64,000 bases of DNA from Novosphingobium sp. CF614. Its GTDB lineage: Bacteria; Pseudomonadota; Alphaproteobacteria; Sphingomonadales; Sphingomonadaceae. The notes beneath the pieces were generated by a model. The model was given only the letters and a program-made list of their open reading frames with translations, was not told the DNA's origin and did no database searches. Every line of letters begins with the position of its first letter. The stretch's first letter is position 1. Of this stretch, positions 1 through 64,000 are shown piece after piece. The stretch is taken from contig NZ_FOOR01000007.1 in assembly GCF_900113255.1 (NCBI RefSeq), positions 124,001-188,000 on the forward strand, written 5' to 3'. The position numbers and the translations under genes were made by a program.

Positions 1-775
1 TGGCGCGCTTGGGATACTGGATCAGCAGCCGGCGCTGGGCCCGCTCCATGAAGCAGATCAACAGGATCATGCCGACGATCAGCGCGATCAGCGCGATAAT
101 CAGGACCGAGCCGGTGTCACCCGCGCTGTAGGCCTGGCCCAGGTTGCCGGCGAACTTGGGCATCTGCGCAACGATGCCGGCCATGATAATCAGCGAAACG
201 CCGTTGCCGATCCCGCGCGACGTGATCTGTTCGCCCAGCCAGAGCAGGAACATGGTGCCGCCCACCAGCGAAATCACCGCGCCGACGCGGAACATGATGC
301 CCGGATCGACCACCGCTTCAAGGCCATTGGAAGCGCCGTAGGCCTCGAGACTCACGGCCAGGAACCAGCCCTGCAAGGCGCAAAGGCCCACCGTGCCATA
401 GCGCGTGTACTGGTTGAGCTTCTTGCGCCCGGTCTCGCCTTCCTTCTTGAGCGCCATCAGCGCCGGATGGAGCGAGGCCGCGAGTTGCACCACGATCGAG
501 GCAGTGATGTAGGGCATCACGCCCAGCGCAATCAGGCTCATGCGCTCCAGGCTGCCGCCCGAGAACGTGTTGAACAGATCTAGGATGCCGCCCTGCGTCT
601 TGCTGTAGAGCGTTTCAAGGACCAGCGGGTTCACGCCCGGCAGCGGCACGAAGCTCAGGAAACGGAACACGATCAGCGCTCCGATCGTGAACCAGATGCG
701 CTTCTTCAGCTCGGTTGCCTTGGAAAAGTTGGCCAGGCTGAGCGAGCTGGCGATATTGTCGGCGCGGGAAGCCAT
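1..775 (-). CDS. secY: Preprotein translocase subunit SecY (partial, C-terminus outside window)
   Basis: Channel-forming subunit of the SecYEG inner-membrane translocon. About 258 N-terminal residues are present; the gene runs off the left edge. It begins MASRADNIASSLSL at the ATG at 775. The plug region (FVPLPGVNP, then LFNTFSGG) and the segment RMSLIALGVMPYITASI are characteristic of SecY, followed by several hydrophobic helices and the cytoplasmic stretch EGETGRKKLNQYTRYG. In most Proteobacteria secY directly follows rplO; here a 194-base gap with two GC-rich hairpins separates them, so secY may have its own promoter. Identification is secure. Confidence 0.96.
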   Translation of the reverse strand, partial: MASRADNIASSLSLANFSKATELKKRIWFTIGALIVFRFLSFVPLPGVNPLVLETLYSKTQGGILDLFNTFSGGSLERMSLIALGVMPYITASIVVQLAASLHPALMALKKEGETGRKKLNQYTRYGTVGLCALQGWFLAVSLEAYGASNGLEAVVDPGIMFRVGAVISLVGGTMFLLWLGEQITSRGIGNGVSLIIMAGIVAQMPKFAGNLGQAYSAGDTGSVLIIALIALIVGMILLICFMERAQRRLLIQYPKRA

Positions 776-883
776 GACGTTCGGGATGCCTCGAATGATC
801 TCTTGGGATTCGCCCTTAGCGGCTGGTATCCGCCTTGTCGAACCCCGGAACGGAACTGGTCATATAGAGATTCGCCTGATCTC

Positions 884-941
884 GAAAAGACCCGTGCCCT
901 GAAAAGCACGGGAGGGCGAAGCGCCTGGCGCCCGCCCTCCC
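884..941 (-). terminator. Terminator-like double hairpin between rplO and secY
   Basis: Read on the minus strand after rplO, a stem GGGAGGGCG/CGCCCTCCC (910-918 with 933-941) is followed by CCCGTGC/GCACGGG (906-912 with 891-897) with an 8-base loop and then TCTTTTC (884-890). The second stem plus the T-rich run resembles an intrinsic terminator. The two stems share bases 910-912, so they may be alternatives. Confidence 0.6.
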
Positions 942-969
942 CGTTTCAATCGGCGATCGCGATCCGCCC

Positions 970-1449
970 TCAGGCCGCGGCAGCTTCCGGCGCGGGAAGG
1001 ATGACCGAACCGCCCGCCTTCTCGACCGCGGCGATGGCCCCCTTCGAGGCGCCGGTGACATTGAAGGTAACCTTCGAAGTCAACTCACCCTTGCCGAGCA
1101 GGCGCACGCCGTCCTTGCCGCCACGGGCCAGGCCGGCCGCCTTGAGCACGGCGTGGTCGACAGTGCCCGAGATATCCAGCTTGCCGGCATCGATCGCCTT
1201 CTGAACCAGGCCGAGGTTGACCTCGGCATAGTCCTTGGCGAACTTCTTGTTGTTGAAACCACGCTTCGGCAGGCGCATGTGGAGCGGCATCTGGCCGCCT
1301 TCGAAGCCGGCGATCGAGACGCCCGAACGCGCCTTGGCGCCCTTCTGGCCGCGCCCGGCGGTCTTGCCCTTGCCCGAGCCGATACCGCGGCCAACGCGGA
1401 GACGGCGGTGACGGGCGCCGGAATTGTCACGAATTTCGTTCAGTTTCAT
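970..1449 (-). CDS. rplO: 50S ribosomal protein L15
   Basis: Large-subunit protein L15, 159 residues. Start MKLNEIRDN at the ATG at 1449 is the family start; an in-frame GTG at 1458 would add only three residues. The basic, glycine-rich N-terminal part ([16 protein letters not shown], residues about 21-36) and [18 protein letters not shown] are diagnostic. The C-terminus is alanine-rich. It is oddly placed: the upstream neighbour is a divergent membrane-protein gene rather than rpmD, and a terminator-like structure follows it, so it looks like a single-gene transcript that must carry its own promoter within about 150 bases upstream. Confidence 0.97.
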
Positions 1450-1596
1450 GTCTTGCACTCGCTTTCGCTTGAAGTCGCGCTTGATGGGAAGTGCGCGCCC
1501 CTAGCGGATGCAGGTGCGAATGTCACGCCCCCTTTTCAGCGATTCGCGCAGGGAGTACCGGTCGGCAGCCCCCGCCCGTTTCCCGGAGACCTGTCC

Positions 1597-3114
1597 TTGC
1601 CCCCTTCCCTCGCCGACCACCGGCCCGCCGGCACGTTCGGCGCCTGGTCCTTCGCCATCCTGCTGCTGGCCGCGCTGGCCCTGCGCGCCAGCACGTTCGG
1701 CGATCCCAATCTTGGCGGTGACGAAACCTTCTACCAGACTGTGGGCATCGCCATGCACCATGGTGCGGTGCCCTATGTCGACGTCTGGGACAGAAAGCCC
1801 TGGGGCCTGTTCTTCCTGTACTACCTGATCGCCGGCATTTCGGCCGCGCCGATCGGCTATCAGTTGGCGGCCACCGCCTTCGCCGCGGCAACCGCCTGGA
1901 CGATCGCGCGGATCGCGATGCTCTGGACAAACCGGCGAGGCGCGCTGCTGGCAGGGCTTGCCTACCTGATCTTCCTGATCCCGTTCCAGGGCTATGGCGG
2001 CCAAAGCCCGGTCTTCTACAACCTGTTCATAGCGATTGCGGTGCTGCTGGCATTGAAGGCGACGCCGGATCTGCGCAGAGGCCATGCGCCCTGGCACAGT
2101 CACGCGGCAATGCTGCTGGCGGGCATCGCCATCACCGTCAAGACCACCGCGGTGTTCGAAGCAGCCTTCCTTGGCCTGTGGTGCGCCGCGATGCTGCTGC
2201 GCTCGCCGCTGCCGGAAGCCCGGGCATGTCGCACCATTGCCGCATGGGCACTGATCGGCACGGCCCCCGCCCTCGCGATCGCAGCCGGCTATGCGCTGGC
2301 GGGCCACTGGCCGATCTACTGGAACGCGATGGTGACTTCGAACTTCACGAAATCACCACAGTGGCTCTCTTCCGCCATTCGCCTGACGATCATGTTCACG
2401 CGCATGGCGCCGCTGCTCGTGGCAGCGGTTCTCGCGCTGCCCGACCTGCCGGACGAACGCCGCCGTTTCGTGCTGCTGTGGCTGCTCGCGGCCTTCGCCG
2501 GGGTCGCCTCAGTACCCCACTTCTTCCTCCACTACGGCCTGCCATTGCTGGTGCCGATGAGTGTCGCCGGCGCCACCTTCCTCGGTCGCAAGTGGATCGG
2601 TCCGCTGGCGCTCCTCCCGCTCGCCTGGCTCGCCCTGCATGACAGCCAGGTGCTCGACTTCGACCATGCCCGCCGCTCGCGCGCCGCCTTCGATATGCTG
2701 ACCCGGGCGATCCGCGAACATGACGACGGCGGACCGCTATTCGTGTTCGACGGCCCGCACCAACTCTACACGATGACGGGCAAGCCCTTCGCGACCCCGC
2801 TGGTGTTCACCGCCCACCTTGGGCATCTCATGGAAAAGGACGTCAGCCACCTGTCTACACTGGGCGAGGTCAAGCGGGTGCTCTCCACCCGTCCCAGCAC
2901 GATCATCGCCGCGCCCCGGCCCCGTCAGGGGCCACCGAATCTCGAAGCCGATAGCCTGGTGCGCGCCTACTATCACGCCCACTGCCGCCTCGTCGCCCGC
3001 GTCTCGACGCCGGACTGGCTCAATGAGAATGTGATCGACGTCTGGGCGGATTGTAGGAAAGAACCCTCGCCCAAGGCTCCCCAGGCCGGTCCCACCGGAA
3101 CCAACCGGATTTGA
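1597..3114 (+). CDS. Polytopic membrane protein, glycosyltransferase family 39-like
   Basis: About 505 residues with roughly ten hydrophobic helices, resembling the ArnT/PMT superfamily of polyprenyl-phosphate-dependent sugar transferases. An early acidic motif in GDPNLGGDETFYQ (first periplasmic loop) and VDVWDRKPWGLFFLYYL match this group, followed by a soluble C-terminal region of about 140 residues. I chose the TTG at 1597 because GGAG lies 8 bases upstream and the first helix follows quickly; the open frame extends back across rplO antisense, which is surely not coding. It is divergent from rplO and convergent with the OmpA-like gene. Acceptor and donor are unknown. Confidence 0.75.
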   Translation: MPPSLADHRPAGTFGAWSFAILLLAALALRASTFGDPNLGGDETFYQTVGIAMHHGAVPYVDVWDRKPWGLFFLYYLIAGISAAPIGYQLAATAFAAATAWTIARIAMLWTNRRGALLAGLAYLIFLIPFQGYGGQSPVFYNLFIAIAVLLALKATPDLRRGHAPWHSHAAMLLAGIAITVKTTAVFEAAFLGLWCAAMLLRSPLPEARACRTIAAWALIGTAPALAIAAGYALAGHWPIYWNAMVTSNFTKSPQWLSSAIRLTIMFTRMAPLLVAAVLALPDLPDERRRFVLLWLLAAFAGVASVPHFFLHYGLPLLVPMSVAGATFLGRKWIGPLALLPLAWLALHDSQVLDFDHARRSRAAFDMLTRAIREHDDGGPLFVFDGPHQLYTMTGKPFATPLVFTAHLGHLMEKDVSHLSTLGEVKRVLSTRPSTIIAAPRPRQGPPNLEADSLVRAYYHAHCRLVARVSTPDWLNENVIDVWADCRKEPSPKAPQAGPTGTNRI

Positions 3115-3195
3115 CGGTTCAATGTCGGCGGCGGTCATGCCGGACACCCCCGGCATAGCCGACTGGACGAAGTGGTGATACCCTGCGGAGAACAC

Positions 3196-3215
3196 GGGGT
3201 GGGCGAACCCACCCC
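3196..3215. terminator. GC hairpin between convergent genes
   Basis: A perfect 8-base inverted repeat, GGGGTGGG-CGAA-CCCACCCC, lies between the converging ends of the glycosyltransferase-like and OmpA-like genes. There is no clear T run on either side, so a role as a bidirectional terminator is inferred from position and stem strength. Confidence 0.5.
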
Positions 3216-3221
3216 AGCTGC

Positions 3222-4106
3222 TCAAAGACCGTCAAGGCCCTTGCTGACCAGGATATTCACTGCAACGCGGCGGTTCTGTGCCTTGCCTTCGACAGTGTCA
3301 TTGCTCGCCAACGGGTCCGCTTTGGCCATCCCGGTGGGGGTAAGCATGCGATAGGGTTTCCAGCCACAGGCCTGCTGGAGATAGTTGACGACACGGCCGG
3401 CTCGCTTTTCGCTGAGTTGCTGGTTGAGATCATCGCTTCCCGTTGAATCGGTGTAACCTACGACAAGCAGCAGGGCGTTATCCATCCCCTCGGCCGAAGC
3501 CGCCGTGGCGCAGAGATCCTGTTTCGCCTGGGCTGACAGCACCGCCTTGCCGGTGTCGAAGTTCACGTTCGTCGTGCTTTTGATATTATATTGGTCGATA
3601 TCGCCCATGCGCCCACGCAGTGCCTCTGTTGCCGCGGTCTGTTCGGCAAAGCGCTGGTCGGTGCCGTTACGGATCATTTCCGCTGTCTTGAGATCCTTGT
3701 TCTTGAGATCGATCTGGCTTGCCACCAGGCTATCGCCAGATTGCATTGTCTCGACGGCAACCGGCAGGCCGTTGAGCAGCGAAGCCGCTGCAAGCTTGCT
3801 GCGACTGAGGCCCAGAAAACCGCCCTTGGCCTTGATGCGGGTTGCATCGTTGATGGCGATGATCGTGTTGGTGCCGTCGGCCCTCGTGACCTGCATCTTG
3901 TCGCCACTGCGCGCAGAGATGATGCCTTCGATCTTTGGCCCTTCGGTCATCTCAGTTTCCTGAGGCGGAGGTGTGCCGTATACGGTCGCTGTAACGTCAG
4001 CCTCGGGCGGGGAGTCCTGCGGCTGCGCGGCCAAGCTGCCAGATGCGGGCGCGGCAAGCACGGAAAGCAGCAGGAGAACTTTTGGGCTTTTGGAAATGAC
4101 ACTCAT
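3222..4106 (-). CDS. OmpA-family outer-membrane/peptidoglycan-associated protein
   Basis: 294 residues. The ATG at 4106 is preceded by GGAGGAG at good spacing and starts a signal peptide (MSVISKSPKVLLLLSVLAAPA...). The central region (about 50-170) is predicted soluble and includes two KIEGIISARSGDKMQV-like beta segments. The C-terminal third is an OmpA domain: VNFDTGKAVLSA, then VVGYTDSTGSDDLNQQLSEKRA and QNRRVAVNIL, containing the aspartate and arginine that bind diaminopimelate in this family. It probably anchors the envelope to peptidoglycan. It lies inside the 4.4-kb insertion between rpmD and rplO. Confidence 0.88.
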   Translation of the reverse strand: MSVISKSPKVLLLLSVLAAPASGSLAAQPQDSPPEADVTATVYGTPPPQETEMTEGPKIEGIISARSGDKMQVTRADGTNTIIAINDATRIKAKGGFLGLSRSKLAAASLLNGLPVAVETMQSGDSLVASQIDLKNKDLKTAEMIRNGTDQRFAEQTAATEALRGRMGDIDQYNIKSTTNVNFDTGKAVLSAQAKQDLCATAASAEGMDNALLLVVGYTDSTGSDDLNQQLSEKRAGRVVNYLQQACGWKPYRMLTPTGMAKADPLASNDTVEGKAQNRRVAVNILVSKGLDGL

Positions 4107-4452
4107 TACGCAACTCCTCCAATCCATATCAGCCGGCTCCACGTATTCGCGGCCCCCCGATGGCACGCCCGGCTATCAACAACCCCTCTTCATCCCGCCA
4201 TATGAAATACGCGGCATACATGCCGCACTTGGACACTATGGATTTCCTGGGTGTTCGGGCCATGCTTTCCCGCACATGAACGCACCTGGCACCACCTTGG
4301 TTGCGCGGGTAATTTGAGCACACCGTGCGGCGAACCGTGACAGGCCGTGCCGCCGACGCGATCCGGAGCGGCGCCAAAACCCTGGATGCGCGCGCCCCTG
4401 CGGCGGTTCGCAAACGCGAAGGGTCACAGCGCCGACGGGTTTCCCCCCGTCT
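4107..4452. other. Intergenic region, no gene seen
   Basis: 346 bases between the OmpA-like gene start and the end of the ankyrin lipoprotein gene. Short open frames here have no recognisable protein features. The part next to 4106 should hold the OmpA-like gene promoter and its strong GGAGGAG ribosome binding site; I cannot place promoter boxes. Confidence 0.6.
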
Positions 4453-5646
4453 TCAGCGCCCCCCGAAACCCACCACCAGTTTGGCGCTCTCCCGAACCGT
4501 GGTGCCGAAGGCGTCGCGTGCAGGGGCCCAACGGACGATGTCGACGGCAAGATCGCAGAGTTCCTTGTCGAAATCGGGTAGATCGGAGGCGGGCTCCAGG
4601 CTGCAGGAGGTCGAGTTGCCCTTGGCGTCGATATCGAACACCAGGTCATGACGCGAGAAGCTCTGCCGGCGCAGGGCCTTGTCGTAGCGGTCCATGAGTT
4701 CGGTCAGCGCATGGTTGAACTCGATGAGGCTCGCATCGTCCCACCGCGGTTTCTGGCGCAGGCTGGCGAATTCCTCCTCGGTGACGAGCGGTCGCAGACG
4801 GCGGATCATCCCGTACCAGCGCATGATGCGCGCGACTTGCAGTGGCGCTTCGCGGTCGATGGCGGTCTGGCACGTTCCCCCGGTGGGGTTCGCCCTGGCC
4901 CGCAGCAATGCTTCGGCGGCTGGCCAGCGATGATAGGCGATGGCCCAGGCCAGCGGGGTCATCCCGAACATGTCGGGCATGTTCACGTCCTGCTTGTCGC
5001 GATTGAGCAACACGTTGATGTCATGGACCGAACCTCGCCGCGCCGCCGCGCCCAGGCCATGTATCATGCGCGCCGGGCCGAGTTCGGCGAAACCGTAAGG
5101 CTGTTCGATGCCCTTGGTGCCCGCCTCCGAGAAATCGGGCTTGGTTCCGGCCCTCTCGAGCTCCCGGCAGACGTCCGCGTAGGGATAGCGCGGATCGGCC
5201 AGCACGGCGGCGTTGTAGCGTCGCCCGAAGTCGGTGACCTTGTCGGCCGGCCCCTTGCCCATCGCCGCCGCCTCGTCCGGCACGAAAGCGAGCGCGCGCA
5301 CGGTCCAGGGTTCGAGCCCGCCCAGCACCCGGCACTGCGCCCCGTAGAGTTCGGTCGAGATGCCCTCGGGTGTGGTTGCCGCGGCAAGGCGATAATCGCC
5401 GGCGTCGATCGCCTTTCTCGCCTGGGCGAGCGGATCGGGCGGGGAGCGGTGGGAAAACGCCTTGCGCAGCGCCATGTCCGACTTGCGCATGGCCGCCAGC
5501 TTCGCGGTGTCGGCCCGCAAGTCGGCGCAGTTCGTGGCCGGGGCATCGTCCGCCGTGAGGCCGTTCGATGCCGGACGCGGGCTGCATGCCGCGCTGCCCA
5601 GGATCACCAGACACAGGAGCGAGCCTGCGAACCGCTTGCCGATCAA
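4453..5646 (-). CDS. Ankyrin-repeat lipoprotein with a TonB-like C-terminal segment
   Basis: 397 residues. A lipoprotein signal peptide (MIGKRFAGSLLCLVILGSAAC, lipobox GSAAC, Cys21) is followed by a helical region. Two or three ankyrin-like repeats lie around residues 195-260 (GLGAAARRGSVHDINVLLNR, DVNMPDMFGMTPLAWAIAYHRW, AAEALLRARANP). The last about 75 residues (LVFDIDAKGNSTSCSLEP..., then APARDAFGTTVRESAKLVVGF) resemble the C-terminal domain of TonB-family proteins. The likely location is the periplasmic face of a membrane. Function unknown. It sits just downstream of the rpmD terminator and is part of the block separating rpmD from rplO. Confidence 0.75.
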   Translation of the reverse strand: MIGKRFAGSLLCLVILGSAACSPRPASNGLTADDAPATNCADLRADTAKLAAMRKSDMALRKAFSHRSPPDPLAQARKAIDAGDYRLAAATTPEGISTELYGAQCRVLGGLEPWTVRALAFVPDEAAAMGKGPADKVTDFGRRYNAAVLADPRYPYADVCRELERAGTKPDFSEAGTKGIEQPYGFAELGPARMIHGLGAAARRGSVHDINVLLNRDKQDVNMPDMFGMTPLAWAIAYHRWPAAEALLRARANPTGGTCQTAIDREAPLQVARIMRWYGMIRRLRPLVTEEEFASLRQKPRWDDASLIEFNHALTELMDRYDKALRRQSFSRHDLVFDIDAKGNSTSCSLEPASDLPDFDKELCDLAVDIVRWAPARDAFGTTVRESAKLVVGFGGR

Positions 5647-5735
5647 GACCTACCCCCGGGATGGAAACTGGGTGCAACGAAAATTGGGGCTCCGCGCATA
5701 GCATAGTCGCACGCGGGGGGAAGGGCCTTTGCCCT

Positions 5736-5775
5736 GGAAAAGACGAAAGGCCCCGGCGTTTCCACCGGGGCCCTC
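5736..5775 (-). terminator. Intrinsic terminator after rpmD
   Basis: On the minus strand a perfect 8-base stem GGCCCCGG/CCGGGGCC (5749-5756 with 5765-5772) closes an 8-base loop TGGAAACG and is followed by TTTCGTCTTTT. It lies 42 bases past the rpmD stop. This is the strongest terminator in the ribosomal block and ends the truncated spc transcript. Confidence 0.85.
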
Positions 5776-5813
5776 GTGTTTTCGTGCCGATGCCGAAAAG
5801 GTCCGGGGAAGGT

Positions 5814-5990
5814 TCAGTCGATCACGGCCACCATGTGCGGCAGCTTGGCGATCGCACCGCGCACCTCGGCGGTGTCCTCGATCTCGACGACCTTGTGCAT
5901 CTTGCCCAGGCCCAGACCCACGAGGATCTTCTTCTGGCTCTCCGGGCGACGGATCGGCGAGCCGATCTGCTTGATCTTGATTTTCGCCAT
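5814..5990 (-). CDS. rpmD: 50S ribosomal protein L30
   Basis: Small large-subunit protein of 58 residues, [19 protein letters not shown]... through [20 protein letters not shown], ending VAVID. The length is normal for bacterial L30. The ATG at 5990 lies 5 bases past the rpsE stop, with GGAG inside the rpsE end as ribosome binding site, so it is co-translated with rpsE. It is the last gene of this part of the spc operon: an intrinsic terminator follows instead of rplO. Confidence 0.97.
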
Positions 5991-5995
5991 GAGAC

Positions 5996-6706
5996 TTACT
6001 CCACGATAGCTTCGGCGGCGGCCTCGGCCTCCACCTCGGCGACACCGCCGCGACCAAGCAGGTCGGCAACCTTCTTGCCGCGACGCTGAGCCACCGACTT
6101 CGGCGAAGTCTGGTTGGTCAGCGCGTCGAAAGTGGCGCGGATCATGTTGTAGGGGTTCGAAGTGCCCACCGACTTGGTGACGACGTCGTGAACACCCAGG
6201 CTCTCGAACACGGCGCGCATCGGGCCGCCGGCGATGATGCCCGTACCGGCGGGAGCCGACCGCACGTTGACCTTGCCGGCGCCGAAGTGGCCCTTGCCGT
6301 CATGGTGCAGGGTGCGGCCTTCCTTGAGCGGCACGCGGACCATCTTCTTCTTGGCCGAAGCGGTCGCCTTGGTGATCGCCTCGGGAACCTCGCGCGCTTT
6401 CGAGTGGCCGAAGCCGACGCGGCCCTTGCCGTCGCCGACGACGACCAGCGCCGCGAAGCCGAAGCGCTTGCCGCCCTTCACGGTCTTGGAGACGCGGTTG
6501 ATGTGAACGAGCTTCTCGATCAGCTCCTCACCGCCCTCTTCCTCGTTGCGGTTGCCGCGACGGTCGTCGCGACGGCCACGGCCGCCGCGTTCGCCGCGAT
6601 CACCACGGCCGCGACCACGACCGCGACCCTCGCGGGCCTCGTGGACTTCGCCGCCTTGGGGGTGCTCGGCCGCAACCGGCTGTTCGATGGTGTTTTCGTC
6701 TGCCAT
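5996..6706 (-). CDS. rpsE: 30S ribosomal protein S5 with long RG-rich N-terminal extension
   Basis: 236 residues against about 166 in Escherichia coli. The conserved S5 body starts near residue 62 ([37 protein letters not shown]) and contains the loop where spectinomycin-resistance changes occur; it looks wild type. The first about 60 residues are an acidic start followed by alternating arginine, glycine and aspartate ([20 protein letters not shown]), probably disordered and RNA-contacting. Extended S5 N-termini are, as I recall, common in alphaproteobacteria. The start codon lies 2 bases past the rplR stop. Confidence 0.96.
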
Positions 6707-6708
6707 TA

Positions 6709-7047
6709 TCAGAACTCCAGCCCGCCTTCACGGGCGGCTTCGGCCAGCGCCTTGACGCGGCCGTGATAGAGAAAGCCGCCGCGATCGAACACGACCGAGG
6801 TTATGCCCGCCTTCTTGGCGGCCTCGGCGAGTTCCTTGCCAACGCGGGTGGCGGCATCGATATCGGTGCCCTTGCCACCCAGTGTATTGGCCGAGGCAAC
6901 GGTGTGGCCCTGCGCATCGTCGATGATCTGCGCATAGATGTGCTGGCCGGTGCGATGCACCGACAGGCGCGGACGCCCGCCCGAACGAGCGCGCAGGGCG
7001 GTGCGGACACGCCGACGACGGCGATCGAAAAGAGAAAGCTTCGCCAT
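6709..7047 (-). CDS. rplR: 50S ribosomal protein L18
   Basis: 112 residues; 5S-rRNA-binding large-subunit protein. [20 protein letters not shown] and [25 protein letters not shown] are family hallmarks, and the basic N-terminus ([11 protein letters not shown]) binds rRNA. Its ATG shares one base with the rplF stop (TAATG), implying translational coupling. Confidence 0.97.
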
Positions 7048-7580
7048 TACTTCTTCTTCCCTTCCTTGCGGAAGATGAACTCGCCGCGGTACTTGATACC
7101 CTTGCCCTTGTAGGGTTCGGGCTTGCGCCAGCGGCGAATCTCGGCCGCGATCTGGCCGACCTTCTGCTTGTCGATACCGGAGATCTCGACCGTGGTGTTG
7201 TCCGGGGTCTTGATCTCGATGCCTTCGGGCACGGCGATGTCGACATCGTGCGAGTAGCCGAGCTGCAGCTTGAGGGTCTTGCCCTGCGCCGCTGCGCGGT
7301 AACCGACGCCCTTGATCTCGAGCACCTTGGTGAAGCCTTGGGTCACGCCCTCGACCAGGTTGGAAACCAGCGTGCGCTGCATGCCCCAGTGGCTGCGGGC
7401 CGACTTGGAGTCATTGGCCGGCTGAACCGAGATCGAACCGTCCTCAAGCTGGTAGGTGACGAGGTCCGACAGGCCCAGCGAGAGGGTGCCCTTGGGCCCC
7501 TTCACCGAAAGGCTGCCGTTGTCGATATTGGCGGTGACCCCGCTGGGGATCGCCACCGGCTTCTTGCCGATGCGGCTCAT
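7047..7580 (-). CDS. rplF: 50S ribosomal protein L6
   Basis: 177 residues, usual length. It begins [15 protein letters not shown] and ends with [20 protein letters not shown], the conserved rRNA-binding tail. It lies near the factor-binding centre of the large subunit. The start overlaps the rpsH stop by one base (TGATG). Confidence 0.97.
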
Positions 7581-7975
7581 CAGAACACCTCCGCAAGCAC
7601 TTCGCCGCCGACGTTCTGGCTGCGTGCCTCGGCGTCCGAGAGCACGCCCTTGGGCGTCGAGACGATGGTGATGCCAAGGCCGTTGCGCACGATCGGAAGT
7701 TCCTTCGAACCCGAATAGACGCGGCGACCCGGCTTGGAGACGCGCTGCACGTGCTTGATCGCGGGCTCGCCTTCGAAGTACTTCAGTTCGATGCGCAGCT
7801 GCGGGTGAGCGCCAGTCGCGTCTTCGCTGAAGCCACGAATGTAGCCTTCGCGCTGGAGCACTTCGAGCACGTGGGCGCGAAGCTTCGAGGCCGGGGACAG
7901 GACGGAGTCCTTCTTTGCCCGCTGGCCGTTGCGGATGCGGGTGAGCATATCACCCAGGGGATCGGTCATAGCCAT
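7580..7975 (-). CDS. rpsH: 30S ribosomal protein S8
   Basis: 131 residues. [16 protein letters not shown] at the N-terminus and KPGRRVYSG plus [13 protein letters not shown] in the C-terminal domain identify S8, an early-assembling 16S rRNA binder that acts as translational repressor of the spc operon in E. coli. Two in-frame ATGs (7975 and 7969) are possible starts; 7975 is taken. Confidence 0.96.
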
Positions 7976-7989
7976 TGCTCAGGTATCCC

Positions 7990-8295
7990 TTACCAGCTCG
8001 ACTTGGTCACGCCGGGGATCATGCCCTTGTTGGCAAGATCGCGCAGCTCGACGCGGCACAAGCCGAACTTGCGGTAGTAACCGCGCGGACGGCCGGTCGT
8101 GGCGCAACGGTTGCGAACCCGGGTCGGGTTGCCGTTGCGCGGGATCTCGGCCAGCTTCAGACGGGCGATGAGGCGCTCGGTTTCATCGAGCGATTCATCA
8201 TCGGCAACCGCCTTGAGACGCGCGTACTTGCCTGCGTACTTCTTGACGAGCTTCTTGCGACGCTCGTTCTTGTTCACGGAACTCAGTTTCGCCAT
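7990..8295 (-). CDS. rpsN: 30S ribosomal protein S14 (long, zinc-free form)
   Basis: 101 residues, [20 protein letters not shown] at the start and [20 protein letters not shown] in the middle. Only two cysteines remain in the core and the CXXC pairs of the short zinc form are absent, so this is the long C-minus type usual in Proteobacteria. It sits between rplE and rpsH as in the standard spc order. Confidence 0.96.
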
Positions 8296-8324
8296 GGACT
8301 TAAGCTCTCTTCTTCAGCGGCGGC

Positions 8325-8915
8325 TCACGCCGCTTCCTTCTGTTCCGCATCCTGCTGTTCAGGAGCGGGGAACGGGAAACCGAACAGGCGCAGCAGCTCG
8401 CGCGCTTCATCGTCGGTCTTTGCGGTGGTGGTGATGATGATGTCCATCCCGCGCACCTTCTCGATCTTGTCGTAGCTGATCTCCGGAAAGATGATCTGCT
8501 CCTTGAGACCCATCGCGTAATTGCCGCGGCCGTCGAACGACTTCGGGTTGAGCCCGCGGAAGTCGCGGATGCGGGGCATCGCGATGGTAATCAGGCGGTC
8601 GAGAAATTCGTACATGCGTTCGCGGCGCAGGGTGACCTTGCAGCCGATCGGCATGCCTTCACGCAGCTTGAACTGCGCGATCGACTTGCGGGCCTTGGTG
8701 ATGACCGGCTTCTGGCCCGCGATGGCTTCCATCTCGGCCGCGGCGGTCTGCACCTTCTTCTTGTCCTGGCTCGCCTCGCCCACGCCCATGTTGAGCGTGA
8801 TCTTCTCGATCCCGGGCACTTCCATCACGTTCTTGTAACCGAACTTCTCGGTCATCGCCTTGACGATCACCTCGTCGTAGCGCGAACGCATGCGCGGAGT
8901 GTATTTGTCAGCCAT
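8325..8915 (-). CDS. rplE: 50S ribosomal protein L5
   Basis: 196 residues; 5S-rRNA-binding protein contacting the P-site t[35 protein letters not shown] and [19 protein letters not shown] are conserved L5 motifs. The C-terminus has a short extra tail ([13 protein letters not shown]). The first codons overlap the end of rplX by 8 bases. Confidence 0.96.
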
Positions 8916-9225
8916 CGATGGTCTCCCCGGACTTCACGGCCACGCGGACCTTCTTGCCGTCCCTGGTTTCGAAGCGAACGCGCGTCGGCTTGCCGTCCTT
9001 GTCGGCCACGGCGACCTTGCTGATCGCCATCGCCGCCGGAGTGCGTTCGATGCCGCCCTGCGGGTTCGTCTGGGTCGGCTTGCGGTGACGAGTGGCGACG
9101 TTGACGCCCTCGACCACGACCTTGCCGTCCTGCGGCAGAACCTTGAGGACCGTTCCGGTGCGGCCCTTGTCCTTGCCGGACAGGACCACGACCGCGTCAC
9201 CCTTCTTGATCTTCGCGGCAGCCAT
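8908..9225 (-). CDS. rplX: 50S ribosomal protein L24
   Basis: 105 residues, [20 protein letters not shown] being the conserved KOW-type N-terminal motif; L24 starts assembly of the large subunit. The ATG at 9225 overlaps the rplN stop (TGATG) and is preceded by GGAGGTGCTG; a GTG at 9228 would add one residue only. Confidence 0.96.
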
Positions 9226-9593
9226 CACAGCACCTCCGGAGCAAGCGAGATGATCTTCATGAAGCCGCGTCCGCGCAGTTCGCGCACGACCGGGCCGAAG
9301 ATGCGGGTGCCGATCGGCTCCTCGTTCTTGTTGACGAGGACAGCGGCATTGCTGTCGAAGCGGATCACGCTGCCGTCAGCGCGGCGCACGTCTTTCCTGG
9401 TGCGCACGATCACCGCGCGGTGAACGTCGCCCTTCTTGACGCGAGCGCGGGGCTGCGCCTCCTTCACCGACACCACGATGATGTCGCCAACGCCAGCGGT
9501 ACGGCGCTTCGAGCCACCCAGCACTTTGATGCACTGGACGCGCTTGGCGCCGCTGTTGTCCGCGACGTCGAGATTGGATTGCATCTGGATCAT
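9225..9593 (-). CDS. rplN: 50S ribosomal protein L14
   Basis: 122 residues, exactly the usual length: [20 protein letters not shown] at the start and [18 protein letters not shown] near the end. First gene of the classical spc operon. It is separated from rpsQ by an 86-base gap holding two small inverted repeats. Confidence 0.97.
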
Positions 9594-9679
9594 CGATCCG
9601 GTTCCTTCTCAACTGGCTTGCCGGAACCAGTCCGGCAGTTCCAAAAAACTTCGTCCTGAGCCCGTCGAAGGGTCAGTTC
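9594..9679. repeat. Intergenic repeat between rpsQ and rplN
   Basis: The gap holds CCGGA-ACCAG-TCCGG (9621-9635) and CTTCGTCCTGAGCCCGTCGAAG (9649-9670), whose ends CTTCG/CGAAG form a short stem. A near-identical core occurs at 58532-58552. This is the REP-like GTCCTGAGC-N-GTCGAAG family that I recognise as widespread in intergenic DNA of sphingomonads and relatives. It marks the S10/spc boundary. Confidence 0.65.
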
Positions 9680-9967
9680 CTAACCCGCCGCCTCGACGTC
9701 GAGGTTCGCTTCGAGAGCGGTGCCCTTGCCAGCCTGGAGACGGTCGAGAACCTTCCAGGTCTTGGTCTTCGAATAGGGCTTCGTTTCCTCGATACGGACA
9801 CGCTCGCCGGTGCGGAACGTGTTGTCCTCGTCGTGGGCGTGGTACTTCTTCGAACGGCGGATGATCTTCCCGTACAGCGGGTGCTTCACCTTGCGCTCGA
9901 CGAGCACGGTCACGGTCTTGTCGGTCTTGTCGGAAACCACGGTCCCGATCAGTATACGCTTGGGCAT
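9680..9967 (-). CDS. rpsQ: 30S ribosomal protein S17
   Basis: 95 residues, [19 protein letters not shown], then [20 protein letters not shown] and [18 protein letters not shown]. Primary 16S rRNA binder with an OB fold. Last gene of the S10 group, 12 bases after rpmC. Confidence 0.97.
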
Positions 9968-9979
9968 CGTGTTTCCTCC

Positions 9980-10189
9980 TTACGCCTTCGCCACGTTCTG
10001 GCGCTCGGCCTGGAGCGTCTTGATGCGGGCGATGTCGCGACGGACTTCCTTGATGCGTGCCGGGCGCTCGAGCTGGCTCGTGGCGGCCTGGAAACGCAGG
10101 TTGAACTGCTCGCGCTTGAGATCGACGAGGTCAGCGGTCAGCTGGTCGTCGGTCTTGGCGCGCAGGTCTTCGGTCTTGCCGGCCATCAT
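9980..10189 (-). CDS. rpmC: 50S ribosomal protein L29
   Basis: 69 residues, two-helix protein at the peptide exit tunnel. [20 protein letters not shown] is the conserved core. Two adjacent ATG codons (10189 and 10186) overlap the rplP stop; either could be the start. Confidence 0.95.
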
Positions 10190-10620
10190 TCGCCTCCCAG
10201 GTGCGAGGTGTCGCCGAGGCGGGCAACGACCTTGGTCTTGATCGGCAGCTTCATCGCGGCGCGGCTGAACGCTTCCGCGGCGAGCGGACCGGCAACGCCG
10301 TCCAGCTCGAACAGGATGCGGCCGGGCTTGACGCGGGCAGCCCAGTATTCGACCGAACCCTTGCCCTTGCCCTGGCGGACTTCGGCGGGCTTCTTCGAAA
10401 CCGGCACGTCCGGGAAGACGCGGATCCAGAGGCGGCCCTGGCGCTTGATGTGACGCGTGATCGCGCGGCGGGCCGCTTCGATCTGGCGGGCGGTGATCCG
10501 CTCCGGCTCGAGGGCCTTGAGGCCGTAGGAGCCGAAATTCAGGTCGGTGCCACCCTTGGCATCGCCCTTGATCCGGCCCTTGAAGGCCTTGCGGAACTTG
10601 GTTTTCTTCGGTTGCAGCAT
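10186..10620 (-). CDS. rplP: 50S ribosomal protein L16
   Basis: 144 residues. [19 protein letters not shown] and [20 protein letters not shown] are conserved; [20 protein letters not shown] follows. It organises the A-site region of 23S rRNA. Its stop overlaps the rpmC start. Confidence 0.97.
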
Positions 10621-10642
10621 GGTGCTTACTCTATCCTAAGCC

Positions 10643-11338
10643 TCAGCGCGCCGGACGGACGCCGGAGGTTTGAGCCTCCATCATCAGCCGGTCTTGCGCC
10701 ATCGGGTCATGGCCCAGGATCTCTCCCTTGAAGACCCAGACCTTGATGCCGATGATACCGTAGGCGGTCAGCGCCTCGGCCTCGGCATAGTCGATGTTCG
10801 CGCGCAGCGTGTGCAGCGGCACGCGCCCTTCGCGGTACTGCTCGACGCGCGCGATTTCCGCGCCGCCCAGACGACCGCCGCACATGATCTTGACGCCTTC
10901 GGCGCCCAGACGCATCGCGGACTGCATCGCGCGCTTCATCGCACGGCGGAACGCCACGCGGCGCACCAGCTGATCGGCAATGCCCTGCGCGACGAGCTTG
11001 GCGTCGATTTCCGGCTTGCGGATCTCGACGATGTTCAGCTTCACTTCGCTTCCGGTCATCGCCGAAAGCTGCTTGCGCAGCTTCTCGATGTCGGCGCCCT
11101 TCTTGCCGATGATAACGCCGGGCCGGGCCGCGTAGATCGACACGCGGCACAGCTTGGCCGGACGCTCGATCACCACTTTCGAGATCGCCGCCTGCGGCAG
11201 GGTCTCGATGATGAACTTGCGGATCTTGAGGTCTTCCTCAAGCAGCTTGCCGTAGTCCCGGCCTTCCGCGAACCAGCGGCTGTCCCAGGTACGGTTGATC
11301 TGCAGGCGCAGACCGATCGGATTGGTTTTATGACCCAT
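10643..11338 (-). CDS. rpsC: 30S ribosomal protein S3
   Basis: 231 residues. [20 protein letters not shown] starts the protein; the KH-domain loop [15 protein letters not shown] lies near residue 80, and the C-terminal S3 domain contains [13 protein letters not shown] and [16 protein letters not shown]. It forms the mRNA entry site with S4 and S5. Confidence 0.97.
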
Positions 11339-11341
11339 GGA

Positions 11342-11719
11342 TCAGGCCTCCTCGACTTCGCGAACGACGATCCGCAGCCGTGAGAAGGGCTTCAGGATCC
11401 GGGTGGACTTGCCGCGGCCACGGGCATGGAAGCGCTTCATGGTGATCGACTTGCCAACCGAAGCCTCGGCAACGACGAGCGCGTCGACGTCGAGGTTGTG
11501 GTTGTTTTCCGCATTGGCAATCGCCGAAGCGAGAATCTTGCGTGCTTCGGCCGCCATCGCCTTCTTGGAGAAGGCGAGGATGTTCATCGCTTCCTCGGCC
11601 CGCTTGCCGCGGATCAGGCCGGCGACGAGATTGAGCTTCTGCGCCGAACCACGGATCGTGGTGCCGACGGCCAGAGCCTCGTTCTCGCCTACGCGGCGGG
11701 GTGCTGCTGCCTTGCCCAT
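11342..11719 (-). CDS. rplV: 50S ribosomal protein L22
   Basis: 125 residues from the ATG at 11719 ([16 protein letters not shown]), which overlaps the rpsS stop as TAATG. The open frame continues upstream through rpsS, but only this part has L22 features: RGKRAEEAMNILAFSKK and the tunnel-lining hairpin before RGRGKSTRILKPFS. Usual L22 is about 110-125 residues. Confidence 0.96.
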   Translation of the reverse strand: MGKAAAPRRVGENEALAVGTTIRGSAQKLNLVAGLIRGKRAEEAMNILAFSKKAMAAEARKILASAIANAENNHNLDVDALVVAEASVGKSITMKRFHARGRGKSTRILKPFSRLRIVVREVEEA

Positions 11720-11997
11720 TAGCGCTTGCCCTTCTTGTCGGCGGCGTGGCCGGGGAAGCTGCGCGTGGGCGCGAACTCGCCGAGCTTGTGGCCGACCATG
11801 TCCTCGTTGACCGAGACCGGGATGAACTTCTTGCCGTTGTAGACGCTGAAGGTCAGCCCGACGAACTGCGGGAGAATGGTGGAACGACGCGACCAGGTCT
11901 TGATCGGGCCAGAGCGGTTTCCGGCATCCTGCGCAACCTCGGCCTTCTTGAGAAGGTGCAGGTCGACAAAGGGGCCTTTCCAGACGGAACGTGCCAT
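11719..11997 (-). CDS. rpsS: 30S ribosomal protein S19
   Basis: 92 residues, [20 protein letters not shown] and [19 protein letters not shown], then [20 protein letters not shown]: textbook S19. It sits at the head of the small subunit. It lies 6 bases after rplB. Confidence 0.97.
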
Positions 11998-12003
11998 CGT
12001 GTC

Positions 12004-12840
12004 TTACCTCTTCTTCTTGGCGTGGCGCGAACGGATAATCATCTTGTCCGTCTGCTTGTTGTTGCGAGTGCGGGCGCCCTTGGTCGGCTTGCCCCACGGG
12101 GTAACCGGGTGACGGCCGCCCGAAGTGCGGCCTTCACCGCCGCCGTGCGGGTGGTCGACCGGGTTCTTGGCAACACCACGAGTCAGCGGACGACGGCCCA
12201 GCCAGCGGTTCCGGCCCGCCTTGGCGAGGGTCTGGTTGGCGTTGTCGGGGTTCGACACGGCGCCCACGGTGCCCATGCAATCGCCGCGCAGGTAGCGCTG
12301 CTCGCCCGAGTTGAGGCGAACGATGACCATGCCGCGGTCACGGCCGACGACCTGCACGTAAGTGCCGGCCGAACGGGCGATCTGGCCGCCCTTGCCGGGC
12401 TTCATCTCGACGTTGTGGCAGATCGTGCCGACCGGCATCTGCGACAGGAGCATCGCGTTGCCGGGCTTCACGTCGGTCTTTTCGCCAGCGACGACCACGT
12501 CGCCCACGGCCAGGCGCTGCGGCGCCAGGATATAGGTCAGCTCGCCATCCGTGTACTTCACCAAGGCGATGAAGGCGGTGCGGTTCGGGTCGTACTCGAT
12601 GCGCTCGACCGTGGCTTCCATATCCCACTTGCGACGCTTGAAGTCGATGAAGCGGTACTTCTGCTTGTGGCCGCCGGCGATGCCGCGCGAGGTGACATGG
12701 CCCTTGTTGTTGCGGCCGCCGGTCTTGCTCTTGCCCTCGGTCAGCGCCTTGACGGGCTTGCCCTTCCAGAGCGACGACTTGTCGACGAGGACCAGGCCGC
12801 GACGGGCAGGACTGGTCGGGTTATAGTTCTTCAGTGCCAT
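12004..12840 (-). CDS. rplB: 50S ribosomal protein L2
   Basis: 278 residues. [20 protein letters not shown] and the C-terminal [20 protein letters not shown] are the signatures; the latter carries the histidine implicated in peptidyl-transferase-centre assembly. The basic tail ends [11 protein letters not shown]. Confidence 0.98.
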
Positions 12841-12844
12841 CGGA

Positions 12845-13156
12845 TCAGCCCCGCACGCCTTCGGTCACGTCAATCGACTGGCCTTCGGCCAGCGTGACGA
12901 TCGCCTTCTTCACGTCGCTGCGACGGTAAGCCTTACCGCGCCAGCGCTTGGTCTTGCCCTTGCTGACCAGGGTGTTGACGCCGGTAACCTTGACGTCGAA
13001 CAGCGCCTCCACGGCGGCCTTGATCTCGGGCTTGCTCGCATCGCCGGCAACCTTGAAGACGACCGCGTTGTGCTCGGAGAGCATGGTCGACTTCTCGGTG
13101 ATGTGCGGCGAGAGGATCACGTCGTAATGACGGATGTCCACGTTGCTCTTAGCCAT
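12845..13156 (-). CDS. rplW: 50S ribosomal protein L23
   Basis: 103 residues; exit-tunnel protein that docks trigger factor and the signal recognition particle. [11 protein letters not shown] near the start and [19 protein letters not shown] in the C-terminal half are typical. Its first 8 bases overlap the rplD end. Confidence 0.96.
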
Positions 13157-13775
13157 TGAAACGCGCCTCCAGCTTCTCGACAGCGGCGCGCGTCAGCACC
13201 AGCGTATCATGCTTCAGGATGTCGTAGACATTGGCGCCGATGGCGGGCAGCACGTTGACGCCGACAATGTTGCGGGCCGCGCGGGCGAAGCCCTCGTTGA
13301 CCTGCTCACCATCCACGACGAGCACCTTCCGGCCGAAGCCCGCCTTGGCGAGCTGGCCGGCCAGCGCCTTGGTCTTGCCGTCGGCGACGTCCAGCGAGTC
13401 GACGACGACGAGACCGCCCTGGGCCTTGGAAGACAGCGCCATCTTGAGACCGAGCGCGCGAATCTTCTTGTTCAGCGAAACGTTGAACTCGCGGCGACGC
13501 GCACCGTGAGCCTTGCCGCCGCCGATGAAGACGGGCGCGGCACGGTCGCCGTGACGGGCGGTGCCGCCGCCCTTCTGGCGGCCGAACTTCTTGCCGGTGC
13601 GGGCAACGTCGGAACGCTCGCGCGTGGCGCGGGCGATGCCGCGACGGCTTTCAAGCTGCCAGGTGACGACACGGTGCAGAATGTCCGCACGCGGCTCGAG
13701 GCCGAATACGTCATCGGACAATTCGATGTCGCCGGCGGCGACCGAACCGTCGAGGTTGAGGACTTGGACCTTCAC
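13149..13775 (-). CDS. rplD: 50S ribosomal protein L4
   Basis: 208 residues. The tunnel-lining loop is seen in [19 protein letters not shown] and [15 protein letters not shown]. In E. coli L4 also represses its own operon by attenuation in the leader; an attenuator-like hairpin exists here just before rpsJ (15129-15176). Confidence 0.96.
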
Positions 13776-13778
13776 GAT

Positions 13779-14537
13779 TTAGCCCTCCTGGCCTTCGGTC
13801 GCTTCCGGCGCCGCGGTCTCTTCCGCAGGCGTATCGGCAACAACCGGTTCGTTGGTGTTCGCGGCCTGCTTCAGGCCGGCGGGATACGGAGCCTCGGCGT
13901 GACGGGCCACCTTGACGGCGTCCGAAACGGTGAGCCAGGCGTTCTTCGAGCCCGGGACCGAACCCTTGACGAAGATCAGGCCGCGCTCATCGTCCACCCG
14001 GACGATCTCGAGGTTCTGCTGGGTGCGCTGACGGTCGCCCATGTGGCCGGCCATCTTCTTGTTCTTGAAGACCTTGCCGGGATCCTGGCGGTTGCCGGTC
14101 GAACCGTGGGCACGGTGAGAGATCGACACGCCGTGGGTGGCGCGCATGCCCCCGAAGCCCCAGCGCCGCATGGCGCCCTGGAAGCCCTTGCCCTGGGTGT
14201 GGCCGGCAACATCCACCAGCTGGCCCGGCACGAAGTGCGAGGCGGCAATGGTGGCACCGACGTCGAGCAGCGCGTCGTCGGCGACGCGGAATTCGGCGAC
14301 ACGGGCCTTGAGCGGCACTTCAGCCTTGGCGAAGTGTTCGCGCTGCGGCTTGGCGACATTCTTCTGCTTGGCTTCGCCGGCACCGAGCTGGACCGCGACG
14401 TAGCCGTCACGTTCCTCGGTGCGGACCGAAACCACCTGGCAATCTTCCAGCGCCAGGACGGTGACGGGCACGTGCCGACCGTCCTCCTGGAACAGGCGGG
14501 TCATCCCGACTTTCTTGGCGATCACGCCGGTACGCAT
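13779..14537 (-). CDS. rplC: 50S ribosomal protein L3
   Basis: 252 residues against about 210 in E. coli. [20 protein letters not shown] and [20 protein letters not shown] identify L3. The extra length is a C-terminal alanine/glutamate-rich tail of about 30 residues ([18 protein letters not shown]) that is probably disordered. A 251-base gap with a dyad repeat separates it from rpsJ. Confidence 0.96.
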
Positions 14538-14788
14538 GACCTTACTCCTTCAACAGAGGCCTGCACGGGACCATCCCGACAGGCGTGTCCAACCCAAATT
14601 GTGATGCGAGCCCCGTCCGGGCTGGGTGCTTCCCGATTGCGCGAAAAGCGCTGGTGGGAAGCGAGACGGGGGACGCATGCCTGAGGCGTGCGCCCCAGAG
14701 GTATCCCATGTCAGATGTCGGAAATCAGCGATCAGACATCAGGAAATATGCATTTCCGATATCCGACTTCCGACATCCGATTGCTCGC
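14538..14788. repeat. rpsJ-rplC gap with large imperfect inverted repeat
   Basis: Contains arms GATGTCGGAAATC (14714-14726) and GATATCCGACTTCCGACATC (14758-14777); the reverse complement of the right arm matches the left at most positions, with a further near-palindrome GGAAATATGCATTTCC (14742-14757) in the middle. The AT-richer element is unlike its surroundings and looks like an inserted palindromic repeat inside a ribosomal operon. No gene is seen. Confidence 0.6.
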
Positions 14789-15100
14789 TCAGGCGAGCTT
14801 GATCTCGACGTTCACGCCGGCAGCCAGATCGAGCTTCATCAGCGCGTCGACAGTGGCGGCGTTGGGCTGCACGATGTCGAGCAGCCGCTTGTAGGTGCGA
14901 ACCTCGAATTGCTCACGCGACTTCTTGTCGATGTGCGGACCGCGGTTCACGCAGAACTTTTCAATCTTCGTCGGAAGCGGAATGGGGCCCCGAATCAGCG
15001 CGCCGGTGCGGCGGGCGGTGTCGGCGATCTCGCCAGTGGCCTGGTCGAGTACGCGATGGTCAAACGCCTTGAGGCGAATGCGAATGTTCTGAGCTTCCAT
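14789..15100 (-). CDS. rpsJ: 30S ribosomal protein S10
   Basis: 103 residues from the ATG at 15100 ([20 protein letters not shown]); an in-frame TTG at 15106 would add two residues. [20 protein letters not shown] is the conserved loop. First gene of the S10 operon; S10 is also NusE, a partner of NusB in antitermination. Confidence 0.96.
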
Positions 15101-15128
15101 GTCCAACTACCGATGAGAAAGAGCGTTC

Positions 15129-15176
15129 AAAAAAAGCAATCGCCCCATGCTCTCCATTAACCGGGAGAACGGGGCG
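15129..15176 (-). terminator. Terminator or leader attenuator between tuf and rpsJ
   Basis: On the minus strand CGCCCC (15176-15171) pairs with GGGGCG (15146-15141), with an inner TCTCC/GGAGA stem, followed by ATTGC and seven T residues (15129-15135). It ends only 28 bases before the rpsJ ATG, leaving little space for a separate promoter downstream. It may terminate str transcripts, or act as an attenuator in the S10 leader. A second perfect stem CCGCGAGG/CCTCGCGG (15194-15222) lies between it and the tuf stop. Confidence 0.75.
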
Positions 15177-15235
15177 ACCAACTCGAAACCTGCCCGCGAG
15201 GAAGAGCGAATCTCCCTCGCGGTGCGCGGCCTATA

Positions 15236-16426
15236 TTACTTCGTGATCTTGCTGACAACCCCCGAACCAACGGTACGTCCGCCTTCGCGAATGGCGAAGC
15301 GCAGACCGTCATCCATGGCGATCGGCGCGATCAGCTTGACACCGATGGTGACGTTGTCGCCCGGCATGACCATCTCGGTGCCCTCGGGAAGGACGACCTC
15401 ACCGGTCACGTCAGTGGTGCGGAAGTAGAACTGCGGGCGGTAGTTGGCGAAGAACGGCGTGTGACGGCCACCTTCGTCCTTCGACAGCACGTAGACTTCC
15501 GCGTCGAAGTCGGTGTGCGGCGTGACCGAACCCGGCTTGGCCAGAACCTGGCCGCGCTCCACGTCTTCACGCTTCAGGCCACGGACCAGCGCGCCGATGT
15601 TGTCGCCGGCCATGCCCTGGTCGAGCAGCTTGCGGAACATCTCGACGCCGGTGACGACGGTCTTCTGGGTGTTGCGGAGACCGATCACCTCGACTTCGTC
15701 GCCAACCTTGACGATGCCGGTCTCGACGCGGCCGGTGACGACTGTGCCGCGACCCGAGATCGAGAACACGTCCTCGACCGGCATCAGGAAGGGCTTGTCG
15801 GTCGGGCGCGGCGGCTGCGGGATGAAATCGTCCACGGCCTTCATCAGCTCGAGGATCGAGTTCTTGCCGATCTCGTCGTCACGGCCTTCAAGGGCGGCGA
15901 GAGCCGAACCCTTGACGATCGGGATGTCGTCGCCCGGGAAGTCGTAAGAAGAAAGCAGCTCGCGCACTTCGAGCTCGACGAGCTCGAGCAGCTCTTCGTC
16001 GTCGACCTGGTCGACCTTGTTCATGTACACGACCAGCTGCGGCACGCCGACCTGGCGGGCGAGCAGGATGTGCTCGCGGGTCTGCGGCATCGGGCCGTCA
16101 GCAGCGTTCACGACCAGGATGGCGCCGTCCATCTGGGCCGCGCCGGTAATCATGTTCTTCACGTAGTCAGCGTGGCCGGGGCAGTCGACGTGCGCGTAGT
16201 GGCGGGCTTCGGTCTCGTACTCGACGTGGGCGGTCGAGATGGTGATGCCGCGCTCGCGCTCTTCGGGCGCCTTGTCGATGTTGGCGAAGTCGACCGCTTC
16301 ACCGCCGAACGTCTCGGCCATGACCTTGGTGATGGCAGCCGTCAGGGTGGTCTTGCCGTGGTCGACGTGACCGATGGTGCCGATGTTGCAGTGCGGCTTG
16401 TTCCGCTCGAATTTTGCCTTCGCCAT
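15236..16426 (-). CDS. tuf: Elongation factor Tu
   Basis: 396 residues, GTPase delivering aminoacyl-tRNA. G1 GHVDHGKT, G3 DCPGHADY and G4 NKVD are intact; [13 protein letters not shown] lies in domain 2 and [21 protein letters not shown] in domain 3. Follows fusA with a 92-base gap that contains a perfect 9-base inverted repeat. Only one copy lies in this window. Confidence 0.98.
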
Positions 16427-16471
16427 CTTTCAAACCTTCTTTCGTCTTGATCTTGAGTCTGCGGATAGTGT

Positions 16472-16499
16472 GGCGGCGCCCGCTGAATCAGGCGCCGCC
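16472..16499. repeat. Perfect inverted repeat between fusA and tuf
   Basis: GGCGGCGCC (16472-16480) and GGCGCCGCC (16491-16499) form a perfect 9-base stem with a 10-base loop. No T run follows on the minus strand, so it is not a classical terminator; it could stabilise or process the fusA-tuf message. Confidence 0.6.
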
Positions 16500-16518
16500 C
16501 CTAGAACCATTCTTGCCC

Positions 16519-18591
16519 TCAGGCAAGCTTCTCCTTCACTTCGGCCGCGACGTTCGCCGGAACCTCATCGTAGTGGGAGAAGAACATCGAGTAGTTGGCA
16601 CGGCCCTGTGTGAACGAGCGCAGCTGGTTCACGTAGCCGAACATGTTCGCCAGCGGCACCATGGCCTCCACGACCTGGGCATTGCCCCGGCTGTCGGTGC
16701 CCTGGATCTGGCCGCGGCGGCTGTTCATGTCGCCGATGACGTCACCCATGAACTCTTCCGGTGTGACGACCTCGACCTTCATGATCGGTTCGAGCAGCTT
16801 GATGCCGGCCTTCTGGGCGACTTCGCGCATCGCGCCGCGACCGGCGATTTCGAACGCCAGGGCGGACGAGTCGACGTCGTGGTACGAACCGTCATAGAGC
16901 AGGATCTCGAAGTCGATGATCGGGAAGCCGACCAGCGAGCCCGAGGCCGCGGTTTCGCGCATGCCCTTCTCAATCGCGGGGATGTATTCCTTCGGAATAT
17001 TGCCGCCCTTGATCTCATCCTTGAAGATGATGCCCGAGCCACGCTCGCCCGGCGCGACCTTCACCTTCACGCGGCCGAACTGGCCGGTGCCGCCCGACTG
17101 CTTCTTGTGGGTGTAGTCGATGTCGACCGGCTTCGCGAGGTATTCGCGATAGGCCACCTGCGGCGCGCCGACATTGGCCTCGACCTTGAACTCGCGGCGC
17201 ATGCGATCGACGATGATGTCGAGGTGAAGCTCGCCCATACCCTTGATGATGGTCTGACCGGATTCGTGATCGGTGCTGACGCGGAACGAAGGGTCCTCCG
17301 CCGAGAGACGGTTGAGCGCGACGCCCATCTTCTCCTGGTCGGCCTTGGTCTTGGGCTCCACCGAGAGTTCGATGACCGGCTCGGGGAATTCCATCCGCTC
17401 GAGCACGATCGGCGCGCGTTCGGCGCAGAGCGTATCGCCCGTGGTGGTTTCCTTCATGCCGGCCAGCGCGACGATGTCGCCCGCGAAGGCTTCGTCGATG
17501 TCCTTGCGGTCGTTGGCATGCATCTCGAGGATGCGGCCGACCTTTTCCTTCTTCTGCTTCACCGAGTTCAGGTAAGTGCCCTTCGACAGCGTGCCCGAAT
17601 AGATGCGGATGAAGGTGAGCGAGCCGACGAAGGGATCGTTCATGACCTTGAACGCGAGCGCGCTGAACGGCGCCTCGTCCGAAGGCGGACGGCTGTCCTT
17701 CTCGTCGCTGTCGACCTTGACGCCCTGGACGTCCTCGATGTCGAGCGGCGAGGGCAGATAGTCGACGACGGCGTCGAGCAGCGGCTGCACGCCCTTGTTC
17801 TTGAACGCCGAGCCGCAGACCACCGGAACGAACGCGTGGCCCAGCGTACCCTTGCGGATCAGCGCCTTGAGCGTCGCCACGTCGGGCTCGTTGCCTTCGA
17901 GATAGGCTTCCATCGCGTCGTCGTCCTGCTCGACGGCGAGTTCGATGAGCTTCAGGCGATATTCGGCCGCTTCGTCAACCATGTCGGCCGGGACTTCTTC
18001 GTAGAAGAACTCGGCGCCCAGCGATTCGTCCTTCCAGATGATCGCGCGGTTCTCGACGAGGTCCACGAGACCCTTGAGGTCGGATTCGATGCCGATGGGC
18101 AGGTAGAGCACCGCCGGCGTCGCGCCGAGGCGGTCGATGATCGACTGCACGCAGTATTTGAAGTTGGCGCCGGTGCGGTCGAGCTTGTTGATGAAGCACA
18201 TGCGCGGCACGCCGTACTTGTCGGCCTGGCGCCACACGGTCTCCGACTGCGGCTCCACGCCCGCGACACCATCGAAGCAGGCCACCGCGCCGTCGAGCAC
18301 GCGCAGCGAACGCTCGACCTCGATGGTGAAGTCGACGTGACCGGGGGTGTCGATGATGTTGATGCGATGATCGCCCCAGAAGCAGGTCGTCGCGGCCGAG
18401 GTGATGGTGATGCCGCGTTCCTGCTCCTGCTCCATCCAGTCCATGGTCGCGGCGCCGTCATGCACTTCGCCGATCTTGTAGGACTTGCCGGTGTAATAGA
18501 GGATGCGCTCGGTCGTCGTGGTCTTGCCGGCGTCGATGTGCGCCATGATACCGATATTGCGGTACATCGAGAGCGGATGGCTGCGTGCCAT
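16519..18591 (-). CDS. fusA: Elongation factor G
   Basis: 690 residues, ribosomal translocase. G1 [11 protein letters not shown]3 DTPGHVDF and G4 NKLDRTG near the N-terminus; the domain II-V features include [18 protein letters not shown] and [15 protein letters not shown]. Long open frames on the opposite strand across this gene are shadows. Its position between rpsG and tuf is the standard str order. Confidence 0.98.
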
Positions 18592-18711
18592 GGGTCTTTC
18601 CTTGGGGTGATTGGAGTGGGAAGCCGACCTTTAGATAGGCTTCCGCCCCATTGATTGAAAGTGTGTCGCCCGGATGACGGCAAGCCGTCCTCCAGGCGCC
18701 AAGGTGCCGAA
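18592..18711. other. rpsG-fusA intergenic region with a short dyad
   Basis: 120 bases. An inverted repeat GGAAGCC/GGCTTCC (within about 18619-18645) could form a small hairpin; there is no T run. No gene is visible. Confidence 0.4.
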
Positions 18712-19182
18712 TTACCAGCGATAGTGCGAGAAAGCGCGGTTCGCGTCCGCCATGCGGTGCGTGTCCTCGCGCTTCTTGACCGCATTGCCGCGATTGTTCG
18801 CGGCATCGAGCAGCTCACCCGAAAGGCGCGCCGACATGGTGGTCTCGGGCCGGTTGCGCGCGGCCGTGATAAGCCAGCGGATGGCCAGCGCCTGGGCGCG
18901 CTCGGGACGGACCTCGACGGGGACCTGGTAGGTCGCGCCGCCGACGCGCCGCGAGCGAACCTCGATCTGCGGCTTCACATTGTTGAGCGCATCGTGGAAC
19001 AGCTGGACCGGATCGGCCTTGGCGCGCGTTTCCATGGTGTCGAGCGCACCGTAGACGATGCTTTCGGCAACCGACTTCTTGCCGTCGAGCATGAGGTTGT
19101 TCATGAACTTCGACAGGGTCTGATCTCCAAACTTCGGGTCCGGCAGAATTTCCCGCTTCTCGGGACGACGACGACGTGACAT
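18712..19182 (-). CDS. rpsG: 30S ribosomal protein S7
   Basis: 156 residues, [20 protein letters not shown] at the start, [19 protein letters not shown] and [20 protein letters not shown] in the body: standard S7, nucleator of 30S head assembly and, in E. coli, translational repressor of the str operon. Separated from rpsL by 180 bases. Confidence 0.97.
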
Positions 19183-19362
19183 CGCTTGTGTTTCCTTGTG
19201 CTTCCGTCCTTACCCCTGCCCTCGCCCTGAACTCGTTTCAGGATCAATCGGGCATTCGGGGCGGACCTCAGTAAATCAAATCGACCTCTGGGCCTGGGGC
19301 GGGTGCATCCTGGACAGGATCACTCGTGGCGATCCCTTCAGGACGATCCGTCCCCGGACGGG
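19183..19362. repeat. rpsL-rpsG gap with a short palindromic repeat
   Basis: The segment CCTGAACTCGTTTCAGG (19226-19242) is a small hairpin whose flanks read TGAACTCGTTTCAGGATC, a sequence I recognise as a recurrent intergenic repeat in sphingomonads. The rest of the 180-base gap shows no gene. Confidence 0.5.
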
Positions 19363-19734
19363 TCACTTCGGACGCTTGGCGCCGTACTTCGAGCGCGACT
19401 GCTTGCGATCCTTGACGCCCTGCGTGTCGAGCACGCCGCGCAGGATGTGATAGCGCACGCCGGGAAGGTCGCGCACGCGGCCGCCGCGGATGAGCACCAC
19501 CGAGTGCTCCTGCAGGTTGTGGCCCTCGCCCGGGATATAGGTAATGACTTCGCGGCTGTTGGTCAGGCGCACCTTGGCGACCTTGCGAAGCGCCGAGTTC
19601 GGCTTCTTCGGGGTCGTAGTGTAGACGCGGGTGCAGACGCCGCGCTTCTGCGGGTTCTGCTCCATCGCCGGGACCTTCGACTTGGCCTTCTGCGGCTCGC
19701 GGCCCTTGCGGACCAGCTGGTTGATCGTGGGCAT
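19363..19734 (-). CDS. rpsL: 30S ribosomal protein S12 (arginine at position 88)
   Basis: 123 residues, usual length: [32 protein letters not shown] and [14 protein letters not shown]. Part of the decoding centre. Lysine 43 is present, but the second streptomycin-contact site reads GGRVRDLPG, with arginine at position 88 (19471-19473, codon CGC) where E. coli has lysine. K88R gives streptomycin resistance in other bacteria. It heads the str operon; the promoter must lie upstream in 19735-20050. Confidence 0.97.
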
Positions 19735-20447
19735 CTATACTCTTCTTTCAAATGGGAGTGCGATGGATCCGGCCCGCACCGCGAGCGGGCAAGCCACGGG
19801 ACGGACCCGTCGCACCCCGGGTCATCGGGTCCGTCGTCCTGAAGGAATGGAGGAAAATGGGGATCACGAAAGCGGAACGGAAAACCCCGCTTCTCGCCTT
19901 CGTCATTCCCGCGCAGGCGGAAACACGGCGAGCAAGCGCGGCACCAGACCGCAGACGTGAGCCGAAAAACACTCCACCCGGTTCACGAACACCGGATTAC
20001 TTTGCCGCCTGTTACTTCGCCCGGAAGTACCGATGCGGCATCGTTCAGCTCTATGTCGCTCCTCCGGGGCGGACCCGCGAAGGATGGGCGCGCTTAGGCG
20101 ATCCCGAGGGCAGCGTCAAGCGCGAAGCGGATCGGCACGGAACGAGCCTCGCACGCACTCGCCTGCGGAAACCGCGACGCGGTGCGCGACAAGAGCGCAG
20201 CACCGGCGGCACGGGGCCAAGGCGGGCCGGATAGCAGCGGTCGGAATCACGCGATTCTTTCGGTAAACCGATAAGTGATTTCACGTATGGAGAGCATCGT
20301 CAATCCCAGCGAGATAACCCCAAGACAACACAGCATTACAGGGGTGTCATGCGATTGACTTTCGCCACGTCGCAGCCAACCATCGATCAACGCCGCGATA
20401 CGCAGGCCGGCAGCGCGAGGCTGCAGGGAGAGGGAAAGTGCGTAGCG
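19735..20447. other. Long intergenic region upstream of rpsL
   Basis: 713 bases between divergent rpsL and the winged-helix regulator gene. Open frames here have no protein-like composition. It contains a copy of a common dispersed repeat, CGTCATTCCCGCGCAGGCGG (19901-19920), which explains the apparent peptide reading through it. The left part must hold the rpsL promoter; the right part (about 20240-20350) is AT-richer and probably carries the regulator promoter. I could not assign promoter boxes. Confidence 0.55.
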
Positions 20448-21065
20448 ATGAGCGAAGTCGCGAAAGATAACGCCATGCCTACCAAAAGAATGAAAATCCT
20501 CGCCGACGAACTCAATTCGCTGATCTCCAGGATGGAGATGAGTGAAATATATGAGGACGATTCCGACGATATACCTTCCACGCCCACGATCGAAGACTGG
20601 CTGGAAACCGCGGTCGATACCTACAACATGCGAAGGCATAGAGAAAAAGTCTTCGGCATGCAGCAACTGTTCGGCGAGCCGACGTGGGATATCCTGCTCG
20701 ATCTGTTCATAGCGGAATTGAGAACGGCGAAAATACAGACCACCAGCGCCTGCATCGGCGCGCAAGTGCCGCAAACGACGGCACTGCGCTGGATTGCATT
20801 ACTGGAACGGGAGAATCTGGTTCGCCGATACCGGGACAAGGACGATTCGCGTCGCGTCTACATCCAGCTTACGGATCTGGCGCTCAGGAAGATGGTCGAG
20901 ATATTCTACGACAAATGCTTCTTGACGATGAACAAGAAGAAGTACAGCCTTTCGAGGCTGGGCAAGTTGAATCACGGAACCAGCGAGTATAACGAGGCCA
21001 AAGAAATTATTCTGGCCGACACAATTTCCCAGATCAAAATCAGAAGAAACGGCGAAGCAAATTGA
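20448..21065 (+). CDS. MarR-like winged-helix transcriptional regulator
   Basis: About 205 residues from the ATG at 20448; the frame stays open back to 20349 and a later ATG at 20475 is also possible. A linker with many acidic residues is followed by a winged-helix domain at about residues 75-150 (EPTWDILLDLFIAELRTAKI, QVPQTTALRWIALLERENLV, DKDDSRRVYIQLTDLALRKM), which resembles MarR-type and related regulators of sphingomonads. The C-terminus is basic. Base composition is lower in GC than its neighbours. It converges with the LuxR-type gene 49 bases away. Target genes are unknown. Confidence 0.7.
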   Translation: MSEVAKDNAMPTKRMKILADELNSLISRMEMSEIYEDDSDDIPSTPTIEDWLETAVDTYNMRRHREKVFGMQQLFGEPTWDILLDLFIAELRTAKIQTTSACIGAQVPQTTALRWIALLERENLVRRYRDKDDSRRVYIQLTDLALRKMVEIFYDKCFLTMNKKKYSLSRLGKLNHGTSEYNEAKEIILADTISQIKIRRNGEAN

Positions 21066-21114
21066 CCGGATCGACTGAAATAGGTTCCCCTTCCAGAAAA
21101 TCGGCCGAGTCTAT

Positions 21115-21711
21115 TCAAATGTCGGCGTAGGCCGCAAGCCGCAGCGCCTCGTTCGTGGAGTCCGATTCCAGCTTCGAGATCATGTTCGCCCGATGAATCT
21201 CGACCGTGCGCGGGCTGATCCCCAGCTTCATCCCGATGATCTTGTTCGACATGCCTGCGGACATGTACTTCAGCACTTCCCGCTCCCGCTTGGTAAGAAG
21301 CACCAATTTGGACCGAGCTTCCGCTTTCGCACGCCCGGTTTCGATCAGCTTGAGCCGTTCTTCCTGATTCGAACCGATCACGCCCATCACGCTTTCAAGA
21401 TCCGGCAGCTTGTCGATATAGCCGATGCCCCCCTTGAGCATCGCGGAAACGATCTTATCCAGAGACGGCGTTTCGGAATAAAGAATGATCGGGAACCAAA
21501 GGGCCTTGCGATGCATCATCGCCAACAGCCGATCAAGGTTATCGCCATCGTCATTTAGCAATACGATGAATTCCGCCCTTCCTTCGGCAACGAATTCTTC
21601 GATCTCCTCATAGGGCTCTATATGATAACTTCCATCAAAAAGAGCATTGTTGATCTTTGCCCTCTTCTGGTAGTTGCTCTCTATGACGGCGATGGCGCGA
21701 TAGTTTTCCAT
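21115..21711 (-). CDS. LuxR/FixJ-type response regulator with degenerate receiver
   Basis: 198 residues from the ATG at 21711 (MENYRAIAVIESNYQKRAKI). Residues 1-115 look like a receiver fold, but the acidic pair after strand 1 is missing (IAVIESN) and the phosphoacceptor strand reads FIVLLNDDG; the conserved lysine (GYIDKLPD) is kept. The C-terminal helix-turn-helix is canonical: LTKREREVLKYMSAGMSNKI, then ISPRTVEIHRANMISKL. It may work without phosphorylation. No histidine kinase lies nearby. Upstream in-frame codons extend the frame but precede no convincing ribosome binding site. Confidence 0.78.
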   Translation of the reverse strand: MENYRAIAVIESNYQKRAKINNALFDGSYHIEPYEEIEEFVAEGRAEFIVLLNDDGDNLDRLLAMMHRKALWFPIILYSETPSLDKIVSAMLKGGIGYIDKLPDLESVMGVIGSNQEERLKLIETGRAKAEARSKLVLLTKREREVLKYMSAGMSNKIIGMKLGISPRTVEIHRANMISKLESDSTNEALRLAAYADI

Positions 21712-22049
21712 ACCCAGAGAGTACGGAAGTTTCCGGTATGGATTAATCCCTAACTCAGTCCACTTGAGAAGTTTTTTCGTCCAAAACGGAACTATCTCCG
21801 GGACGCCGCAACAAACGTTTGAAATTTCAAGGGTCGAAGCCTGCCAGGCAAAGCCCGGAATGGCACCGCACACCGATTCCCGCAACGGGATCAGCCCCGC
21901 GTTTCTATCCGGCCAGGAACGAATCGGCGGGATGGCTGCGTCTTAAACCCTGCACGCATCATCGTTGCAAGCGGAATCCTGCCGCGTCATCCGGAAACGG
22001 AGGCACGGATGCACCGCCCCTCCCGGCATGGATTTACCAAGAATGCGGA
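21712..22049. other. Intergenic region upstream of the LuxR-type gene
   Basis: 338 bases, relatively AT-rich near 21720-21790 (for example GAAGTTTTTTCG and GGATTAATCCC), probably promoter for the minus-strand regulator gene. The right half leads into the end of the metallo-beta-lactamase gene. No gene is supported. Confidence 0.5.
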
Positions 22050-23660
22050 TCATCGCTTCCCGGATGGCGAGCGGGCCTTGTTCGCACGACTGGTCGCATA
22101 GCTTTCCAACACCTCGCGCATCCGTGCCAATGCCTCCGCGCGCGCCTTCTCGCCCTCGATGCGAGTCAGCTCGCGCTTGAGGCCGGTGACGAATTCCGCA
22201 TAGGCGTTCTGCCAGTCGCGCCCGGTGGCAGAGGCCGGTCCCTCGCGGCCGGTCTTCAGGCGCCGCGGCGGAGCTCCGGCGGGCAGTTCCCAGCACTCGC
22301 CGATTTCGGGGACGATCATCGCCGCGCCGGGCGCGCGGGCCGGCGCGAGCCGGCGCATCGCCTCCAGCGCGGCTTCCTCGCCGTGGACCAGGATCAGGCT
22401 GCCGTGGATCGGCGCGCGCGCCGCGATCCAATCGAGCAGTTCGCCCTGGTCGGCATGGGCGGAGTAGGAATCGATCCGCCGGATCGCCGCCCGCACGCGC
22501 ACGTCCTGCCCGGAAATGCGCACTTGCCCGGCGCCGTCGAGGATAACGCGACCCAGCGTTCCCGCCGCCTGATAACCGACGAACAGCACCGTCGATTCGC
22601 GGCGATGGAGGTTGTGGACGAGGTGGTGGCGAATGCGGCCGCCTTCGCACATGCCTGAGGCGGCAAGGATGATCGCGCCGCTTACCGCGTTGAGCCGCAT
22701 CGATTCCTGCACGCTCTCCACGAAATGAACCTGCGGATGATCGAAGACGCCCGCTCCGTTCAAATCCTCCAGTTCTGCGGAATGGCGCTTGAACACCTCG
22801 GTGGCGCGGCTCGCGAGCGGCGAATCGATGAACACTGGAACAGGCGGGATAGCCTTCGCGCGCAGAAGCTGAACTATATCGAGCAGCAGTTCCTGCGTGC
22901 GTTCGAGCGCGAAACTGGGAATCACGAGGTTGCCGCCGCGTTCGAGCGCGCCGCGAATCTCCGCTTCGAGCAGCTTGCGCCGGGCGGCCAATGTCACCGG
23001 CTCCCTTGGCCGGTCGCCATAAGTACTCTCGCATAGGACGTGATCGAAACCGGCGGGGCCTTCCGGATCAGGGTGGAAGGCCTTGTTGTCGGGCCCCAGA
23101 TCGCCGGAACACATGACCCGCGTCCCACCCGCCTCGATCTCGATCGAGGCCGAGCCGAGAATGTGGCCCGCATTCCACAGCCGCACGCGAAACCCGGGCG
23201 CGGGCTCGAACCATTCCTCCAGTTCCACCGGACGGCACATGCCCCAGGCGGCGAGCGCATCGGCCTCAGTATAGAGCGGCTGGAACGCCTCCTCGCCGGC
23301 GCGATCGCGCCGCCGGTTGCGGCGGGCGGTGTCCGCCTCCTGGATCCGCCCGGCATCGGCCAGCATATATTCAAGAAGATCAGCCGTCGGCCGCGTACAC
23401 CAGATCGGACCATTGAACCCGTCGGCGGCGAGGCGCGGCAGCAGCCCCGAATGGTCGATATGCGCATGGGTGAGGATTACCGCGTCGACAGCACGGGGAT
23501 CGAATTCGAAAGGCTCGGCGTTAAGCCGTTCCAGGGTACGCGAGCCCTGGAACATCCCGCAATCGACCAGGACCCGGCATTTGCCGAGCAGGAATTCGTG
23601 GCACGATCCCGTCACCGTCCGTGCGGCGCCGTTGAGGGTAAGGGTGAGAGTCTGGGTCAT
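22050..23660 (-). CDS. Metallo-beta-lactamase/beta-CASP protein, RNA-processing exonuclease type
   Basis: 536 residues from the ATG at 23660 (MTQTLTLTLNGAARTVTGSC). The metal site motif HAHIDHSG lies near residue 68, with GTRVMCSGDLG further on, then the beta-CASP region (TYGDRPRE, NLVIPSFALERTQELLLDI) and the C-terminal zinc-ligand motif VHGEEAALEAM. This is the YSH1/CPSF73-like group of RNA nucleases common in bacteria. Residues after about 490 are an extra helical tail. Substrate RNA is not deducible. Confidence 0.88.
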   Translation of the reverse strand: MTQTLTLTLNGAARTVTGSCHEFLLGKCRVLVDCGMFQGSRTLERLNAEPFEFDPRAVDAVILTHAHIDHSGLLPRLAADGFNGPIWCTRPTADLLEYMLADAGRIQEADTARRNRRRDRAGEEAFQPLYTEADALAAWGMCRPVELEEWFEPAPGFRVRLWNAGHILGSASIEIEAGGTRVMCSGDLGPDNKAFHPDPEGPAGFDHVLCESTYGDRPREPVTLAARRKLLEAEIRGALERGGNLVIPSFALERTQELLLDIVQLLRAKAIPPVPVFIDSPLASRATEVFKRHSAELEDLNGAGVFDHPQVHFVESVQESMRLNAVSGAIILAASGMCEGGRIRHHLVHNLHRRESTVLFVGYQAAGTLGRVILDGAGQVRISGQDVRVRAAIRRIDSYSAHADQGELLDWIAARAPIHGSLILVHGEEAALEAMRRLAPARAPGAAMIVPEIGECWELPAGAPPRRLKTGREGPASATGRDWQNAYAEFVTGLKRELTRIEGEKARAEALARMREVLESYATSRANKARSPSGKR

Positions 23661-23815
23661 TCCCGCAGGCTGCTCCGCCCATCGGCACCGCACAACGATC
23701 TGGATCAATTCCGCGACGAGCGAAGCCGCGATGCGCAAGGCCGGCCGGAATCGTCCGGGGGATGGCTCGCGCGTCCCTCCCCCGAACTTTCTCCCTCAAC
23801 CTTCGGGTGCCCGCC

Positions 23816-26284
23816 TCAGAGCGCGATCACGCCGCCGTCGTCCTTGGTGATCGCGACGATCGCCGAGCGCGGGCGGACCGCCGCCGCCGCCGTGCCGGCC
23901 TGGCTATCGGGCCAGTGGCTGGCGGGCGCGGCCGCAGTGCCGTCCTCGCCCGGGTGCTGGATACCGACGAACAGCGTGCGTCCGTCCGGCGTCATGTCGA
24001 TGCCGGTGATCTCGCACTGGGCCGGACCGACGAGAAAGCGGCGCAGATTGGCGGCGGTGGCTGCAGCGCCTGCGATGGTCGCCTGGGTTGCGGTCGCCCC
24101 GGTCGAGTCCTTGTTGGTGATCGATTTCGCTCCGCCGTCACCCAGATGACCCGGAAGCGCCGCGAGCATCATGCAGTTGGTGCGGTCGGTCAGGGCGCCG
24201 TCGTCGGTCTGGATCCACAGCACCGGATTGATCTGCCCGGCCGGATTGGTATCGCGCGAGAAATACAGGCCGTCCGGGCTCGAGAAGTCGTTGTCGTTGG
24301 TAAGGCCGGAAATGTTGACATTGGCATCGGCCGGATAATCGGTCGCGTCCGCGCCGAACACGTAGATATCCCACTTGAACGTGGTGGCCGAGGTGGTGTC
24401 GCCATCCTCGCGCAGGCGGATGATGTGGCCGTTGGGGTTGCCGTACTGCGCGGAAGTGCCCTTCGGGTCGTTGTAGTGACGCGGGTTAGCCGCGTCGGTG
24501 CCGCTCAGCGGCCGCCCCGAGGCGCTGTTGTTGGTCAGCGTCAGGTAGATCTCGCCGGTGACCGGGTTGCCCGCGGTCCATTCCGGGCGATCCATCGGAG
24601 TCGCGCCCAGCGCATCGCCGGCAAGGCGCGTATTGACGAGGATGTCGGCCTGGTCGGCGAAGACATATTCGGGCGCGGTGCCGCTCGCCGGACGATTGGG
24701 CACTTTGCCGAAGATCAGCGGCTTCCACTCCCCGGTGCCATCGGCGTTGAACCTGGCGACATAGAGCGTGCCCTTGTCCAGGTACTTGTCGCCCATCGCG
24801 AGGGCATCCGCCGGATGGGCATCCGTCGATTGGTAAGTCGACGCGGAGACGTACTTGTAGAGATATTCCCGCCGCGAATCGTCGCCCATGTAGATGCCGA
24901 CATTCTGGCCCACGGCGATCCGCACGAAAGCGCCTTCGTGGCCGAACCTGCCGAGCGCGGTGCGCTTGCGCGGGGTCGAGGCGGGATTGTAGGGGTCGAT
25001 CTCCACCACCCAGCCGTACTGGTTGGGCTCGTTGCGGAAATCGTCGGCAGCGCTGGCGCCGATCACGCTGGCGTTCCAGCGGGTGAACATGGTATTGGTG
25101 GAGGCTACCGTCGACCAGGCGTAGTTGCCGGTCTTGCTGGTGACGCCGTAGCGACCGAGCGCGGTCAGTTCGCGGGCGCTGCGCGCCGTGGCATCGCTGG
25201 CATCACGGCGGAAATAGCCCGCCCAGTTCTCCTCGCAGGTGAGATTGGTCCCCCAGGGGGTGAAGCCGTTGGCGCAGTTGTTGATGGTGCCGCGTCCCGC
25301 CGTGCCGTTCGTCGAATAGGCGGTGACGAGTGCCGCCGAGCCCGCCGCCGGGCCCTTGAACGTCATCGGCGTATTGGGCGTGATGCGGCGGTTGAAGCTG
25401 CTGTTCTGCACATAGGACCACTTGCGGTTACCGGCATCGGCATATTCGCACACCGAAACGCCGTGCGCCTCGATCTCCTTGACCGCTTCGGCTTCGGGGC
25501 GCGGGCCGGTGGAAACATTGGTCGGGCCATTGGTATGCAGGTATTGCACGCTCAGGTTCTCGTGATTCTGCACCATCAGGCCGCGCGTCGAACTCGCGTC
25601 GTCGCGGGCGCCCGCCGCCGACAGGCCGAAGAAGTGCAATGCATCGCCGTGATCGCCGATGCGGTGGGCGAAGTCGGTATCGCTGCCGTCGTTGGCATAG
25701 GCGGAGATGCCGGCAGCCAGCGGATCGCCCAGGCGCGTCATGACGGTGACGGAGTAGCCGGCGGGAACGGTCACGATATCGGAAAGGTTCTTGGCCACCG
25801 CCACGAAGCCGAGCACCGCGGGCGAGACACGCACGGTCGTGGTTGCCGTCCGGACCTCGCCGAGGACCGATTTCGCCGAGAACTGGAAAGTCAGGTCGGT
25901 CGCCGCGGCAACCGCCGGGGCGATGAAGCTGACGGTGCTGCCGCTGCCGCTCAGTTCGACGTCGGGTCCGGCGGTCTGGGTCCAGCCGGTGCTGAAGCCG
26001 GCATAGCCGTCTGCCGGAGAGCCGGCCAGCGTCACCACGCGCCCGGCGCTGGTGGCCACGCTGGCGCCGGCGGAAACCTGCACGCTCGATTCGCTGCCGC
26101 CATCGCCACAGGCCGCCAGCAGGCTGGTGCCCAGCACGGCCATGGTGGTGGCTCCGGCGCCGCGAAACAGGGTCTGGCGCCGCGAGTACCGTGCCGCCGC
26201 CAGCGTCTCGAGCGAGACCGCCGTGGTCTGGTTGGTATCCACGTCGCCGTCGGAATAGCCGTTGGTCGAAAGTATGTCGGTCAT
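23816..26284 (-). CDS. PhoX-family phosphatase (DUF839), Tat-exported lipoprotein with Ig-like insert
   Basis: 822 residues. Twin-arginine motif SRRQTLF at residues 34-40 followed by a hydrophobic stretch and lipobox LAAC (Cys59). Residues about 68-165 form an Ig/PKD-like beta domain (SAGASVATSAGRVVTLAGSP... WTQTAGPDVELSG). The rest is PhoX-like: GLMVQNHEN, TCEENWAGYF, DSRREYLYKY, SPDGLYFS and the C-terminal GIDMTPDGRTLFVGIQHPGE. PhoX enzymes are calcium/iron-dependent alkaline phosphatases for phosphate scavenging. The lipidation plus the N-terminal Ig-like domain suggest it stays tethered to the outer envelope. Confidence 0.85.
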   Translation of the reverse strand: MTDILSTNGYSDGDVDTNQTTAVSLETLAAARYSRRQTLFRGAGATTMAVLGTSLLAACGDGGSESSVQVSAGASVATSAGRVVTLAGSPADGYAGFSTGWTQTAGPDVELSGSGSTVSFIAPAVAAATDLTFQFSAKSVLGEVRTATTTVRVSPAVLGFVAVAKNLSDIVTVPAGYSVTVMTRLGDPLAAGISAYANDGSDTDFAHRIGDHGDALHFFGLSAAGARDDASSTRGLMVQNHENLSVQYLHTNGPTNVSTGPRPEAEAVKEIEAHGVSVCEYADAGNRKWSYVQNSSFNRRITPNTPMTFKGPAAGSAALVTAYSTNGTAGRGTINNCANGFTPWGTNLTCEENWAGYFRRDASDATARSARELTALGRYGVTSKTGNYAWSTVASTNTMFTRWNASVIGASAADDFRNEPNQYGWVVEIDPYNPASTPRKRTALGRFGHEGAFVRIAVGQNVGIYMGDDSRREYLYKYVSASTYQSTDAHPADALAMGDKYLDKGTLYVARFNADGTGEWKPLIFGKVPNRPASGTAPEYVFADQADILVNTRLAGDALGATPMDRPEWTAGNPVTGEIYLTLTNNSASGRPLSGTDAANPRHYNDPKGTSAQYGNPNGHIIRLREDGDTTSATTFKWDIYVFGADATDYPADANVNISGLTNDNDFSSPDGLYFSRDTNPAGQINPVLWIQTDDGALTDRTNCMMLAALPGHLGDGGAKSITNKDSTGATATQATIAGAAATAANLRRFLVGPAQCEITGIDMTPDGRTLFVGIQHPGEDGTAAAPASHWPDSQAGTAAAAVRPRSAIVAITKDDGGVIAL

Positions 26285-26416
26285 GATGTCGCCCCGCTCG
26301 TTGTATCGCGGGACCGGTAGCTAGGGCCTCTTCATGGCAATCGCGCGCAAGTCCGGTGACATTGCGATGGCAGTACCGTGACGAGTCCGGGACATCGGCA
26401 GGTTGGGGGGGCCGGC

Positions 26417-27157
26417 CTAGGGTTCGGCCGAATAGACCCCGCCCAGCACCTTGTGGAAGTGCGCGGAGACGCGATCGTTGCAGGTGCACGCCCGCCGGTG
26501 CAGGGCCTCGCGGTCGAGCACCTCGATGCGGCCGCGCCGGGTGCGCACCAGGCCGTCATGCTTGAAACGCTGCAGCACCCGGCTGGCATAGCTGCGGCCG
26601 ATGCCCATGATCGAGGCGAGCTGTTCCTGCGTCATCGTCACGTCGTTGCGGCCGATCCGGTCGACGGCGAGGCCCAGCCACTTGGCGGCGCGCTGCTCGA
26701 TGGTGTGCACGGCGTTGCAAGCGATCGACTGGAAGACCTGCGCCATCATGCAGTCGGCATAACGCGCGAACAGGTTGGCTATCGTCGGGGACCCGCGCTT
26801 GGCCTCTTCGAGATCACCGGCGGCGATGCGCTGGAAGCGGCCCTGGTGCAGCACCTTGGCGCAGGCATAGGCGGGCAGCATGCCCTGGCTGACCACGCCG
26901 CCCAGCGCGCCTTCGCGCCCGATCGGGATGGTTTCCACGACCGCCCCGCAATCGAGTTCCACGAAGAACGAGCACATCGCCGAACCGTTCGGGAAATAGC
27001 AGTATTCGACGTCGTCGCCCCGCCGGTAGATCACCTCGCCGGCCCCCAGCTCGCACTCCGAGCAGCGATGTTCGATCAGCGCGCGGTCGGCAGGCCGAAG
27101 CGCCGCCAGCAGGTCGCTACGCGGTGCGGTGGTGGGCGAAGTGATCGGCTGAGGCAT
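26417..27157 (-). CDS. Crp/Fnr-family transcriptional regulator
   Basis: 246 residues from the ATG at 27157, preceded by GGAGGG. An N-terminal cNMP-binding-type beta barrel (VIYRRGDDVEYCYFPNGSAM, GREGALGGV) is followed by a dimerisation helix and a winged helix: MTQEQLASIMGIGRSYASRV, LQRFKHDGLVRTRRGRIEVL. Several cysteines occur (CSEC near residue 32, CTC near the end) but not in the Fnr iron-sulfur arrangement. Ligand is unknown. It lies downstream of ssb on the same strand, 234 bases away. Confidence 0.85.
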   Translation of the reverse strand: MPQPITSPTTAPRSDLLAALRPADRALIEHRCSECELGAGEVIYRRGDDVEYCYFPNGSAMCSFFVELDCGAVVETIPIGREGALGGVVSQGMLPAYACAKVLHQGRFQRIAAGDLEEAKRGSPTIANLFARYADCMMAQVFQSIACNAVHTIEQRAAKWLGLAVDRIGRNDVTMTQEQLASIMGIGRSYASRVLQRFKHDGLVRTRRGRIEVLDREALHRRACTCNDRVSAHFHKVLGGVYSAEP

Positions 27158-27313
27158 TGTGCGGAACCCTCCACGCAACAGCCCGCCAGGCGGGCCAACA
27201 GGCTTGACAACCCGTACTGGCCCATCCGGTTCCCCGATAATACGTCCAGAAGTGGACAGACACCCGACCTGACCAATGGACTTGGCCGCCCGGCCTGGTA
27301 CGATCGCCTGATA

Positions 27314-27329
27314 TCAATGCCCGTTGATC
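27314..27329. promoter_or_regulatory. Palindrome ATCAA-N6-TTGAT upstream of the Crp/Fnr gene
   Basis: A perfect 5-base dyad 157 bases upstream of the regulator start. Half-sites resemble those of Crp/Fnr boxes but in inverted order, so autoregulation is only a weak possibility. Confidence 0.2.
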
Positions 27330-27391
27330 GCGACTCTCCGCCCCTGCCCCTACGGGGGAGGGCGATGCGCGCCAATCATCGCAGCCCGGTA

Positions 27392-27937
27392 TTAGAACGG
27401 AATGTCGTCGTCGAGATCGTCGCCGAAGCCGCCCGCCGAAGAGCCGCCGCCCGATGAACCGCCACTCGACGAGCCACCGCCCCAGTCGTCGTCGCCGGAC
27501 CGTCCGCCCGAGCGGCCGCCGCCACTGCCGCCGTCGTTCCAGCCGCCGCCACCGCCACTGGCGCCGCCACGCGAACCACCGCCCGGCGCGCCGTCCAGCA
27601 TGGTCAGCACCCCGCCCATGCCGCCCACCGAGACTTCCGTGGTATAGCGGTCGTTGCCGTTCTGGTCCTGCCACTTGCGCGTGCGCAGCTGGCCTTCGAT
27701 GTAGACCTTGCTGCCCTTGCGCAGGAACCGCTCGGCCACGCCGACGAGGCCGTCGGACTGGAGCACCACGCTATGCCATTCGGTGCGTTCCTTGCGCTCG
27801 CCGGTCTGGCGGTCCTTCCAGCTTTCGGACGTCGCGATGCGCAAGTTGGCGATGCGCCCGCCGTTCTGGAACGACTTGACCTCGGGATCGGCCCCCAGGT
27901 TGCCGACGAGAATGACCTTGTTGACGCTGCCTGCCAT
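27392..27937 (-). CDS. ssb: Single-stranded DNA-binding protein
   Basis: 181 residues. The OB fold ([60 protein letters not shown]) is followed by a glycine/serine/aspartate-rich linker from about residue 118 and the acidic tail DDLDDDIPF, which recruits repair and replication proteins. Length is typical. Confidence 0.97.
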
Positions 27938-28043
27938 GATGGAATCGCTTTCTGCTCGAATCTGGGGCTCGGGGTAGCGAATGGGACCGGCCGGGGCCAG
28001 TTGACAAGGGGTGTTTTCCCCACCCCGATCCGTCGCCCGGGCC

Positions 28044-29891
28044 TTACAGCCCCGCCGCCACCGCCAGCCAATAAGTCAGCCCCGCCGCCGCATAGGCGAG
28101 GCCGAACAAGTAGGCGAGCATGAAGGCCGGCCATTTCCAGCCGTTGGTCTCGCGCCGGGTCACCGCGATGGTCGACATGCACTGCGGGGCGAACACGAAC
28201 CAGGCCAGGAAGGCCAGCGCCATCGGCAGGGTCCAGCGGTGCTTCAGCTGGTCGCCCAGTTCCGCCGCCTGCCGGTCCTCGTTGTCGGAAGCGTCGACCG
28301 CGTAAACCGTCGCCAGCGAGGAGACCGCCACTTCGCGCGCGGCCATCGCCGGGATCAGTGCGAGCGCCATGTCGCGGTTGAAGCCGATCGGCTCCACCAC
28401 CACGGCCAGGCCATTGGCGATGCGGCCGGCGATCGAGGCGTCAACCTGGCTCTCGCCCGGTTTCGCCTGCGGGAAGTTGAGCAGGATCCACAGCACCACG
28501 GTGACGGTGAAGATGATCGTGCCGGCGCGGCGCAGGAATATCCAGGCGCGCTGCCACAGGCCGATCGCCATGTCTTTCAGCCGCGGCATCTGGTATTTAG
28601 GCAGTTCCATGATGAAGCCCGAGGCCTCACCCTTGGTCACCGAACGGCGCAGCACCAGCGCCACCACCATCGCCCCCAGCACGCCCGCGACATAGAGCGC
28701 CAACAGCACCAGCCCCTGCAATCCCACCCCGATGCCGCCGACGTTGCGGTTGGGAATGAAGGCGGCGATGATGACCGCGTAGACCGGCAGGCGCGCCGAA
28801 CAGGTCATCATCGGCGCGATCAGGATCGTCGTCAGCCGATCCTTGGGATCGGTGATCGAACGCGTCGCCATGATTCCGGGAATGGCGCAGGCGAAGCTGG
28901 AGAGCAGCGGAATGAAGCTGCGGCCGGACAAGCCGACGCTCGCCATCATCCGATCCATCAGGAAGGCGGCCCGGGCCATGTAGCCCGAAGCCTCCATGGC
29001 CAGGATGAAGGCGAAGAGGATGACGATCTGCGGCAGGAACACCACCACCGCACCCACGCCCGCGATGATGCCGTCGGTAATCAGGTCGCGCGGGAGGCCG
29101 GCGGGGAGCGCCGCCTTCACGGCATCGTGCAGCCAGCCCACGCCGGCATCGAGCGCGTCGGCGAACGGCGTCGCCCAGGCGAACACCGCCTGGAACACCA
29201 CGAAAAGCAGCGCCAGCAGGATCACTGGCCCCAGCCACGGATCGAGCAGCAAGCGGTCCAGCCGCGCATGCAGGCGGTGGCGCTTCGATTCGGACAGGAT
29301 CGCCGCATCGGCCATGGCATGCGCGGCCACGCGCCGCTCGGTCTGGGTGAGCTCGGTCAGGCCGGGCCCCGGCTCGCGCGTTTCGGCCGAGGCGATCGCC
29401 TCGCCCAGTTCGGCAAGGCCGCGCCGGCGCACCGCGACGGTCGGGACGACGCGCACGCCCAGTTCTTCCTCCAGCACGGCGGGATCGAGCACCAGCCCGT
29501 CGCGCTCGGCCAGGTCGACCATGTTGAGCGCCACCACCGTCGGCTTGCCCAGCGCCAGCACTTCCTGCGCGAAGACGAGGTGCTGTTCCAGGTTCGAGGC
29601 GTCGAGCACCAGCACCAGCACGTCGGGCACCGCCTCGCCCGGAAAGGCGCCGCGAATCACCTTGGACGTCACTTCCTCGTCCGGGCTGGTGGGATCGAGG
29701 CCATAGGCGCCCGGCAGGTCGGTCATCTCCACCGGCTCGCCGGTCGGCAGCTGGAAGCGGCCGGACTTGCGCTCCACGGTGACGCCGGGATAGTTGGCGA
29801 TCTTCTGGCGCGCGCCGGTGAGCGCGTTGAACAGCGCGCTCTTGCCCGCGTTGGGATTGCCGACCAGGGCGACCTTGCGCTGGCGGCTCAT
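28044..29891 (-). CDS. feoB: Ferrous iron transporter FeoB
   Basis: 615 residues from the ATG at 29891 ([20 protein letters not shown]). The N-terminal G domain has G1 GNPNAGKS, G3 DLPGAYG and G4 NMVD. The membrane part has the Gate motifs, including [18 protein letters not shown] and [19 protein letters not shown], each with the conserved cysteine. It is shorter than E. coli FeoB (773) and lacks a FeoC partner, as in other alphaproteobacterial short forms. feoA is 16 bases upstream on the same strand. Confidence 0.96.
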
Positions 29892-29907
29892 CGGAAGGAT
29901 GCTTCGC

Positions 29908-30147
29908 TCACAGCGCTTCCACCTGCATGGCGGCGGCATGGGCGCGGCGCACCGCCACGACCATGCGGCCCACGGTGATCGCGATCGGATCCCTGCCGCC
30001 CAGCACGCCGCGATGCGCGACCGAAACTTTCGCCCCCTCCTCAAGCCCGAGCGCGCGCAAACGGCGCGCCTCTTCCTGGACGAGCGCGGCCCAGTCCACC
30101 GCGACGATGCGGGCGCCCTGGCCGAAGGGAAGCAGATCGAGAGTCAT
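29908..30147 (-). CDS. feoA: Ferrous iron transport protein A
   Basis: 79 residues, SH3-like: RLRALGLEEGAKVSVAHRG and GRDPIAITVGRMVVAVRRAHA, the usual pattern of FeoA. A cytoplasmic partner of FeoB. The upstream region contains an iron-box candidate. Confidence 0.93.
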   Translation of the reverse strand: MTLDLLPFGQGARIVAVDWAALVQEEARRLRALGLEEGAKVSVAHRGVLGGRDPIAITVGRMVVAVRRAHAAAMQVEAL

Positions 30148-30175
30148 GCGGCTGCGCTGCCAGATTACGAGGTTA

Positions 30176-30194
30176 ATTGCAACTAGCTCGCAAT
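30176..30194. promoter_or_regulatory. Candidate Fur-type operator upstream of feoA
   Basis: ATTGCAACTAGCTCGCAAT is a 19-base imperfect palindrome with perfect 5-base outer arms (ATTGC/GCAAT), 29 bases upstream of the feoA start. The arms resemble alphaproteobacterial Fur-type sites (TGC-N-A...T-N-GCA). Inferred from shape and position only. Confidence 0.4.
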
Positions 30195-30384
30195 AACTCC
30201 GGACACCTGTCTTTGTCCGCGATCAAATCGCATGGGCAAGTTCACGCGGCGGCGCGGGAGATTTGGCGGGTGGATGCCGCCGGACGCATGTGGGATGACA
30301 GGTCGGGCGGGAACCCGTCGCAGCGATTTCCCGTTTCCAAACGACCGCCTTGCGGGGCGCCCCGCCACCATCCGGAGCCATTCC

Positions 30385-31047
30385 ATGACCCCCATCATCA
30401 CCGCCTTCGAATGCTCGCCCGATCGCGGCAAGGGACTGGCGCGCGACATGCGCGTCCGCTGGGCGCTCGAAGAAGTGGGCCAGCCCTACGATGTCCGCCT
30501 GCTTTCGTTCGAGACGATGAAGCAACCCGAGCACCTGGCGCTTCATCCCTTCGGGCAGATCCCGACTTACGAGGAAGGCGATCTCGCCCTGTTCGAATCG
30601 GGCGCCATCGTGCTCCATCTCGCGGAGCGCCATCCGGGCCTGCTCCCGCAGGATGGCCATGCCCGGGCCCGCGCGATCGCATGGATGTTCGCCGCGCTCA
30701 ACACCGTGGAGCCGCCGATCTTCGACCACGCCCTGGTCAGGATACTGGATAGCGACAAGCCCTGGTTCGCGCCGCGCCTGCTTGCTCTCGAGGACAGCAT
30801 CCGCAACCGGCTCGGCCAGCTTTCCCACCATCTCGGCAGCGCCGACTGGCTCGATGGCGCATTCAGCGCCGGGGACCTGCTGATGGTGACGGTGCTGCTG
30901 AGGTTGAAGGGATCGGAGCTGCTGGAGGAATATCCCAACCTCGCCGCCTACCTCGCTCGCGCCGAAGCACGCCCCGCCTACCAGCGCGCGTTCGACGCCC
31001 AACAGGCAGTCTTCATCGCGGCGTCGGGTTCGGGGCAGTCGGCATGA
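30385..31047 (+). CDS. Glutathione S-transferase family protein
   Basis: 220 residues from the ATG at 30385, preceded by CGGAG. The thioredoxin-like half ends with FESGAIVLHLAERHPGLLP, where the E-S-G-A-I segment binds the glutathione gamma-glutamyl moiety; the helical C-terminal half has DWLDGAFSAGDLLMVTVLLR. Divergent from feoA. A detoxification role is inferred from family; the substrate is unknown. Confidence 0.9.
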   Translation: MTPIITAFECSPDRGKGLARDMRVRWALEEVGQPYDVRLLSFETMKQPEHLALHPFGQIPTYEEGDLALFESGAIVLHLAERHPGLLPQDGHARARAIAWMFAALNTVEPPIFDHALVRILDSDKPWFAPRLLALEDSIRNRLGQLSHHLGSADWLDGAFSAGDLLMVTVLLRLKGSELLEEYPNLAAYLARAEARPAYQRAFDAQQAVFIAASGSGQSA

Positions 31048-31055
31048 CTCCAATT

Positions 31056-31188
31056 CATACCGAGGCTTCCGGAACCGGACTCATCCCCTCTACCTTTGTC
31101 GTTGCGAGGCGGCAAAGCCGCCGAAGCAATCCAGGGCGACGCGAACCGCCCTGGATTGCAGCACCACCTGCGGCGGTTCGCGACGAAG
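31056..31188. repeat. Palindromic intergenic element, copy A
   Basis: Starts TCATACCGAGGC, then GGACTCATCC, GTCGTTGCGAGGCGGC and CCGAAGCAATCCAGGGCG; the right side CCCTGGATTGC (31149-31159) and GCGGTTCGCGACGA are its inverted counterparts. The same layout occurs at 51513-51694 and, shortened, at 58364-58460. Non-coding, between the GST and COQ9 genes. Confidence 0.65.
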
Positions 31189-31202
31189 CAGGGGGCAGAT
31201 TT

Positions 31203-31231
31203 GCAGATTTTGGGACGCAGATTTTGGGACG
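31203..31231. repeat. 14-base tandem duplication
   Basis: GCAGATTTTGGGAC is present twice head to tail (31203-31216, 31217-31230), about 30 bases past the end of the COQ9-like gene. A partial third unit (GGCAGATTTG) precedes it. Confidence 0.7.
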
Positions 31232-31263
31232 ATGCTCTGGTTTGGAAAACCCGCCCCCAAAAC

Positions 31264-31941
31264 TCACCGCGCCGGGTAGCGCAGCCTTCCCAGCAGCCGG
31301 GTCATGCTGAAGCGTTCGTCCGGGGTGCGCAGCAGTTGCGCCTTGGCTTTTTCGAAGCGCATCACGCCTTCGATCCGGCGGTCGAGGAATGCGCGGGTCT
31401 CGGCCTTGCCGTCGCTGGTGTCGCGGGCGAAGACGTGCAGCGTCGCGGCGTAGATGCCTGCCAGGATCGCGCGCTTGGTGTAGTGGTTGTAGTCGGTCGC
31501 GGTATCGCCGGCGAGGCGCCACATGGCGTCGGCGCTGCGCCAGCCCAGCCGCGCCGAGGCGGCGAGGTTGTGGGGCATCGCCATGATCGAGAGCGCCCGG
31601 GTGAGCGCCTCCTCGCGCCCGGCGACCGCATCGAGCCGCGCCATGACCAGCCGGCGGATGCGCTCGCGGATCGGCAGGCCCGAAAGCGCGGCGGCCGGCG
31701 CGGTTTCGGCCATTCGCGCGTCGACATGGCCGATCCAGGCGGCGATCATCGCCATCGGCCCGTCGCGAAAGGCCAGGGCGGCCAGATCGCGGTTTACACC
31801 CGTCGCGGCGGCGGCCTGGGCGACCGCTTTCGTGTTCCAGCCGTCGAACACGGCGGCATCGGCGATGACCGGGCCCAGTTGCAGCCGCAGCGCTTCCAGC
31901 GTGCCGGGGGGGGTGGCCGGCGGGGTGGCAGGTTCCTCCAT
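31264..31941 (-). CDS. COQ9 family protein (ubiquinone biosynthesis)
   Basis: 225 residues with a TetR-like helical fold. VFDGWNTKAVAQAAAATGV, ALAFRDGPMAMIAAWIGHVD and DYNHYTKRAILAGIYAATLH match COQ9-type lipid-binding proteins, which present ubiquinone precursors to COQ7-type hydroxylases. Such genes are characteristic of alphaproteobacteria and mitochondria. It is 11 bases downstream of the ankyrin-protein gene on the same strand, so the two may be cotranscribed. Confidence 0.88.
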   Translation of the reverse strand: MEEPATPPATPPGTLEALRLQLGPVIADAAVFDGWNTKAVAQAAAATGVNRDLAALAFRDGPMAMIAAWIGHVDARMAETAPAAALSGLPIRERIRRLVMARLDAVAGREEALTRALSIMAMPHNLAASARLGWRSADAMWRLAGDTATDYNHYTKRAILAGIYAATLHVFARDTSDGKAETRAFLDRRIEGVMRFEKAKAQLLRTPDERFSMTRLLGRLRYPAR

Positions 31942-31952
31942 CGTGCGCGCCG

Positions 31953-32627
31953 TCAGAACACGGGGCCGTAGGTCGGCTTGGAGGACTTGGCGGCATCCTT
32001 CCTGGCGTAAGTCTCGATCACCGAAACCAGGCTGTTGCCGTCCCCTTCCAGTTTCGCGTAGTCGCGCGCGCTGCGGCCCGAATTGTCCGCCCGGTCCGGG
32101 TCCGCGCCGGCCTGGAGCAGCACTTTCATCAATTGCATGTCATGCCGGTGCACGGCGGAAATCAGCGGTGTTTCGCCCGCGTCGTTCGAAGCGCTGGTCC
32201 GCGCCCCATGCTCGACGAGGAACTCCGCGCCTTCGCGCCAGCCCAGGTTGACCGCCAGCTGCAACGGAGTGCGGCCGTGATCGTCCGACTGGTTCACGTT
32301 GGCGCCGTGCCCCACGAGATAATTGAGCCAGGTCAGGTCGCGCCGCTGGGTGACGATGTGCAGCGCGGTCTCGCCGGTCGACACGTCCCGCGAGTTGATG
32401 ATCTGGGCGGAATCCATGATCGCCTGCTCGACCTTCTCGCCCTCCTTCTTCTTGACGGATTCGAGGAACTTGTAGCCATCGGAGAAATCGGCCCGGGCCG
32501 GGGCCGACACCAGCAGCCCTGCCGCGAGCGCGGATACCGCGAGCTTCCCGACCAGGCCTTTCAGGAACGCCCGCGGGATGGCCATCCTGTTTCCGGTCCG
32601 TTTCGTACCGGCAATCATCTTCGACAC
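31953..32627 (-). CDS. Exported ankyrin-repeat protein
   Basis: 224 residues; a start at 32585 (MAIPRAFLKGLVGK) is equally possible. A signal peptide ends at APARA; the mature part has three or four ankyrin repeats (STGETALHIVTQRRDLTWLN, DDHGRTPLQLAVNLGWREGA, DAGETPLISAVHRHDMQLMK, NSGRSARDYAKLEG). Periplasmic, probably a protein-interaction scaffold. Divergent from the SCO-family gene. Confidence 0.85.
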   Translation of the reverse strand: MSKMIAGTKRTGNRMAIPRAFLKGLVGKLAVSALAAGLLVSAPARADFSDGYKFLESVKKKEGEKVEQAIMDSAQIINSRDVSTGETALHIVTQRRDLTWLNYLVGHGANVNQSDDHGRTPLQLAVNLGWREGAEFLVEHGARTSASNDAGETPLISAVHRHDMQLMKVLLQAGADPDRADNSGRSARDYAKLEGDGNSLVSVIETYARKDAAKSSKPTYGPVF

Positions 32628-32704
32628 CTTGAAATTCCTCCGAACTCTTTCAGTTTGCGCGGGTTCCGCCAGCCATGCCCTTGCATCCGGCGGTTTAGCA
32701 GAGC

Positions 32705-33325
32705 ATGAACCGGCGCGCCATGACCTACCTCCACAATCGGTTCGTTCCGCGTGCCTTCGGCCTCATCCTCGGCCTCGCGCTCGCCGCCTGCCAGCAGCCG
32801 GCGCGACAGGCCGAAACGCCGCCGCTGGAAGGCGCCGCGATCGGCGGCCCCTTCACGCTGGTGGACAAGCAGGGCACCGCCGTCACCTGGGAACAGTTCA
32901 AGGGCCGATGGCGCATCGTCTACTTCGGGTATACCTTCTGCCCCGACGCCTGCCCGCTGGATGTCCAGGCGATGATGCGCGGCTTCGACCTGTTCGACAA
33001 GGCGCACCCGGCGCTGGCCGCGAAAGTCCAGCCGATCTTCATCAGCATCGATCCCGCGCGCGATACCCCCGCGGTGGTCGGCGAGTGGACCGCCGCCTTC
33101 GGCCCGCGCCTGCTGGGCCTGACCGGGACGCCCGCGCAAGTGAAGCAGGCCGCCGGCGCCTTCGCCGCCTATTACGGCAAGGGTGCGGAGACCGCCGGCG
33201 GATACCTGATGGACCACAGCCGCATCGCCTACCTGATGGACCCGGACGGCAAGCCGATCGCCATGCTCCCGGTCGACAAGGGCCCGCCGGCAGTGGCGGC
33301 CGAGCTGGCGAAATGGGTGAAGTGA
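32705..33325 (+). CDS. SCO1/SenC-family copper chaperone lipoprotein
   Basis: 206 residues. Signal peptide with lipobox ALAAC; thioredoxin-like core with the copper-binding CPDACP (CXXXC) and the downstream histidine in YLMDHSRIAYL. SCO proteins help assemble the CuA centre of cytochrome c oxidase or act as copper/redox sensors. Its end overlaps the next gene by 13 bases, suggesting translational coupling. Confidence 0.93.
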   Translation: MNRRAMTYLHNRFVPRAFGLILGLALAACQQPARQAETPPLEGAAIGGPFTLVDKQGTAVTWEQFKGRWRIVYFGYTFCPDACPLDVQAMMRGFDLFDKAHPALAAKVQPIFISIDPARDTPAVVGEWTAAFGPRLLGLTGTPAQVKQAAGAFAAYYGKGAETAGGYLMDHSRIAYLMDPDGKPIAMLPVDKGPPAVAAELAKWVK

Positions 33326-33825
33326 ACCACCGCCAGCCGTTCTGGCAGCGCCCGCTCGGTTCGCTCAGCCGCACGGAGTGGGAAGCGCTGTGCGACGGCT
33401 GCGGCCAATGCTGCCTGCACAAGGTGGAAGATGCCGACAGCGGCGAGATCTTCCACACCAACGTCGCCTGCAAGCTGCTCGACCTCAAGACCGCGCGCTG
33501 CTGCGACTACGCCAACCGCCGCAACTTCGTGCCCGACTGCCTGCGGCTGACTCCCGAGATCGCCGGTTCGCTGTCCTGGCTGCCGCCAAGCTGCGCCTAT
33601 CGCCTGCGCGCCGAGGGCGATCCGCTGCCCGAATGGCACTACCTGATCTGCGGAGACCGCGAGGCGGTGCACCGCGCCGGCATGTCGGTGGCCGGCAAGG
33701 CGATCAGCGAAACCGTTGCCGGGCCGCTCGAACACCATATCGTCTGGCCCTATGGGGAAGAGGACGACGACGAATTCGTGGACGACGAAAGCGTCCCCTG
33801 GGCCGGTCCCCGGGACCCCGGCTGA
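33313..33825 (+). CDS. UPF0260 (YcgN-type) cysteine-cluster protein
   Basis: 170 residues. The family cysteine pattern is clear: CDGCGQCC near residue 30, then CKLLD, RCCDY, VPDC and SCAYR, ending with an acidic tail (EEDDDEFVDDE). Probably metal-binding; the molecular role is not established. The ATG at 33313 lies inside the SCO gene end. Confidence 0.88.
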   Translation: MGEVNHRQPFWQRPLGSLSRTEWEALCDGCGQCCLHKVEDADSGEIFHTNVACKLLDLKTARCCDYANRRNFVPDCLRLTPEIAGSLSWLPPSCAYRLRAEGDPLPEWHYLICGDREAVHRAGMSVAGKAISETVAGPLEHHIVWPYGEEDDDEFVDDESVPWAGPRDPG

Positions 33826-33830
33826 CGGCC

Positions 33831-34556
33831 ATGCTCGACTGGCTGCGCCGCGATCCCCACGCCCTGCCCACGGTGGAGGTTGCCGGGCGCGCCCTGCCGG
33901 TGGTGATCCGCCGGCTCGACCGGGCCCGGCGCCTGACCATGCGCCTCGCGCCCGACGGCGGCGAAGTGCGCATCTCGATCCCGCGCTGGACCCGCACCGC
34001 CGAAGCGCTCGCCTTCGCGCAGGCCCGCCGCGACTGGCTGGCGCGGCAGCTGGAGGCCCTGCCCGCCCGAGCCCCGCTGGCCCATGGCGCCGCGCTGCCG
34101 TTCCGGGGGCAGGCGCTGCTGCTGACCCACGATCCCGGGGCCCCGCGCCGGCCGGCGGTGGCGCAGGGCGCCCTGCGCGTCGGCGGCCCCGAAAGCTCGC
34201 TGGTCCCGCGCCTCGCCCGCTGGCTGCAGGCCGAGGCGCGCGAGATGCTGGCCGCCGACCTTGCCGAATATTGCGCCCGCGCCGGAAAGCCGGCGCCGCC
34301 GCTCGCCCTCTCCAACGCCCGCAGCCGCTGGGGATCATGCGCGCCCGACGGGACGATCCGGATCAACTGGCGGCTCATCATGGCGCCGGACATGGTTCGC
34401 CGCTCGGTCGTCGCGCACGAGGTCGCCCACCTCCTCCACTTCGATCATTCGCCGGCATTCCATCATTGCCTGAAGGAACTGTTCGAGGGATCGGTCCAGG
34501 AAGCCAACCGCTGGCTCAAGGCGCAAGGCAGGTCGCTCTATGTGCCGTTCGGCTAG
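33831..34556 (+). CDS. YgjP-like zinc metallopeptidase domain protein (DUF45)
   Basis: 241 residues from the ATG at 33831, 5 bases past the previous stop. The motif VAHEVAHLLHFDHSPAFH carries HEXXH plus the third histidine; SNARSRWGSCAPDGTIRINW precedes it, both diagnostic of the YgjP/M48-like family. Together with its two upstream neighbours it forms a tightly packed three-gene unit. Confidence 0.9.
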   Translation: MLDWLRRDPHALPTVEVAGRALPVVIRRLDRARRLTMRLAPDGGEVRISIPRWTRTAEALAFAQARRDWLARQLEALPARAPLAHGAALPFRGQALLLTHDPGAPRRPAVAQGALRVGGPESSLVPRLARWLQAEAREMLAADLAEYCARAGKPAPPLALSNARSRWGSCAPDGTIRINWRLIMAPDMVRRSVVAHEVAHLLHFDHSPAFHHCLKELFEGSVQEANRWLKAQGRSLYVPFG

Positions 34557-34686
34557 GCCCGGTCATAAACGCGCGAACCGGGAGTCGTTTTCCGGTCAAA
34601 GCAACCGGGTGCCGGCCCCCCGCTAGGCCCCCGCTAGACCCCCATGGGACCCCGTTGGGGTAGCCTTGGGAGCGGTTAGGGTCTAC

Positions 34687-35193
34687 ATGGCGGCCATGGC
34701 TTTATTCAAACGCTCGGGTTACTGGAAAGACGTCAATCCCACCGGGATGGTCGCGGATTTCCGGGAGGTCTGGAAGCAGGCCGGGCACAACCGCTGGCGC
34801 TTCGCCGCGGTTTCCGCCGCCTGCACCTTCGGTGTGTTCTACCTGATGAGCACGCAGGAAGCGAAGGGACCGCACCCGCCGCCGCGCATCACTTATATCA
34901 CCACCCTGCCCGCGCACCGCACGGACGCTGAAATCATGGCGGAAAACATCGCCAACCAGAAGCGCAAGGAAGCCTGGGCGGCCGAACAGGCCCGGCGCGA
35001 CAAGGAAGTGCGCGACATCTACAAGACCATCGGCCGCATGTCCGGCATGGATGTCGACAAGATCGCGCGCGAAGCCGATGCCGAGGAGGTGGCCCGCGCG
35101 AAGGCGGAAGCCGAACGGATCGGCAAGCCGAAGCTTCCCGAAGGCGCCGCGCTCCCCACGATCGATCGGCGGCAGGGCCCGCAGCGCCAGTGA
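34687..35193 (+). CDS. Single-pass membrane protein with charged coiled-coil tail
   Basis: 168 residues; the ATG at 34696 is an alternative start. One transmembrane segment near residues 35-53 ([17 protein letters not shown]) is followed by a highly charged alpha-helical region with [20 protein letters not shown] and a proline-rich end. I do not recognise a characterised family. Its stop overlaps the ribD start (GTGA). Confidence 0.75.
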
Positions 35194-36176
35194 GCGAAGC
35201 CGTGAGCGAGGACGCGCGCTGGCTTGCCGCCGCGGCCAGCCTGGCCGCGCGCGCCCGGCCGCTGAGCCGGCCCAATCCGGCGGTGGGCGCGATCATCGTC
35301 GGCCATGGCCGGGTCGTCGGACGCGGCTGGACCCGGCCCGGCGGACGCCCGCATGCCGAGGCGTCGGCGCTGGAGGCGGCCGGCGAGGCGGCGCGCGGCG
35401 CCACCCTCTACGTCACGCTCGAACCTTGCGCGCACCAGTCGCCGCGCGGCCCGGCCTGCGCCGACCTGGTCTGCGCGTCGGGCCTCGCCCGCGTCGTCAT
35501 CGGCTGCATGGACCCCGATCCGCGCACCGCCGGCACCGGCCTGGCCCGCATCCGCGAGGCCGGGATCGCCGCCGGGCACCTGCCCTCTCCCGCCTGCGCC
35601 GCGAGCCTTTCCGGCTACCTCGCCGCGAAACGCCTGGGCCGGCCCGAAGTCACGCTCAAGCTGGCCCTCTCGCTCGACGGGTGCATCGCGCTGCCCGGCG
35701 GCGAGAGCCAGTGGATCACCGGGCCCGAGGCGCGCGCGCATACCCATGCCATGCGCGCCAGGGCCGACGCCATCCTGGTCGGCGGCGGCACCTTGCGCGC
35801 CGACGATCCGCGCCTCGACGTGCGGCTGCCCGGCCTTGCCGCGCGCAGCCCGGAGCGCTGGGTGCTGACGCGCGGCAAGGCGCCGGGGGGCTGGCACGCC
35901 CTCCCCGCCCCCCAAGCGATCTTTGCCATGGAGGGCGTGCAATATCTCTTCGTCGAAGGCGGCGCGCGCGCCGCCACCGCCTTCCTTGCCGCCGGCCTTG
36001 TCGACCGATTGCTGATCTACCGCGCGCCGATCCTGATGGGCGGCCGCCCGGCGCTGGGCGACATCGGCCTCGCCTCGCTCGCCGAGGCGCATGGGAAATG
36101 GCGCATGGCCGAGCGGCGGCGACTTGGCAGCGACACGCTCGAAGTCTACACGCGCTTGCCATGTTCACCGGAATAG
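35190..36176 (+). CDS. ribD: Bifunctional riboflavin deaminase/reductase RibD
   Basis: 328 residues. The N-terminal deaminase has the zinc motif PHAEASAL and [14 protein letters not shown]; the C-terminal reductase has [20 protein letters not shown] and [14 protein letters not shown]. It carries out steps two and three of riboflavin synthesis. The start is GTG at 35190 overlapping the preceding stop; a second GTG at 35202 is possible. Riboflavin synthase overlaps its end by 16 bases. Confidence 0.95.
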
Positions 36177-36802
36177 TCACCGCCATCGGCACCATCCGCG
36201 AAACCCGCAAGAGCGGGGACCTGCGCGCCGTGATCGCCTGCCCGTTCGATCCCGCCGGCATCGCCATGGGCGCCTCGATCGCCTGCTCGGGCGTGTGCCT
36301 GACGGTGGTCGGCAAAGGCGATTCCCGGGGCGGCGGCGAGGGTGACGGCGAGGGCGACGCCTGGTTCGCGGTGGACATTTCGGAGGAGACCCTGGCCCGC
36401 ACCGTTCCCGGCCGGTGGCAGCAGGGACGCCGCCTCAACCTCGAACCCGCGCTCCGGCTGGGCGACGAGCTGGGCGGACACATCGTCACCGGCCATGTCG
36501 ACGGCGTGGGCAGGATCGCGAGCGTGACGCCGGTGGGCGATTCGAGGCGCTTCGTGATCGCCGCGCCGGGGGACCTGGCGCCCTACCTCGCCCCCAAGGG
36601 TTCGATCACCGTCGACGGCGTCTCGCTGACAGTGAACGAAGTCTCCGACGAGCCGGACGGCACTTGCCATTTCACGCTCAACATCATCCCCCACACCGCG
36701 GAGGTCACGACCATGGGCGCGATGCGGGCGGGCGACGCGGTGAACCTGGAGATCGACGTACTGGCGCGTTACCTCCAGCGGATGCAGTCGCTGCGGGGAT
36801 AG
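36161..36802 (+). CDS. ribE: Riboflavin synthase alpha chain with acidic-glycine insert
   Basis: 213 residues made of two lumazine-binding repeats: [16 protein letters not shown] and GHIVTGHVDGVGRIASV. It makes riboflavin from lumazine; the reaction ends the pathway begun by ribD. Compared with the family there is an added run SRGGGEGDGEGDA at about residues 55-67, inside the first domain just after CLTVVGKG, which would sit in a surface loop. The symbol ribC is used for the same enzyme in some genomes. Confidence 0.94.
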   Translation: MFTGIVTAIGTIRETRKSGDLRAVIACPFDPAGIAMGASIACSGVCLTVVGKGDSRGGGEGDGEGDAWFAVDISEETLARTVPGRWQQGRRLNLEPALRLGDELGGHIVTGHVDGVGRIASVTPVGDSRRFVIAAPGDLAPYLAPKGSITVDGVSLTVNEVSDEPDGTCHFTLNIIPHTAEVTTMGAMRAGDAVNLEIDVLARYLQRMQSLRG

Positions 36803-37019
36803 GGTTTGCCGCCCGATATGGGCTGAAATATCCACACGGCCGAATCCCCTGCTTCCCGGCGGCCCCGGCGCCACCGCCCGCGCACCATTTCGTCGCTGTC
36901 CCGCCTCCATCCGCCGCACATTCCGCGCATTGCACGATCGTTCATCTCCCGTTGTGGATCAATGAACGAGATACGCGATCAGCCACAGCGTCGAATGCAT
37001 AGCAATGAGGGTCTGTTTC

Positions 37020-37364
37020 ATGCGTAAAGCCATTCTCGCCGCCGCCATGGCGGCTCTCGCCATCTCCGCCGCCACCACGATTTCCGTCCCGGCCGAGGCA
37101 CACAGCCGCCACGATCGAGACGAGCGCCGGTATCATCGTACCGACAACGGCATCCGCTACTGGCGCGGCAATGACGGGCGCTATCACTGCCGCAAGTCCA
37201 ACGGCACGACCGGGCTGTTGATCGGCGGGGTCGCCGGCGCGTTGGTCGGCCGGGCGATCGATACGCGCGGCGATCGCGCCACCGGAACGATCGTGGGCGC
37301 CGCCGCGGGCGCCCTGCTTGGGCGGGAAGTGGATCGCAACAACTCACGCCCGCGCTGCCGCTGA
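37020..37364 (+). CDS. Small exported glycine-zipper protein
   Basis: 114 residues from the ATG at 37020, with GAGGG upstream. A signal peptide (MRKAILAAAMAALAISAATT) is followed by a histidine/arginine-rich region and a glycine-zipper segment (GLLIGGVAGALVGRAIDTRG, GTIVGAAAGALLGREVD), as in outer-membrane 2TM proteins. No function assigned. Confidence 0.78.
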   Translation: MRKAILAAAMAALAISAATTISVPAEAHSRHDRDERRYHRTDNGIRYWRGNDGRYHCRKSNGTTGLLIGGVAGALVGRAIDTRGDRATGTIVGAAAGALLGREVDRNNSRPRCR

Positions 37365-37661
37365 AGCCCGCCGCGCCAGGTCCGGTGGAACGGTCTCCTC
37401 CCAGGCATAGCGGCCACCATGAAAGCGCGTCGTCCGGGCGGACGGCGCGCCTTTCGCCGGCCGGGCCGTTGGCACGATCGCGCGCGGAGCACCTGCCTTG
37501 GGACTTTCCTACCGCGCCCGGCTATGCTCCAATGCGCGCATGCTCGAAGTAACCGCTTTCATTGAATTCCTTCCCCGGCCAGCCGCGCCACGCTCCATCG
37601 AGAAAGGCCGGTTTCATCCTCCAGGACCAGGCAGACCCGCGCCGGAAATGGTGGCCCGTCG

Positions 37662-38426
37662 ATGAGCGCGCGGCCCGCGATGCTGGTAACGGGCGGGGCC
37701 AAGCGGCTCGGCGCCGCGATTGCGCGCGCCTTCGGCGCGGCGGGTTGGCACGTGATGATTCACTACGGCCGATCGCGTGCACAGGCAGAGGCGCTCGCTG
37801 CCGAACTGCCCTCGGCCGAAATCGTCGCCTGCGAACTGGACGACTGGAACGAAGGCCCGGCCATGGTCGAGGCCCTGGCCGCGCGGCTGGAGGACTGGCG
37901 GGTCATGGTCAACTGCGCCGGGGTGTTCAACCTCGATACCGCGCAAGCGCTGGCCCCGGCGGTGTTCGAAAGCGCCATGCGGGTCAATGCGGCCACTCCG
38001 GCGCGGATCGGGCAGGCCTTCCTCGCCCACGCACGCGCCAGCGGCGGACGGCGGCTGATCCATGTCACCGACCAGAAGCTGCGCAATCCCAATCCGGACT
38101 TCTTCTCCTATACGATGAGCAAGCACGCGCTGGCGGCGACCATCCCGATGCTCTCGATGGCCCGCGCCGACCCGCGCGACCGCGTCTACGGCATCGCGCC
38201 CGGCGCGATCCTGGCGAGCCACGACCAGACCGAGGCGGAAACCGAAGTGTCGCACCGGATGAACCTGCTGCGCCGCAAGACCCTGCCCCAGGATATTGCC
38301 GGAACCGCCCTGTTCCTCGCCCAAGGCTGGCTGGCAAGCGGGGAGACCGTCTACGTCGATTCGGGCCAGCACCTGCTCTCCCAGCCGCGCGACGTGTTGT
38401 TCCTGGCCCGGCAGGACGCGGAATGA
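37662..38426 (+). CDS. Short-chain dehydrogenase/reductase, FolM-like
   Basis: 254 residues. Cofactor motif TGGAKRLG near residue 11 is the pteridine-reductase-like variant (TGG-X3-RLG); VNCAGVF and the YTMSKHAL catalytic Tyr/Lys follow, with PGAIL later. This resembles the FolM/pteridine reductase subgroup that makes tetrahydro-monapterin or -folate. Substrate is inferred only. Confidence 0.8.
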   Translation: MSARPAMLVTGGAKRLGAAIARAFGAAGWHVMIHYGRSRAQAEALAAELPSAEIVACELDDWNEGPAMVEALAARLEDWRVMVNCAGVFNLDTAQALAPAVFESAMRVNAATPARIGQAFLAHARASGGRRLIHVTDQKLRNPNPDFFSYTMSKHALAATIPMLSMARADPRDRVYGIAPGAILASHDQTEAETEVSHRMNLLRRKTLPQDIAGTALFLAQGWLASGETVYVDSGQHLLSQPRDVLFLARQDAE

Positions 38427-38526
38427 GGAACGCCGATGATGCGATGCGCCGCTGGCCATAGCCGCGAATGACTGTAGAACCACCTGGCGTTTCCCCTGGG
38501 GTACTCCCCACGACCGATTGACAAAT

Positions 38527-39780
38527 ATGGCTATTCTTGACCGTTTTCTGAAACGCGGTGTCCGCCAGGGGATCCTGGAAGTGGCCCGCCCCGACGGCAG
38601 TGTGAAGCGCTTCGGCACGCCTGCCGAGGGTTTCCCGCAAGTGCGCATCCGCCTGGCCAGCGCCAAGGCCGAACGCGGCATCCTCTCCGATCCCCGGCTC
38701 GGCGCGGCCGAGGCCTTCATGGACGGGCAGCTGACCATCGAGCAGGGCGACATCATGGCGCTGATCGAACTGCTGCGCGCCAACAGCCGCTGGGACAAGG
38801 GCGGCGAGGTCAAGGAAAGCTCGGCGCTCAAGAAGACGGCCGCGCGGCTCGTCACCCTGGTCGACGGGATCAACCGCGCCGCCGGGGCCAAGGCCAACAT
38901 CGCGCATCACTACGATATCGGCAACGATCTCTACCGCCTGTTCCTCGATGCCGAGCACATGCAGTACAGCTGCGCCTACTGGCCGCGCGAGGGCATGAGC
39001 CTGGAAGAGGCCCAGACCGCCAAGCTGGCGCACATCGCCGCCAAGCTGGCGCTTGCACCCGGCGCCGACGGGCCGCTGCGCGTGCTGGACATCGGCTGCG
39101 GCTGGGGCGGCATGGCGATCTACCTGGCGCGCCATGCCGGCGTGATCGTGAAAGGCATCACGCTGAGCGAGGAGCAGCTCGCGCTCGCCCGTGAACGCGC
39201 CGCCGAAGCGGGCGTGGCGGACCGGATCGATTTCGAGCTGGTCGATTACCGCGACCTGGCCGCGCGCGGCGAGCGGTTCGACCGGATCGTCTCGGTCGGC
39301 ATGTTCGAACATGTCGGCCAGGCACAGTTCGCCCGCTACTTCCGCGACTGCGCGACCATGCTCGCCGATGACGGGGTGATGCTGCTGCACACGATCGGGC
39401 GCATGGGCGGGCCGGGCGCGACCGACGCCTTCACCCGCAAGTACATCTTTCCCGGCGGCTATATCCCCGCGCTGAGCGAGACCGTGGCCGCCAGCGAGCG
39501 CGTGCGCCTGATCGCAGCCGACGTCGAGAACTTGCGGCTGCACTACGCCATCACGCTGCGCGAATGGTACAAGCGCTGCGTGGAGCACCGGGACGCGATC
39601 GTCGCGCTCCACGACGAGCGCTTCTACCGGATGTGGACCTTCTACCTCGCCGGGGCGACCGCCGCCTTCGAAAGCGGGAGCATGTGCAACTACCAGATCC
39701 AGTATATCCGCGACCGCCGCACGCTTCCCCTCGCCCGCGACTATATCCGCGAGGCCGAGCAACGGCTGCCCGGCGGCTGA
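38527..39780 (+). CDS. Cyclopropane-fatty-acyl-phospholipid synthase family methyltransferase
   Basis: 417 residues; an in-frame TTG at 38518 would extend it by three. The SAM-binding motif DIGCGWGGMAIYLARHAG and the segments HYDIGNDLYRLFLD and MQYSCAYW are conserved in this family, as is GMFEHVGQAQFARYF (catalytic region) and the C-terminal EWYKRC. The enzyme modifies unsaturated membrane acyl chains. Confidence 0.93.
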   Translation: MAILDRFLKRGVRQGILEVARPDGSVKRFGTPAEGFPQVRIRLASAKAERGILSDPRLGAAEAFMDGQLTIEQGDIMALIELLRANSRWDKGGEVKESSALKKTAARLVTLVDGINRAAGAKANIAHHYDIGNDLYRLFLDAEHMQYSCAYWPREGMSLEEAQTAKLAHIAAKLALAPGADGPLRVLDIGCGWGGMAIYLARHAGVIVKGITLSEEQLALARERAAEAGVADRIDFELVDYRDLAARGERFDRIVSVGMFEHVGQAQFARYFRDCATMLADDGVMLLHTIGRMGGPGATDAFTRKYIFPGGYIPALSETVAASERVRLIAADVENLRLHYAITLREWYKRCVEHRDAIVALHDERFYRMWTFYLAGATAAFESGSMCNYQIQYIRDRRTLPLARDYIREAEQRLPGG

Positions 39781-39871
39781 GCCCGCCATTGCGAAGCGGG
39801 GATGCACCTGTTAGGCGCGCGTCCCGAATCAGGCCCAATCCAGCCCCAATCCAAGGGAGCGCGCAGAGCTC

Positions 39872-41086
39872 ATGTCCGAAATCAAGAAGGTCGTCCTCGC
39901 CTACTCCGGCGGCCTCGACACCAGCGTCATCCTCAAGTGGCTGCAAGTCACCTACAACTGCGAGGTGGTGACTTTCACCGCCGACCTCGGCCAGGGGGAG
40001 GAGCTGGAACCGGCGCGCGCCAAGGCCAAGCTGATGGGCCTGCCGGACGAGCACATCTACATCGACGACTTGCGCGAGGAATTCGTGCGCGACTTCGTGT
40101 TCCCGATGATGCGCGCCAATGCCCGCTACGAGGGCGACTACCTGCTCGGCACCTCGATCGCCCGCCCGCTGATCTCCAAGCGCCTGATCGAGATCGCGCA
40201 CGAGACCGGCGCCGACGCCGTCGCCCATGGCGCCACCGGCAAGGGCAACGACCAGGTCCGCTTCGAGCTGTCCGCCTATGCGCTCGATCCGAACATCAAG
40301 GTCATCGCCCCCTGGCGCGAGTGGGATCTCACCAGCCGTACCGCGCTGATCGCCTGGGCCGAGCAGCACCAGATCCCGGTGCCCAAGGACAAGCGCGGCG
40401 AAAGCCCCTTCTCCACCGACGCCAACCTGCTGCACACCTCGTCCGAAGGCAAAGTGCTGGAGGACCCGTGGGAGGAAACGCCCGACTACGTCTATTCGCG
40501 CACCGTCAACCCGGAAGACGCGCCGGACCAGGCCGAGTACATCACCATCGATTTCGAGAAGGGTGACGGCGTGGCTCTCAACGGCGTCGCGATGTCGCCC
40601 GCGACCTTGCTGACCCAGCTCAACGAACTGGGCCGCAAGCACGGCATCGGCCGGCTCGATCTGGTCGAGAACCGCTTCGTCGGCATGAAGTCACGTGGGA
40701 TGTACGAAACGCCGGGCGGCACGATCTACGCCGTCGCCCATCGGGGCATCGAGCAGATCACGCTCGATCGCGGCGCCGCGCACCTCAAGGACGAACTGAT
40801 GCCCAAGTATGCCGAGCTGATCTACAACGGCTTCTGGTTCGCCCCCGAGCGCGAGATGCTGCAGGCGGCGATCGACCACAGCCAGAGCCGCGTCAACGGC
40901 ACCGTGCGGCTCAAGATCTACAAGGGCCTGGCTTCGGTGGTCGGCCGCAAATCGCCCGATTCGCTCTACTCCGAACGCCACGTGACCTTCGAGGACGACG
41001 CCGGCGCTTATGACCAGAAGGACGCGGCGGGCTTCATCAAGCTCAACGCCCTGCGCCTGCGCCTGCTTGCCCAGCGGGATCGTTGA
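39872..41086 (+). CDS. argG: Argininosuccinate synthase
   Basis: 404 residues. The ATP loop [16 protein letters not shown] is at the start; [17 protein letters not shown] and [20 protein letters not shown] are conserved. Seventh step of arginine biosynthesis, ligating citrulline and aspartate. It is monocistronic here, with a gap of about 90 bases upstream. Confidence 0.98.
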
Positions 41087-41239
41087 AGGCGGGATCGCTG
41101 ACCGCACGGCATGAACTCTTTCCGGTGGCCCGTTGCCGAAGCGCGACGGGCCGCTTGCCGGCGGGGGCTCCGGGGGTGCCCAAGTTAACCCTCCGCCTGT
41201 AGGAGTCCCCGGCATCGACAACGGCGAAGTGGGGTCTTC

Positions 41240-41773
41240 TTGGCATTCCAGCCCATCGGCCAGCGCATCAACCAGCGCAGGGGCCAACAGCGCAGGGGCC
41301 AGCGCACCGGTTTCCTGGCCACCCTCGCCGCAGCCATGACCCTGCCGCTCGCCGGACCGGTCCATGCCGATTCCCGTGATGTCCATATCGCGATAAACGA
41401 CGCCGCCACGCCCGCCGTTCCCGCCTCGATCATCCCGGCCCCCGACGCGCCGAGGGTCGAACCGCAGCTGGAGCCGATCGGTTCGGGCATGGCCAGCTTT
41501 TACGGCCGGAGCCTGGCCGGCAGCCGCACCGCCAGCGGCCAGCGGTTCGATCCCGGCGCGCTCACCGCGGCGCACCGCACGCTGCCCTTCGGCACCCAGG
41601 TCCAGGTTACCAACGCGTCGACCGGCGATTCGGTGATCGTCACCATCAACGATCGCGGCCCCTTCCACTCCAACCGCGTGATCGACCTGTCCGAGGCCGC
41701 CGCGCGCCAGATCGGCATTGCCCGGGCGGGCAGCGGCATGGTCCAACTCGCGGTGCTTTCGCCCGGCGGCTGA
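41240..41773 (+). CDS. RlpA-like septal lipoprotein / lytic transglycosylase domain protein
   Basis: 177 residues. The double-psi beta-barrel core is typical: GMASFYGRSLAGSRTASGQR, LPFGTQVQVTN and VTINDRGPFHSNRVIDLS. RlpA cleaves denuded glycan strands at the septum. The N-terminal signal region is best used with the TTG at 41240; the ATG at 41336 would cut the signal peptide. There is no SPOR domain and no clear lipobox. Confidence 0.8.
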   Translation: MAFQPIGQRINQRRGQQRRGQRTGFLATLAAAMTLPLAGPVHADSRDVHIAINDAATPAVPASIIPAPDAPRVEPQLEPIGSGMASFYGRSLAGSRTASGQRFDPGALTAAHRTLPFGTQVQVTNASTGDSVIVTINDRGPFHSNRVIDLSEAAARQIGIARAGSGMVQLAVLSPGG

Positions 41774-42216
41774 AGCGCGATGACGGCCTGACGCTGGTCG
41801 ATCGGGGGTCGATCAGGCTGAAGCCGGCCGACGCGGCGGCGGAGGGGGTGGGGGAAGCGCCGCGTCGACCTCACTTGCGATAACGGCGAAGCCAGCGATC
41901 CGTTCCCACGCCGGCGCAATGCCCGCCGAACCGTGCCTTGCTTCCGACAAGTCCGACGATCCCCGCCGGCGGTGCCGCCTGCTCCCCCTTCCCCATCACG
42001 GCAGAATGCGCGGCCACTGACCCCAATTCGTCATATTCAACCGCCGATGCCCCTCGTTACGATCGAAGATTTGCCATGGGACAGATAGGCTCAATCGTGA
42101 AAATAGAAGCGGATCGGCTCGCTCAAGCCCGCGGAAAAGTGCGGAATCGCGGCCGAAAAGATCTGCTCGCTCGGAATTCGCAGGACGTGGGAACAATTCT
42201 AGTGAGGGGTCACGAG
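41774..42216. other. Intergenic region upstream of the TonB-dependent receptor
   Basis: 443 bases between rlpA and the receptor gene. The reading frame of the receptor is open here but lacks protein-like features; the GTGAGGGGT just before 42217 is a plausible ribosome binding site. I could not identify a convincing iron box. Confidence 0.5.
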
Positions 42217-44376
42217 ATGACGATTTGGAATTCCGCAGTTCATGCTTCCCTGTTGGCCGGAACGGCGCTGCTGGCATTTCCCGGCACGGCCCTGGCAGAC
42301 GAGGCCGCGGACGAGGCCGCCACGGGTGATGCGATCACGGTCGTCGGCCAGCGCCAGCAATATCGCGGCGACGTTCCGCTCAGAGAGATCCCGCAGTCGG
42401 TCCAGGAAATCAATGGCGAGATGCTCAAGGATCTCAACATCACCCGCCTCGACACCGCGCTCGATCTTGCCAGCGGCATCGCCCGTCAGAACAACTTCGG
42501 CGGCCTGTGGGATGCCTTCGCGGTGCGCGGCTTCGCGGGCGACGAGAATTTCCCGAGCGGCTTCCTGGTCAACGGCTTCAACGGCGGGCGCGGCTACGGC
42601 GGTCCGCGCGATGCCTCGAACATCGAGCGGATCGAGATCCTCAAGGGACCGAACGGCGCCGTGTTCGGGCGCGGCGAGCCCGGCGGCACGGTGAACATCA
42701 TCACCAGGAAGGCCACGCTCGACAACACTTTCGGCAGCTTCTCGGCCTCGGCCGGCAGCTTCGATACCTACCGCGTCGAAGGCGACTACAACCTCGCCCT
42801 GTCGGACAAGCTGGCGGTGCGCCTGAACGGCGCCGCGCAGGACGCCGGCAGCTTCCGCGACACGATCGAATCGAACAAGATCGTGGCTTCGCCCTCGGTG
42901 CTGTTCCAGCCCACGTCCTCGACCAGTCTCAGCTACGAGATGGAGTACGTCGACCAGGAAGTGCCGTTCGATCGCGGCGTCGTGGCCATCGACGGCGTAC
43001 TGGGCCGGATCCCGCGCTCGACCTTCCTCGGCGAACCGGGCGACGGGCCGATCAAGGTCAAGGTGCTTGGCCACCAGGTCCAGTTGCAGCAGGAACTTGC
43101 GAAGGACTGGGTCTTCCTCGCCGGCTTCGGCTATCGCGACACCAGCTTCGGGGGCTATTCGACCGAGGCGGAGCTTTCCGGCGGCCGCCAGACGCTGGAA
43201 GAGACCGGCAACTATCTTTCCCGCCAGCGCCGCTTCCGCGACTACGACACCACCAACATGGTGTTCCGTGGCGAGGTTTCCGGCAAGCTTTACACAGGGC
43301 CTTTCACGCACCACGTACTGGTCGGCGCCGATTGGGACCGGTTCGAGATCAACCTGCTGCAGCAGCGCTTCCGGCCCGGCAGCTATACCGCCGGTTCGGC
43401 GATCACCGCCAGCAACAACGCGATCGACATCTTCGATCCGGTCTATGGCCAGATGCCGACGCCGAACGTGACGATCACGAATTCAAAGGAAGTCCAGAAA
43501 TCCTGGGGCATCTACTTCCAGGACCAGATCGACATCACCGATCATTTCAAGATCCGCGTCGGCGGGCGCTATGACCACTTCCGCCAGAACGTCGACAACC
43601 ATCTGGCCACTGTCAACCCGATCACCATCAACGTTCGCAAGCGCTTCAGCCCCACGGCGGGCGCCCTCTATGAACTGACCGACACGCTCAGCATCTACGC
43701 CGGCTATGGCACGGGCTTCCGGCCGAACAGCGGCCTCGATGCTGACGGCAACACGTTCTCGCCGGAAACCAGCAAGTCCTATGAAGCAGGGCTGCGCTTC
43801 GTCTCGCCCGACAATGCCATCTCGGCGACGCTTGCCGCGTTCACGATGAAGAAGAACAACATCCTCACCATGAACCCGAACAACGCGAACTTCTCGATCG
43901 CGGCGGGATCGGCGCGGAGCAAGGGCATAGAGGCGGACGTGAACGCAAGGCTGCCGGGCGGTTTCAACGTCATCGGCACTTATGCCTATACCGATGCCTA
44001 TTGGACCACCGCCTCCCAGGACATGAGCTTCGGCCTCACCATTCTTCCGGGCGATTCGCTCATCAACATCCCCAAGCACGCGGCCAACCTGCTCGTGACC
44101 AAGGAATTCGACCTGGGCGATGCCGGCGTGGTGACGATCGGCAGCGGCGTCAACTACGTCGGCAAGCGGCTGGGCGAAACCGGGGTGGATTTCCACCTGC
44201 CGGACTACACCCTGGTCCGCGCTATGGCCAGCTACGCGCCAAGCGAGAGCGTCAAGCTCAGCCTCGATGCCACCAACTTGTTCAACGTGACGTACTACCC
44301 GGCTTCCTATCACCGTTACTGGGTGACGCCCGGTACGCCGCGCGCGGTCACTTTCCGGGTTGACTTCTCCTTCTGA
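42217..44376 (+). CDS. TonB-dependent siderophore-type outer-membrane receptor
   Basis: 719 residues. Signal peptide (MTIWNSAVHASLLAGTALLA...) then a TonB-box-like DAITVVGQ. The plug has LREIPQSVQEINGEM, FAVRGFAGDENFPSGFLVNG and RIEILKGPNGAVFGRGEPGG; the barrel ends with ATNLFNVTYYPASYH and the terminal aromatic VDFSF. Such receptors import ferric siderophores or other large ligands. It is the first gene of a 16-kb plus-strand cluster with a peptide-type transporter and catabolic enzymes, which suggests a ligand used as nutrient as well as, or instead of, an iron source. Confidence 0.92.
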   Translation: MTIWNSAVHASLLAGTALLAFPGTALADEAADEAATGDAITVVGQRQQYRGDVPLREIPQSVQEINGEMLKDLNITRLDTALDLASGIARQNNFGGLWDAFAVRGFAGDENFPSGFLVNGFNGGRGYGGPRDASNIERIEILKGPNGAVFGRGEPGGTVNIITRKATLDNTFGSFSASAGSFDTYRVEGDYNLALSDKLAVRLNGAAQDAGSFRDTIESNKIVASPSVLFQPTSSTSLSYEMEYVDQEVPFDRGVVAIDGVLGRIPRSTFLGEPGDGPIKVKVLGHQVQLQQELAKDWVFLAGFGYRDTSFGGYSTEAELSGGRQTLEETGNYLSRQRRFRDYDTTNMVFRGEVSGKLYTGPFTHHVLVGADWDRFEINLLQQRFRPGSYTAGSAITASNNAIDIFDPVYGQMPTPNVTITNSKEVQKSWGIYFQDQIDITDHFKIRVGGRYDHFRQNVDNHLATVNPITINVRKRFSPTAGALYELTDTLSIYAGYGTGFRPNSGLDADGNTFSPETSKSYEAGLRFVSPDNAISATLAAFTMKKNNILTMNPNNANFSIAAGSARSKGIEADVNARLPGGFNVIGTYAYTDAYWTTASQDMSFGLTILPGDSLINIPKHAANLLVTKEFDLGDAGVVTIGSGVNYVGKRLGETGVDFHLPDYTLVRAMASYAPSESVKLSLDATNLFNVTYYPASYHRYWVTPGTPRAVTFRVDFSF

Positions 44377-44456
44377 GAACGGCCTCCCAGCGCATGTCCG
44401 CCGCTCCCCGTCCAGCGGGGAGCGGCGGCGGCAAACCATCTTTCGGGAGCGGAACG

Positions 44457-45386
44457 ATGACCGCGATCCTCCATTGCGGCGATGAAGCGCGCGGCGCGCT
44501 GTGGCGTGAAATCTTCGCCCGGGAACTGCCGGAAGTGGAATTCCGCTGCTGGCCCGACCTGGAGGAGGCCGGGGATATCCGCTTCCTCGTCGCCTGGACG
44601 CTCACGCCCGAACTGATCGCGAGCCTGCCCAGGCTGGAGATCCTGTTCAGCATCGGCGCGGGCGTCGACCAGCTCGACCTCGGCATCGTTCCCCCGCATG
44701 TGCGGGTGGTGCGGATGATCGAGCCGGGCATCACCACCACCATGGCGCAGTACGTGGTCATGGCGGTGCTCGCGCTGCACCGCGACCTGCCGTTCTACCT
44801 GGCCGAGCAACGCGCCGGCCGCTGGACTCCGCGCGACGTGCTGCTGTGCTCCGAACGAAGCGTCGGCTTCCTGGGGCTTGGCGAGCTGGCGCGCGCCTCG
44901 TTGACCGCGCTGGCACCGCTGGGCTTTCGCCTGCTCGGCTGGAGCCGCGGCGGCGGCGAGATCGACGGAGTGGAATGCCATGCCGGCGCCGGCGGCCTCG
45001 ATCCGTTCCTGGCCCAGTGCGACATCCTTGTCTGCCTGCTGCCGCTGACCGACGAAACGCGCGGCATCCTGTGCCGCGACTTGTTCGACCGCCTTCCGCG
45101 CGGGGCCGCCATCGTCAACGCCGCGCGCGGCGGCCACCTGGTCCAGGAAGACCTCCGCGCGGCGCTGGACGAAGGCCAGCTCTCGGCCGCCTTCCTCGAC
45201 GTGGCCGACCCGGAGCCGCTGCCGGAGGGCCATCCATTCCATTCGCATCCCGCGATTTTCCTGACCCCGCACATCGCTGGCGTGACCCGCCGGGAAACCG
45301 CCGTGCATTCGCTGATCGCCAATCTCCGGCATGTCCTGGCCGGCCGGCAACCCGAAGGAGAAATCGATCGCCGGCGCGGCTACTGA
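44457..45386 (+). CDS. D-2-hydroxyacid dehydrogenase (glyoxylate/hydroxypyruvate reductase type)
   Basis: 309 residues from the ATG at 44457, preceded by GGGAGCGG. Nucleotide-binding VGFLGLGELARASL, then VNAARGGHL (substrate arginine), DVADPEPLPEGHPFHSH and LTPHIAGVTRRETA (catalytic histidine) follow the family order. Closest in layout to GhrA-type reductases. It starts 81 bases after the receptor stop. It probably reduces a 2-oxoacid produced in the cluster's pathway. Confidence 0.88.
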   Translation: MTAILHCGDEARGALWREIFARELPEVEFRCWPDLEEAGDIRFLVAWTLTPELIASLPRLEILFSIGAGVDQLDLGIVPPHVRVVRMIEPGITTTMAQYVVMAVLALHRDLPFYLAEQRAGRWTPRDVLLCSERSVGFLGLGELARASLTALAPLGFRLLGWSRGGGEIDGVECHAGAGGLDPFLAQCDILVCLLPLTDETRGILCRDLFDRLPRGAAIVNAARGGHLVQEDLRAALDEGQLSAAFLDVADPEPLPEGHPFHSHPAIFLTPHIAGVTRRETAVHSLIANLRHVLAGRQPEGEIDRRRGY

Positions 45387-45538
45387 CCGGCGGCATGCTA
45401 TGCCGAATGGGCGAATGCAAAACCGCAATGACCCCCACTTGGCCCACGCAATCGGAAACAAGTAGCGCGCGGGCGGTGGCCTTATGCACAGTGAGAAGCG
45501 CGGCGGCAGTGGCCCGCGCATGAGGATCCAGTGACGAC

Positions 45539-46231
45539 ATGACCAGCGCCAGTCCCGTCTTCGTTCCCCCGTTCCGGCCCGCGTACATCAGCTTCGACTG
45601 CTACGGCACGCTGATCCGCTTCCGCATGTCGGAAATGGCCCGGGAATTCTTCGCCGACCGTATCGCGCCCGAAGCCATGGACCGTATGTGCCAGGTCTTC
45701 TCGACCTACCGCTTCGACGAGACCATGGGCCCATGGCAGCCCTATCGCGAGCTGATCCGCAATGCCGTACGCCGCACCGCGCGGAAGTTCGGCGTCGAGT
45801 ACCGCGAGGCGGACGCCGACGCGATCTACGAAGCGGTGCCGACCTGGGGCCCCCACGCGGACGTGCCGGGGGGCCTTGTCCGGATCGCCGACAAGATCCC
45901 GCTCGTCATCCTCTCCAATGCGATGAACGAGCAGATCCCGCACAATGTCGCGCTGCTGGGGGCGCCGTTCCACCGCGTCTATACCGCCGAGAGCGCGCAG
46001 GCCTACAAGCCGCGCATGCAGGCGTTCGAATACATGTTCGACCAGCTCGGCTGCGGGCCGGAAGTGATGATGCACGTCTCCTCCAGCTTCCGCTACGACC
46101 AGAACACCGCCACCGATCTCGGCTTCGGCTGCCGCGTCTTCGTCGGTCGCGGCCACGAGCCGTCGAACGCCAGCTATCGCGACGTCGAGATTCCGCACAT
46201 CGGCTGCCTGCCGGCCGTGGTCGGCCTCTGA
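45539..46231 (+). CDS. HAD-superfamily hydrolase, 2-haloacid dehalogenase type II-like
   Basis: 230 residues. ISFDCYGTLIRF carries the nucleophilic aspartate, VILSNAMNEQI the second motif, AYKPRMQAF the lysine, and HVSSSFRYDQNTATDLGF the acidic motif. Similarity to haloacid dehalogenases is clear, but many members are phosphatases or dehalogenases of unknown substrate. Stop and the next gene's GTG are adjacent, so it is part of the transporter operon. Confidence 0.83.
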   Translation: MTSASPVFVPPFRPAYISFDCYGTLIRFRMSEMAREFFADRIAPEAMDRMCQVFSTYRFDETMGPWQPYRELIRNAVRRTARKFGVEYREADADAIYEAVPTWGPHADVPGGLVRIADKIPLVILSNAMNEQIPHNVALLGAPFHRVYTAESAQAYKPRMQAFEYMFDQLGCGPEVMMHVSSSFRYDQNTATDLGFGCRVFVGRGHEPSNASYRDVEIPHIGCLPAVVGL

Positions 46232-47779
46232 GTGCCGATCGGGCGCGACCTTTCCCGGCGCGGGCTGATCGGCACCGGCCTGGCGGGGGTGGGCCTGCTT
46301 GCCCTGGGTGGATGCGGCGGCGGCGAGAAACCCGCCCGTCCGCAGCGCGGCGGCAGCATCCGCGTCGCCACGCAGGCCGCCTCCACGGCGGATACCCTGG
46401 ACCCGGCCAAGGGCGCGATGGCCACCGACTACACGCGCCATTTCATGCTCTACAACGGGCTGACCTGCATCGAGGACGAGAGCCTGGTTCCGCGCCCCTC
46501 GCTCGCCCGTGCGTTCGAGAGCGCCGATCGCATCACCTGGCACTTCGACCTCCAGCGCGGGGTGCGCTTCCATGACGGGGCCGAGCTGACCGCACGCGAT
46601 GTCGTGTTCTCGCTCCTGCGGCACAAGGATCCGGCGGTCGGCTCGAAGATGGCGGCCATCGCCCGGCAGTTCGCCGAAGTGCGCGCCGATGGCCGCTATG
46701 GCGTGATCCTGCGGCTGACCGGCGCCAACGCGGACCTGCCGACGATCCTGGCCCAGTCCCATTTCCTGATCGTGCGCGCCGGCCAGCCCGCGCCCGACGG
46801 CACCGGCACCGGCGCCTTCACGCTCGCGGAGTTCCAACCCGGCGTGCGTACCGTGGCCCTGCGCAACCCGGACTACTGGATTCCCGGCCGTCCCCGCCTC
46901 GAACGCGTCGAGCTGATCGCGATCCCCGACGAGGTCGGCCGGGTCAATGCGCTGCTTTCGGGCGATGTCCAGCTCTGCAATGCGATCAACCCGCGATCGA
47001 CCCGCCGCGTCGAGGCCGATCCGGGCTATGCGGTGATGGCCACGCCTTCCTCGCTCTTCACCGATCTCATCATGCGCCAGGACCAATTGCCCAGCGGCAA
47101 TCCCGATTTCGTCCAGGCGATCAAGCTGATGATCGACCGGCCGCTGGTGAAGCGCGCCCTGTTCCGCAACTATGCGACGATCGCCAACGACCAGCCGATC
47201 GCGCCGTTCCAGCCCTATTTCAACCCGGACGTGCCGCAGACCGTGCTCGATCTCGACAAGGCCCGCTGGCACGTGCGGCGCGCCGGGCTGACCGGCGTGC
47301 GCATGCCGATCTTCGCCGCCACCGCCGCGGTGGGCGCGGTCGACCTGGCCTCGATCCTCCAGGAATACGGTTCGAAGGTCGGCCTCGATTTCGCGGTCAA
47401 CCGCGTGCCCGCCGATGGATACTGGTCGACGCACTGGATGCGCCACCCCCTGACTTTCGGAAACTGCAACCCGCGCCCGACCGCCGATCTCATCTTCAGC
47501 CTGTTCTTCCAGTCGAGCGCGGAGTGGAACGAAAGCGGCTGGCGCAACGAGCGCTTCGACCGCCTGCTGGTGGAAGCACGCGGCGAAGCGGACGAGGCGC
47601 GGCGCGGCGAACTCTACGGCGAGATGCAGCGCATCGTCCACGACAAGTGCGGCGTCGCCATTCCCGTCTTCATCAGCCTCGTGGACGGCCACGATCGCCG
47701 CCTGAAGGGCCTGCGCCCGATCCCGCTGGGAGCCTTCATGGGCTATCGCTTCGCCGAATACGCATGGTGGGACGGCTGA
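46232..47779 (+). CDS. ABC transporter substrate-binding lipoprotein, family 5
   Basis: 515 residues, GTG start immediately after the previous stop. The N-terminus has twin arginines (DLSRRGLIG) and a lipobox LGGC, so it may be Tat-exported and lipidated. Family 5 (peptide, nickel, opine) features: RGGSIRVATQAAS, LDPAKGAM, ITWHFDLQRGVRFHDGAEL and GNPDFVQAIKLMIDRPLV. It binds the substrate in the periplasm for the permeases that follow. Its stop overlaps the first permease start. Confidence 0.93.
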   Translation: MPIGRDLSRRGLIGTGLAGVGLLALGGCGGGEKPARPQRGGSIRVATQAASTADTLDPAKGAMATDYTRHFMLYNGLTCIEDESLVPRPSLARAFESADRITWHFDLQRGVRFHDGAELTARDVVFSLLRHKDPAVGSKMAAIARQFAEVRADGRYGVILRLTGANADLPTILAQSHFLIVRAGQPAPDGTGTGAFTLAEFQPGVRTVALRNPDYWIPGRPRLERVELIAIPDEVGRVNALLSGDVQLCNAINPRSTRRVEADPGYAVMATPSSLFTDLIMRQDQLPSGNPDFVQAIKLMIDRPLVKRALFRNYATIANDQPIAPFQPYFNPDVPQTVLDLDKARWHVRRAGLTGVRMPIFAATAAVGAVDLASILQEYGSKVGLDFAVNRVPADGYWSTHWMRHPLTFGNCNPRPTADLIFSLFFQSSAEWNESGWRNERFDRLLVEARGEADEARRGELYGEMQRIVHDKCGVAIPVFISLVDGHDRRLKGLRPIPLGAFMGYRFAEYAWWDG

Positions 47780-48759
47780 TGGCCGGCGCCGCGTCGCATC
47801 GCTCGACCTTGGGCAATATCGCGCCGCTGATCGCCAGGCGGGCGCTGTCCTCGCTGCTGACGCTGTTCCTCGTTTCAGTGGTGATCTTCACCGTCAGCGG
47901 CCTGCTGCCGGGAGACGCCGCGCAGGAAGCCCTCGGCCAAAGCGCGACGCGGGAACAAGTCATCGCCCTGCGGCACGAGATGGGCCTCGATCGCCCGGCT
48001 CCCGTGCGCTACATGGACTGGCTCGGCAGCATCGCGCGCGGCGATCCGGGCATGTCCTATGTCGCCAACATGCCGGTCAGCCGGATCATTTCGGACCGCC
48101 TGCCCAACACGCTGACGCTGGCCGGGATCACCGCCGTGGTCTCGGTGATACTGGCCCTGGCGATCGGCGTCGGCAGCGCCGTCAACCGGGGCGGCAAGCT
48201 CGACAGCATGCTCAACGTCGTCACGCTGTCGCTGGTGGCCATGCCCGAATTCCTGATCGCGACGCTTGGCGTCATGATCTTCTCCGTCAAGCTGCTGTGG
48301 CTGCCCTCGATCGCGCTGGTCACGCCCGATGCGAGCTGGAGCGAAACGCTGCGCTCCTATGCCCTGCCAGTGTTCTCGCTGACGTGCGTGGTCGTCGCCC
48401 AGATGGCGCGCATGACCCGCGCCGCCGTCGCCGACCAGCTCGACCGGCCTTACGTCGAGATGGCGCGGCTCAAGGGCGTGCCCTTCTCGCGCATCGTGCT
48501 GTTCCACGTCATGCCCAATGCGGTGGGGCCGGTGGTCAACGCCATGGCGCTTTCGCTGTCCTACCTCATGGGCGGGGCGATCATCGTCGAGACGATCTTC
48601 AATTTTCCAGGCCTCGCCAGCCTGATGGTCAATGCCGTGACCAGCCGCGACATGCCCCTGCTGCAATCCTGCGCGATGATCTTCTGCGCCACCTACCTTG
48701 CCCTGATGCTGGTGGCGGACGTGATCGCCATTCTCGCCAATCCGAGGCTGCGGGCATGA
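47779..48759 (+). CDS. ABC transporter permease, DppB-type
   Basis: 326 residues, six predicted membrane helices. N-terminal LLPGDAAQEALGQSATREQV and RHEMGLDRPAPVRYMDWL are typical of DppB/OppB permeases. The EAA loop (VEMARLKGVPFSRIVLFHVM) contacts the ATPase, and MGGAIIVETIFNFPGLASL follows. ATG overlaps the preceding stop (TGATG). Confidence 0.92.
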   Translation: MAGAASHRSTLGNIAPLIARRALSSLLTLFLVSVVIFTVSGLLPGDAAQEALGQSATREQVIALRHEMGLDRPAPVRYMDWLGSIARGDPGMSYVANMPVSRIISDRLPNTLTLAGITAVVSVILALAIGVGSAVNRGGKLDSMLNVVTLSLVAMPEFLIATLGVMIFSVKLLWLPSIALVTPDASWSETLRSYALPVFSLTCVVVAQMARMTRAAVADQLDRPYVEMARLKGVPFSRIVLFHVMPNAVGPVVNAMALSLSYLMGGAIIVETIFNFPGLASLMVNAVTSRDMPLLQSCAMIFCATYLALMLVADVIAILANPRLRA

Positions 48760-49580
48760 GCGGGAAGATCGCCCAGACCTTGCGAACGCTGCCGATATCC
48801 GGCCGCATCGGCCTGGGGCTGGTGCTGTTCTGGCTCGCGGTCGCGCTTGCCGGACCGTCGCTGGCGCCGTATCCGGTAGGCGCCTTCGTGGATCGGGACG
48901 TGTTCAGCGGCGCCTCGGCGCGGTTCTGGCTGGGCAGTGACTATCTCGGCCGCGACGTGCTCAGCCGCCTGCTCTGGGGCTCGCGCTATACGGTGCTCCT
49001 GGCGCTGGGCGCGGCCCTGCTGGCGGTGGCGACGGGCACATCGCTGGCCCTCGTCGCGGCGGTCCGTGGCGGTTGGACCGACGAGATCATCTCGCGCACG
49101 ATGGATACGCTGATCTCGATTCCCTCGAAGATCTTCGCGCTGGTCCTTGTCGCCGCCTTCGGTTCCTCGCTGTCGCTGCTGCTGCTCATTGCCGCCTTCA
49201 CTTACGTTCCCGGCAATTTCCGCATCGCCCGCGCGCTGGCGATGAACCTCGTCGCGCTAGACTTCGTGCAGGTGGCGCGCGCCCGCGGCGAAAGGGCCTT
49301 CCATATCGCCCTGCGCGAAGTGCTGCCCAACATGATCCACCCGCTGCTGGCCGACATGGGCCTGCGCTTCGTCTTCGTCGTCCTGCTGCTCTCGGGCCTC
49401 AGCTTTCTCGGGCTCGGCGTGCAACCCCCGCACGCGGACCTCGGCTCCCTGGTGCGCGAGAACATTTCCGGCATCACCGAGGGGGCACTCGCCATCATCG
49501 CCCCGGCGCTCGCCATCGCCACGCTGACGGTGGGGGCGAACCTGCTCATCGACGCGCTCAAGCCCGGAGCAAAGGGATGA
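48756..49580 (+). CDS. ABC transporter permease, DppC-type
   Basis: 274 residues. FWLGSDYLGRDVLSRLLWGS near residue 50, LDFVQVARARGERAFHIALR as the EAA loop, and LLLSGLSFLGLGVQPPHADL match DppC/OppC permeases. ATGA overlap with the permease before and the ATPase after shows tight coupling. Confidence 0.92.
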   Translation: MSGKIAQTLRTLPISGRIGLGLVLFWLAVALAGPSLAPYPVGAFVDRDVFSGASARFWLGSDYLGRDVLSRLLWGSRYTVLLALGAALLAVATGTSLALVAAVRGGWTDEIISRTMDTLISIPSKIFALVLVAAFGSSLSLLLLIAAFTYVPGNFRIARALAMNLVALDFVQVARARGERAFHIALREVLPNMIHPLLADMGLRFVFVVLLLSGLSFLGLGVQPPHADLGSLVRENISGITEGALAIIAPALAIATLTVGANLLIDALKPGAKG

Positions 49581-51412
49581 GCGAAGGTGGCGAAGGCGCG
49601 AACGGCGCGGCGATCGAAGTCCGCAACCTGGTCATCGACGTCGCCGGCCCGAACGGCGCCCGCAAGGCCATAGTCGAGGATATCTCCTTCGCGATCCCCC
49701 CGGGCGAGGTCCTGGCCCTGATCGGCGAATCCGGCTCCGGCAAGACGACCATCGCGCTATCGATGATGGGCTATTCGCGCTTCGGCGCGCGCATCTCGGC
49801 CGACTGCATCCGCGTTGGCGATTTGCGCATCGATCGGTTCGGCGAAGACGCGCTGCGCACCGTGCGCGGACGCCGCATCGCCTATATCGCGCAGAGCGCG
49901 GCGGCGGCCTTCAATCCCTCGCGCCCGATCATGGCGCAAGTGATCGAGCCGCTGCTGGTCCACCGCCTGGCCGACCGGCGGACGGCCCAGGCCAGGGCCA
50001 TCGAACTGTTCCGCGCCCTCGCCCTGCCCTCGCCGGAGATCATCGGCCAGCGATACCCGCACCAGGTGTCGGGCGGCCAGCTCCAGCGGCTCATGGCGGC
50101 CATGGCGCTCATCACCGATCCCGAGCTGGTCATTCTCGACGAGCCGACCACCGCGCTCGACGTGACGACCCAGGTCGAAGTTCTCCGTGCCTTCAAGGCG
50201 GCGATCGCGCGGAGCGGGGCCACCGCGATCTACGTCAGCCACGACCTCGCCGTCGTCGCCCAAGTCGCCGACCGCATCGCCGTGCTGAAGAATGGCCGGA
50301 TGTGCGAGGAGGGACCGGCCGCGCAAGTGCTCGAATCCCCCGCCAGCGACTATACGCGCTCGCTGCTCGCCGCCGTCCGCCCGGCGGCCCGCCCGGCCTC
50401 GCAAACGGGCCGGGAAAAAGTCCTGGCCGTCTCCGGCCTTCACGCCGGATATGGCCGAGTGATCGACGGGATTCCCGCGATCCCGGTCCTGCGCGACGTG
50501 AGCTTCGTCCTGCGGCGCGGGGCGACGCTGGGGATCATCGGGGAATCGGGTTCGGGCAAATCGACGCTCGCGCGCGTCATCGCCGGCCTGCTGCCCGCCG
50601 CCGCAGGGGAAATCCTGCTGGAAGGGGAGCGCCTGCCCCCGGACATGGCGCGCCGCAGCCGGGAGCAGTTGCGGCGGGTCCAACTGGTGTTCCAGAACGC
50701 CGACACCGCCCTGAACCCCGCCCATACCGTCGGGCAGATACTTGCGCGCCCGCTGGCCTTCTTCCACCGCATGAAGGGTGCGGCCGCCGATACCCGGGTG
50801 GCCGAACTGCTGGACCTGATCCAGCTTCCGCGCGAGATCGGGGCGCGCCGCAGCACCGAGCTGTCGGGCGGCCAGAAGCAGCGGATCAACCTCGCCCGCG
50901 CCCTTGCCGCCGAACCCGACGTCCTGCTCTGCGACGAAGTGACGTCCGCGCTCGATACCGTGGTGGGGGCCGCCATCCTCGACCTCATCGACGGGCTGCG
51001 GCGCGAACTCGGGATCGCCACGGTCTTTATCAGCCACGACATATCGACCGTGAAGGCGTTCTGCGACGATATGCTCGTGCTCTATTCCGGCAATGCCGTG
51101 GAACAGGCGAGCCGGGCCGAATTCGCGGGCGATACCCGCCATCCCTATACGCGCCTGCTGATCGATTCGGTGCCGGAGATGGACCGGGGCTGGCTCGCCC
51201 ATCGCGCCGCCGTGGAGCGTGCCGCCCTGCCTGGCGCCGCGCTCGAGAACCCCCGGGGCGAAGCGCTGTGCCGCTTCCTGCCGCGCTGCCCGGTTGCCGT
51301 GGCCGGGACTTGCGATACCGTGCCCGTTCCCCTGCGCCAAGCCGGCAGCCACGCCGTCCTGTGCCATCGCACGCTGGCCGATCTCGCTTCGGCGGGGATC
51401 ATGGGAAACTGA
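49577..51412 (+). CDS. Fused double-ATPase (DppD-DppF type) ABC transporter protein
   Basis: 611 residues with two complete ATP-binding domains in one chain. First: Walker A GESGSGKTT, VSGGQLQRL signature, LVILDEPTTALD Walker B. Second, after a linker near residue 275: GESGSGKST, VFQNADTALNPAHTVG, LSGGQKQRINLARAL, and Walker B variant LLCDEVTSALD with E retained. A peptide-transporter C-terminus (HPYTRLLIDSVPEMDR) and cysteines (CRFLPRCPVAVAGTC) follow. DppD and DppF are usually two proteins. Confidence 0.93.
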   Translation: MSEGGEGANGAAIEVRNLVIDVAGPNGARKAIVEDISFAIPPGEVLALIGESGSGKTTIALSMMGYSRFGARISADCIRVGDLRIDRFGEDALRTVRGRRIAYIAQSAAAAFNPSRPIMAQVIEPLLVHRLADRRTAQARAIELFRALALPSPEIIGQRYPHQVSGGQLQRLMAAMALITDPELVILDEPTTALDVTTQVEVLRAFKAAIARSGATAIYVSHDLAVVAQVADRIAVLKNGRMCEEGPAAQVLESPASDYTRSLLAAVRPAARPASQTGREKVLAVSGLHAGYGRVIDGIPAIPVLRDVSFVLRRGATLGIIGESGSGKSTLARVIAGLLPAAAGEILLEGERLPPDMARRSREQLRRVQLVFQNADTALNPAHTVGQILARPLAFFHRMKGAAADTRVAELLDLIQLPREIGARRSTELSGGQKQRINLARALAAEPDVLLCDEVTSALDTVVGAAILDLIDGLRRELGIATVFISHDISTVKAFCDDMLVLYSGNAVEQASRAEFAGDTRHPYTRLLIDSVPEMDRGWLAHRAAVERAALPGAALENPRGEALCRFLPRCPVAVAGTCDTVPVPLRQAGSHAVLCHRTLADLASAGIMGN

Positions 51413-51742
51413 CCGGTCGGTCCGGAGATGCCATCGATAGCTGCGCAATATTGTTCCGAATGGTCTGGAAAACCAGCACCTCATGCCTCTACCTTGTCGA
51501 TAGAGGGCATCTGAAACCAAGTCGCTTGAAGCAAGACTCAATCTTCTCCCTTCGTCGCCCGCGAGACGGCGAAGCCGCCGAAGCGATCCAGGGCGCCGTC
51601 GAACCGTTCTGGATTGCCGCGCCGCCTTCGGCGGCTCGCAATGACGAAGGGACGGGGAACACGAGTTCCGATCAACGAGATTTGGTATGAAACCAACAGG
51701 CCCGGCGTCGGGACATCGCCGGATCATAACGGAGAAAGTCAG
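51413..51742. other. Intergenic region between the transporter and the GNAT gene
   Basis: 330 bases. It holds a small perfect dyad CCTCTA-N9-TAGAGG (51486-51506), possibly a transcription end for the transporter genes, then the palindromic repeat element described separately. GGAG at 51731-51734 is the ribosome binding site of the GNAT gene. No gene. Confidence 0.55.
51513..51694. repeat. Palindromic intergenic element, copy B (most complete)
   Basis: About 180 bases with imperfectly inverted ends. Left: AAACCAAGTCGCTTG, AGACTCAATC, CCCTTCGTCGCCCGCGAG. Right: the reverse of CATACCAAATCTCGTTGA and CCCTTCGTCATTGCGAG. In the middle AAGCGATCCAGGGCG faces TTCTGGATTGCCGC. The inverted structure and repeated occurrence suggest a small mobile palindrome (MITE-like). 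No gene is in it. Confidence 0.7.
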
Positions 51743-52597
51743 ATGGTGGTTGCGGTAAAAGCCCCCAACGTGTTGCGCGACATGACGATGGAGGACCTGC
51801 CCCGCGCGGTCGAACTTTCCGCCGAACAATCCTGGCCGCATCGGACCGAGGACTGGCAACTGTTCTTCGAGCTGGGCGAAGGCATCGTGGCGGAGTGCGA
51901 CGGCAAGGTCGTCGGTTCGATCATGGCCTGGCGCTATGGCGACGATTTCGCCTCGATCGGCATGGTCATCGTCACCCCGGAAAAGCAGCGCGAGGGAATC
52001 GGCCGCCAGTTGATGGAGGCCATGCTCGCCCGCCTTGGAAACCGCAACGTCATGCTCAACGCGACGGCGGACGGCCTGCCGCTTTACGCCCGGCTGGGTT
52101 TCGAGCCTTACGTGACCGTGCGCCAGCATCACGGCCCGGCACCGACGATGCCGCTGGCGGCGCTGCAACCCGGCGAACGCGTCCGCCCGATGGGCGCCAC
52201 CGACGACATGCTGCCCGCGCTCTACAGCCGGGCGGTCGGCATGGACCGGGACGAATTCTTCACGCGGCTGGCGCAGGACAGCCAGTCGATCGTGCTCTCG
52301 CGCGATCACGAGCCGGTCGGCTTCGCGCTGCTGCGCCGTTTCGGGCGTGGACGCGTGATCGCGCCGATCGTCGCGCCCGATCTGGGCGGGGCGCAAGCGC
52401 TCGTCACCCATTGGCTGGGCGCCACGGCAGGCAAGTTCTGCCGCATCGACGCGGTCGACGGCACCGGCCTGTCCGAATGGCTGGAGGACATCGGTCTGCC
52501 TTGCGTGGACAGCGTTACGACAATGGTGCGCGGAACTCCGCCGGCCGCGGCGGCCGGCAGCCGGATCTTCGCCATCGCGGCCCAGGCCTTCGGCTGA
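51743..52597 (+). CDS. GNAT acetyltransferase-like protein
   Basis: 284 residues. The N-terminal half is a GNAT domain with the acetyl-CoA loop KQREGIGRQLMEAML and ADGLPLYARLGFEPYVTV; the C-terminal half (about 150-284) looks like a second, degenerate domain with SQSIVLSRDHEPVGFALLRR. Shared stop/start with the aldehyde dehydrogenase (TGATG) places it in the catabolic operon. The acceptor is unknown. Confidence 0.85.
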   Translation: MVVAVKAPNVLRDMTMEDLPRAVELSAEQSWPHRTEDWQLFFELGEGIVAECDGKVVGSIMAWRYGDDFASIGMVIVTPEKQREGIGRQLMEAMLARLGNRNVMLNATADGLPLYARLGFEPYVTVRQHHGPAPTMPLAALQPGERVRPMGATDDMLPALYSRAVGMDRDEFFTRLAQDSQSIVLSRDHEPVGFALLRRFGRGRVIAPIVAPDLGGAQALVTHWLGATAGKFCRIDAVDGTGLSEWLEDIGLPCVDSVTTMVRGTPPAAAAGSRIFAIAAQAFG

Positions 52598-54054
52598 TGC
52601 CGCAGCTTCGCGATCCCTCGCTGCTGCGCGAAGCGGCACTGGTCGCGGGTGCCTGGCTGGCGGCCGATCCGGGCACCGGCATTGCCGTCGACAATCCCGC
52701 CGACGGCAGCCTCGTCGGCCATGTCCCCGCGTGCGGACGGGCGGAAACCCAGGCCGCGATCGACGCCGCCATGGCCGCCTGGCCGGAGTGGCGCGCCCGC
52801 ACCGCCGGCGAGCGCTGCGCCCTCGTCGAACGCTGGCACGCGCTGGTCCTGGAGAACCTGCCCGATCTTGCCCGCATCATGACCGCCGAGCAGGGCAAGC
52901 CGCTGCCCGAGGCTGAGGGCGAGATTCGCTACTCCGCCAGCTTCATCAAGTGGTTCGCCGAGGAAGGCCGCCGCGTCGGCGCCCGCAACGTCACCTCTCC
53001 CGAACGCGATCGGCGCATCATTGTCCTGGCCGAGCCGGTCGGACCCAGCGCCATCATCACCCCGTGGAACTTTCCGGCGGCGATGATTACGCGCAAGTGC
53101 GCGCCGGCCCTCGCCGCCGGCTGCCCGGTCATCATCAAGCCTTCCGAATTCACGCCCTTCACCGCGCTCGCGCTGGCCGACCTGGCCTTGCGCGCCGGCA
53201 TCCCCCCGGGCCTGGTCCATGTCGTGACCGGCACGCCGCAGGAAATCGGCGCGACTTTCGCCGCCAGCCCGGATGTCCGCAAGCTGTCGTTCACCGGCTC
53301 GACCCGCGTCGGCGCGCTGCTGATGCGCCAGTGCGCCGACACCATCAAGCGCGTAAGCCTGGAACTGGGCGGCAATGCCCCGCTGATCGTGTTCGAGGAC
53401 GCCGACCTCGACCTGGCGGTCAAGGCCACCATGGTCAGCAAGTTCCGCAATTCGGGCCAGACCTGCGTCTGCGCCAACCGCATCCTGGTGCATGCCGCGA
53501 TCCACGACGAATTCGCGGCAAGGCTCGGCACGGCCGTCGCGGCACTGCATGCGGCGCCGGGCATGGAGGCCGGATCGACCATCGGCCCGCTCATCAACGC
53601 CGCGGCGGTGGCCAAGGTCTCGGCACACGTCGCCGACGCGCTGGACAAGGGCGGGCGCATCCTGGCGGCCGGCGGCGGGCGCAAGGACGGCAACTTCGCG
53701 CGCGCCGTCGTGATCGCCGATGCCCGCACGGACATGCGCCTGGCGAGCGAGGAAACCTTCGGCCCGGTCGCTCCGCTGTTCCGCTTCGAGGACGAGGCGC
53801 AGGCGCTTGCCATGGCCAACGATACGCCTTACGGGCTCGCCAGCTACTTCTACACCCGCGATCTTTCGCGCGCTTTCCGTGTGGCCGAGGCGCTGGAAGC
53901 GGGCATGGTCGCCCTCAATACAGGCTCCATCGCCATGGAAATGGCACCCTTCGGCGGAATCAAGCAATCGGGCCTCGGCCGCGAGGGCGGCACGGCGGGC
54001 ATCGAGGAATACCTGGAGACGAAGGCCTTCCACATCGGCGGCCTCGAACGATAA
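52597..54054 (+). CDS. NAD(P)-dependent aldehyde dehydrogenase, succinate-semialdehyde type
   Basis: 485 residues. ITPWNFPAAMITRKCAPALA and IKPSEFTPFTAL bind cofactor; LSFTGSTRVGALL, catalytic glutamate in LELGGNAPLIVFED and catalytic cysteine in NSGQTCVCANRI are present; the C-terminal FGGIKQSGLGREGG is typical of GabD-like enzymes. It fits oxidation of a semialdehyde produced by the cluster's aminotransferase. Confidence 0.92.
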   Translation: MPQLRDPSLLREAALVAGAWLAADPGTGIAVDNPADGSLVGHVPACGRAETQAAIDAAMAAWPEWRARTAGERCALVERWHALVLENLPDLARIMTAEQGKPLPEAEGEIRYSASFIKWFAEEGRRVGARNVTSPERDRRIIVLAEPVGPSAIITPWNFPAAMITRKCAPALAAGCPVIIKPSEFTPFTALALADLALRAGIPPGLVHVVTGTPQEIGATFAASPDVRKLSFTGSTRVGALLMRQCADTIKRVSLELGGNAPLIVFEDADLDLAVKATMVSKFRNSGQTCVCANRILVHAAIHDEFAARLGTAVAALHAAPGMEAGSTIGPLINAAAVAKVSAHVADALDKGGRILAAGGGRKDGNFARAVVIADARTDMRLASEETFGPVAPLFRFEDEAQALAMANDTPYGLASYFYTRDLSRAFRVAEALEAGMVALNTGSIAMEMAPFGGIKQSGLGREGGTAGIEEYLETKAFHIGGLER

Positions 54055-54072
54055 GGGCAAGGGAGCACGGGC

Positions 54073-55149
54073 ATGAGTACGAAACGCCGCTATTCGATCG
54101 CGGTCATTCCTGGCGACGGCATCGGCAAGGAAGTCATGCCCGAAGGCACCCGCGCCCTCGAAGCGGCGGCATCGGCGCACGGCTTCGAACTCGACCTGCA
54201 ATGGCACGATTTCGCCAGCTGCGATTACTATGCGCAGCACGGCCAGATGATGCCCGACGACTGGAAGGACCGCATCGGCAAGGTCGACGCGATCTTCTTC
54301 GGCGCCGTCGGCTGGCCCGAAACGGTGCCCGACCATATCTCGCTATGGCAATCGCTCCTCCAGTTCCGGCGCGAGTTCGACCAATACGTCAACTTGCGCC
54401 CGGTCCGGCTGATGCCCGGCGTCCCCTGCCCGCTCGCCGGCCGCGAGCCGGGCGACATCGACTTCTGGGTGGTGCGCGAGAATACCGAGGGTGAATACAG
54501 TTCGGTCGGCGGGCACATGTTCCCCGGCACCGAGCGCGAGATCGTGATCCAGGAAACGGTAATGACCCGCCACGGCGTCGACCGCGTCCTGCGCTATGCC
54601 TTCGACCTTGCCCGCAAGCGCGAGCGCAAGCACCTGACCAGCGCCACCAAGTCCAACGGCATCGCCATCACCATGCCGTTCTGGGACGGGCGCGTGGAGG
54701 CTATCGCCGAGGAATATCCCGAAGTCAGCCACGACAAGTACCACATCGATATCCTGACCGCGCAGTTCGTGCTCAATCCGCAGCGCTTCGACGTGGTCGT
54801 CGCTTCCAATCTGTTCGGCGACATCCTATCCGACCTGGGACCCGCCTGCACCGGCACGATCGGCGTCGCCCCTTCGGCGAACATCAACCCGACCGGCAAG
54901 CATCCCTCGCTGTTCGAACCGGTCCATGGATCGGCGCCCGACATCGCGGGCAAGGGCATCGCCAATCCGATCGGCCAGGTGTGGTCCGCCGCGATGATGC
55001 TGGAGCATCTGGGCGAGGCCGAAGCCGCCGCCTCGATCATGCGCGCGGTCGAAACCACGCTGGCATCGCCGTCGGGCCGGACGGGCGACCTCAAGGGCAC
55101 TGCCGACACGGTATCCTGCGGCAAGGCGATAGCCGCTGAGATCGGCTGA
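54073..55149 (+). CDS. Tartrate/D-malate-type decarboxylating dehydrogenase
   Basis: 358 residues of the isocitrate/isopropylmalate superfamily, IPGDGIGKEVMPEGTRAL near the start. Substrate and metal region: LRPVRLMPGVPCPL, DFWVVRENTEGEYSSVG, then DILTAQFVLNPQRFDVVV and LFGDILSDLGPACTG; cofactor site EPVHGSAPDIAGKGIANPIG. The WVVRENTEGEYS motif is that of tartrate dehydrogenase/D-malate enzymes. It lies 18 bases after the aldehyde dehydrogenase. Confidence 0.9.
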   Translation: MSTKRRYSIAVIPGDGIGKEVMPEGTRALEAAASAHGFELDLQWHDFASCDYYAQHGQMMPDDWKDRIGKVDAIFFGAVGWPETVPDHISLWQSLLQFRREFDQYVNLRPVRLMPGVPCPLAGREPGDIDFWVVRENTEGEYSSVGGHMFPGTEREIVIQETVMTRHGVDRVLRYAFDLARKRERKHLTSATKSNGIAITMPFWDGRVEAIAEEYPEVSHDKYHIDILTAQFVLNPQRFDVVVASNLFGDILSDLGPACTGTIGVAPSANINPTGKHPSLFEPVHGSAPDIAGKGIANPIGQVWSAAMMLEHLGEAEAAASIMRAVETTLASPSGRTGDLKGTADTVSCGKAIAAEIG

Positions 55150-55290
55150 TACCAAGGTTCTCCGATGGGAAAGGTGTAACCCAGGCGCACGGCAGAATCT
55201 GCCGCGCCGCCGCGCCCAAGTTTCGCCGAAGGGCGATGACCGCGGGGATTTCAGCGCAACCCGCCGGCCGGGCCCGAATAGCATCGGGGC

Positions 55291-56700
55291 ATGGAAAATG
55301 TTCTCTCCGGCGCACCGGCGTTCCCGTCCAACCAGTCGCTCATCGATATCGACCGCCGACACCTGATCCACCCGGTCACCTCGTTCCGCGGCCATGAGGC
55401 GCACGGAGCGCGGGTGCTGGCATCGGGCGACGGAATGTGGCTGACCGATATCGACGGCAAGCGCGTGCTCGATGCCTTCGCCGGCCTGTGGTGCGTCAAC
55501 GTCGGCTATGGGCAGGAATCGATCGTCGCGGTGGCGGCGGAACAGATGCGCCGGCTGCCCTATGCCACGGGCTATTTCCACTTCGGCAGCGAGCCGGCGA
55601 TCCTGCTGGCCGACAAGCTTGCCGCGCTGGCGCCGGCCGGCCTCGACCATGTCTACTTCACGCTCGGCGGCTCGGACGCGGTGGACAGCGCGATCCGCTA
55701 TATCACCCATTACTTCAACGCCATCGGCAAGCCCGAGAAGAAGCAGTTCATCGCGCTCGAATGGGGCTACCACGGTTCCAGTTCGAACGGCGCGGGGCTG
55801 ACCGCGCTGGCGAACTTCCATCGCGGCTTCGACCTGCCGCGCCCCTGGCAGCATCACATCGCCTCGCCCTATCCCTATCGCCATCCCGACGGCCAGGACG
55901 ATTGCGCCGTCGTCGCCTCGACCGTCGCCGCGCTGGAGGCCAAGGTCGCGGAACTGGGCGCGGACAACGTCGCGGCCTTCTGCTGCGAACCGATTCAGGG
56001 TTCGGGCGGCGTGATCGTTCCGCCGCGCGGTTGGCTCAAGGCGATCCGCGCGGCCTGCGACCGGCTCGGCATTCTCCTGCTGGTGGACGAAGTCATCACC
56101 GGCTTCGGTCGCACCGGCCCGATGTTCGCCTGCGACGACGAAGGCGTTTCGCCCGATTTCATGACGCTCGCCAAGGGCCTGACCTCCGGCTACGCGCCGA
56201 TGGGCGCGCTGCTGATGGCCGATCATGTCTACCAAACGATCGCGGATTCCGCGCCGGCCGCGCTGGCGGTGGGGCATGGTTTCACTTATTCCGGGCATCC
56301 GGTCAGCGCCGCGGTCGGGCTTGAAGTGATCCGTCTCTACGAGAACGGCCTGCTGGACAACGGCCTGCGGGCCGGCGCGCGCTTCGCCCACCACCTCGCG
56401 CGAATCCGCGAGCATCCGCTGGTCGGCGATACGCGCGAACGCGGCCTGCTCGGCGCGATCGAGCTGGTCAGCGACAAGCGGACCAAGGCCGGCTTCGGGG
56501 CCGACCTGGACATCGCCGGCAGGCTGTCCGCCCTGACCTGGGAGAACGGCGTCATCGTGCGGTGTTTTGCCAATGCGGTCATAGGCTTCGCACCGGCACT
56601 ATGCTGTTCCGAAAGCGAGATGGACCTGATATTCGAACGCGTGGAACGGTCGCTGGATCAGTTGCTGGATATGCCGGACATCCGACGGGCGCTGGGCTGA
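55291..56700 (+). CDS. Class III (omega) aminotransferase
   Basis: 469 residues. DIDGKRVLDAFAGLWCVNVG at the N-terminus, the PLP pocket with FCCEPIQGSGGVIVPPRGWL, VDEVITGFGRTG and the Schiff-base lysine in TLAKGLTSGYAPMGAL. Such enzymes transaminate omega-amino compounds (GABA, beta-alanine, putrescine, taurine) with pyruvate. It is followed 13 bases later by the Lrp-type regulator. Paired with the aldehyde dehydrogenase it forms an amine-to-acid module. Confidence 0.92.
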   Translation: MENVLSGAPAFPSNQSLIDIDRRHLIHPVTSFRGHEAHGARVLASGDGMWLTDIDGKRVLDAFAGLWCVNVGYGQESIVAVAAEQMRRLPYATGYFHFGSEPAILLADKLAALAPAGLDHVYFTLGGSDAVDSAIRYITHYFNAIGKPEKKQFIALEWGYHGSSSNGAGLTALANFHRGFDLPRPWQHHIASPYPYRHPDGQDDCAVVASTVAALEAKVAELGADNVAAFCCEPIQGSGGVIVPPRGWLKAIRAACDRLGILLLVDEVITGFGRTGPMFACDDEGVSPDFMTLAKGLTSGYAPMGALLMADHVYQTIADSAPAALAVGHGFTYSGHPVSAAVGLEVIRLYENGLLDNGLRAGARFAHHLARIREHPLVGDTRERGLLGAIELVSDKRTKAGFGADLDIAGRLSALTWENGVIVRCFANAVIGFAPALCCSESEMDLIFERVERSLDQLLDMPDIRRALG

Positions 56701-56713
56701 GGGGGAAAACGTC

Positions 56714-57199
56714 GTGCTGGGCCCGAAACTTGACCGCATCGATCTGAAGATCCTTGCCATGTTGCAGCAATGCGGCCGCATCACCAATGTCGAGTTGTCG
56801 GACGCCGTGGGCCTCTCGCCCAGCCCCTGCCTCACCCGCGTCAAGCGCCTGGAAAGCGCCGGCTACATCACCGGCTACGGCGCGCACATCAATCTCAACA
56901 AACTGGGCGAATTCCTCACCGTCTTCACCGAGGTGACGCTCAGCGAACATCGCCGGGGCGACTTCTCGCGTTTCGAGATGCGGATCGCCAAGCTTGACGA
57001 AGTGGTGGAATGCCATCTCGTCAGCGGCGGCTACGACTACCTGCTCAAGTTCGTCGCCCGCGGCGTCACCCACTACCAGTCGATCATCGAACAGATGCTG
57101 GAAAGCGACTACGGGATCGAGAAGTACTTCAGTTACATCGTCATCAAGAGCCCCTTCATCAAGCATCACTTTCCGATCCAGAACCTGTTCGGCGAGTAG
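56714..57199 (+). CDS. Lrp/AsnC-family regulator
   Basis: 161 residues, GTG start. LDRIDLKILAMLQQCGRITN and VELSDAVGLSPSPCLTRVKR form the helix-turn-helix; the C-terminal RAM domain includes VVECHLVSGGYDYLLKFVAR. It is placed between the aminotransferase and the amidohydrolase on the same strand and is the likely ligand-responsive regulator of the cluster. Confidence 0.93.
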   Translation: MLGPKLDRIDLKILAMLQQCGRITNVELSDAVGLSPSPCLTRVKRLESAGYITGYGAHINLNKLGEFLTVFTEVTLSEHRRGDFSRFEMRIAKLDEVVECHLVSGGYDYLLKFVARGVTHYQSIIEQMLESDYGIEKYFSYIVIKSPFIKHHFPIQNLFGE

Positions 57200-57217
57200 G
57201 TGGGCGGGACGGCATCG

Positions 57218-58366
57218 ATGAACGACATTTCCGACCTGCTGCAACCGCTGATCGCCTTCCGCCGCGATATCCACGCCCACCCCGAACTGGGCTTCCACGA
57301 ACATCGCACCGCCGCGCGCATCGCCGGGCAGCTCCGCGCCATCGGTCTCGATGTCCACGAAGGCATCGGCGGGACCGGCATCGTCGCGGTGCTGCGCACC
57401 GGCACCGGCACGCGCACGCTGGGCCTGCGCGCCGACATGGACGCATTGCCGATCGAGGAACGGACCAACGCGGCCTGGACCAGCACGATACCCGGCTGCT
57501 TTCATGGCTGCGGCCACGACGGCCACCTGGCGATGCTGCTCGGCGCGGCGCAAGTGCTCGCGCGCGATCCGGGGTTCTCGGGCACGCTCAACTTCATCTT
57601 CCAGCCCGCCGAGGAAGGCCTGGGCGGCGCGCGCCACATGATCGAGGACGGCCTGTTCCGGCGCTTTCCCTGCGATCGCGTCTATGCCCTGCACAACTGG
57701 CCGGGCCTGCCGGCGGGGACGATCTCCACGCGCCCGGGCGCGATCATGGGCGCCGCCGACAAGTTCTCCATCATGCTCGAAGGCAAGGGCGGCCACGCCG
57801 CGCTGCCCCACGATACGCCCGACACGATCCTGGCCGCCGCCAGCCTTGTCCAGCAGCTCAATACCGTGATCGGCCGCGACATCCCGCCCAGCGCCAATGC
57901 CGTGCTTTCGGTGACGGAGATCGCCGGCGGCCATGCCCATAACGTGCTGCCCGCAAGCGTGCGCATCGGCGGCACCGTGCGCAGCTTCGACCCGCAAGTG
58001 CAGGACCGCATCGAGCAGCGCATGCGCCAGATCCTGAAAGGCATCGAGGCTTCCTTCGAAGTGCGTGGGTCGCTCGACTACGATCGCTATTATCCGGCAA
58101 CGATCAACGATGCCGACGCCGCCGCCGACGCGCTGGCAATTGCCGCCAGCGTCGGCCGCGCCGAACTCGCCCCCGAACCGGCCGCGACTTCGGAGGATTT
58201 CTCGTTCATGCTCCAGCAGCGGCCAGGCGCCTATCTCTGGCTCGGCCAGGGGCGAGGCGACGATCCGCCACCGCTGCACAATCCCCACTACGATTTCAAC
58301 GACGACGTGCTGGAAACCGGCATCCGCCTGCACGTGGCGCTAGCCCGGCACTGGCTGCGCGACTGA
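57218..58366 (+). CDS. M20-family amidohydrolase (hippurate/IAA-amino-acid hydrolase type)
   Basis: 382 residues from the ATG at 57218. RRDIHAHPELGFHEHRTA, RADMDALPIEE, CFHGCGHDGHLAML and FQPAEEGLGGARHMIEDGL carry the metal-binding histidines, cysteine and glutamates of the M20D group; GGHAALPHDTPD is the dimerisation-domain motif. Members cleave N-acyl amino acids or conjugates. Last gene of the cluster; a palindromic repeat follows its stop. Confidence 0.92.
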   Translation: MNDISDLLQPLIAFRRDIHAHPELGFHEHRTAARIAGQLRAIGLDVHEGIGGTGIVAVLRTGTGTRTLGLRADMDALPIEERTNAAWTSTIPGCFHGCGHDGHLAMLLGAAQVLARDPGFSGTLNFIFQPAEEGLGGARHMIEDGLFRRFPCDRVYALHNWPGLPAGTISTRPGAIMGAADKFSIMLEGKGGHAALPHDTPDTILAAASLVQQLNTVIGRDIPPSANAVLSVTEIAGGHAHNVLPASVRIGGTVRSFDPQVQDRIEQRMRQILKGIEASFEVRGSLDYDRYYPATINDADAAADALAIAASVGRAELAPEPAATSEDFSFMLQQRPGAYLWLGQGRGDDPPPLHNPHYDFNDDVLETGIRLHVALARHWLRD

Positions 58367-58460
58367 TACCAACATCTCTTGGAGCGAAACTCATCCTTCC
58401 CCCTCGTCGCCCGCGAGGCGACGAGGGGGAAGGGAAACGGGAGCTCGGTCAATGAGACTG
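58364..58460. repeat. Palindromic intergenic element, copy C (short form with perfect hairpin)
   Basis: Starts GATACCAACATCTCTTGGAG and ends near GGTCAATGAGACTGG. In its centre CCTTCCCCCTCGTCGC (58395-58410) and its exact complement (58418-58433) form a 16-base perfect stem with loop CCGCGAG. The inner GGATTGC-type part of copies A and B is missing. Lying between convergent M20 and copB genes, it may double as a terminator. Confidence 0.75.
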
Positions 58461-58531
58461 GGAGGGTGTTGGCCCGGTGCGGCGCGGCAGTCGAACCATG
58501 GTGAAAAGCCCGAAATCGGAATCAAGACCCG

Positions 58532-58552
58532 CTCGTCCTGAGCCAGTCGAAG
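58532..58552. repeat. REP-like GTCCTGAGC element, second copy
   Basis: CTCGTCCTGAGCCAGTCGAAG matches the repeat at 9649-9670 except at two positions. It lies just past the copB end. No gene. Confidence 0.6.
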
Positions 58553-58567
58553 TGCGCCGCGCAGCGA

Positions 58568-59479
58568 TCAGAACCAGAAGCGCACCCCGGTGACGACCGA
58601 TACGGCCGAGGCTTTCTCGCCCTCCAACCGCGCATGCTCCGCCGTTCCGCCGAGCCGGCGTTCCCAGAACAGGCCGAGATAAGGGGCGAACATGCGCGAA
58701 ACCTCGTAGCGCAGGCGCGCTGACAGTTCGATCTTCTCGAAGCCGGCGCCAATGCCCAGTTCGGGCACGTCCTGGAATGCGAAGTCGGCCTCCAGTTCGG
58801 GTTCCAGGACAAGGCGCTGGGTGATCCGCTGGTCGTAGGCGGCGGTCGCGCGGGCATGAACGTCACCCTTGTTCGAGACGAACAGCTGGCCCTGGACTTC
58901 GAACCAGTAGGGGGCCAGCCCCTGAATCCCGACCATCGCGTATGTGCGATCGGGAACCGGACGGAAATCCTGGCGCATCCCGACTTGCAGGTTGAACCAG
59001 GGATCGATCGCGTGGCGCCAGTAGCCGTCGACCTCGATATTCTCGGCCTTCCGGCCAAAGCCGCCCTCGCCCTGGAACGCCACGACCGCGCGGTCGATAT
59101 CGCCGCCATACCAAGCCTCGCCCTCGAAACCGTAGCCGTCCTTGCCGGACCGGGCGCGGTATTCCAGTTGATCGACCCGCAGCGTGAACGTGGTGAAGTC
59201 CATGCCCTTGAGGACATCCTTCAAGGACTGCGCGACTTTCTCCGGCGGGTAGAAGGCATCGGCGGCACGATCGGTCGGAACCGGAGGGGGAGGAGCATCA
59301 CCCGGCGTGTCGTCGGCCGCCGCCTCGGGCTCCCCGGCGTGGCCCATGTGCGCCGAATGATCCACGGGCTGATCCTGCGGGGCAGCGGCGGCAGGCGGCG
59401 CATGATCGCCATGGACTTCCTGCGCGAATGCCGGGCCGGCGCCGCTGCAAGCGAGCGCGACGAAGGCAAGACGGCGCAT
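58568..59479 (-). CDS. copB: Copper resistance outer-membrane protein CopB
   Basis: 303 residues. Signal peptide ending AFAQ, a histidine/proline/aspartate-rich N-terminal region (HGDHAPPA, HSAHMGHAGEPE) that can bind copper, then a beta-barrel domain (GYGFEGEAWYGGDIDRAVVAF, YEVSRMFAPYLGLFWERRL) ending VVTGVRFWF. Start overlaps the copA stop (ATGA), so copA-copB are translationally coupled. Confidence 0.94.
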   Translation of the reverse strand: MRRLAFVALACSGAGPAFAQEVHGDHAPPAAAAPQDQPVDHSAHMGHAGEPEAAADDTPGDAPPPPVPTDRAADAFYPPEKVAQSLKDVLKGMDFTTFTLRVDQLEYRARSGKDGYGFEGEAWYGGDIDRAVVAFQGEGGFGRKAENIEVDGYWRHAIDPWFNLQVGMRQDFRPVPDRTYAMVGIQGLAPYWFEVQGQLFVSNKGDVHARATAAYDQRITQRLVLEPELEADFAFQDVPELGIGAGFEKIELSARLRYEVSRMFAPYLGLFWERRLGGTAEHARLEGEKASAVSVVTGVRFWF

Positions 59480-61227
59480 CAGCCCCGCCCCTTTTCGCGG
59501 CGGACGGTGACGATGCGCATCATTCCTGCATGCATGTGGAGCAGCATGTGGCAGTGGAAAGCCCAGTCGCCCTCACCGTCCGCGGTAAGATCGAACGAGA
59601 CCTTGCCGCCCGGCAGTACGTTGACGGTATGCTTGCGGGGCCGGTGGCCGGGTTCGCCGATGACAAGCTCGAAGAAGTGGCCGTGCAGGTGGATGGGGTG
59701 CGGCATCATCGTATCGTTGATGAGGTTCACTCGCACCCGCTCGCCCAGCCGGAACGGGATCGGCAAGGTCCCTTCGGAAAGCGACGCGCCGTCCATCGAC
59801 CACATGTAGCGTTCCATGTTGGCGGTGAGGTGGACGTCGATCTGGCGGCCGGGCCGGCGCGGATCGGGGTTCTGCTCCCGGGCGCGCAAGTCGGCATAAG
59901 TGAGCACGCGGTGATCGACGTTCTCCAGCCCGGTCGGCTTGTCGGCCAGGCGATCGGCGGGCATCGGCGAAAGCGTCGCCACGCCGGGCCCCAGCGGAAC
60001 CTGCGGTGCCGCGCCCGGATCGCGCATCGACATGGAGTGTCCCTCCATGCCCTGGTTCGCCGGCTTGCTGAGGTCGATTACGCCGCCCTCGCCCATGTCC
60101 ATCGCCGCCATGTCCATGCCCATGTCGCGCATGGTCAGCAGCGGGCGCTCGCGCAGCTTCGGGATCGGCCCGGCCAGGCCGATCCGCCGCGCCAGCGTGG
60201 CGCGCACCAGGCCCGAACGATCGATCGCCTCGGCGATGATCCCGTAGGCCATGTCCTCGCCGGGAGTGACGATGAAGTCATAGGTTTCGGCAATGGCGAT
60301 CTGGACCTCGTCGGTCTCGACCGGCCGCACCGGCAGCCCATCGGCCGCGACCACGGTCAGCGGCAGGCCGGGGATGCGGAAGTTGAAATTGGTCATGGCC
60401 GAAGCGTTGATGACGCGCAGCCGCACCCGTTCGCCCGGAGCGAACAGGCCGGTCCAGTTTTCCGCGGTGCCGTGACCGTTGACGAGGAAGCTGTAAGTCG
60501 TCCCCGTCACGTCGGAGATATCGGTCGGGTCCATGCGCATGGCCGCCCATTCCAGCCGTTCCTTGAACGACTGGTCCTTGCCCGCGAGCAGGCCGGCAAG
60601 CGTCTGCTTCTGCCGGTTGAAATATCCGCCCATCAGCTTGAGGCGGCGAAGCTGTTCGTGCGGGTGGAGCGGGCTCCAGTCGGAGAGGACGAGCACGTGC
60701 TCGCGGTCATAGGCCTCAAGCGGGCCATCGGCGGGATCGATCACCAGCGGCCCGTAAAGGCCCACCGCTTCCTGCATGCCCGAATGGCTGTGATACCAGT
60801 AAGTGCCCGACTGGACGATCGGGAACTCGTAAGTGAAGGTCTCGCCCGGATCGATGCCCAGGTAACTGACCCCCGGCACGCCGTCCATCTGGAACGGCAC
60901 CAGCAGCCCGTGCCAATGGATGGAACTCTGCTCGGCAAGGCGGTTGGTCACCGCGATGCGCACGGTCTGCCCCTCGCGCAGGCGGATGAGCGGCGCCGGC
61001 AGCGTGCCGTTGACCGTCACCGCATGGGCGGAGCGCCCGCCGGTCCCGAAATGGCTTTCGCCGATGGTGAGGGCGATTTCCCCTCCGGACAGCACTTCCG
61101 GCGAAGGCAGGCCCGGCGAACCGCTGCGCGCCCAGGCGGGAAACAAGCCACCCGCGCCCAGCGAGGCGGCCAGCACGCCGGATGCACCCAGGAAGCGGCG
61201 GCGGTCGAAGGAAGTGTGCGCGATCAT
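59479..61227 (-). CDS. copA: Multicopper oxidase, copper resistance protein CopA
   Basis: 582 residues with a Tat signal (FDRRRFLGASG). Copper-binding motifs: SSIHWHGLLVPF, GTYWYHSHSGMQEAV near the N-terminus and HPIHLHGHFFELV plus DWAFHCHMLLHMHAGMM at the C-terminus. The methionine/histidine-rich insert (MGMDMAAMDMGEGG, GMEGHSMSM) is typical of CopA and binds extra copper. It oxidises or sequesters periplasmic copper. It lies 26 bases after the sigma-factor gene. Confidence 0.96.
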   Translation of the reverse strand: MIAHTSFDRRRFLGASGVLAASLGAGGLFPAWARSGSPGLPSPEVLSGGEIALTIGESHFGTGGRSAHAVTVNGTLPAPLIRLREGQTVRIAVTNRLAEQSSIHWHGLLVPFQMDGVPGVSYLGIDPGETFTYEFPIVQSGTYWYHSHSGMQEAVGLYGPLVIDPADGPLEAYDREHVLVLSDWSPLHPHEQLRRLKLMGGYFNRQKQTLAGLLAGKDQSFKERLEWAAMRMDPTDISDVTGTTYSFLVNGHGTAENWTGLFAPGERVRLRVINASAMTNFNFRIPGLPLTVVAADGLPVRPVETDEVQIAIAETYDFIVTPGEDMAYGIIAEAIDRSGLVRATLARRIGLAGPIPKLRERPLLTMRDMGMDMAAMDMGEGGVIDLSKPANQGMEGHSMSMRDPGAAPQVPLGPGVATLSPMPADRLADKPTGLENVDHRVLTYADLRAREQNPDPRRPGRQIDVHLTANMERYMWSMDGASLSEGTLPIPFRLGERVRVNLINDTMMPHPIHLHGHFFELVIGEPGHRPRKHTVNVLPGGKVSFDLTADGEGDWAFHCHMLLHMHAGMMRIVTVRREKGRG

Positions 61228-61253
61228 CGAAGGGAACTACGCATGCGGCACCG

Positions 61254-61805
61254 TCAACCCTCAAGCAGTTTCGACAATTTCTGCCTGGCGCGGTAGATGC
61301 GGGTCTCCACCGCCTTGCGGCTGATGCCCAGCACCACCGCCGCTTCGTCCTGGGTCATACCTTCCACCGCGCAGAGCAACAGCGGTTCCTTGAGATTGGC
61401 GGGCAGCGCCGCGATGGCGGCCTCGATCCGGGCGACTTCCGCGTCCGAGGCAAGCCGGGCTTCCGGATCCAGGCCGGGGTCCACGATGCCGGCCGCCTCC
61501 TCGATCGGGCGGGCCAGTGTAAAGAAGCGGCGGACGGCGCGCCTTCGCCGCCAGTCGTGGCATTTGTTCACGGCGATGCGCATGATCCAGGTGCGGAACG
61601 GACGCGCGGGATCGTAGCGGCGCAGCGCGGCGAAGGCGGCGATGAAGCAGTCCTGGGTAATGTCGAGCGCCTCGCTCTCGTCTCCCACATAGCCCCGCAC
61701 GAAGCGGAACACGGCCTCGCGGTGGTCAGCCATCAGCGCGCGGTAGCCGGACTGCCGCCCGGCAAGCGCGGCGCGGGCCGCTTCCCCGTCCCCGTCCCCG
61801 GACAT
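61254..61805 (-). CDS. ECF-type RNA polymerase sigma factor
   Basis: 183 residues. Region 2: DHREAVFRFVRGYVGDESEA, LDITQDCFIAAF, RPFRTWIMRIAVNKCHD; region 4: LPANLKEPLLLCAVEGMTQD and LGISRKAVETRIYRARQKL. The gene lies between copA and a CnrX-like sensor gene, with 6 bases to the latter, so it probably controls the copper operon itself. No conserved partner anti-sigma is annotated beyond the small protein at 62252-62515. Confidence 0.92.
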   Translation of the reverse strand: MSGDGDGEAARAALAGRQSGYRALMADHREAVFRFVRGYVGDESEALDITQDCFIAAFAALRRYDPARPFRTWIMRIAVNKCHDWRRRRAVRRFFTLARPIEEAAGIVDPGLDPEARLASDAEVARIEAAIAALPANLKEPLLLCAVEGMTQDEAAVVLGISRKAVETRIYRARQKLSKLLEG

Positions 61806-61811
61806 GCCAGG

Positions 61812-62252
61812 CTACTCTTTCGGACGGCTGGTCAGCGCGCCGGCAACGGCCTGGTCGAATTGCCTCGCCTGGTCGGGGCGAAGCACCGCGCGCATGGCGA
61901 AGACATGGCGCAGCGTCGCCTTCTGCAACTCGCCCATGGCATGATGCGAGCGATCGACCGCCTTTTCCGCCGCCGGGCCATATTGGTGCTCATGGGTGAT
62001 CGCCACCGCGAGATCGGCGTTCGCGGCCTGCAATTCGGCATCGAGCGACTTGCGCCGGGCGGCAAAGTCGGCCTCGAGCCTGGCGATCTGCCGTTCCTGC
62101 CCGGGATCGAGGTCAAGCTTTTCATGCATCAGGGCATGGAGGCGTCCGGTGCTGGTATCCGCATGGAACAGGCCCTGCCCGGCCCGCGCCGCGACCAGCG
62201 CGACAAGGAAGGCCACGAGCGCGACAAGGGCATAGCGCGCAAGCCCGCGCAT
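61812..62252 (-). CDS. CnrX-like periplasmic heavy-metal sensor
   Basis: 146 residues from the ATG at 62252. One N-terminal membrane helix (YALVALVAFLVALVAARAG), then an all-helical periplasmic domain with histidines HALMHEKLDLDPGQERQIARL, THEHQYGPAAE and SHHAMGELQKATLRHVFAM, matching the CnrX/NccX sensor type that transmits metal binding to an anti-sigma factor. The start overlaps the stop of the preceding small gene. Confidence 0.85.
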   Translation of the reverse strand: MRGLARYALVALVAFLVALVAARAGQGLFHADTSTGRLHALMHEKLDLDPGQERQIARLEADFAARRKSLDAELQAANADLAVAITHEHQYGPAAEKAVDRSHHAMGELQKATLRHVFAMRAVLRPDQARQFDQAVAGALTSRPKE

Positions 62253-62515
62253 CAATCGACCAACAGGCTGGAAGGCGCCGCGGCGGGCAGGCCCAGCAGC
62301 GGGTCCGCCGACCGGGTGTCCCCCGGATGGGTCCCGACCCCGGTCCATAGCCCGACCAGGCCGGCCACCACACAGGCCAGCGACACGCTGCGCAGCGAGG
62401 CCTGCCGATCGCGCAAGGTCGCGAGCCCGGTCAGCACCGCTTCATCTATCCCCTCCAGCCCGCCCGGCACGGGCCGAGCGCGCATGGCCGCCAATACCGT
62501 GTCCAGTTCCGTCAT
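62252..62515 (-). CDS. Small membrane-anchored protein, likely anti-sigma factor
   Basis: About 87 residues from the ATG at 62515, with AGGAG 7 bases upstream; ATGs at 62521 and 62533 are alternatives. A cytoplasmic N-terminal helix (MTELDTVLAAMRARPVPGGL) is followed by one membrane helix (VSLACVVAGLVGLWTGVGTH) and a short periplasmic tail. Architecture and position match CnrY-type anti-sigma proteins, but sequence identity is not obvious. Confidence 0.6.
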   Translation of the reverse strand: MTELDTVLAAMRARPVPGGLEGIDEAVLTGLATLRDRQASLRSVSLACVVAGLVGLWTGVGTHPGDTRSADPLLGLPAAAPSSLLVD

Positions 62516-62715
62516 TTCCATCTCCTGCCGCATCCCCCCACACGGAAGGACGCGCTTGCTCTCGGGGATACGCGCGCACGGCGCCGATCCCTCGACCGTA
62601 GGCAACCCCCATCGGCAACCCTAGCGGATTTTTCGCGGGCGGCGAGGGATGGTTCGCCCGGCGGCGTATAGTCCCTATCTGCCGGCACCAGCCGGCCGCG
62701 CCAAGGAGAACCCTG
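62516..62715. promoter_or_regulatory. Divergent promoter region of the two copper units
   Basis: 200 bases between the anti-sigma-like gene and copC. It has two direct GGCAACCC copies (62601-62608 and 62614-62621, 13-base period), resembling ECF -35 elements, and AAGGAG before the copC ATG. Promoter assignment is tentative. Confidence 0.4.
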
Positions 62716-63102
62716 ATGCCCCGCCTTCCCCTCGCCTCCGCCCTGGCCTCGTTCGCCGCCCTGGCGCTGGTCGCCCCCGCCGCCGCGATGGCCCACCCCA
62801 AGCTCGTTTCGTCATCGCCCGCCGCCGATGCCAGCGTCGCCAAGCCGGCCGAGATTTCGCTGACTTTCAACGAAGCCTTGGTCGGCCCGCTTTCCGGCAT
62901 CGACCTGGTGATGACCGGAATGCCGGGCATGGCCAACCACAAGCCGATGCCGATCACCGGCTTTGTCGCCAAGGCCGAAGGCAAGACCTTGAAGGTCAAG
63001 CTGCCCCGCCCGCTCCCCGCCGGGAGCTACACGCTGAAATGGCACGCGGTGGCCGCCGACCAGCACCGCATCGAAGGCAGCTACAACTTCACCGTCCGTT
63101 GA
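62716..63102 (+). CDS. copC: Copper resistance protein CopC
   Basis: 128 residues. After the signal peptide the mature protein begins HPKLVSSSPAADASVAKPAE, with the first-position histidine that ligates copper in CopC. PMPGM-like methionines (MTGMPGMANH) and KWHAVAADQHRIEGSYNFTV complete the beta-sandwich. It binds copper in the periplasm and delivers it to CopD. Ribosome binding site AAGGAG. Confidence 0.93.
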   Translation: MPRLPLASALASFAALALVAPAAAMAHPKLVSSSPAADASVAKPAEISLTFNEALVGPLSGIDLVMTGMPGMANHKPMPITGFVAKAEGKTLKVKLPRPLPAGSYTLKWHAVAADQHRIEGSYNFTVR

Positions 63103-63106
63103 ACTG

Positions 63107-63967
63107 GTGGCGGACGGCATCCTGATCGCGGCGCGCCTGCTGGCCTATGTCCTGCTGCTGCTGGCGGCGGGACTGCCGATCCATCGGCTGACCCAGGGAC
63201 AGCGGACGGCGGGCGCCGGGCAGCGCAAGGTCCAGGCGGTGCTGGCGCTGGCCGCGATGGCGGTCACTTTCCTCTGGGCCGTGGCTTCGGTCGCGGTCAT
63301 GGCGGCAAGCCCGATCGCCGCGCTCGATCCGGCGACGGTCCAGGCCGTGCTTGGGGCGACGCCGCTGGGCGGCGTGCTGCTGGCACGCTTCGCCGCGCTG
63401 GCGATCTTGCTGCTGGCGACGCTGGCTTTTGCGCGCAATGCGGCCATGGCCATGGCCGCCGGCGTCGCGCTGGTCACTTGCGCCTGGACCGGACATGCCG
63501 GCGCCGGCGAGGGGTTCACCGGCATGGCGCACCAGTTCTCCGACGCGGTCCACCTTCTCGCCGCCGCCGCCTGGATCGGCGCGCTGATGTGTTTCCTCGA
63601 GGAAACTTTTCGGGGCGGCGACAGTACCGGCAGGGTCCTGGCGCTTTCCCGCTTCGCGCGTGTCGGCACCGTGATCGTCACGCTGCTCGCCGTGACCGGG
63701 ATCGCCAACGGCTTTCTTGTTACCGTGTCCGCCGGGTGGTCGCCGCGCAGTGCCTGGTCGCTGCTGATTGGGGCGAAAATCATGCTGTTCGTCGCGATGC
63801 TGGCGCTCGCCGCCGCCAATCGCTGGTGGCTGGTCCCGGCCCTGGCCGCGGGGCGTCCCGGCGCCCCGAAGCGCCTGGCCCGATCGCTGCTGATGGAAAC
63901 CGCCTGCGCGATAGGCATCGTCGTCCTCGTCGCCTTGGCGGGCGTGCTCGATCCTTCCGGCGGATAA
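63107..63967 (+). CDS. copD: Copper resistance membrane protein CopD
   Basis: 286 residues, about eight membrane helices, GTG start 4 bases after copC. CAWTGHAGAGEGFTGMAHQ, FSDAVHLLAAAAWIGALMCF, and VTGIANGFLVTVSAGW contain conserved histidines and tryptophans of the CopD family. It imports or handles copper at the inner membrane with CopC. Complete within the window; a possible next gene starts near 63979 but is too short to call. Confidence 0.93.
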   Translation: MADGILIAARLLAYVLLLLAAGLPIHRLTQGQRTAGAGQRKVQAVLALAAMAVTFLWAVASVAVMAASPIAALDPATVQAVLGATPLGGVLLARFAALAILLLATLAFARNAAMAMAAGVALVTCAWTGHAGAGEGFTGMAHQFSDAVHLLAAAAWIGALMCFLEETFRGGDSTGRVLALSRFARVGTVIVTLLAVTGIANGFLVTVSAGWSPRSAWSLLIGAKIMLFVAMLALAAANRWWLVPALAAGRPGAPKRLARSLLMETACAIGIVVLVALAGVLDPSGG

Positions 63968-64000
63968 CGGGCCGGCGGATGAGCGGGACCCGCCGCACGA

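Follow-up and report, generated by a model that had tools for sequence, protein, structure and literature searches.

A possible island for import and degradation of azetidine-ring amino acids in Novosphingobium sp. CF614

Gene content and extent of the island

The window analysed here is a stretch of 64,000 nucleotides from Novosphingobium sp. CF614 (contig NZ_FOOR01000007.1, forward-strand positions 124,001 to 188,000). Between positions 42217 and 58366 it carries 13 genes on the + strand (Table 1). Pfam and NCBIfam profile searches confirmed every gene that the original prediction had named in this interval, all on the same strand. A crude filter on codon-position GC picked out 9 of the 13 genes; the filter missed both permeases, the ATPase and the SSADH-type gene, whose frames stay open far upstream, and these four rest on family matches. 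According to the translations, the transporter genes overlap at start/stop codons. The island extends past position 58366: beyond a block of copper genes and immediately outside the window are two DAO-type FAD oxidases with an aldehyde dehydrogenase between them (L067 4081-8251). In this organism the DAO oxidases are about 18 kb away from HAD2 and do not adjoin it.

Table 1. Genes of the island in window coordinates, with the basis of each assignment
Feature	Coordinates	Strand	Basis
TonB-dependent siderophore-type outer-membrane receptor, 719 aa	42217..44376	+	PF00593/PF07715, TIGR01783 above cut-off
GhrA-like D-2-hydroxyacid dehydrogenase / glyoxylate-hydroxypyruvate reductase	44394..45386	+	PF02826; NF012013 184.3 bits, below cut-off 403
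HAD type II hydrolase (HAD2), candidate azetidine ring-opening hydrolase	45539..46231	+	TIGR01428 above cut-off; azetidine-2-carboxylate hydrolase group nearest among solved sequences
ABC transporter family-5 substrate-binding protein (SBP)	46232..47779	+	PF00496
ABC permease 1, DppB/NikB type	47776..48759	+	PF00528/PF19300, NCBIfam, translation
ABC permease 2, DppC/NikC type	48756..49580	+	PF00528, NCBIfam, translation
Fused double ATPase, DppD-DppF type, oligo_HPY	49577..51412	+	two ABC_tran stretches + PF08352, translation
Double-domain GNAT acetyltransferase	51743..52597	+	Acetyltransf_7 + Acetyltransf_18
SSADH-type semialdehyde dehydrogenase; proposed (R)-malate-semialdehyde dehydrogenase	52597..54054	+	PF00171; TIGR01780 639.6 bits, cut-off 646.35
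Tartrate/D-malate dehydrogenase (decarboxylating), TTC family	54073..55149	+	TIGR02089 above cut-off
Class-III omega-aminotransferase, PRK05965 type; proposed 4-amino-2-hydroxybutyrate aminotransferase	55291..56700	+	NF004625 819.1 bits, cut-off 729
Lrp/AsnC-family regulator	56714..57199	+	PF13412/PF01037
M20 aminoacylase-type amidohydrolase	57200..58366	+	PF01546/PF07687, TIGR01891

Conservation of the gene set in relatives

A syntenic copy on plasmid pLA3 of N. pentaromativorans matches 99% of the interval with 82% identity and has one extra gene (PepSY/PepSY_TM), placed between the receptor and GhrA. In a sample of the phylum (n = 398), the HAD accompanies the aminotransferase in 19 of 20 aminotransferase-positive genomes and is present in 9 of the 378 negative ones; within the order the counts are 5/6 and 0/190 genomes. 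This synteny and co-occurrence show that the genes are grouped beyond chance and, together with the anatomy of the locus, they support the original prediction of an uptake-plus-degradation island. Its relatives are spread across Proteobacteria.

Of 41 HAD2 loci, 27 have a DAO oxidase at most 300 bp from HAD2 and 33 have the SBP gene no more than 12 kb away. Only 3 of 18 sphingomonad/Nitrospirillum-type loci have HAD2 in the 10 kb flanking the aminotransferase. Six of the 41 loci carry a phosphotransferase and another aminotransferase, which the scheme proposed below leaves unexplained. Among 38 relative loci, Lrp stands near the aminotransferase in 34, and the TTC gene is missing from 11. A different, ArgE-annotated gene stands in for M20 in the rhizobial islands. 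The S. meliloti and Variovorax islands contain ornithine-cyclodeaminase and threonine/serine-dehydratase genes, which we take to resemble EutC/EutB, and a fur gene is present in the Variovorax island. Hyphomicrobiales-type islands have a second HAD, and the only solved matches of the Chelatococcus copy belong to the L-azetidine-2-carboxylate hydrolase (AC-hydrolase) group (1e-10). A plasmid of Burkholderia ambifaria encodes a 65% identical aminotransferase with SSADH, Lrp, a GABA permease and two HADs, the first matching 8hp5 at 6e-116 and 3smv at 1e-93 and the second being 63% identical to the first; the family-5 importer genes were unmatched in the 31-kb stretch compared.

The order receptor-GhrA-HAD is kept in the window, on pLA3 (with PepSY) and in Sphingobium RAC03, where the genes form a receptor-GhrA-HAD-FAD-ABC-2Fe2S-FAD run. 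Besides pLA3 and RAC03, the receptor occurs in 1 of 38 relative loci of at least 19 kb. Co-occurrence, proposed as a check on the original prediction, thus held for the genes of the island in relatives but not for the receptor, which was found only in sphingomonads, and this rarity argues that metal import is not a general part of these islands. The absence of the receptor from most relative loci would also fit a siderophore/iron-uptake locus that merely happens to neighbour an unrelated operon for amino-acid catabolism, as would the flanks of the pLA3 copy, where sigma-factor/FecR and TonB genes border one end and copper genes the opposite end. We consider such a coincidence quite improbable given the order conserved in all three loci and the RAC03 run, which leads straight into FAD oxidase and ABC genes.

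HAD2 is a candidate azetidine hydrolase

HAD2 passes the cut-off of the HAD type II model TIGR01428 (160.8 bits, cut-off 125.4). Its nearest solved sequences are 8hp5 and 3smv/8ywo/9v14, with profile E-values of 1e-28 and 2e-26, and a single-sequence search gave the same result. The structures 3smv, 8ywo and 8yvw bear the title L-azetidine-2-carboxylate hydrolase; the title of 8hp5-7 is (S)-2-haloacid dehalogenase, with 8hp7 "trapped with (2R)-4-amino-2-hydroxybutanoic acid". Identity of HAD2 to this group is just 22-28%. The catalytic Asp and Lys of AC-hydrolase (D12 and K152, mutated in 8hp6/8hp7; D12 in 8yvw) align with HAD2, and D20 and K157 are invariant in 24 of 24 aligned HAD2 sequences; the pair is also common to other type-II HADs and not specific to AC-hydrolase. 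With the AlphaFold model of HAD2 (pLDDT 85), the AC-hydrolase group takes Foldseek ranks 1-4, and the VIA-align Z scores tie with those of L-2-haloacid dehalogenases (24.5 vs 22.9-24.0) and also with those of epoxysuccinate hydrolases. A search of the window genome found no close AC-hydrolase, the sole match being HAD2 (31%). True haloacid dehalogenation was set aside, since the neighbouring genes do not handle haloacids and the AC-hydrolase group comes first by sequence.

HAD2 could also be a cis-epoxysuccinate hydrolase that makes tartrate for the tartrate dehydrogenase, in which case the island would degrade a dicarboxylic acid. By profile, the cis-epoxysuccinate hydrolases rank next after the AC-hydrolase group among solved sequences, they are close in fold, and the TTC gene is annotated as tartrate dehydrogenase. 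However, epoxysuccinate hydrolases and haloacid dehalogenases match the HAD2 profile at E 7e-15 or weaker, the 58 bits of the former are far below the 103 bits of the AC-hydrolase group, and the aminotransferase, SSADH, Lrp, amine oxidases and peptide-type importer would be left without a role. This makes epoxysuccinate a very unlikely substrate. By sequence, HAD2 is instead a candidate azetidine hydrolase, and an azetidine/4-amino-2-hydroxybutyrate core appears fairly well supported. A (2R) product of the 8hp7 type has the stereochemistry that leads to D-malate, a substrate of the TTC family.

Catabolic enzymes

The TTC protein passes TIGR02089 (566.4 bits, cut-off 470.4), and its best solved relative is the tartrate dehydrogenase/decarboxylase 3flk (E 4e-161). 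The SSADH-type enzyme is a near miss for TIGR01780, which is consistent with a related semialdehyde as its predicted substrate. For the aminotransferase, M20 and the DAO oxidases, solved relatives name no substrate: the aminotransferase has mixed omega-transaminases, M20 is nearest to YxeP, IAA-amino acid hydrolase and N-acyl-glutamine aminoacylase, the first DAO oxidase has only a weak glycine-oxidase match among solved proteins, and the second is nearest to L-amino acid deaminases. Peptide uptake was set aside because the only peptidase-family member, M20, is aminoacylase-like.

The only deacetylase model matched by M20 is that of DoeB2 (NF038260), and its 332 bits are far below the cut-off of 550. 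The original prediction had made an amide-linked substrate its leading feature. This emphasis is not supported, since M20 is the sole amidase-like gene, falls this far short of DoeB2 and is replaced in the rhizobial islands; amine (C-N) cleavage and ring opening account for more of the genes than amide cleavage does.

The M20 match nevertheless bears on another opine- or diamine-like substrate, such as N-acyl-2,4-diaminobutyrate or an ectoine-related compound, for which M20 would be DoeB2-like, the aminotransferase DoeD-like, the SSADH DoeC-like and Lrp DoeX-like. The Doe/Eut set of ectoine catabolism acts on a C4 diamino acid, and the island mirrors it with an AsnC/Lrp regulator, a deacylase, a class-III aminotransferase and an SSADH-type dehydrogenase; the presumed EutC/EutB-like genes of S. 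meliloti and Variovorax point the same way. Yet DoeB2 is not reached, no M24 ectoine hydrolase is present among the 13 island genes, and the HAD, the TTC dehydrogenase and the oxidases are extra to ectoine catabolism and would have no role in it. We therefore judge such an opine-, diamine- or ectoine-type substrate unlikely.

Import of the substrate

The receptor exceeds the cut-off of TIGR01783 for TonB-dependent siderophore receptors (290.1 bits, cut-off 223.5). The modelled SBP (pLDDT 74) has a fold like those of opine, dipeptide and metal-chelate binders and thus of several ligand classes, among others close to the binders of agropinate, mannopinate and agrocinopine, and its profile found no solved match at E 1e-60. 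Because of this broad list and the lack of a solved profile match, the SBP does not name the substrate.

Cnt/staphylopine-type importers take nicotianamine-like ligands. The island resembles these and the nickel-chelate importers in its family-5 ABC importer and fused ATPase, which passes the NikD and NikE cut-offs and stays just under those of CntD and CntF. It differs from Cnt in that the SBP scores 30.8 bits against the CntA-type model NF047575 (cut-off 800) and that the genome has no match to the nicotianamine-synthase family. The compound would hence come from outside, although this speaks only against self-production by that family. A scan of the window for the Fur-box consensus, allowing up to 3 mismatches, gave no match and so no support from regulation.

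A likeness to opine catabolism (octopine/nopaline oxidases with ABC importers) is seen in sphingomonad relatives, which carry a trio of 2Fe-2S, Pyr_redox/BFD and DAO genes that we assume to be of the opine-oxidase type. In contrast, the DAO oxidases that accompany the island in the window genome are single-chain, and HAD and TTC are not known to be part of opine pathways.

Proposed substrate and pathway

We tentatively propose, with confidence a little short of even, that the island serves the uptake and breakdown of amino acids with an azetidine ring, nicotianamine and/or mugineic-acid phytosiderophores being the most likely ones. Among the candidates originally offered, a metal-binding nicotianamine- or phytosiderophore-like substrate fits best, since the HAD is nearest to the AC-hydrolase group and the other enzymes would handle the known product of that group. 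The link to a chelator is drawn from the siderophore receptor, the PepSY_TM gene of pLA3, the RAC03 run, the Variovorax fur gene and the lack of a nicotianamine synthase. The amine oxidases, the receptor and the opine-oxidase-like and PepSY genes of relatives suggest a larger azetidine chelator as cargo, and the exact substrate may be nicotianamine or a mugineic-acid phytosiderophore.

In the proposed scheme, the metal chelate would enter through the TonB receptor in the outer membrane and then the family-5 ABC importer in the inner membrane. The side-chain N-CH2 bonds would be cleaved by DAO-type FAD oxidases, a task that in relatives may fall to opine-oxidase-like complexes, and the aspartate- or malate-semialdehyde freed in this way would be oxidised by aldehyde dehydrogenases. 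Before or after this step, the HAD would open the azetidine ring by an Asp-based substitution with inversion; the product, (2R)-4-amino-2-hydroxybutyrate, is seen in the structure of a relative and predicted for HAD2. Judging from their families, the class-III aminotransferase would then form (R)-malate semialdehyde, the SSADH-type enzyme would convert it to D-malate, and the TTC-family dehydrogenase would decarboxylate D-malate to pyruvate. GNAT and M20 may add and remove acetyl groups on azetidine or diamino intermediates that are toxic, and an amino-acid intermediate might be what Lrp senses.

The closest known system is the L-azetidine-2-carboxylate hydrolase pathway (Pseudomonas A2C; AzhA), which, like the scheme proposed here, has a type-II HAD followed by transamination of 4-amino-2-hydroxybutyrate (PMC8016842). 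In Pseudomonas, AC-hydrolase yields 2-hydroxy-4-aminobutyrate, which is then transaminated, and the A2C pathway combines periplasmic hydrolysis with a GABA-type transporter; in Aspergillus nidulans (AzhA), an acetyltransferase aids detoxification (PMC8016842). The likeness extends to B. ambifaria, where an orthologue of the island aminotransferase stands beside close AC-hydrolase homologues. Relative to A2C, HAD2 is divergent, and the island has in addition import across the outer membrane and by an ABC transporter, amine oxidases, SSADH, the TTC dehydrogenase and its own Lrp; a GABA-permease-type transporter, present in B. ambifaria, is lacking among the 13 island genes.

The island might alternatively degrade azetidine-2-carboxylate that is free or carries a simple N-substituent, as in Pseudomonas A2C, with the TonB receptor adjacent by chance. 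The downstream enzymes already account for this compound, and in B. ambifaria the hydrolases occur with an aminotransferase, SSADH, Lrp and GABA permease but no match to the family-5 importer in the stretch compared. But a proline-sized molecule needs no TonB receptor, oligopeptide-type importer or two to three amine oxidases, and the closeness of HAD2 to DAO oxidases and SBP genes across relatives argues against it as well. Free azetidine-2-carboxylate is in our view an improbable substrate, and we retain the larger azetidine-ring amino acids as the preferred one.

Implications for phytosiderophore turnover in soil

Mugineic acids are described as readily degraded by soil microorganisms (PMC7946895), and P. 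fluorescens SBW25 lowers the mugineic-acid level around Brachypodium roots (PMC7786132). According to the authors of the latter study, only one other had described degrading isolates, without genetic information (PMC7786132). Interest in phytosiderophore loss is also evident in passages of PMC12364333 and PMC4143957, which do not give genes, and no bacterial nicotianamine/mugineic-acid catabolic gene cluster is reported in the titles and abstract openings of the open-licence literature matches listed.

It is possible, though we hold this wider view more loosely than the assignment of the island to azetidine-ring amino acids, that the island, like its relatives in Rhizobium, Sinorhizobium, Variovorax, the Azospirillum group, Paracoccus, Klebsiella and sphingomonads, encodes the bacterial catabolism of phytosiderophores and nicotianamine. 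Sphingomonads would take up the intact metal complex through the TonB receptor, amine oxidases would cut the side chains, and the ring would be opened with inversion, its carbon passing through D-malate to pyruvate. Inversion at the ring carbon would explain why a D-malate-type dehydrogenase accompanies a "haloacid dehalogenase". If true, the island would point to the bacterial genes behind the rapid loss of phytosiderophores in soil, and a defined gene set makes their bacterial degradation testable. It would also open the questions of why a proline analogue of deoxymugineic acid designed for stability persists longer in soil, which rhizosphere bacteria take the iron chelators of grasses, and whether they do so as iron theft or to eat the ligand.

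Layout of the island and its surroundings

The island consists of 13 genes arranged head to tail, with start and stop codons of adjacent transporter genes overlapping in the translations. The gene names given in the original prediction agree with Pfam and NCBIfam family matches across all 13 genes; a rough filter based on GC by codon position recovered 9 of them and overlooked 4. The HAD protein (HAD2) matches the NCBIfam type-II 'haloacid dehalogenase' family TIGR01428 (160.8 bits, cut-off 125.4). The Iso_dh protein passes the NCBIfam cut-off as a TTC-family tartrate dehydrogenase, and its nearest solved relative, by far, is the tartrate dehydrogenase/decarboxylase 3flk. The SSADH-type enzyme scores slightly below the NCBIfam SSADH cut-off, both ABC ATPases are fused in a single protein, and the GNAT protein carries two acetyltransferase domains.

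The contig continues and the island runs past the window. About 80 bases beyond the window end, after the copper-resistance block, lie genes for a DAO-type FAD oxidase and then an aldehyde dehydrogenase; a second DAO oxidase is encoded on the opposite strand. Orthologues of these genes sit in the islands of relatives; the first oxidase is 57% identical to one Paracoccus island oxidase and the second 51% identical to another. The cop genes also come after the M20 gene in the Novosphingobium pentaromativorans plasmid pLA3 and in Sphingobium sp. RAC03. Ribosomal-protein and EF-G neighbours indicate that the window copy is chromosomal; the US6-1, PP1Y and RAC03 copies are in plasmid records. A + strand ORF in the low-GC pocket had no Pfam match at 1e-5 and, by eye, resembles a small MarR-like regulator.

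Coordinates of the island, its neighbours and selected features of relatives
Feature	Sequence	Position	Strand	Remark
Island, 13 genes	window	42217-58366	+	
Ribosomal protein L2, L3 and EF-G genes	window	about 12000-18630		
Low-GC pocket	window	20001-22000		GC 0.548
LuxR-type regulator	window	21118-21942	-	in low-GC pocket
Copper-resistance block: CopB, multicopper oxidase, ECF-type sigma, CopC, CopD	window	58568-63967		adjoins island
SSADH-ALDH-HAD2-FAD-ABC-FAD-GNAT-GhrA-amidohydrolase-gabT-Lrp	L068, Klebsiella variicola plasmid pX39-1	11689-28467		between IS elements
Homoserine kinase, aspartate ammonia-lyase, dapA-type, aldehyde dehydrogenase, homoserine dehydrogenase	L072, Rhizobium leguminosarum plasmid	3173-8806		beside relative island
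HAD2, phosphotransferase, different class-III aminotransferase	L063	23463-27141		variant
Same	L069	12537-15660		variant
Same	L073	14992-18182		variant

Conservation and the core unit

The pLA3 copy is 82% identical over 99% of the interval. Relatives with a rearranged or incomplete gene set are present in Sphingobium, Croceicoccus, Nitrospirillum, Rhizobium, Sinorhizobium, Bosea, Microvirga, Bradyrhizobium, Chelatococcus, Paracoccus and Variovorax, and on a Klebsiella variicola plasmid. Among 54 aminotransferase-based loci, 46 had an aminotransferase of at least 50% identity, and for 38 of these the sequence was 19 kb or longer. Scored at >=35% identity within 10-kb flanks, these 38 loci contained GNAT (38/38), Lrp (34), SSADH (33), TTC (27), an M20/ArgE-type gene (27), the binding protein (22), HAD2 (21), the first oxidase type (20), an HAD resembling L-azetidine-2-carboxylate (AC) hydrolase (12) and the receptor (1). 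More distant parts are missed in these counts because of the 10-kb flank; in RAC03, HAD2 and aminotransferase are ~23 kb apart. None of these partners was found in a contrast set of 8 distant aminotransferase loci, some shorter than 19 kb.

HAD2 and the aminotransferase also co-occur across genomes. In the order sample (196 genomes; E up to 1e-50 and 1e-130, respectively), HAD2 was present in 5, the aminotransferase in 6 and both in 5 (Fisher p 2.6e-9, kinship ignored). The phylum sample (398 genomes; E up to 1e-45 and 1e-130, at most 4 first-look aminotransferase candidates scored per genome) gave 28, 20 and 19 (p 1.0e-24, kinship ignored). By coordinates, the two genes lie within 13 kb on one contig in 18 of the 19 double-positive genomes, including that of the window. 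Nine genomes had HAD2 and lacked the aminotransferase; in 6 of the 8 examined, HAD2 has the first oxidase type within 1 kb and the binding protein nearby, an arrangement missing from the other 2. Among 41 HAD2 loci (HAD2 >=45% identity; selected by aminotransferase or HAD2 similarity, near relatives included), the first-type oxidase lies within 300 bp in 27 and the binding protein within 12 kb in 33. On the basis of these spacings and the aminotransferase-negative genomes, the widest conserved unit is HAD2, DAO oxidase and ABC importer, and the aminotransferase with TTC is one among several back ends. The oxidase is away from HAD2 in the window organism and in pLA3 (15 kb in the latter).

Sequence relatives of HAD2 suggest an azetidine-ring substrate

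Searches with HAD2 alone and with a profile of 24 sequences ranked the same solved structures first, 8hp5 and 3smv/8ywo/9v14 (profile E 1e-28 and 2e-26), with epoxysuccinate hydrolases and haloacid dehalogenases at 7e-15 or weaker. By title, 3smv, 8ywo and 8yvw are L-azetidine-2-carboxylate hydrolases and 8hp5-7 an (S)-2-haloacid dehalogenase. We placed 8hp5-7 in the AC-hydrolase group because 8hp7, a K152A mutant, is titled as holding trapped (2R)-4-amino-2-hydroxybutanoic acid, and because one Burkholderia HAD is close to both sets. The trapped product implies that ring opening by the 8hp7 enzyme yields the R product. Foldseek with the AlphaFold model of HAD2 (pLDDT 85) put the AC-hydrolase group at ranks 1-4; VIA-align gave no separation between this group and others. 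Residues mutated in the group's structure entries are conserved in HAD2, which is only 22-28% identical to the group. This low identity to characterised enzymes is a main weakness of reading the substrate as an azetidine-containing chelator.

Hyphomicrobiales-type islands have a second HAD after the aminotransferase, and the Chelatococcus copy matches, at 1e-10, solved structures of the AC-hydrolase group only. This second HAD is absent from the window genome, so HAD2 itself would have to open the ring, perhaps on an N-substituted ring. A second main weakness is the variant in which HAD2 accompanies a phosphotransferase and a different class-III aminotransferase, resembling the hydroxylysine kinase/phospholyase pair.

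A putative route to pyruvate

(2R)-4-amino-2-hydroxybutyrate is a GABA analogue. The class-III aminotransferase would convert it to 2-hydroxy-4-oxobutyrate, the SSADH-type enzyme would oxidise this to D-malate, and the TTC-family enzyme would yield pyruvate and CO2. TTC-family enzymes acting on D-malate include P. putida tartrate dehydrogenase and E. coli DmlA. A Burkholderia ambifaria plasmid carries an orthologous aminotransferase (65% identity) with SSADH, Lrp, GABA permease and two HADs, one matching 8hp5 at 6e-116 and 3smv at 1e-93, the other aligning to the first at 63%. This gene set lends the predicted route independent genomic support. For a Pseudomonas enzyme, PMC8016842 describes hydrolysis to 2-hydroxy-4-aminobutyrate followed by transamination.

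A larger chelator as candidate substrate

The front end combines a siderophore-type receptor, an importer of oligopeptide size and amine oxidases, which argues for a larger chelator rather than free azetidine-2-carboxylate; nicotianamine or mugineic acids would fit. These plant compounds carry an azetidine-2-carboxylate ring with aminocarboxypropyl or hydroxycarboxypropyl chains. Two oxidative cuts of the side chains would free two semialdehydes, which would match the two oxidases and two aldehyde dehydrogenases. In RAC03, one run holds receptor, GhrA, HAD2, FAD oxidase, ABC importer and 2Fe-2S, Pyr_redox/BFD and DAO proteins, the last three of which we take, by architecture, to resemble an opine-type oxidase. 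In pLA3, the gene for a PepSY_TM protein, a type that often accompanies siderophore receptors, lies between receptor and GhrA, and the Variovorax island contains a fur gene. The receptor was found in no locus outside the sphingomonads among those compared, which we also count as a main weakness.

P. fluorescens SBW25 degrades mugineic and deoxymugineic acid, and its candidate degradation genes were named from expression only; the one previous description of isolates able to do so came with no data on genes (all according to PMC7786132). Among the matches listed, there was no literature on bacterial genes for such degradation beyond these candidates. We therefore call the island a variant of azetidine-2-carboxylate catabolism joined with chelator uptake, with a candidate substrate that can be tested.
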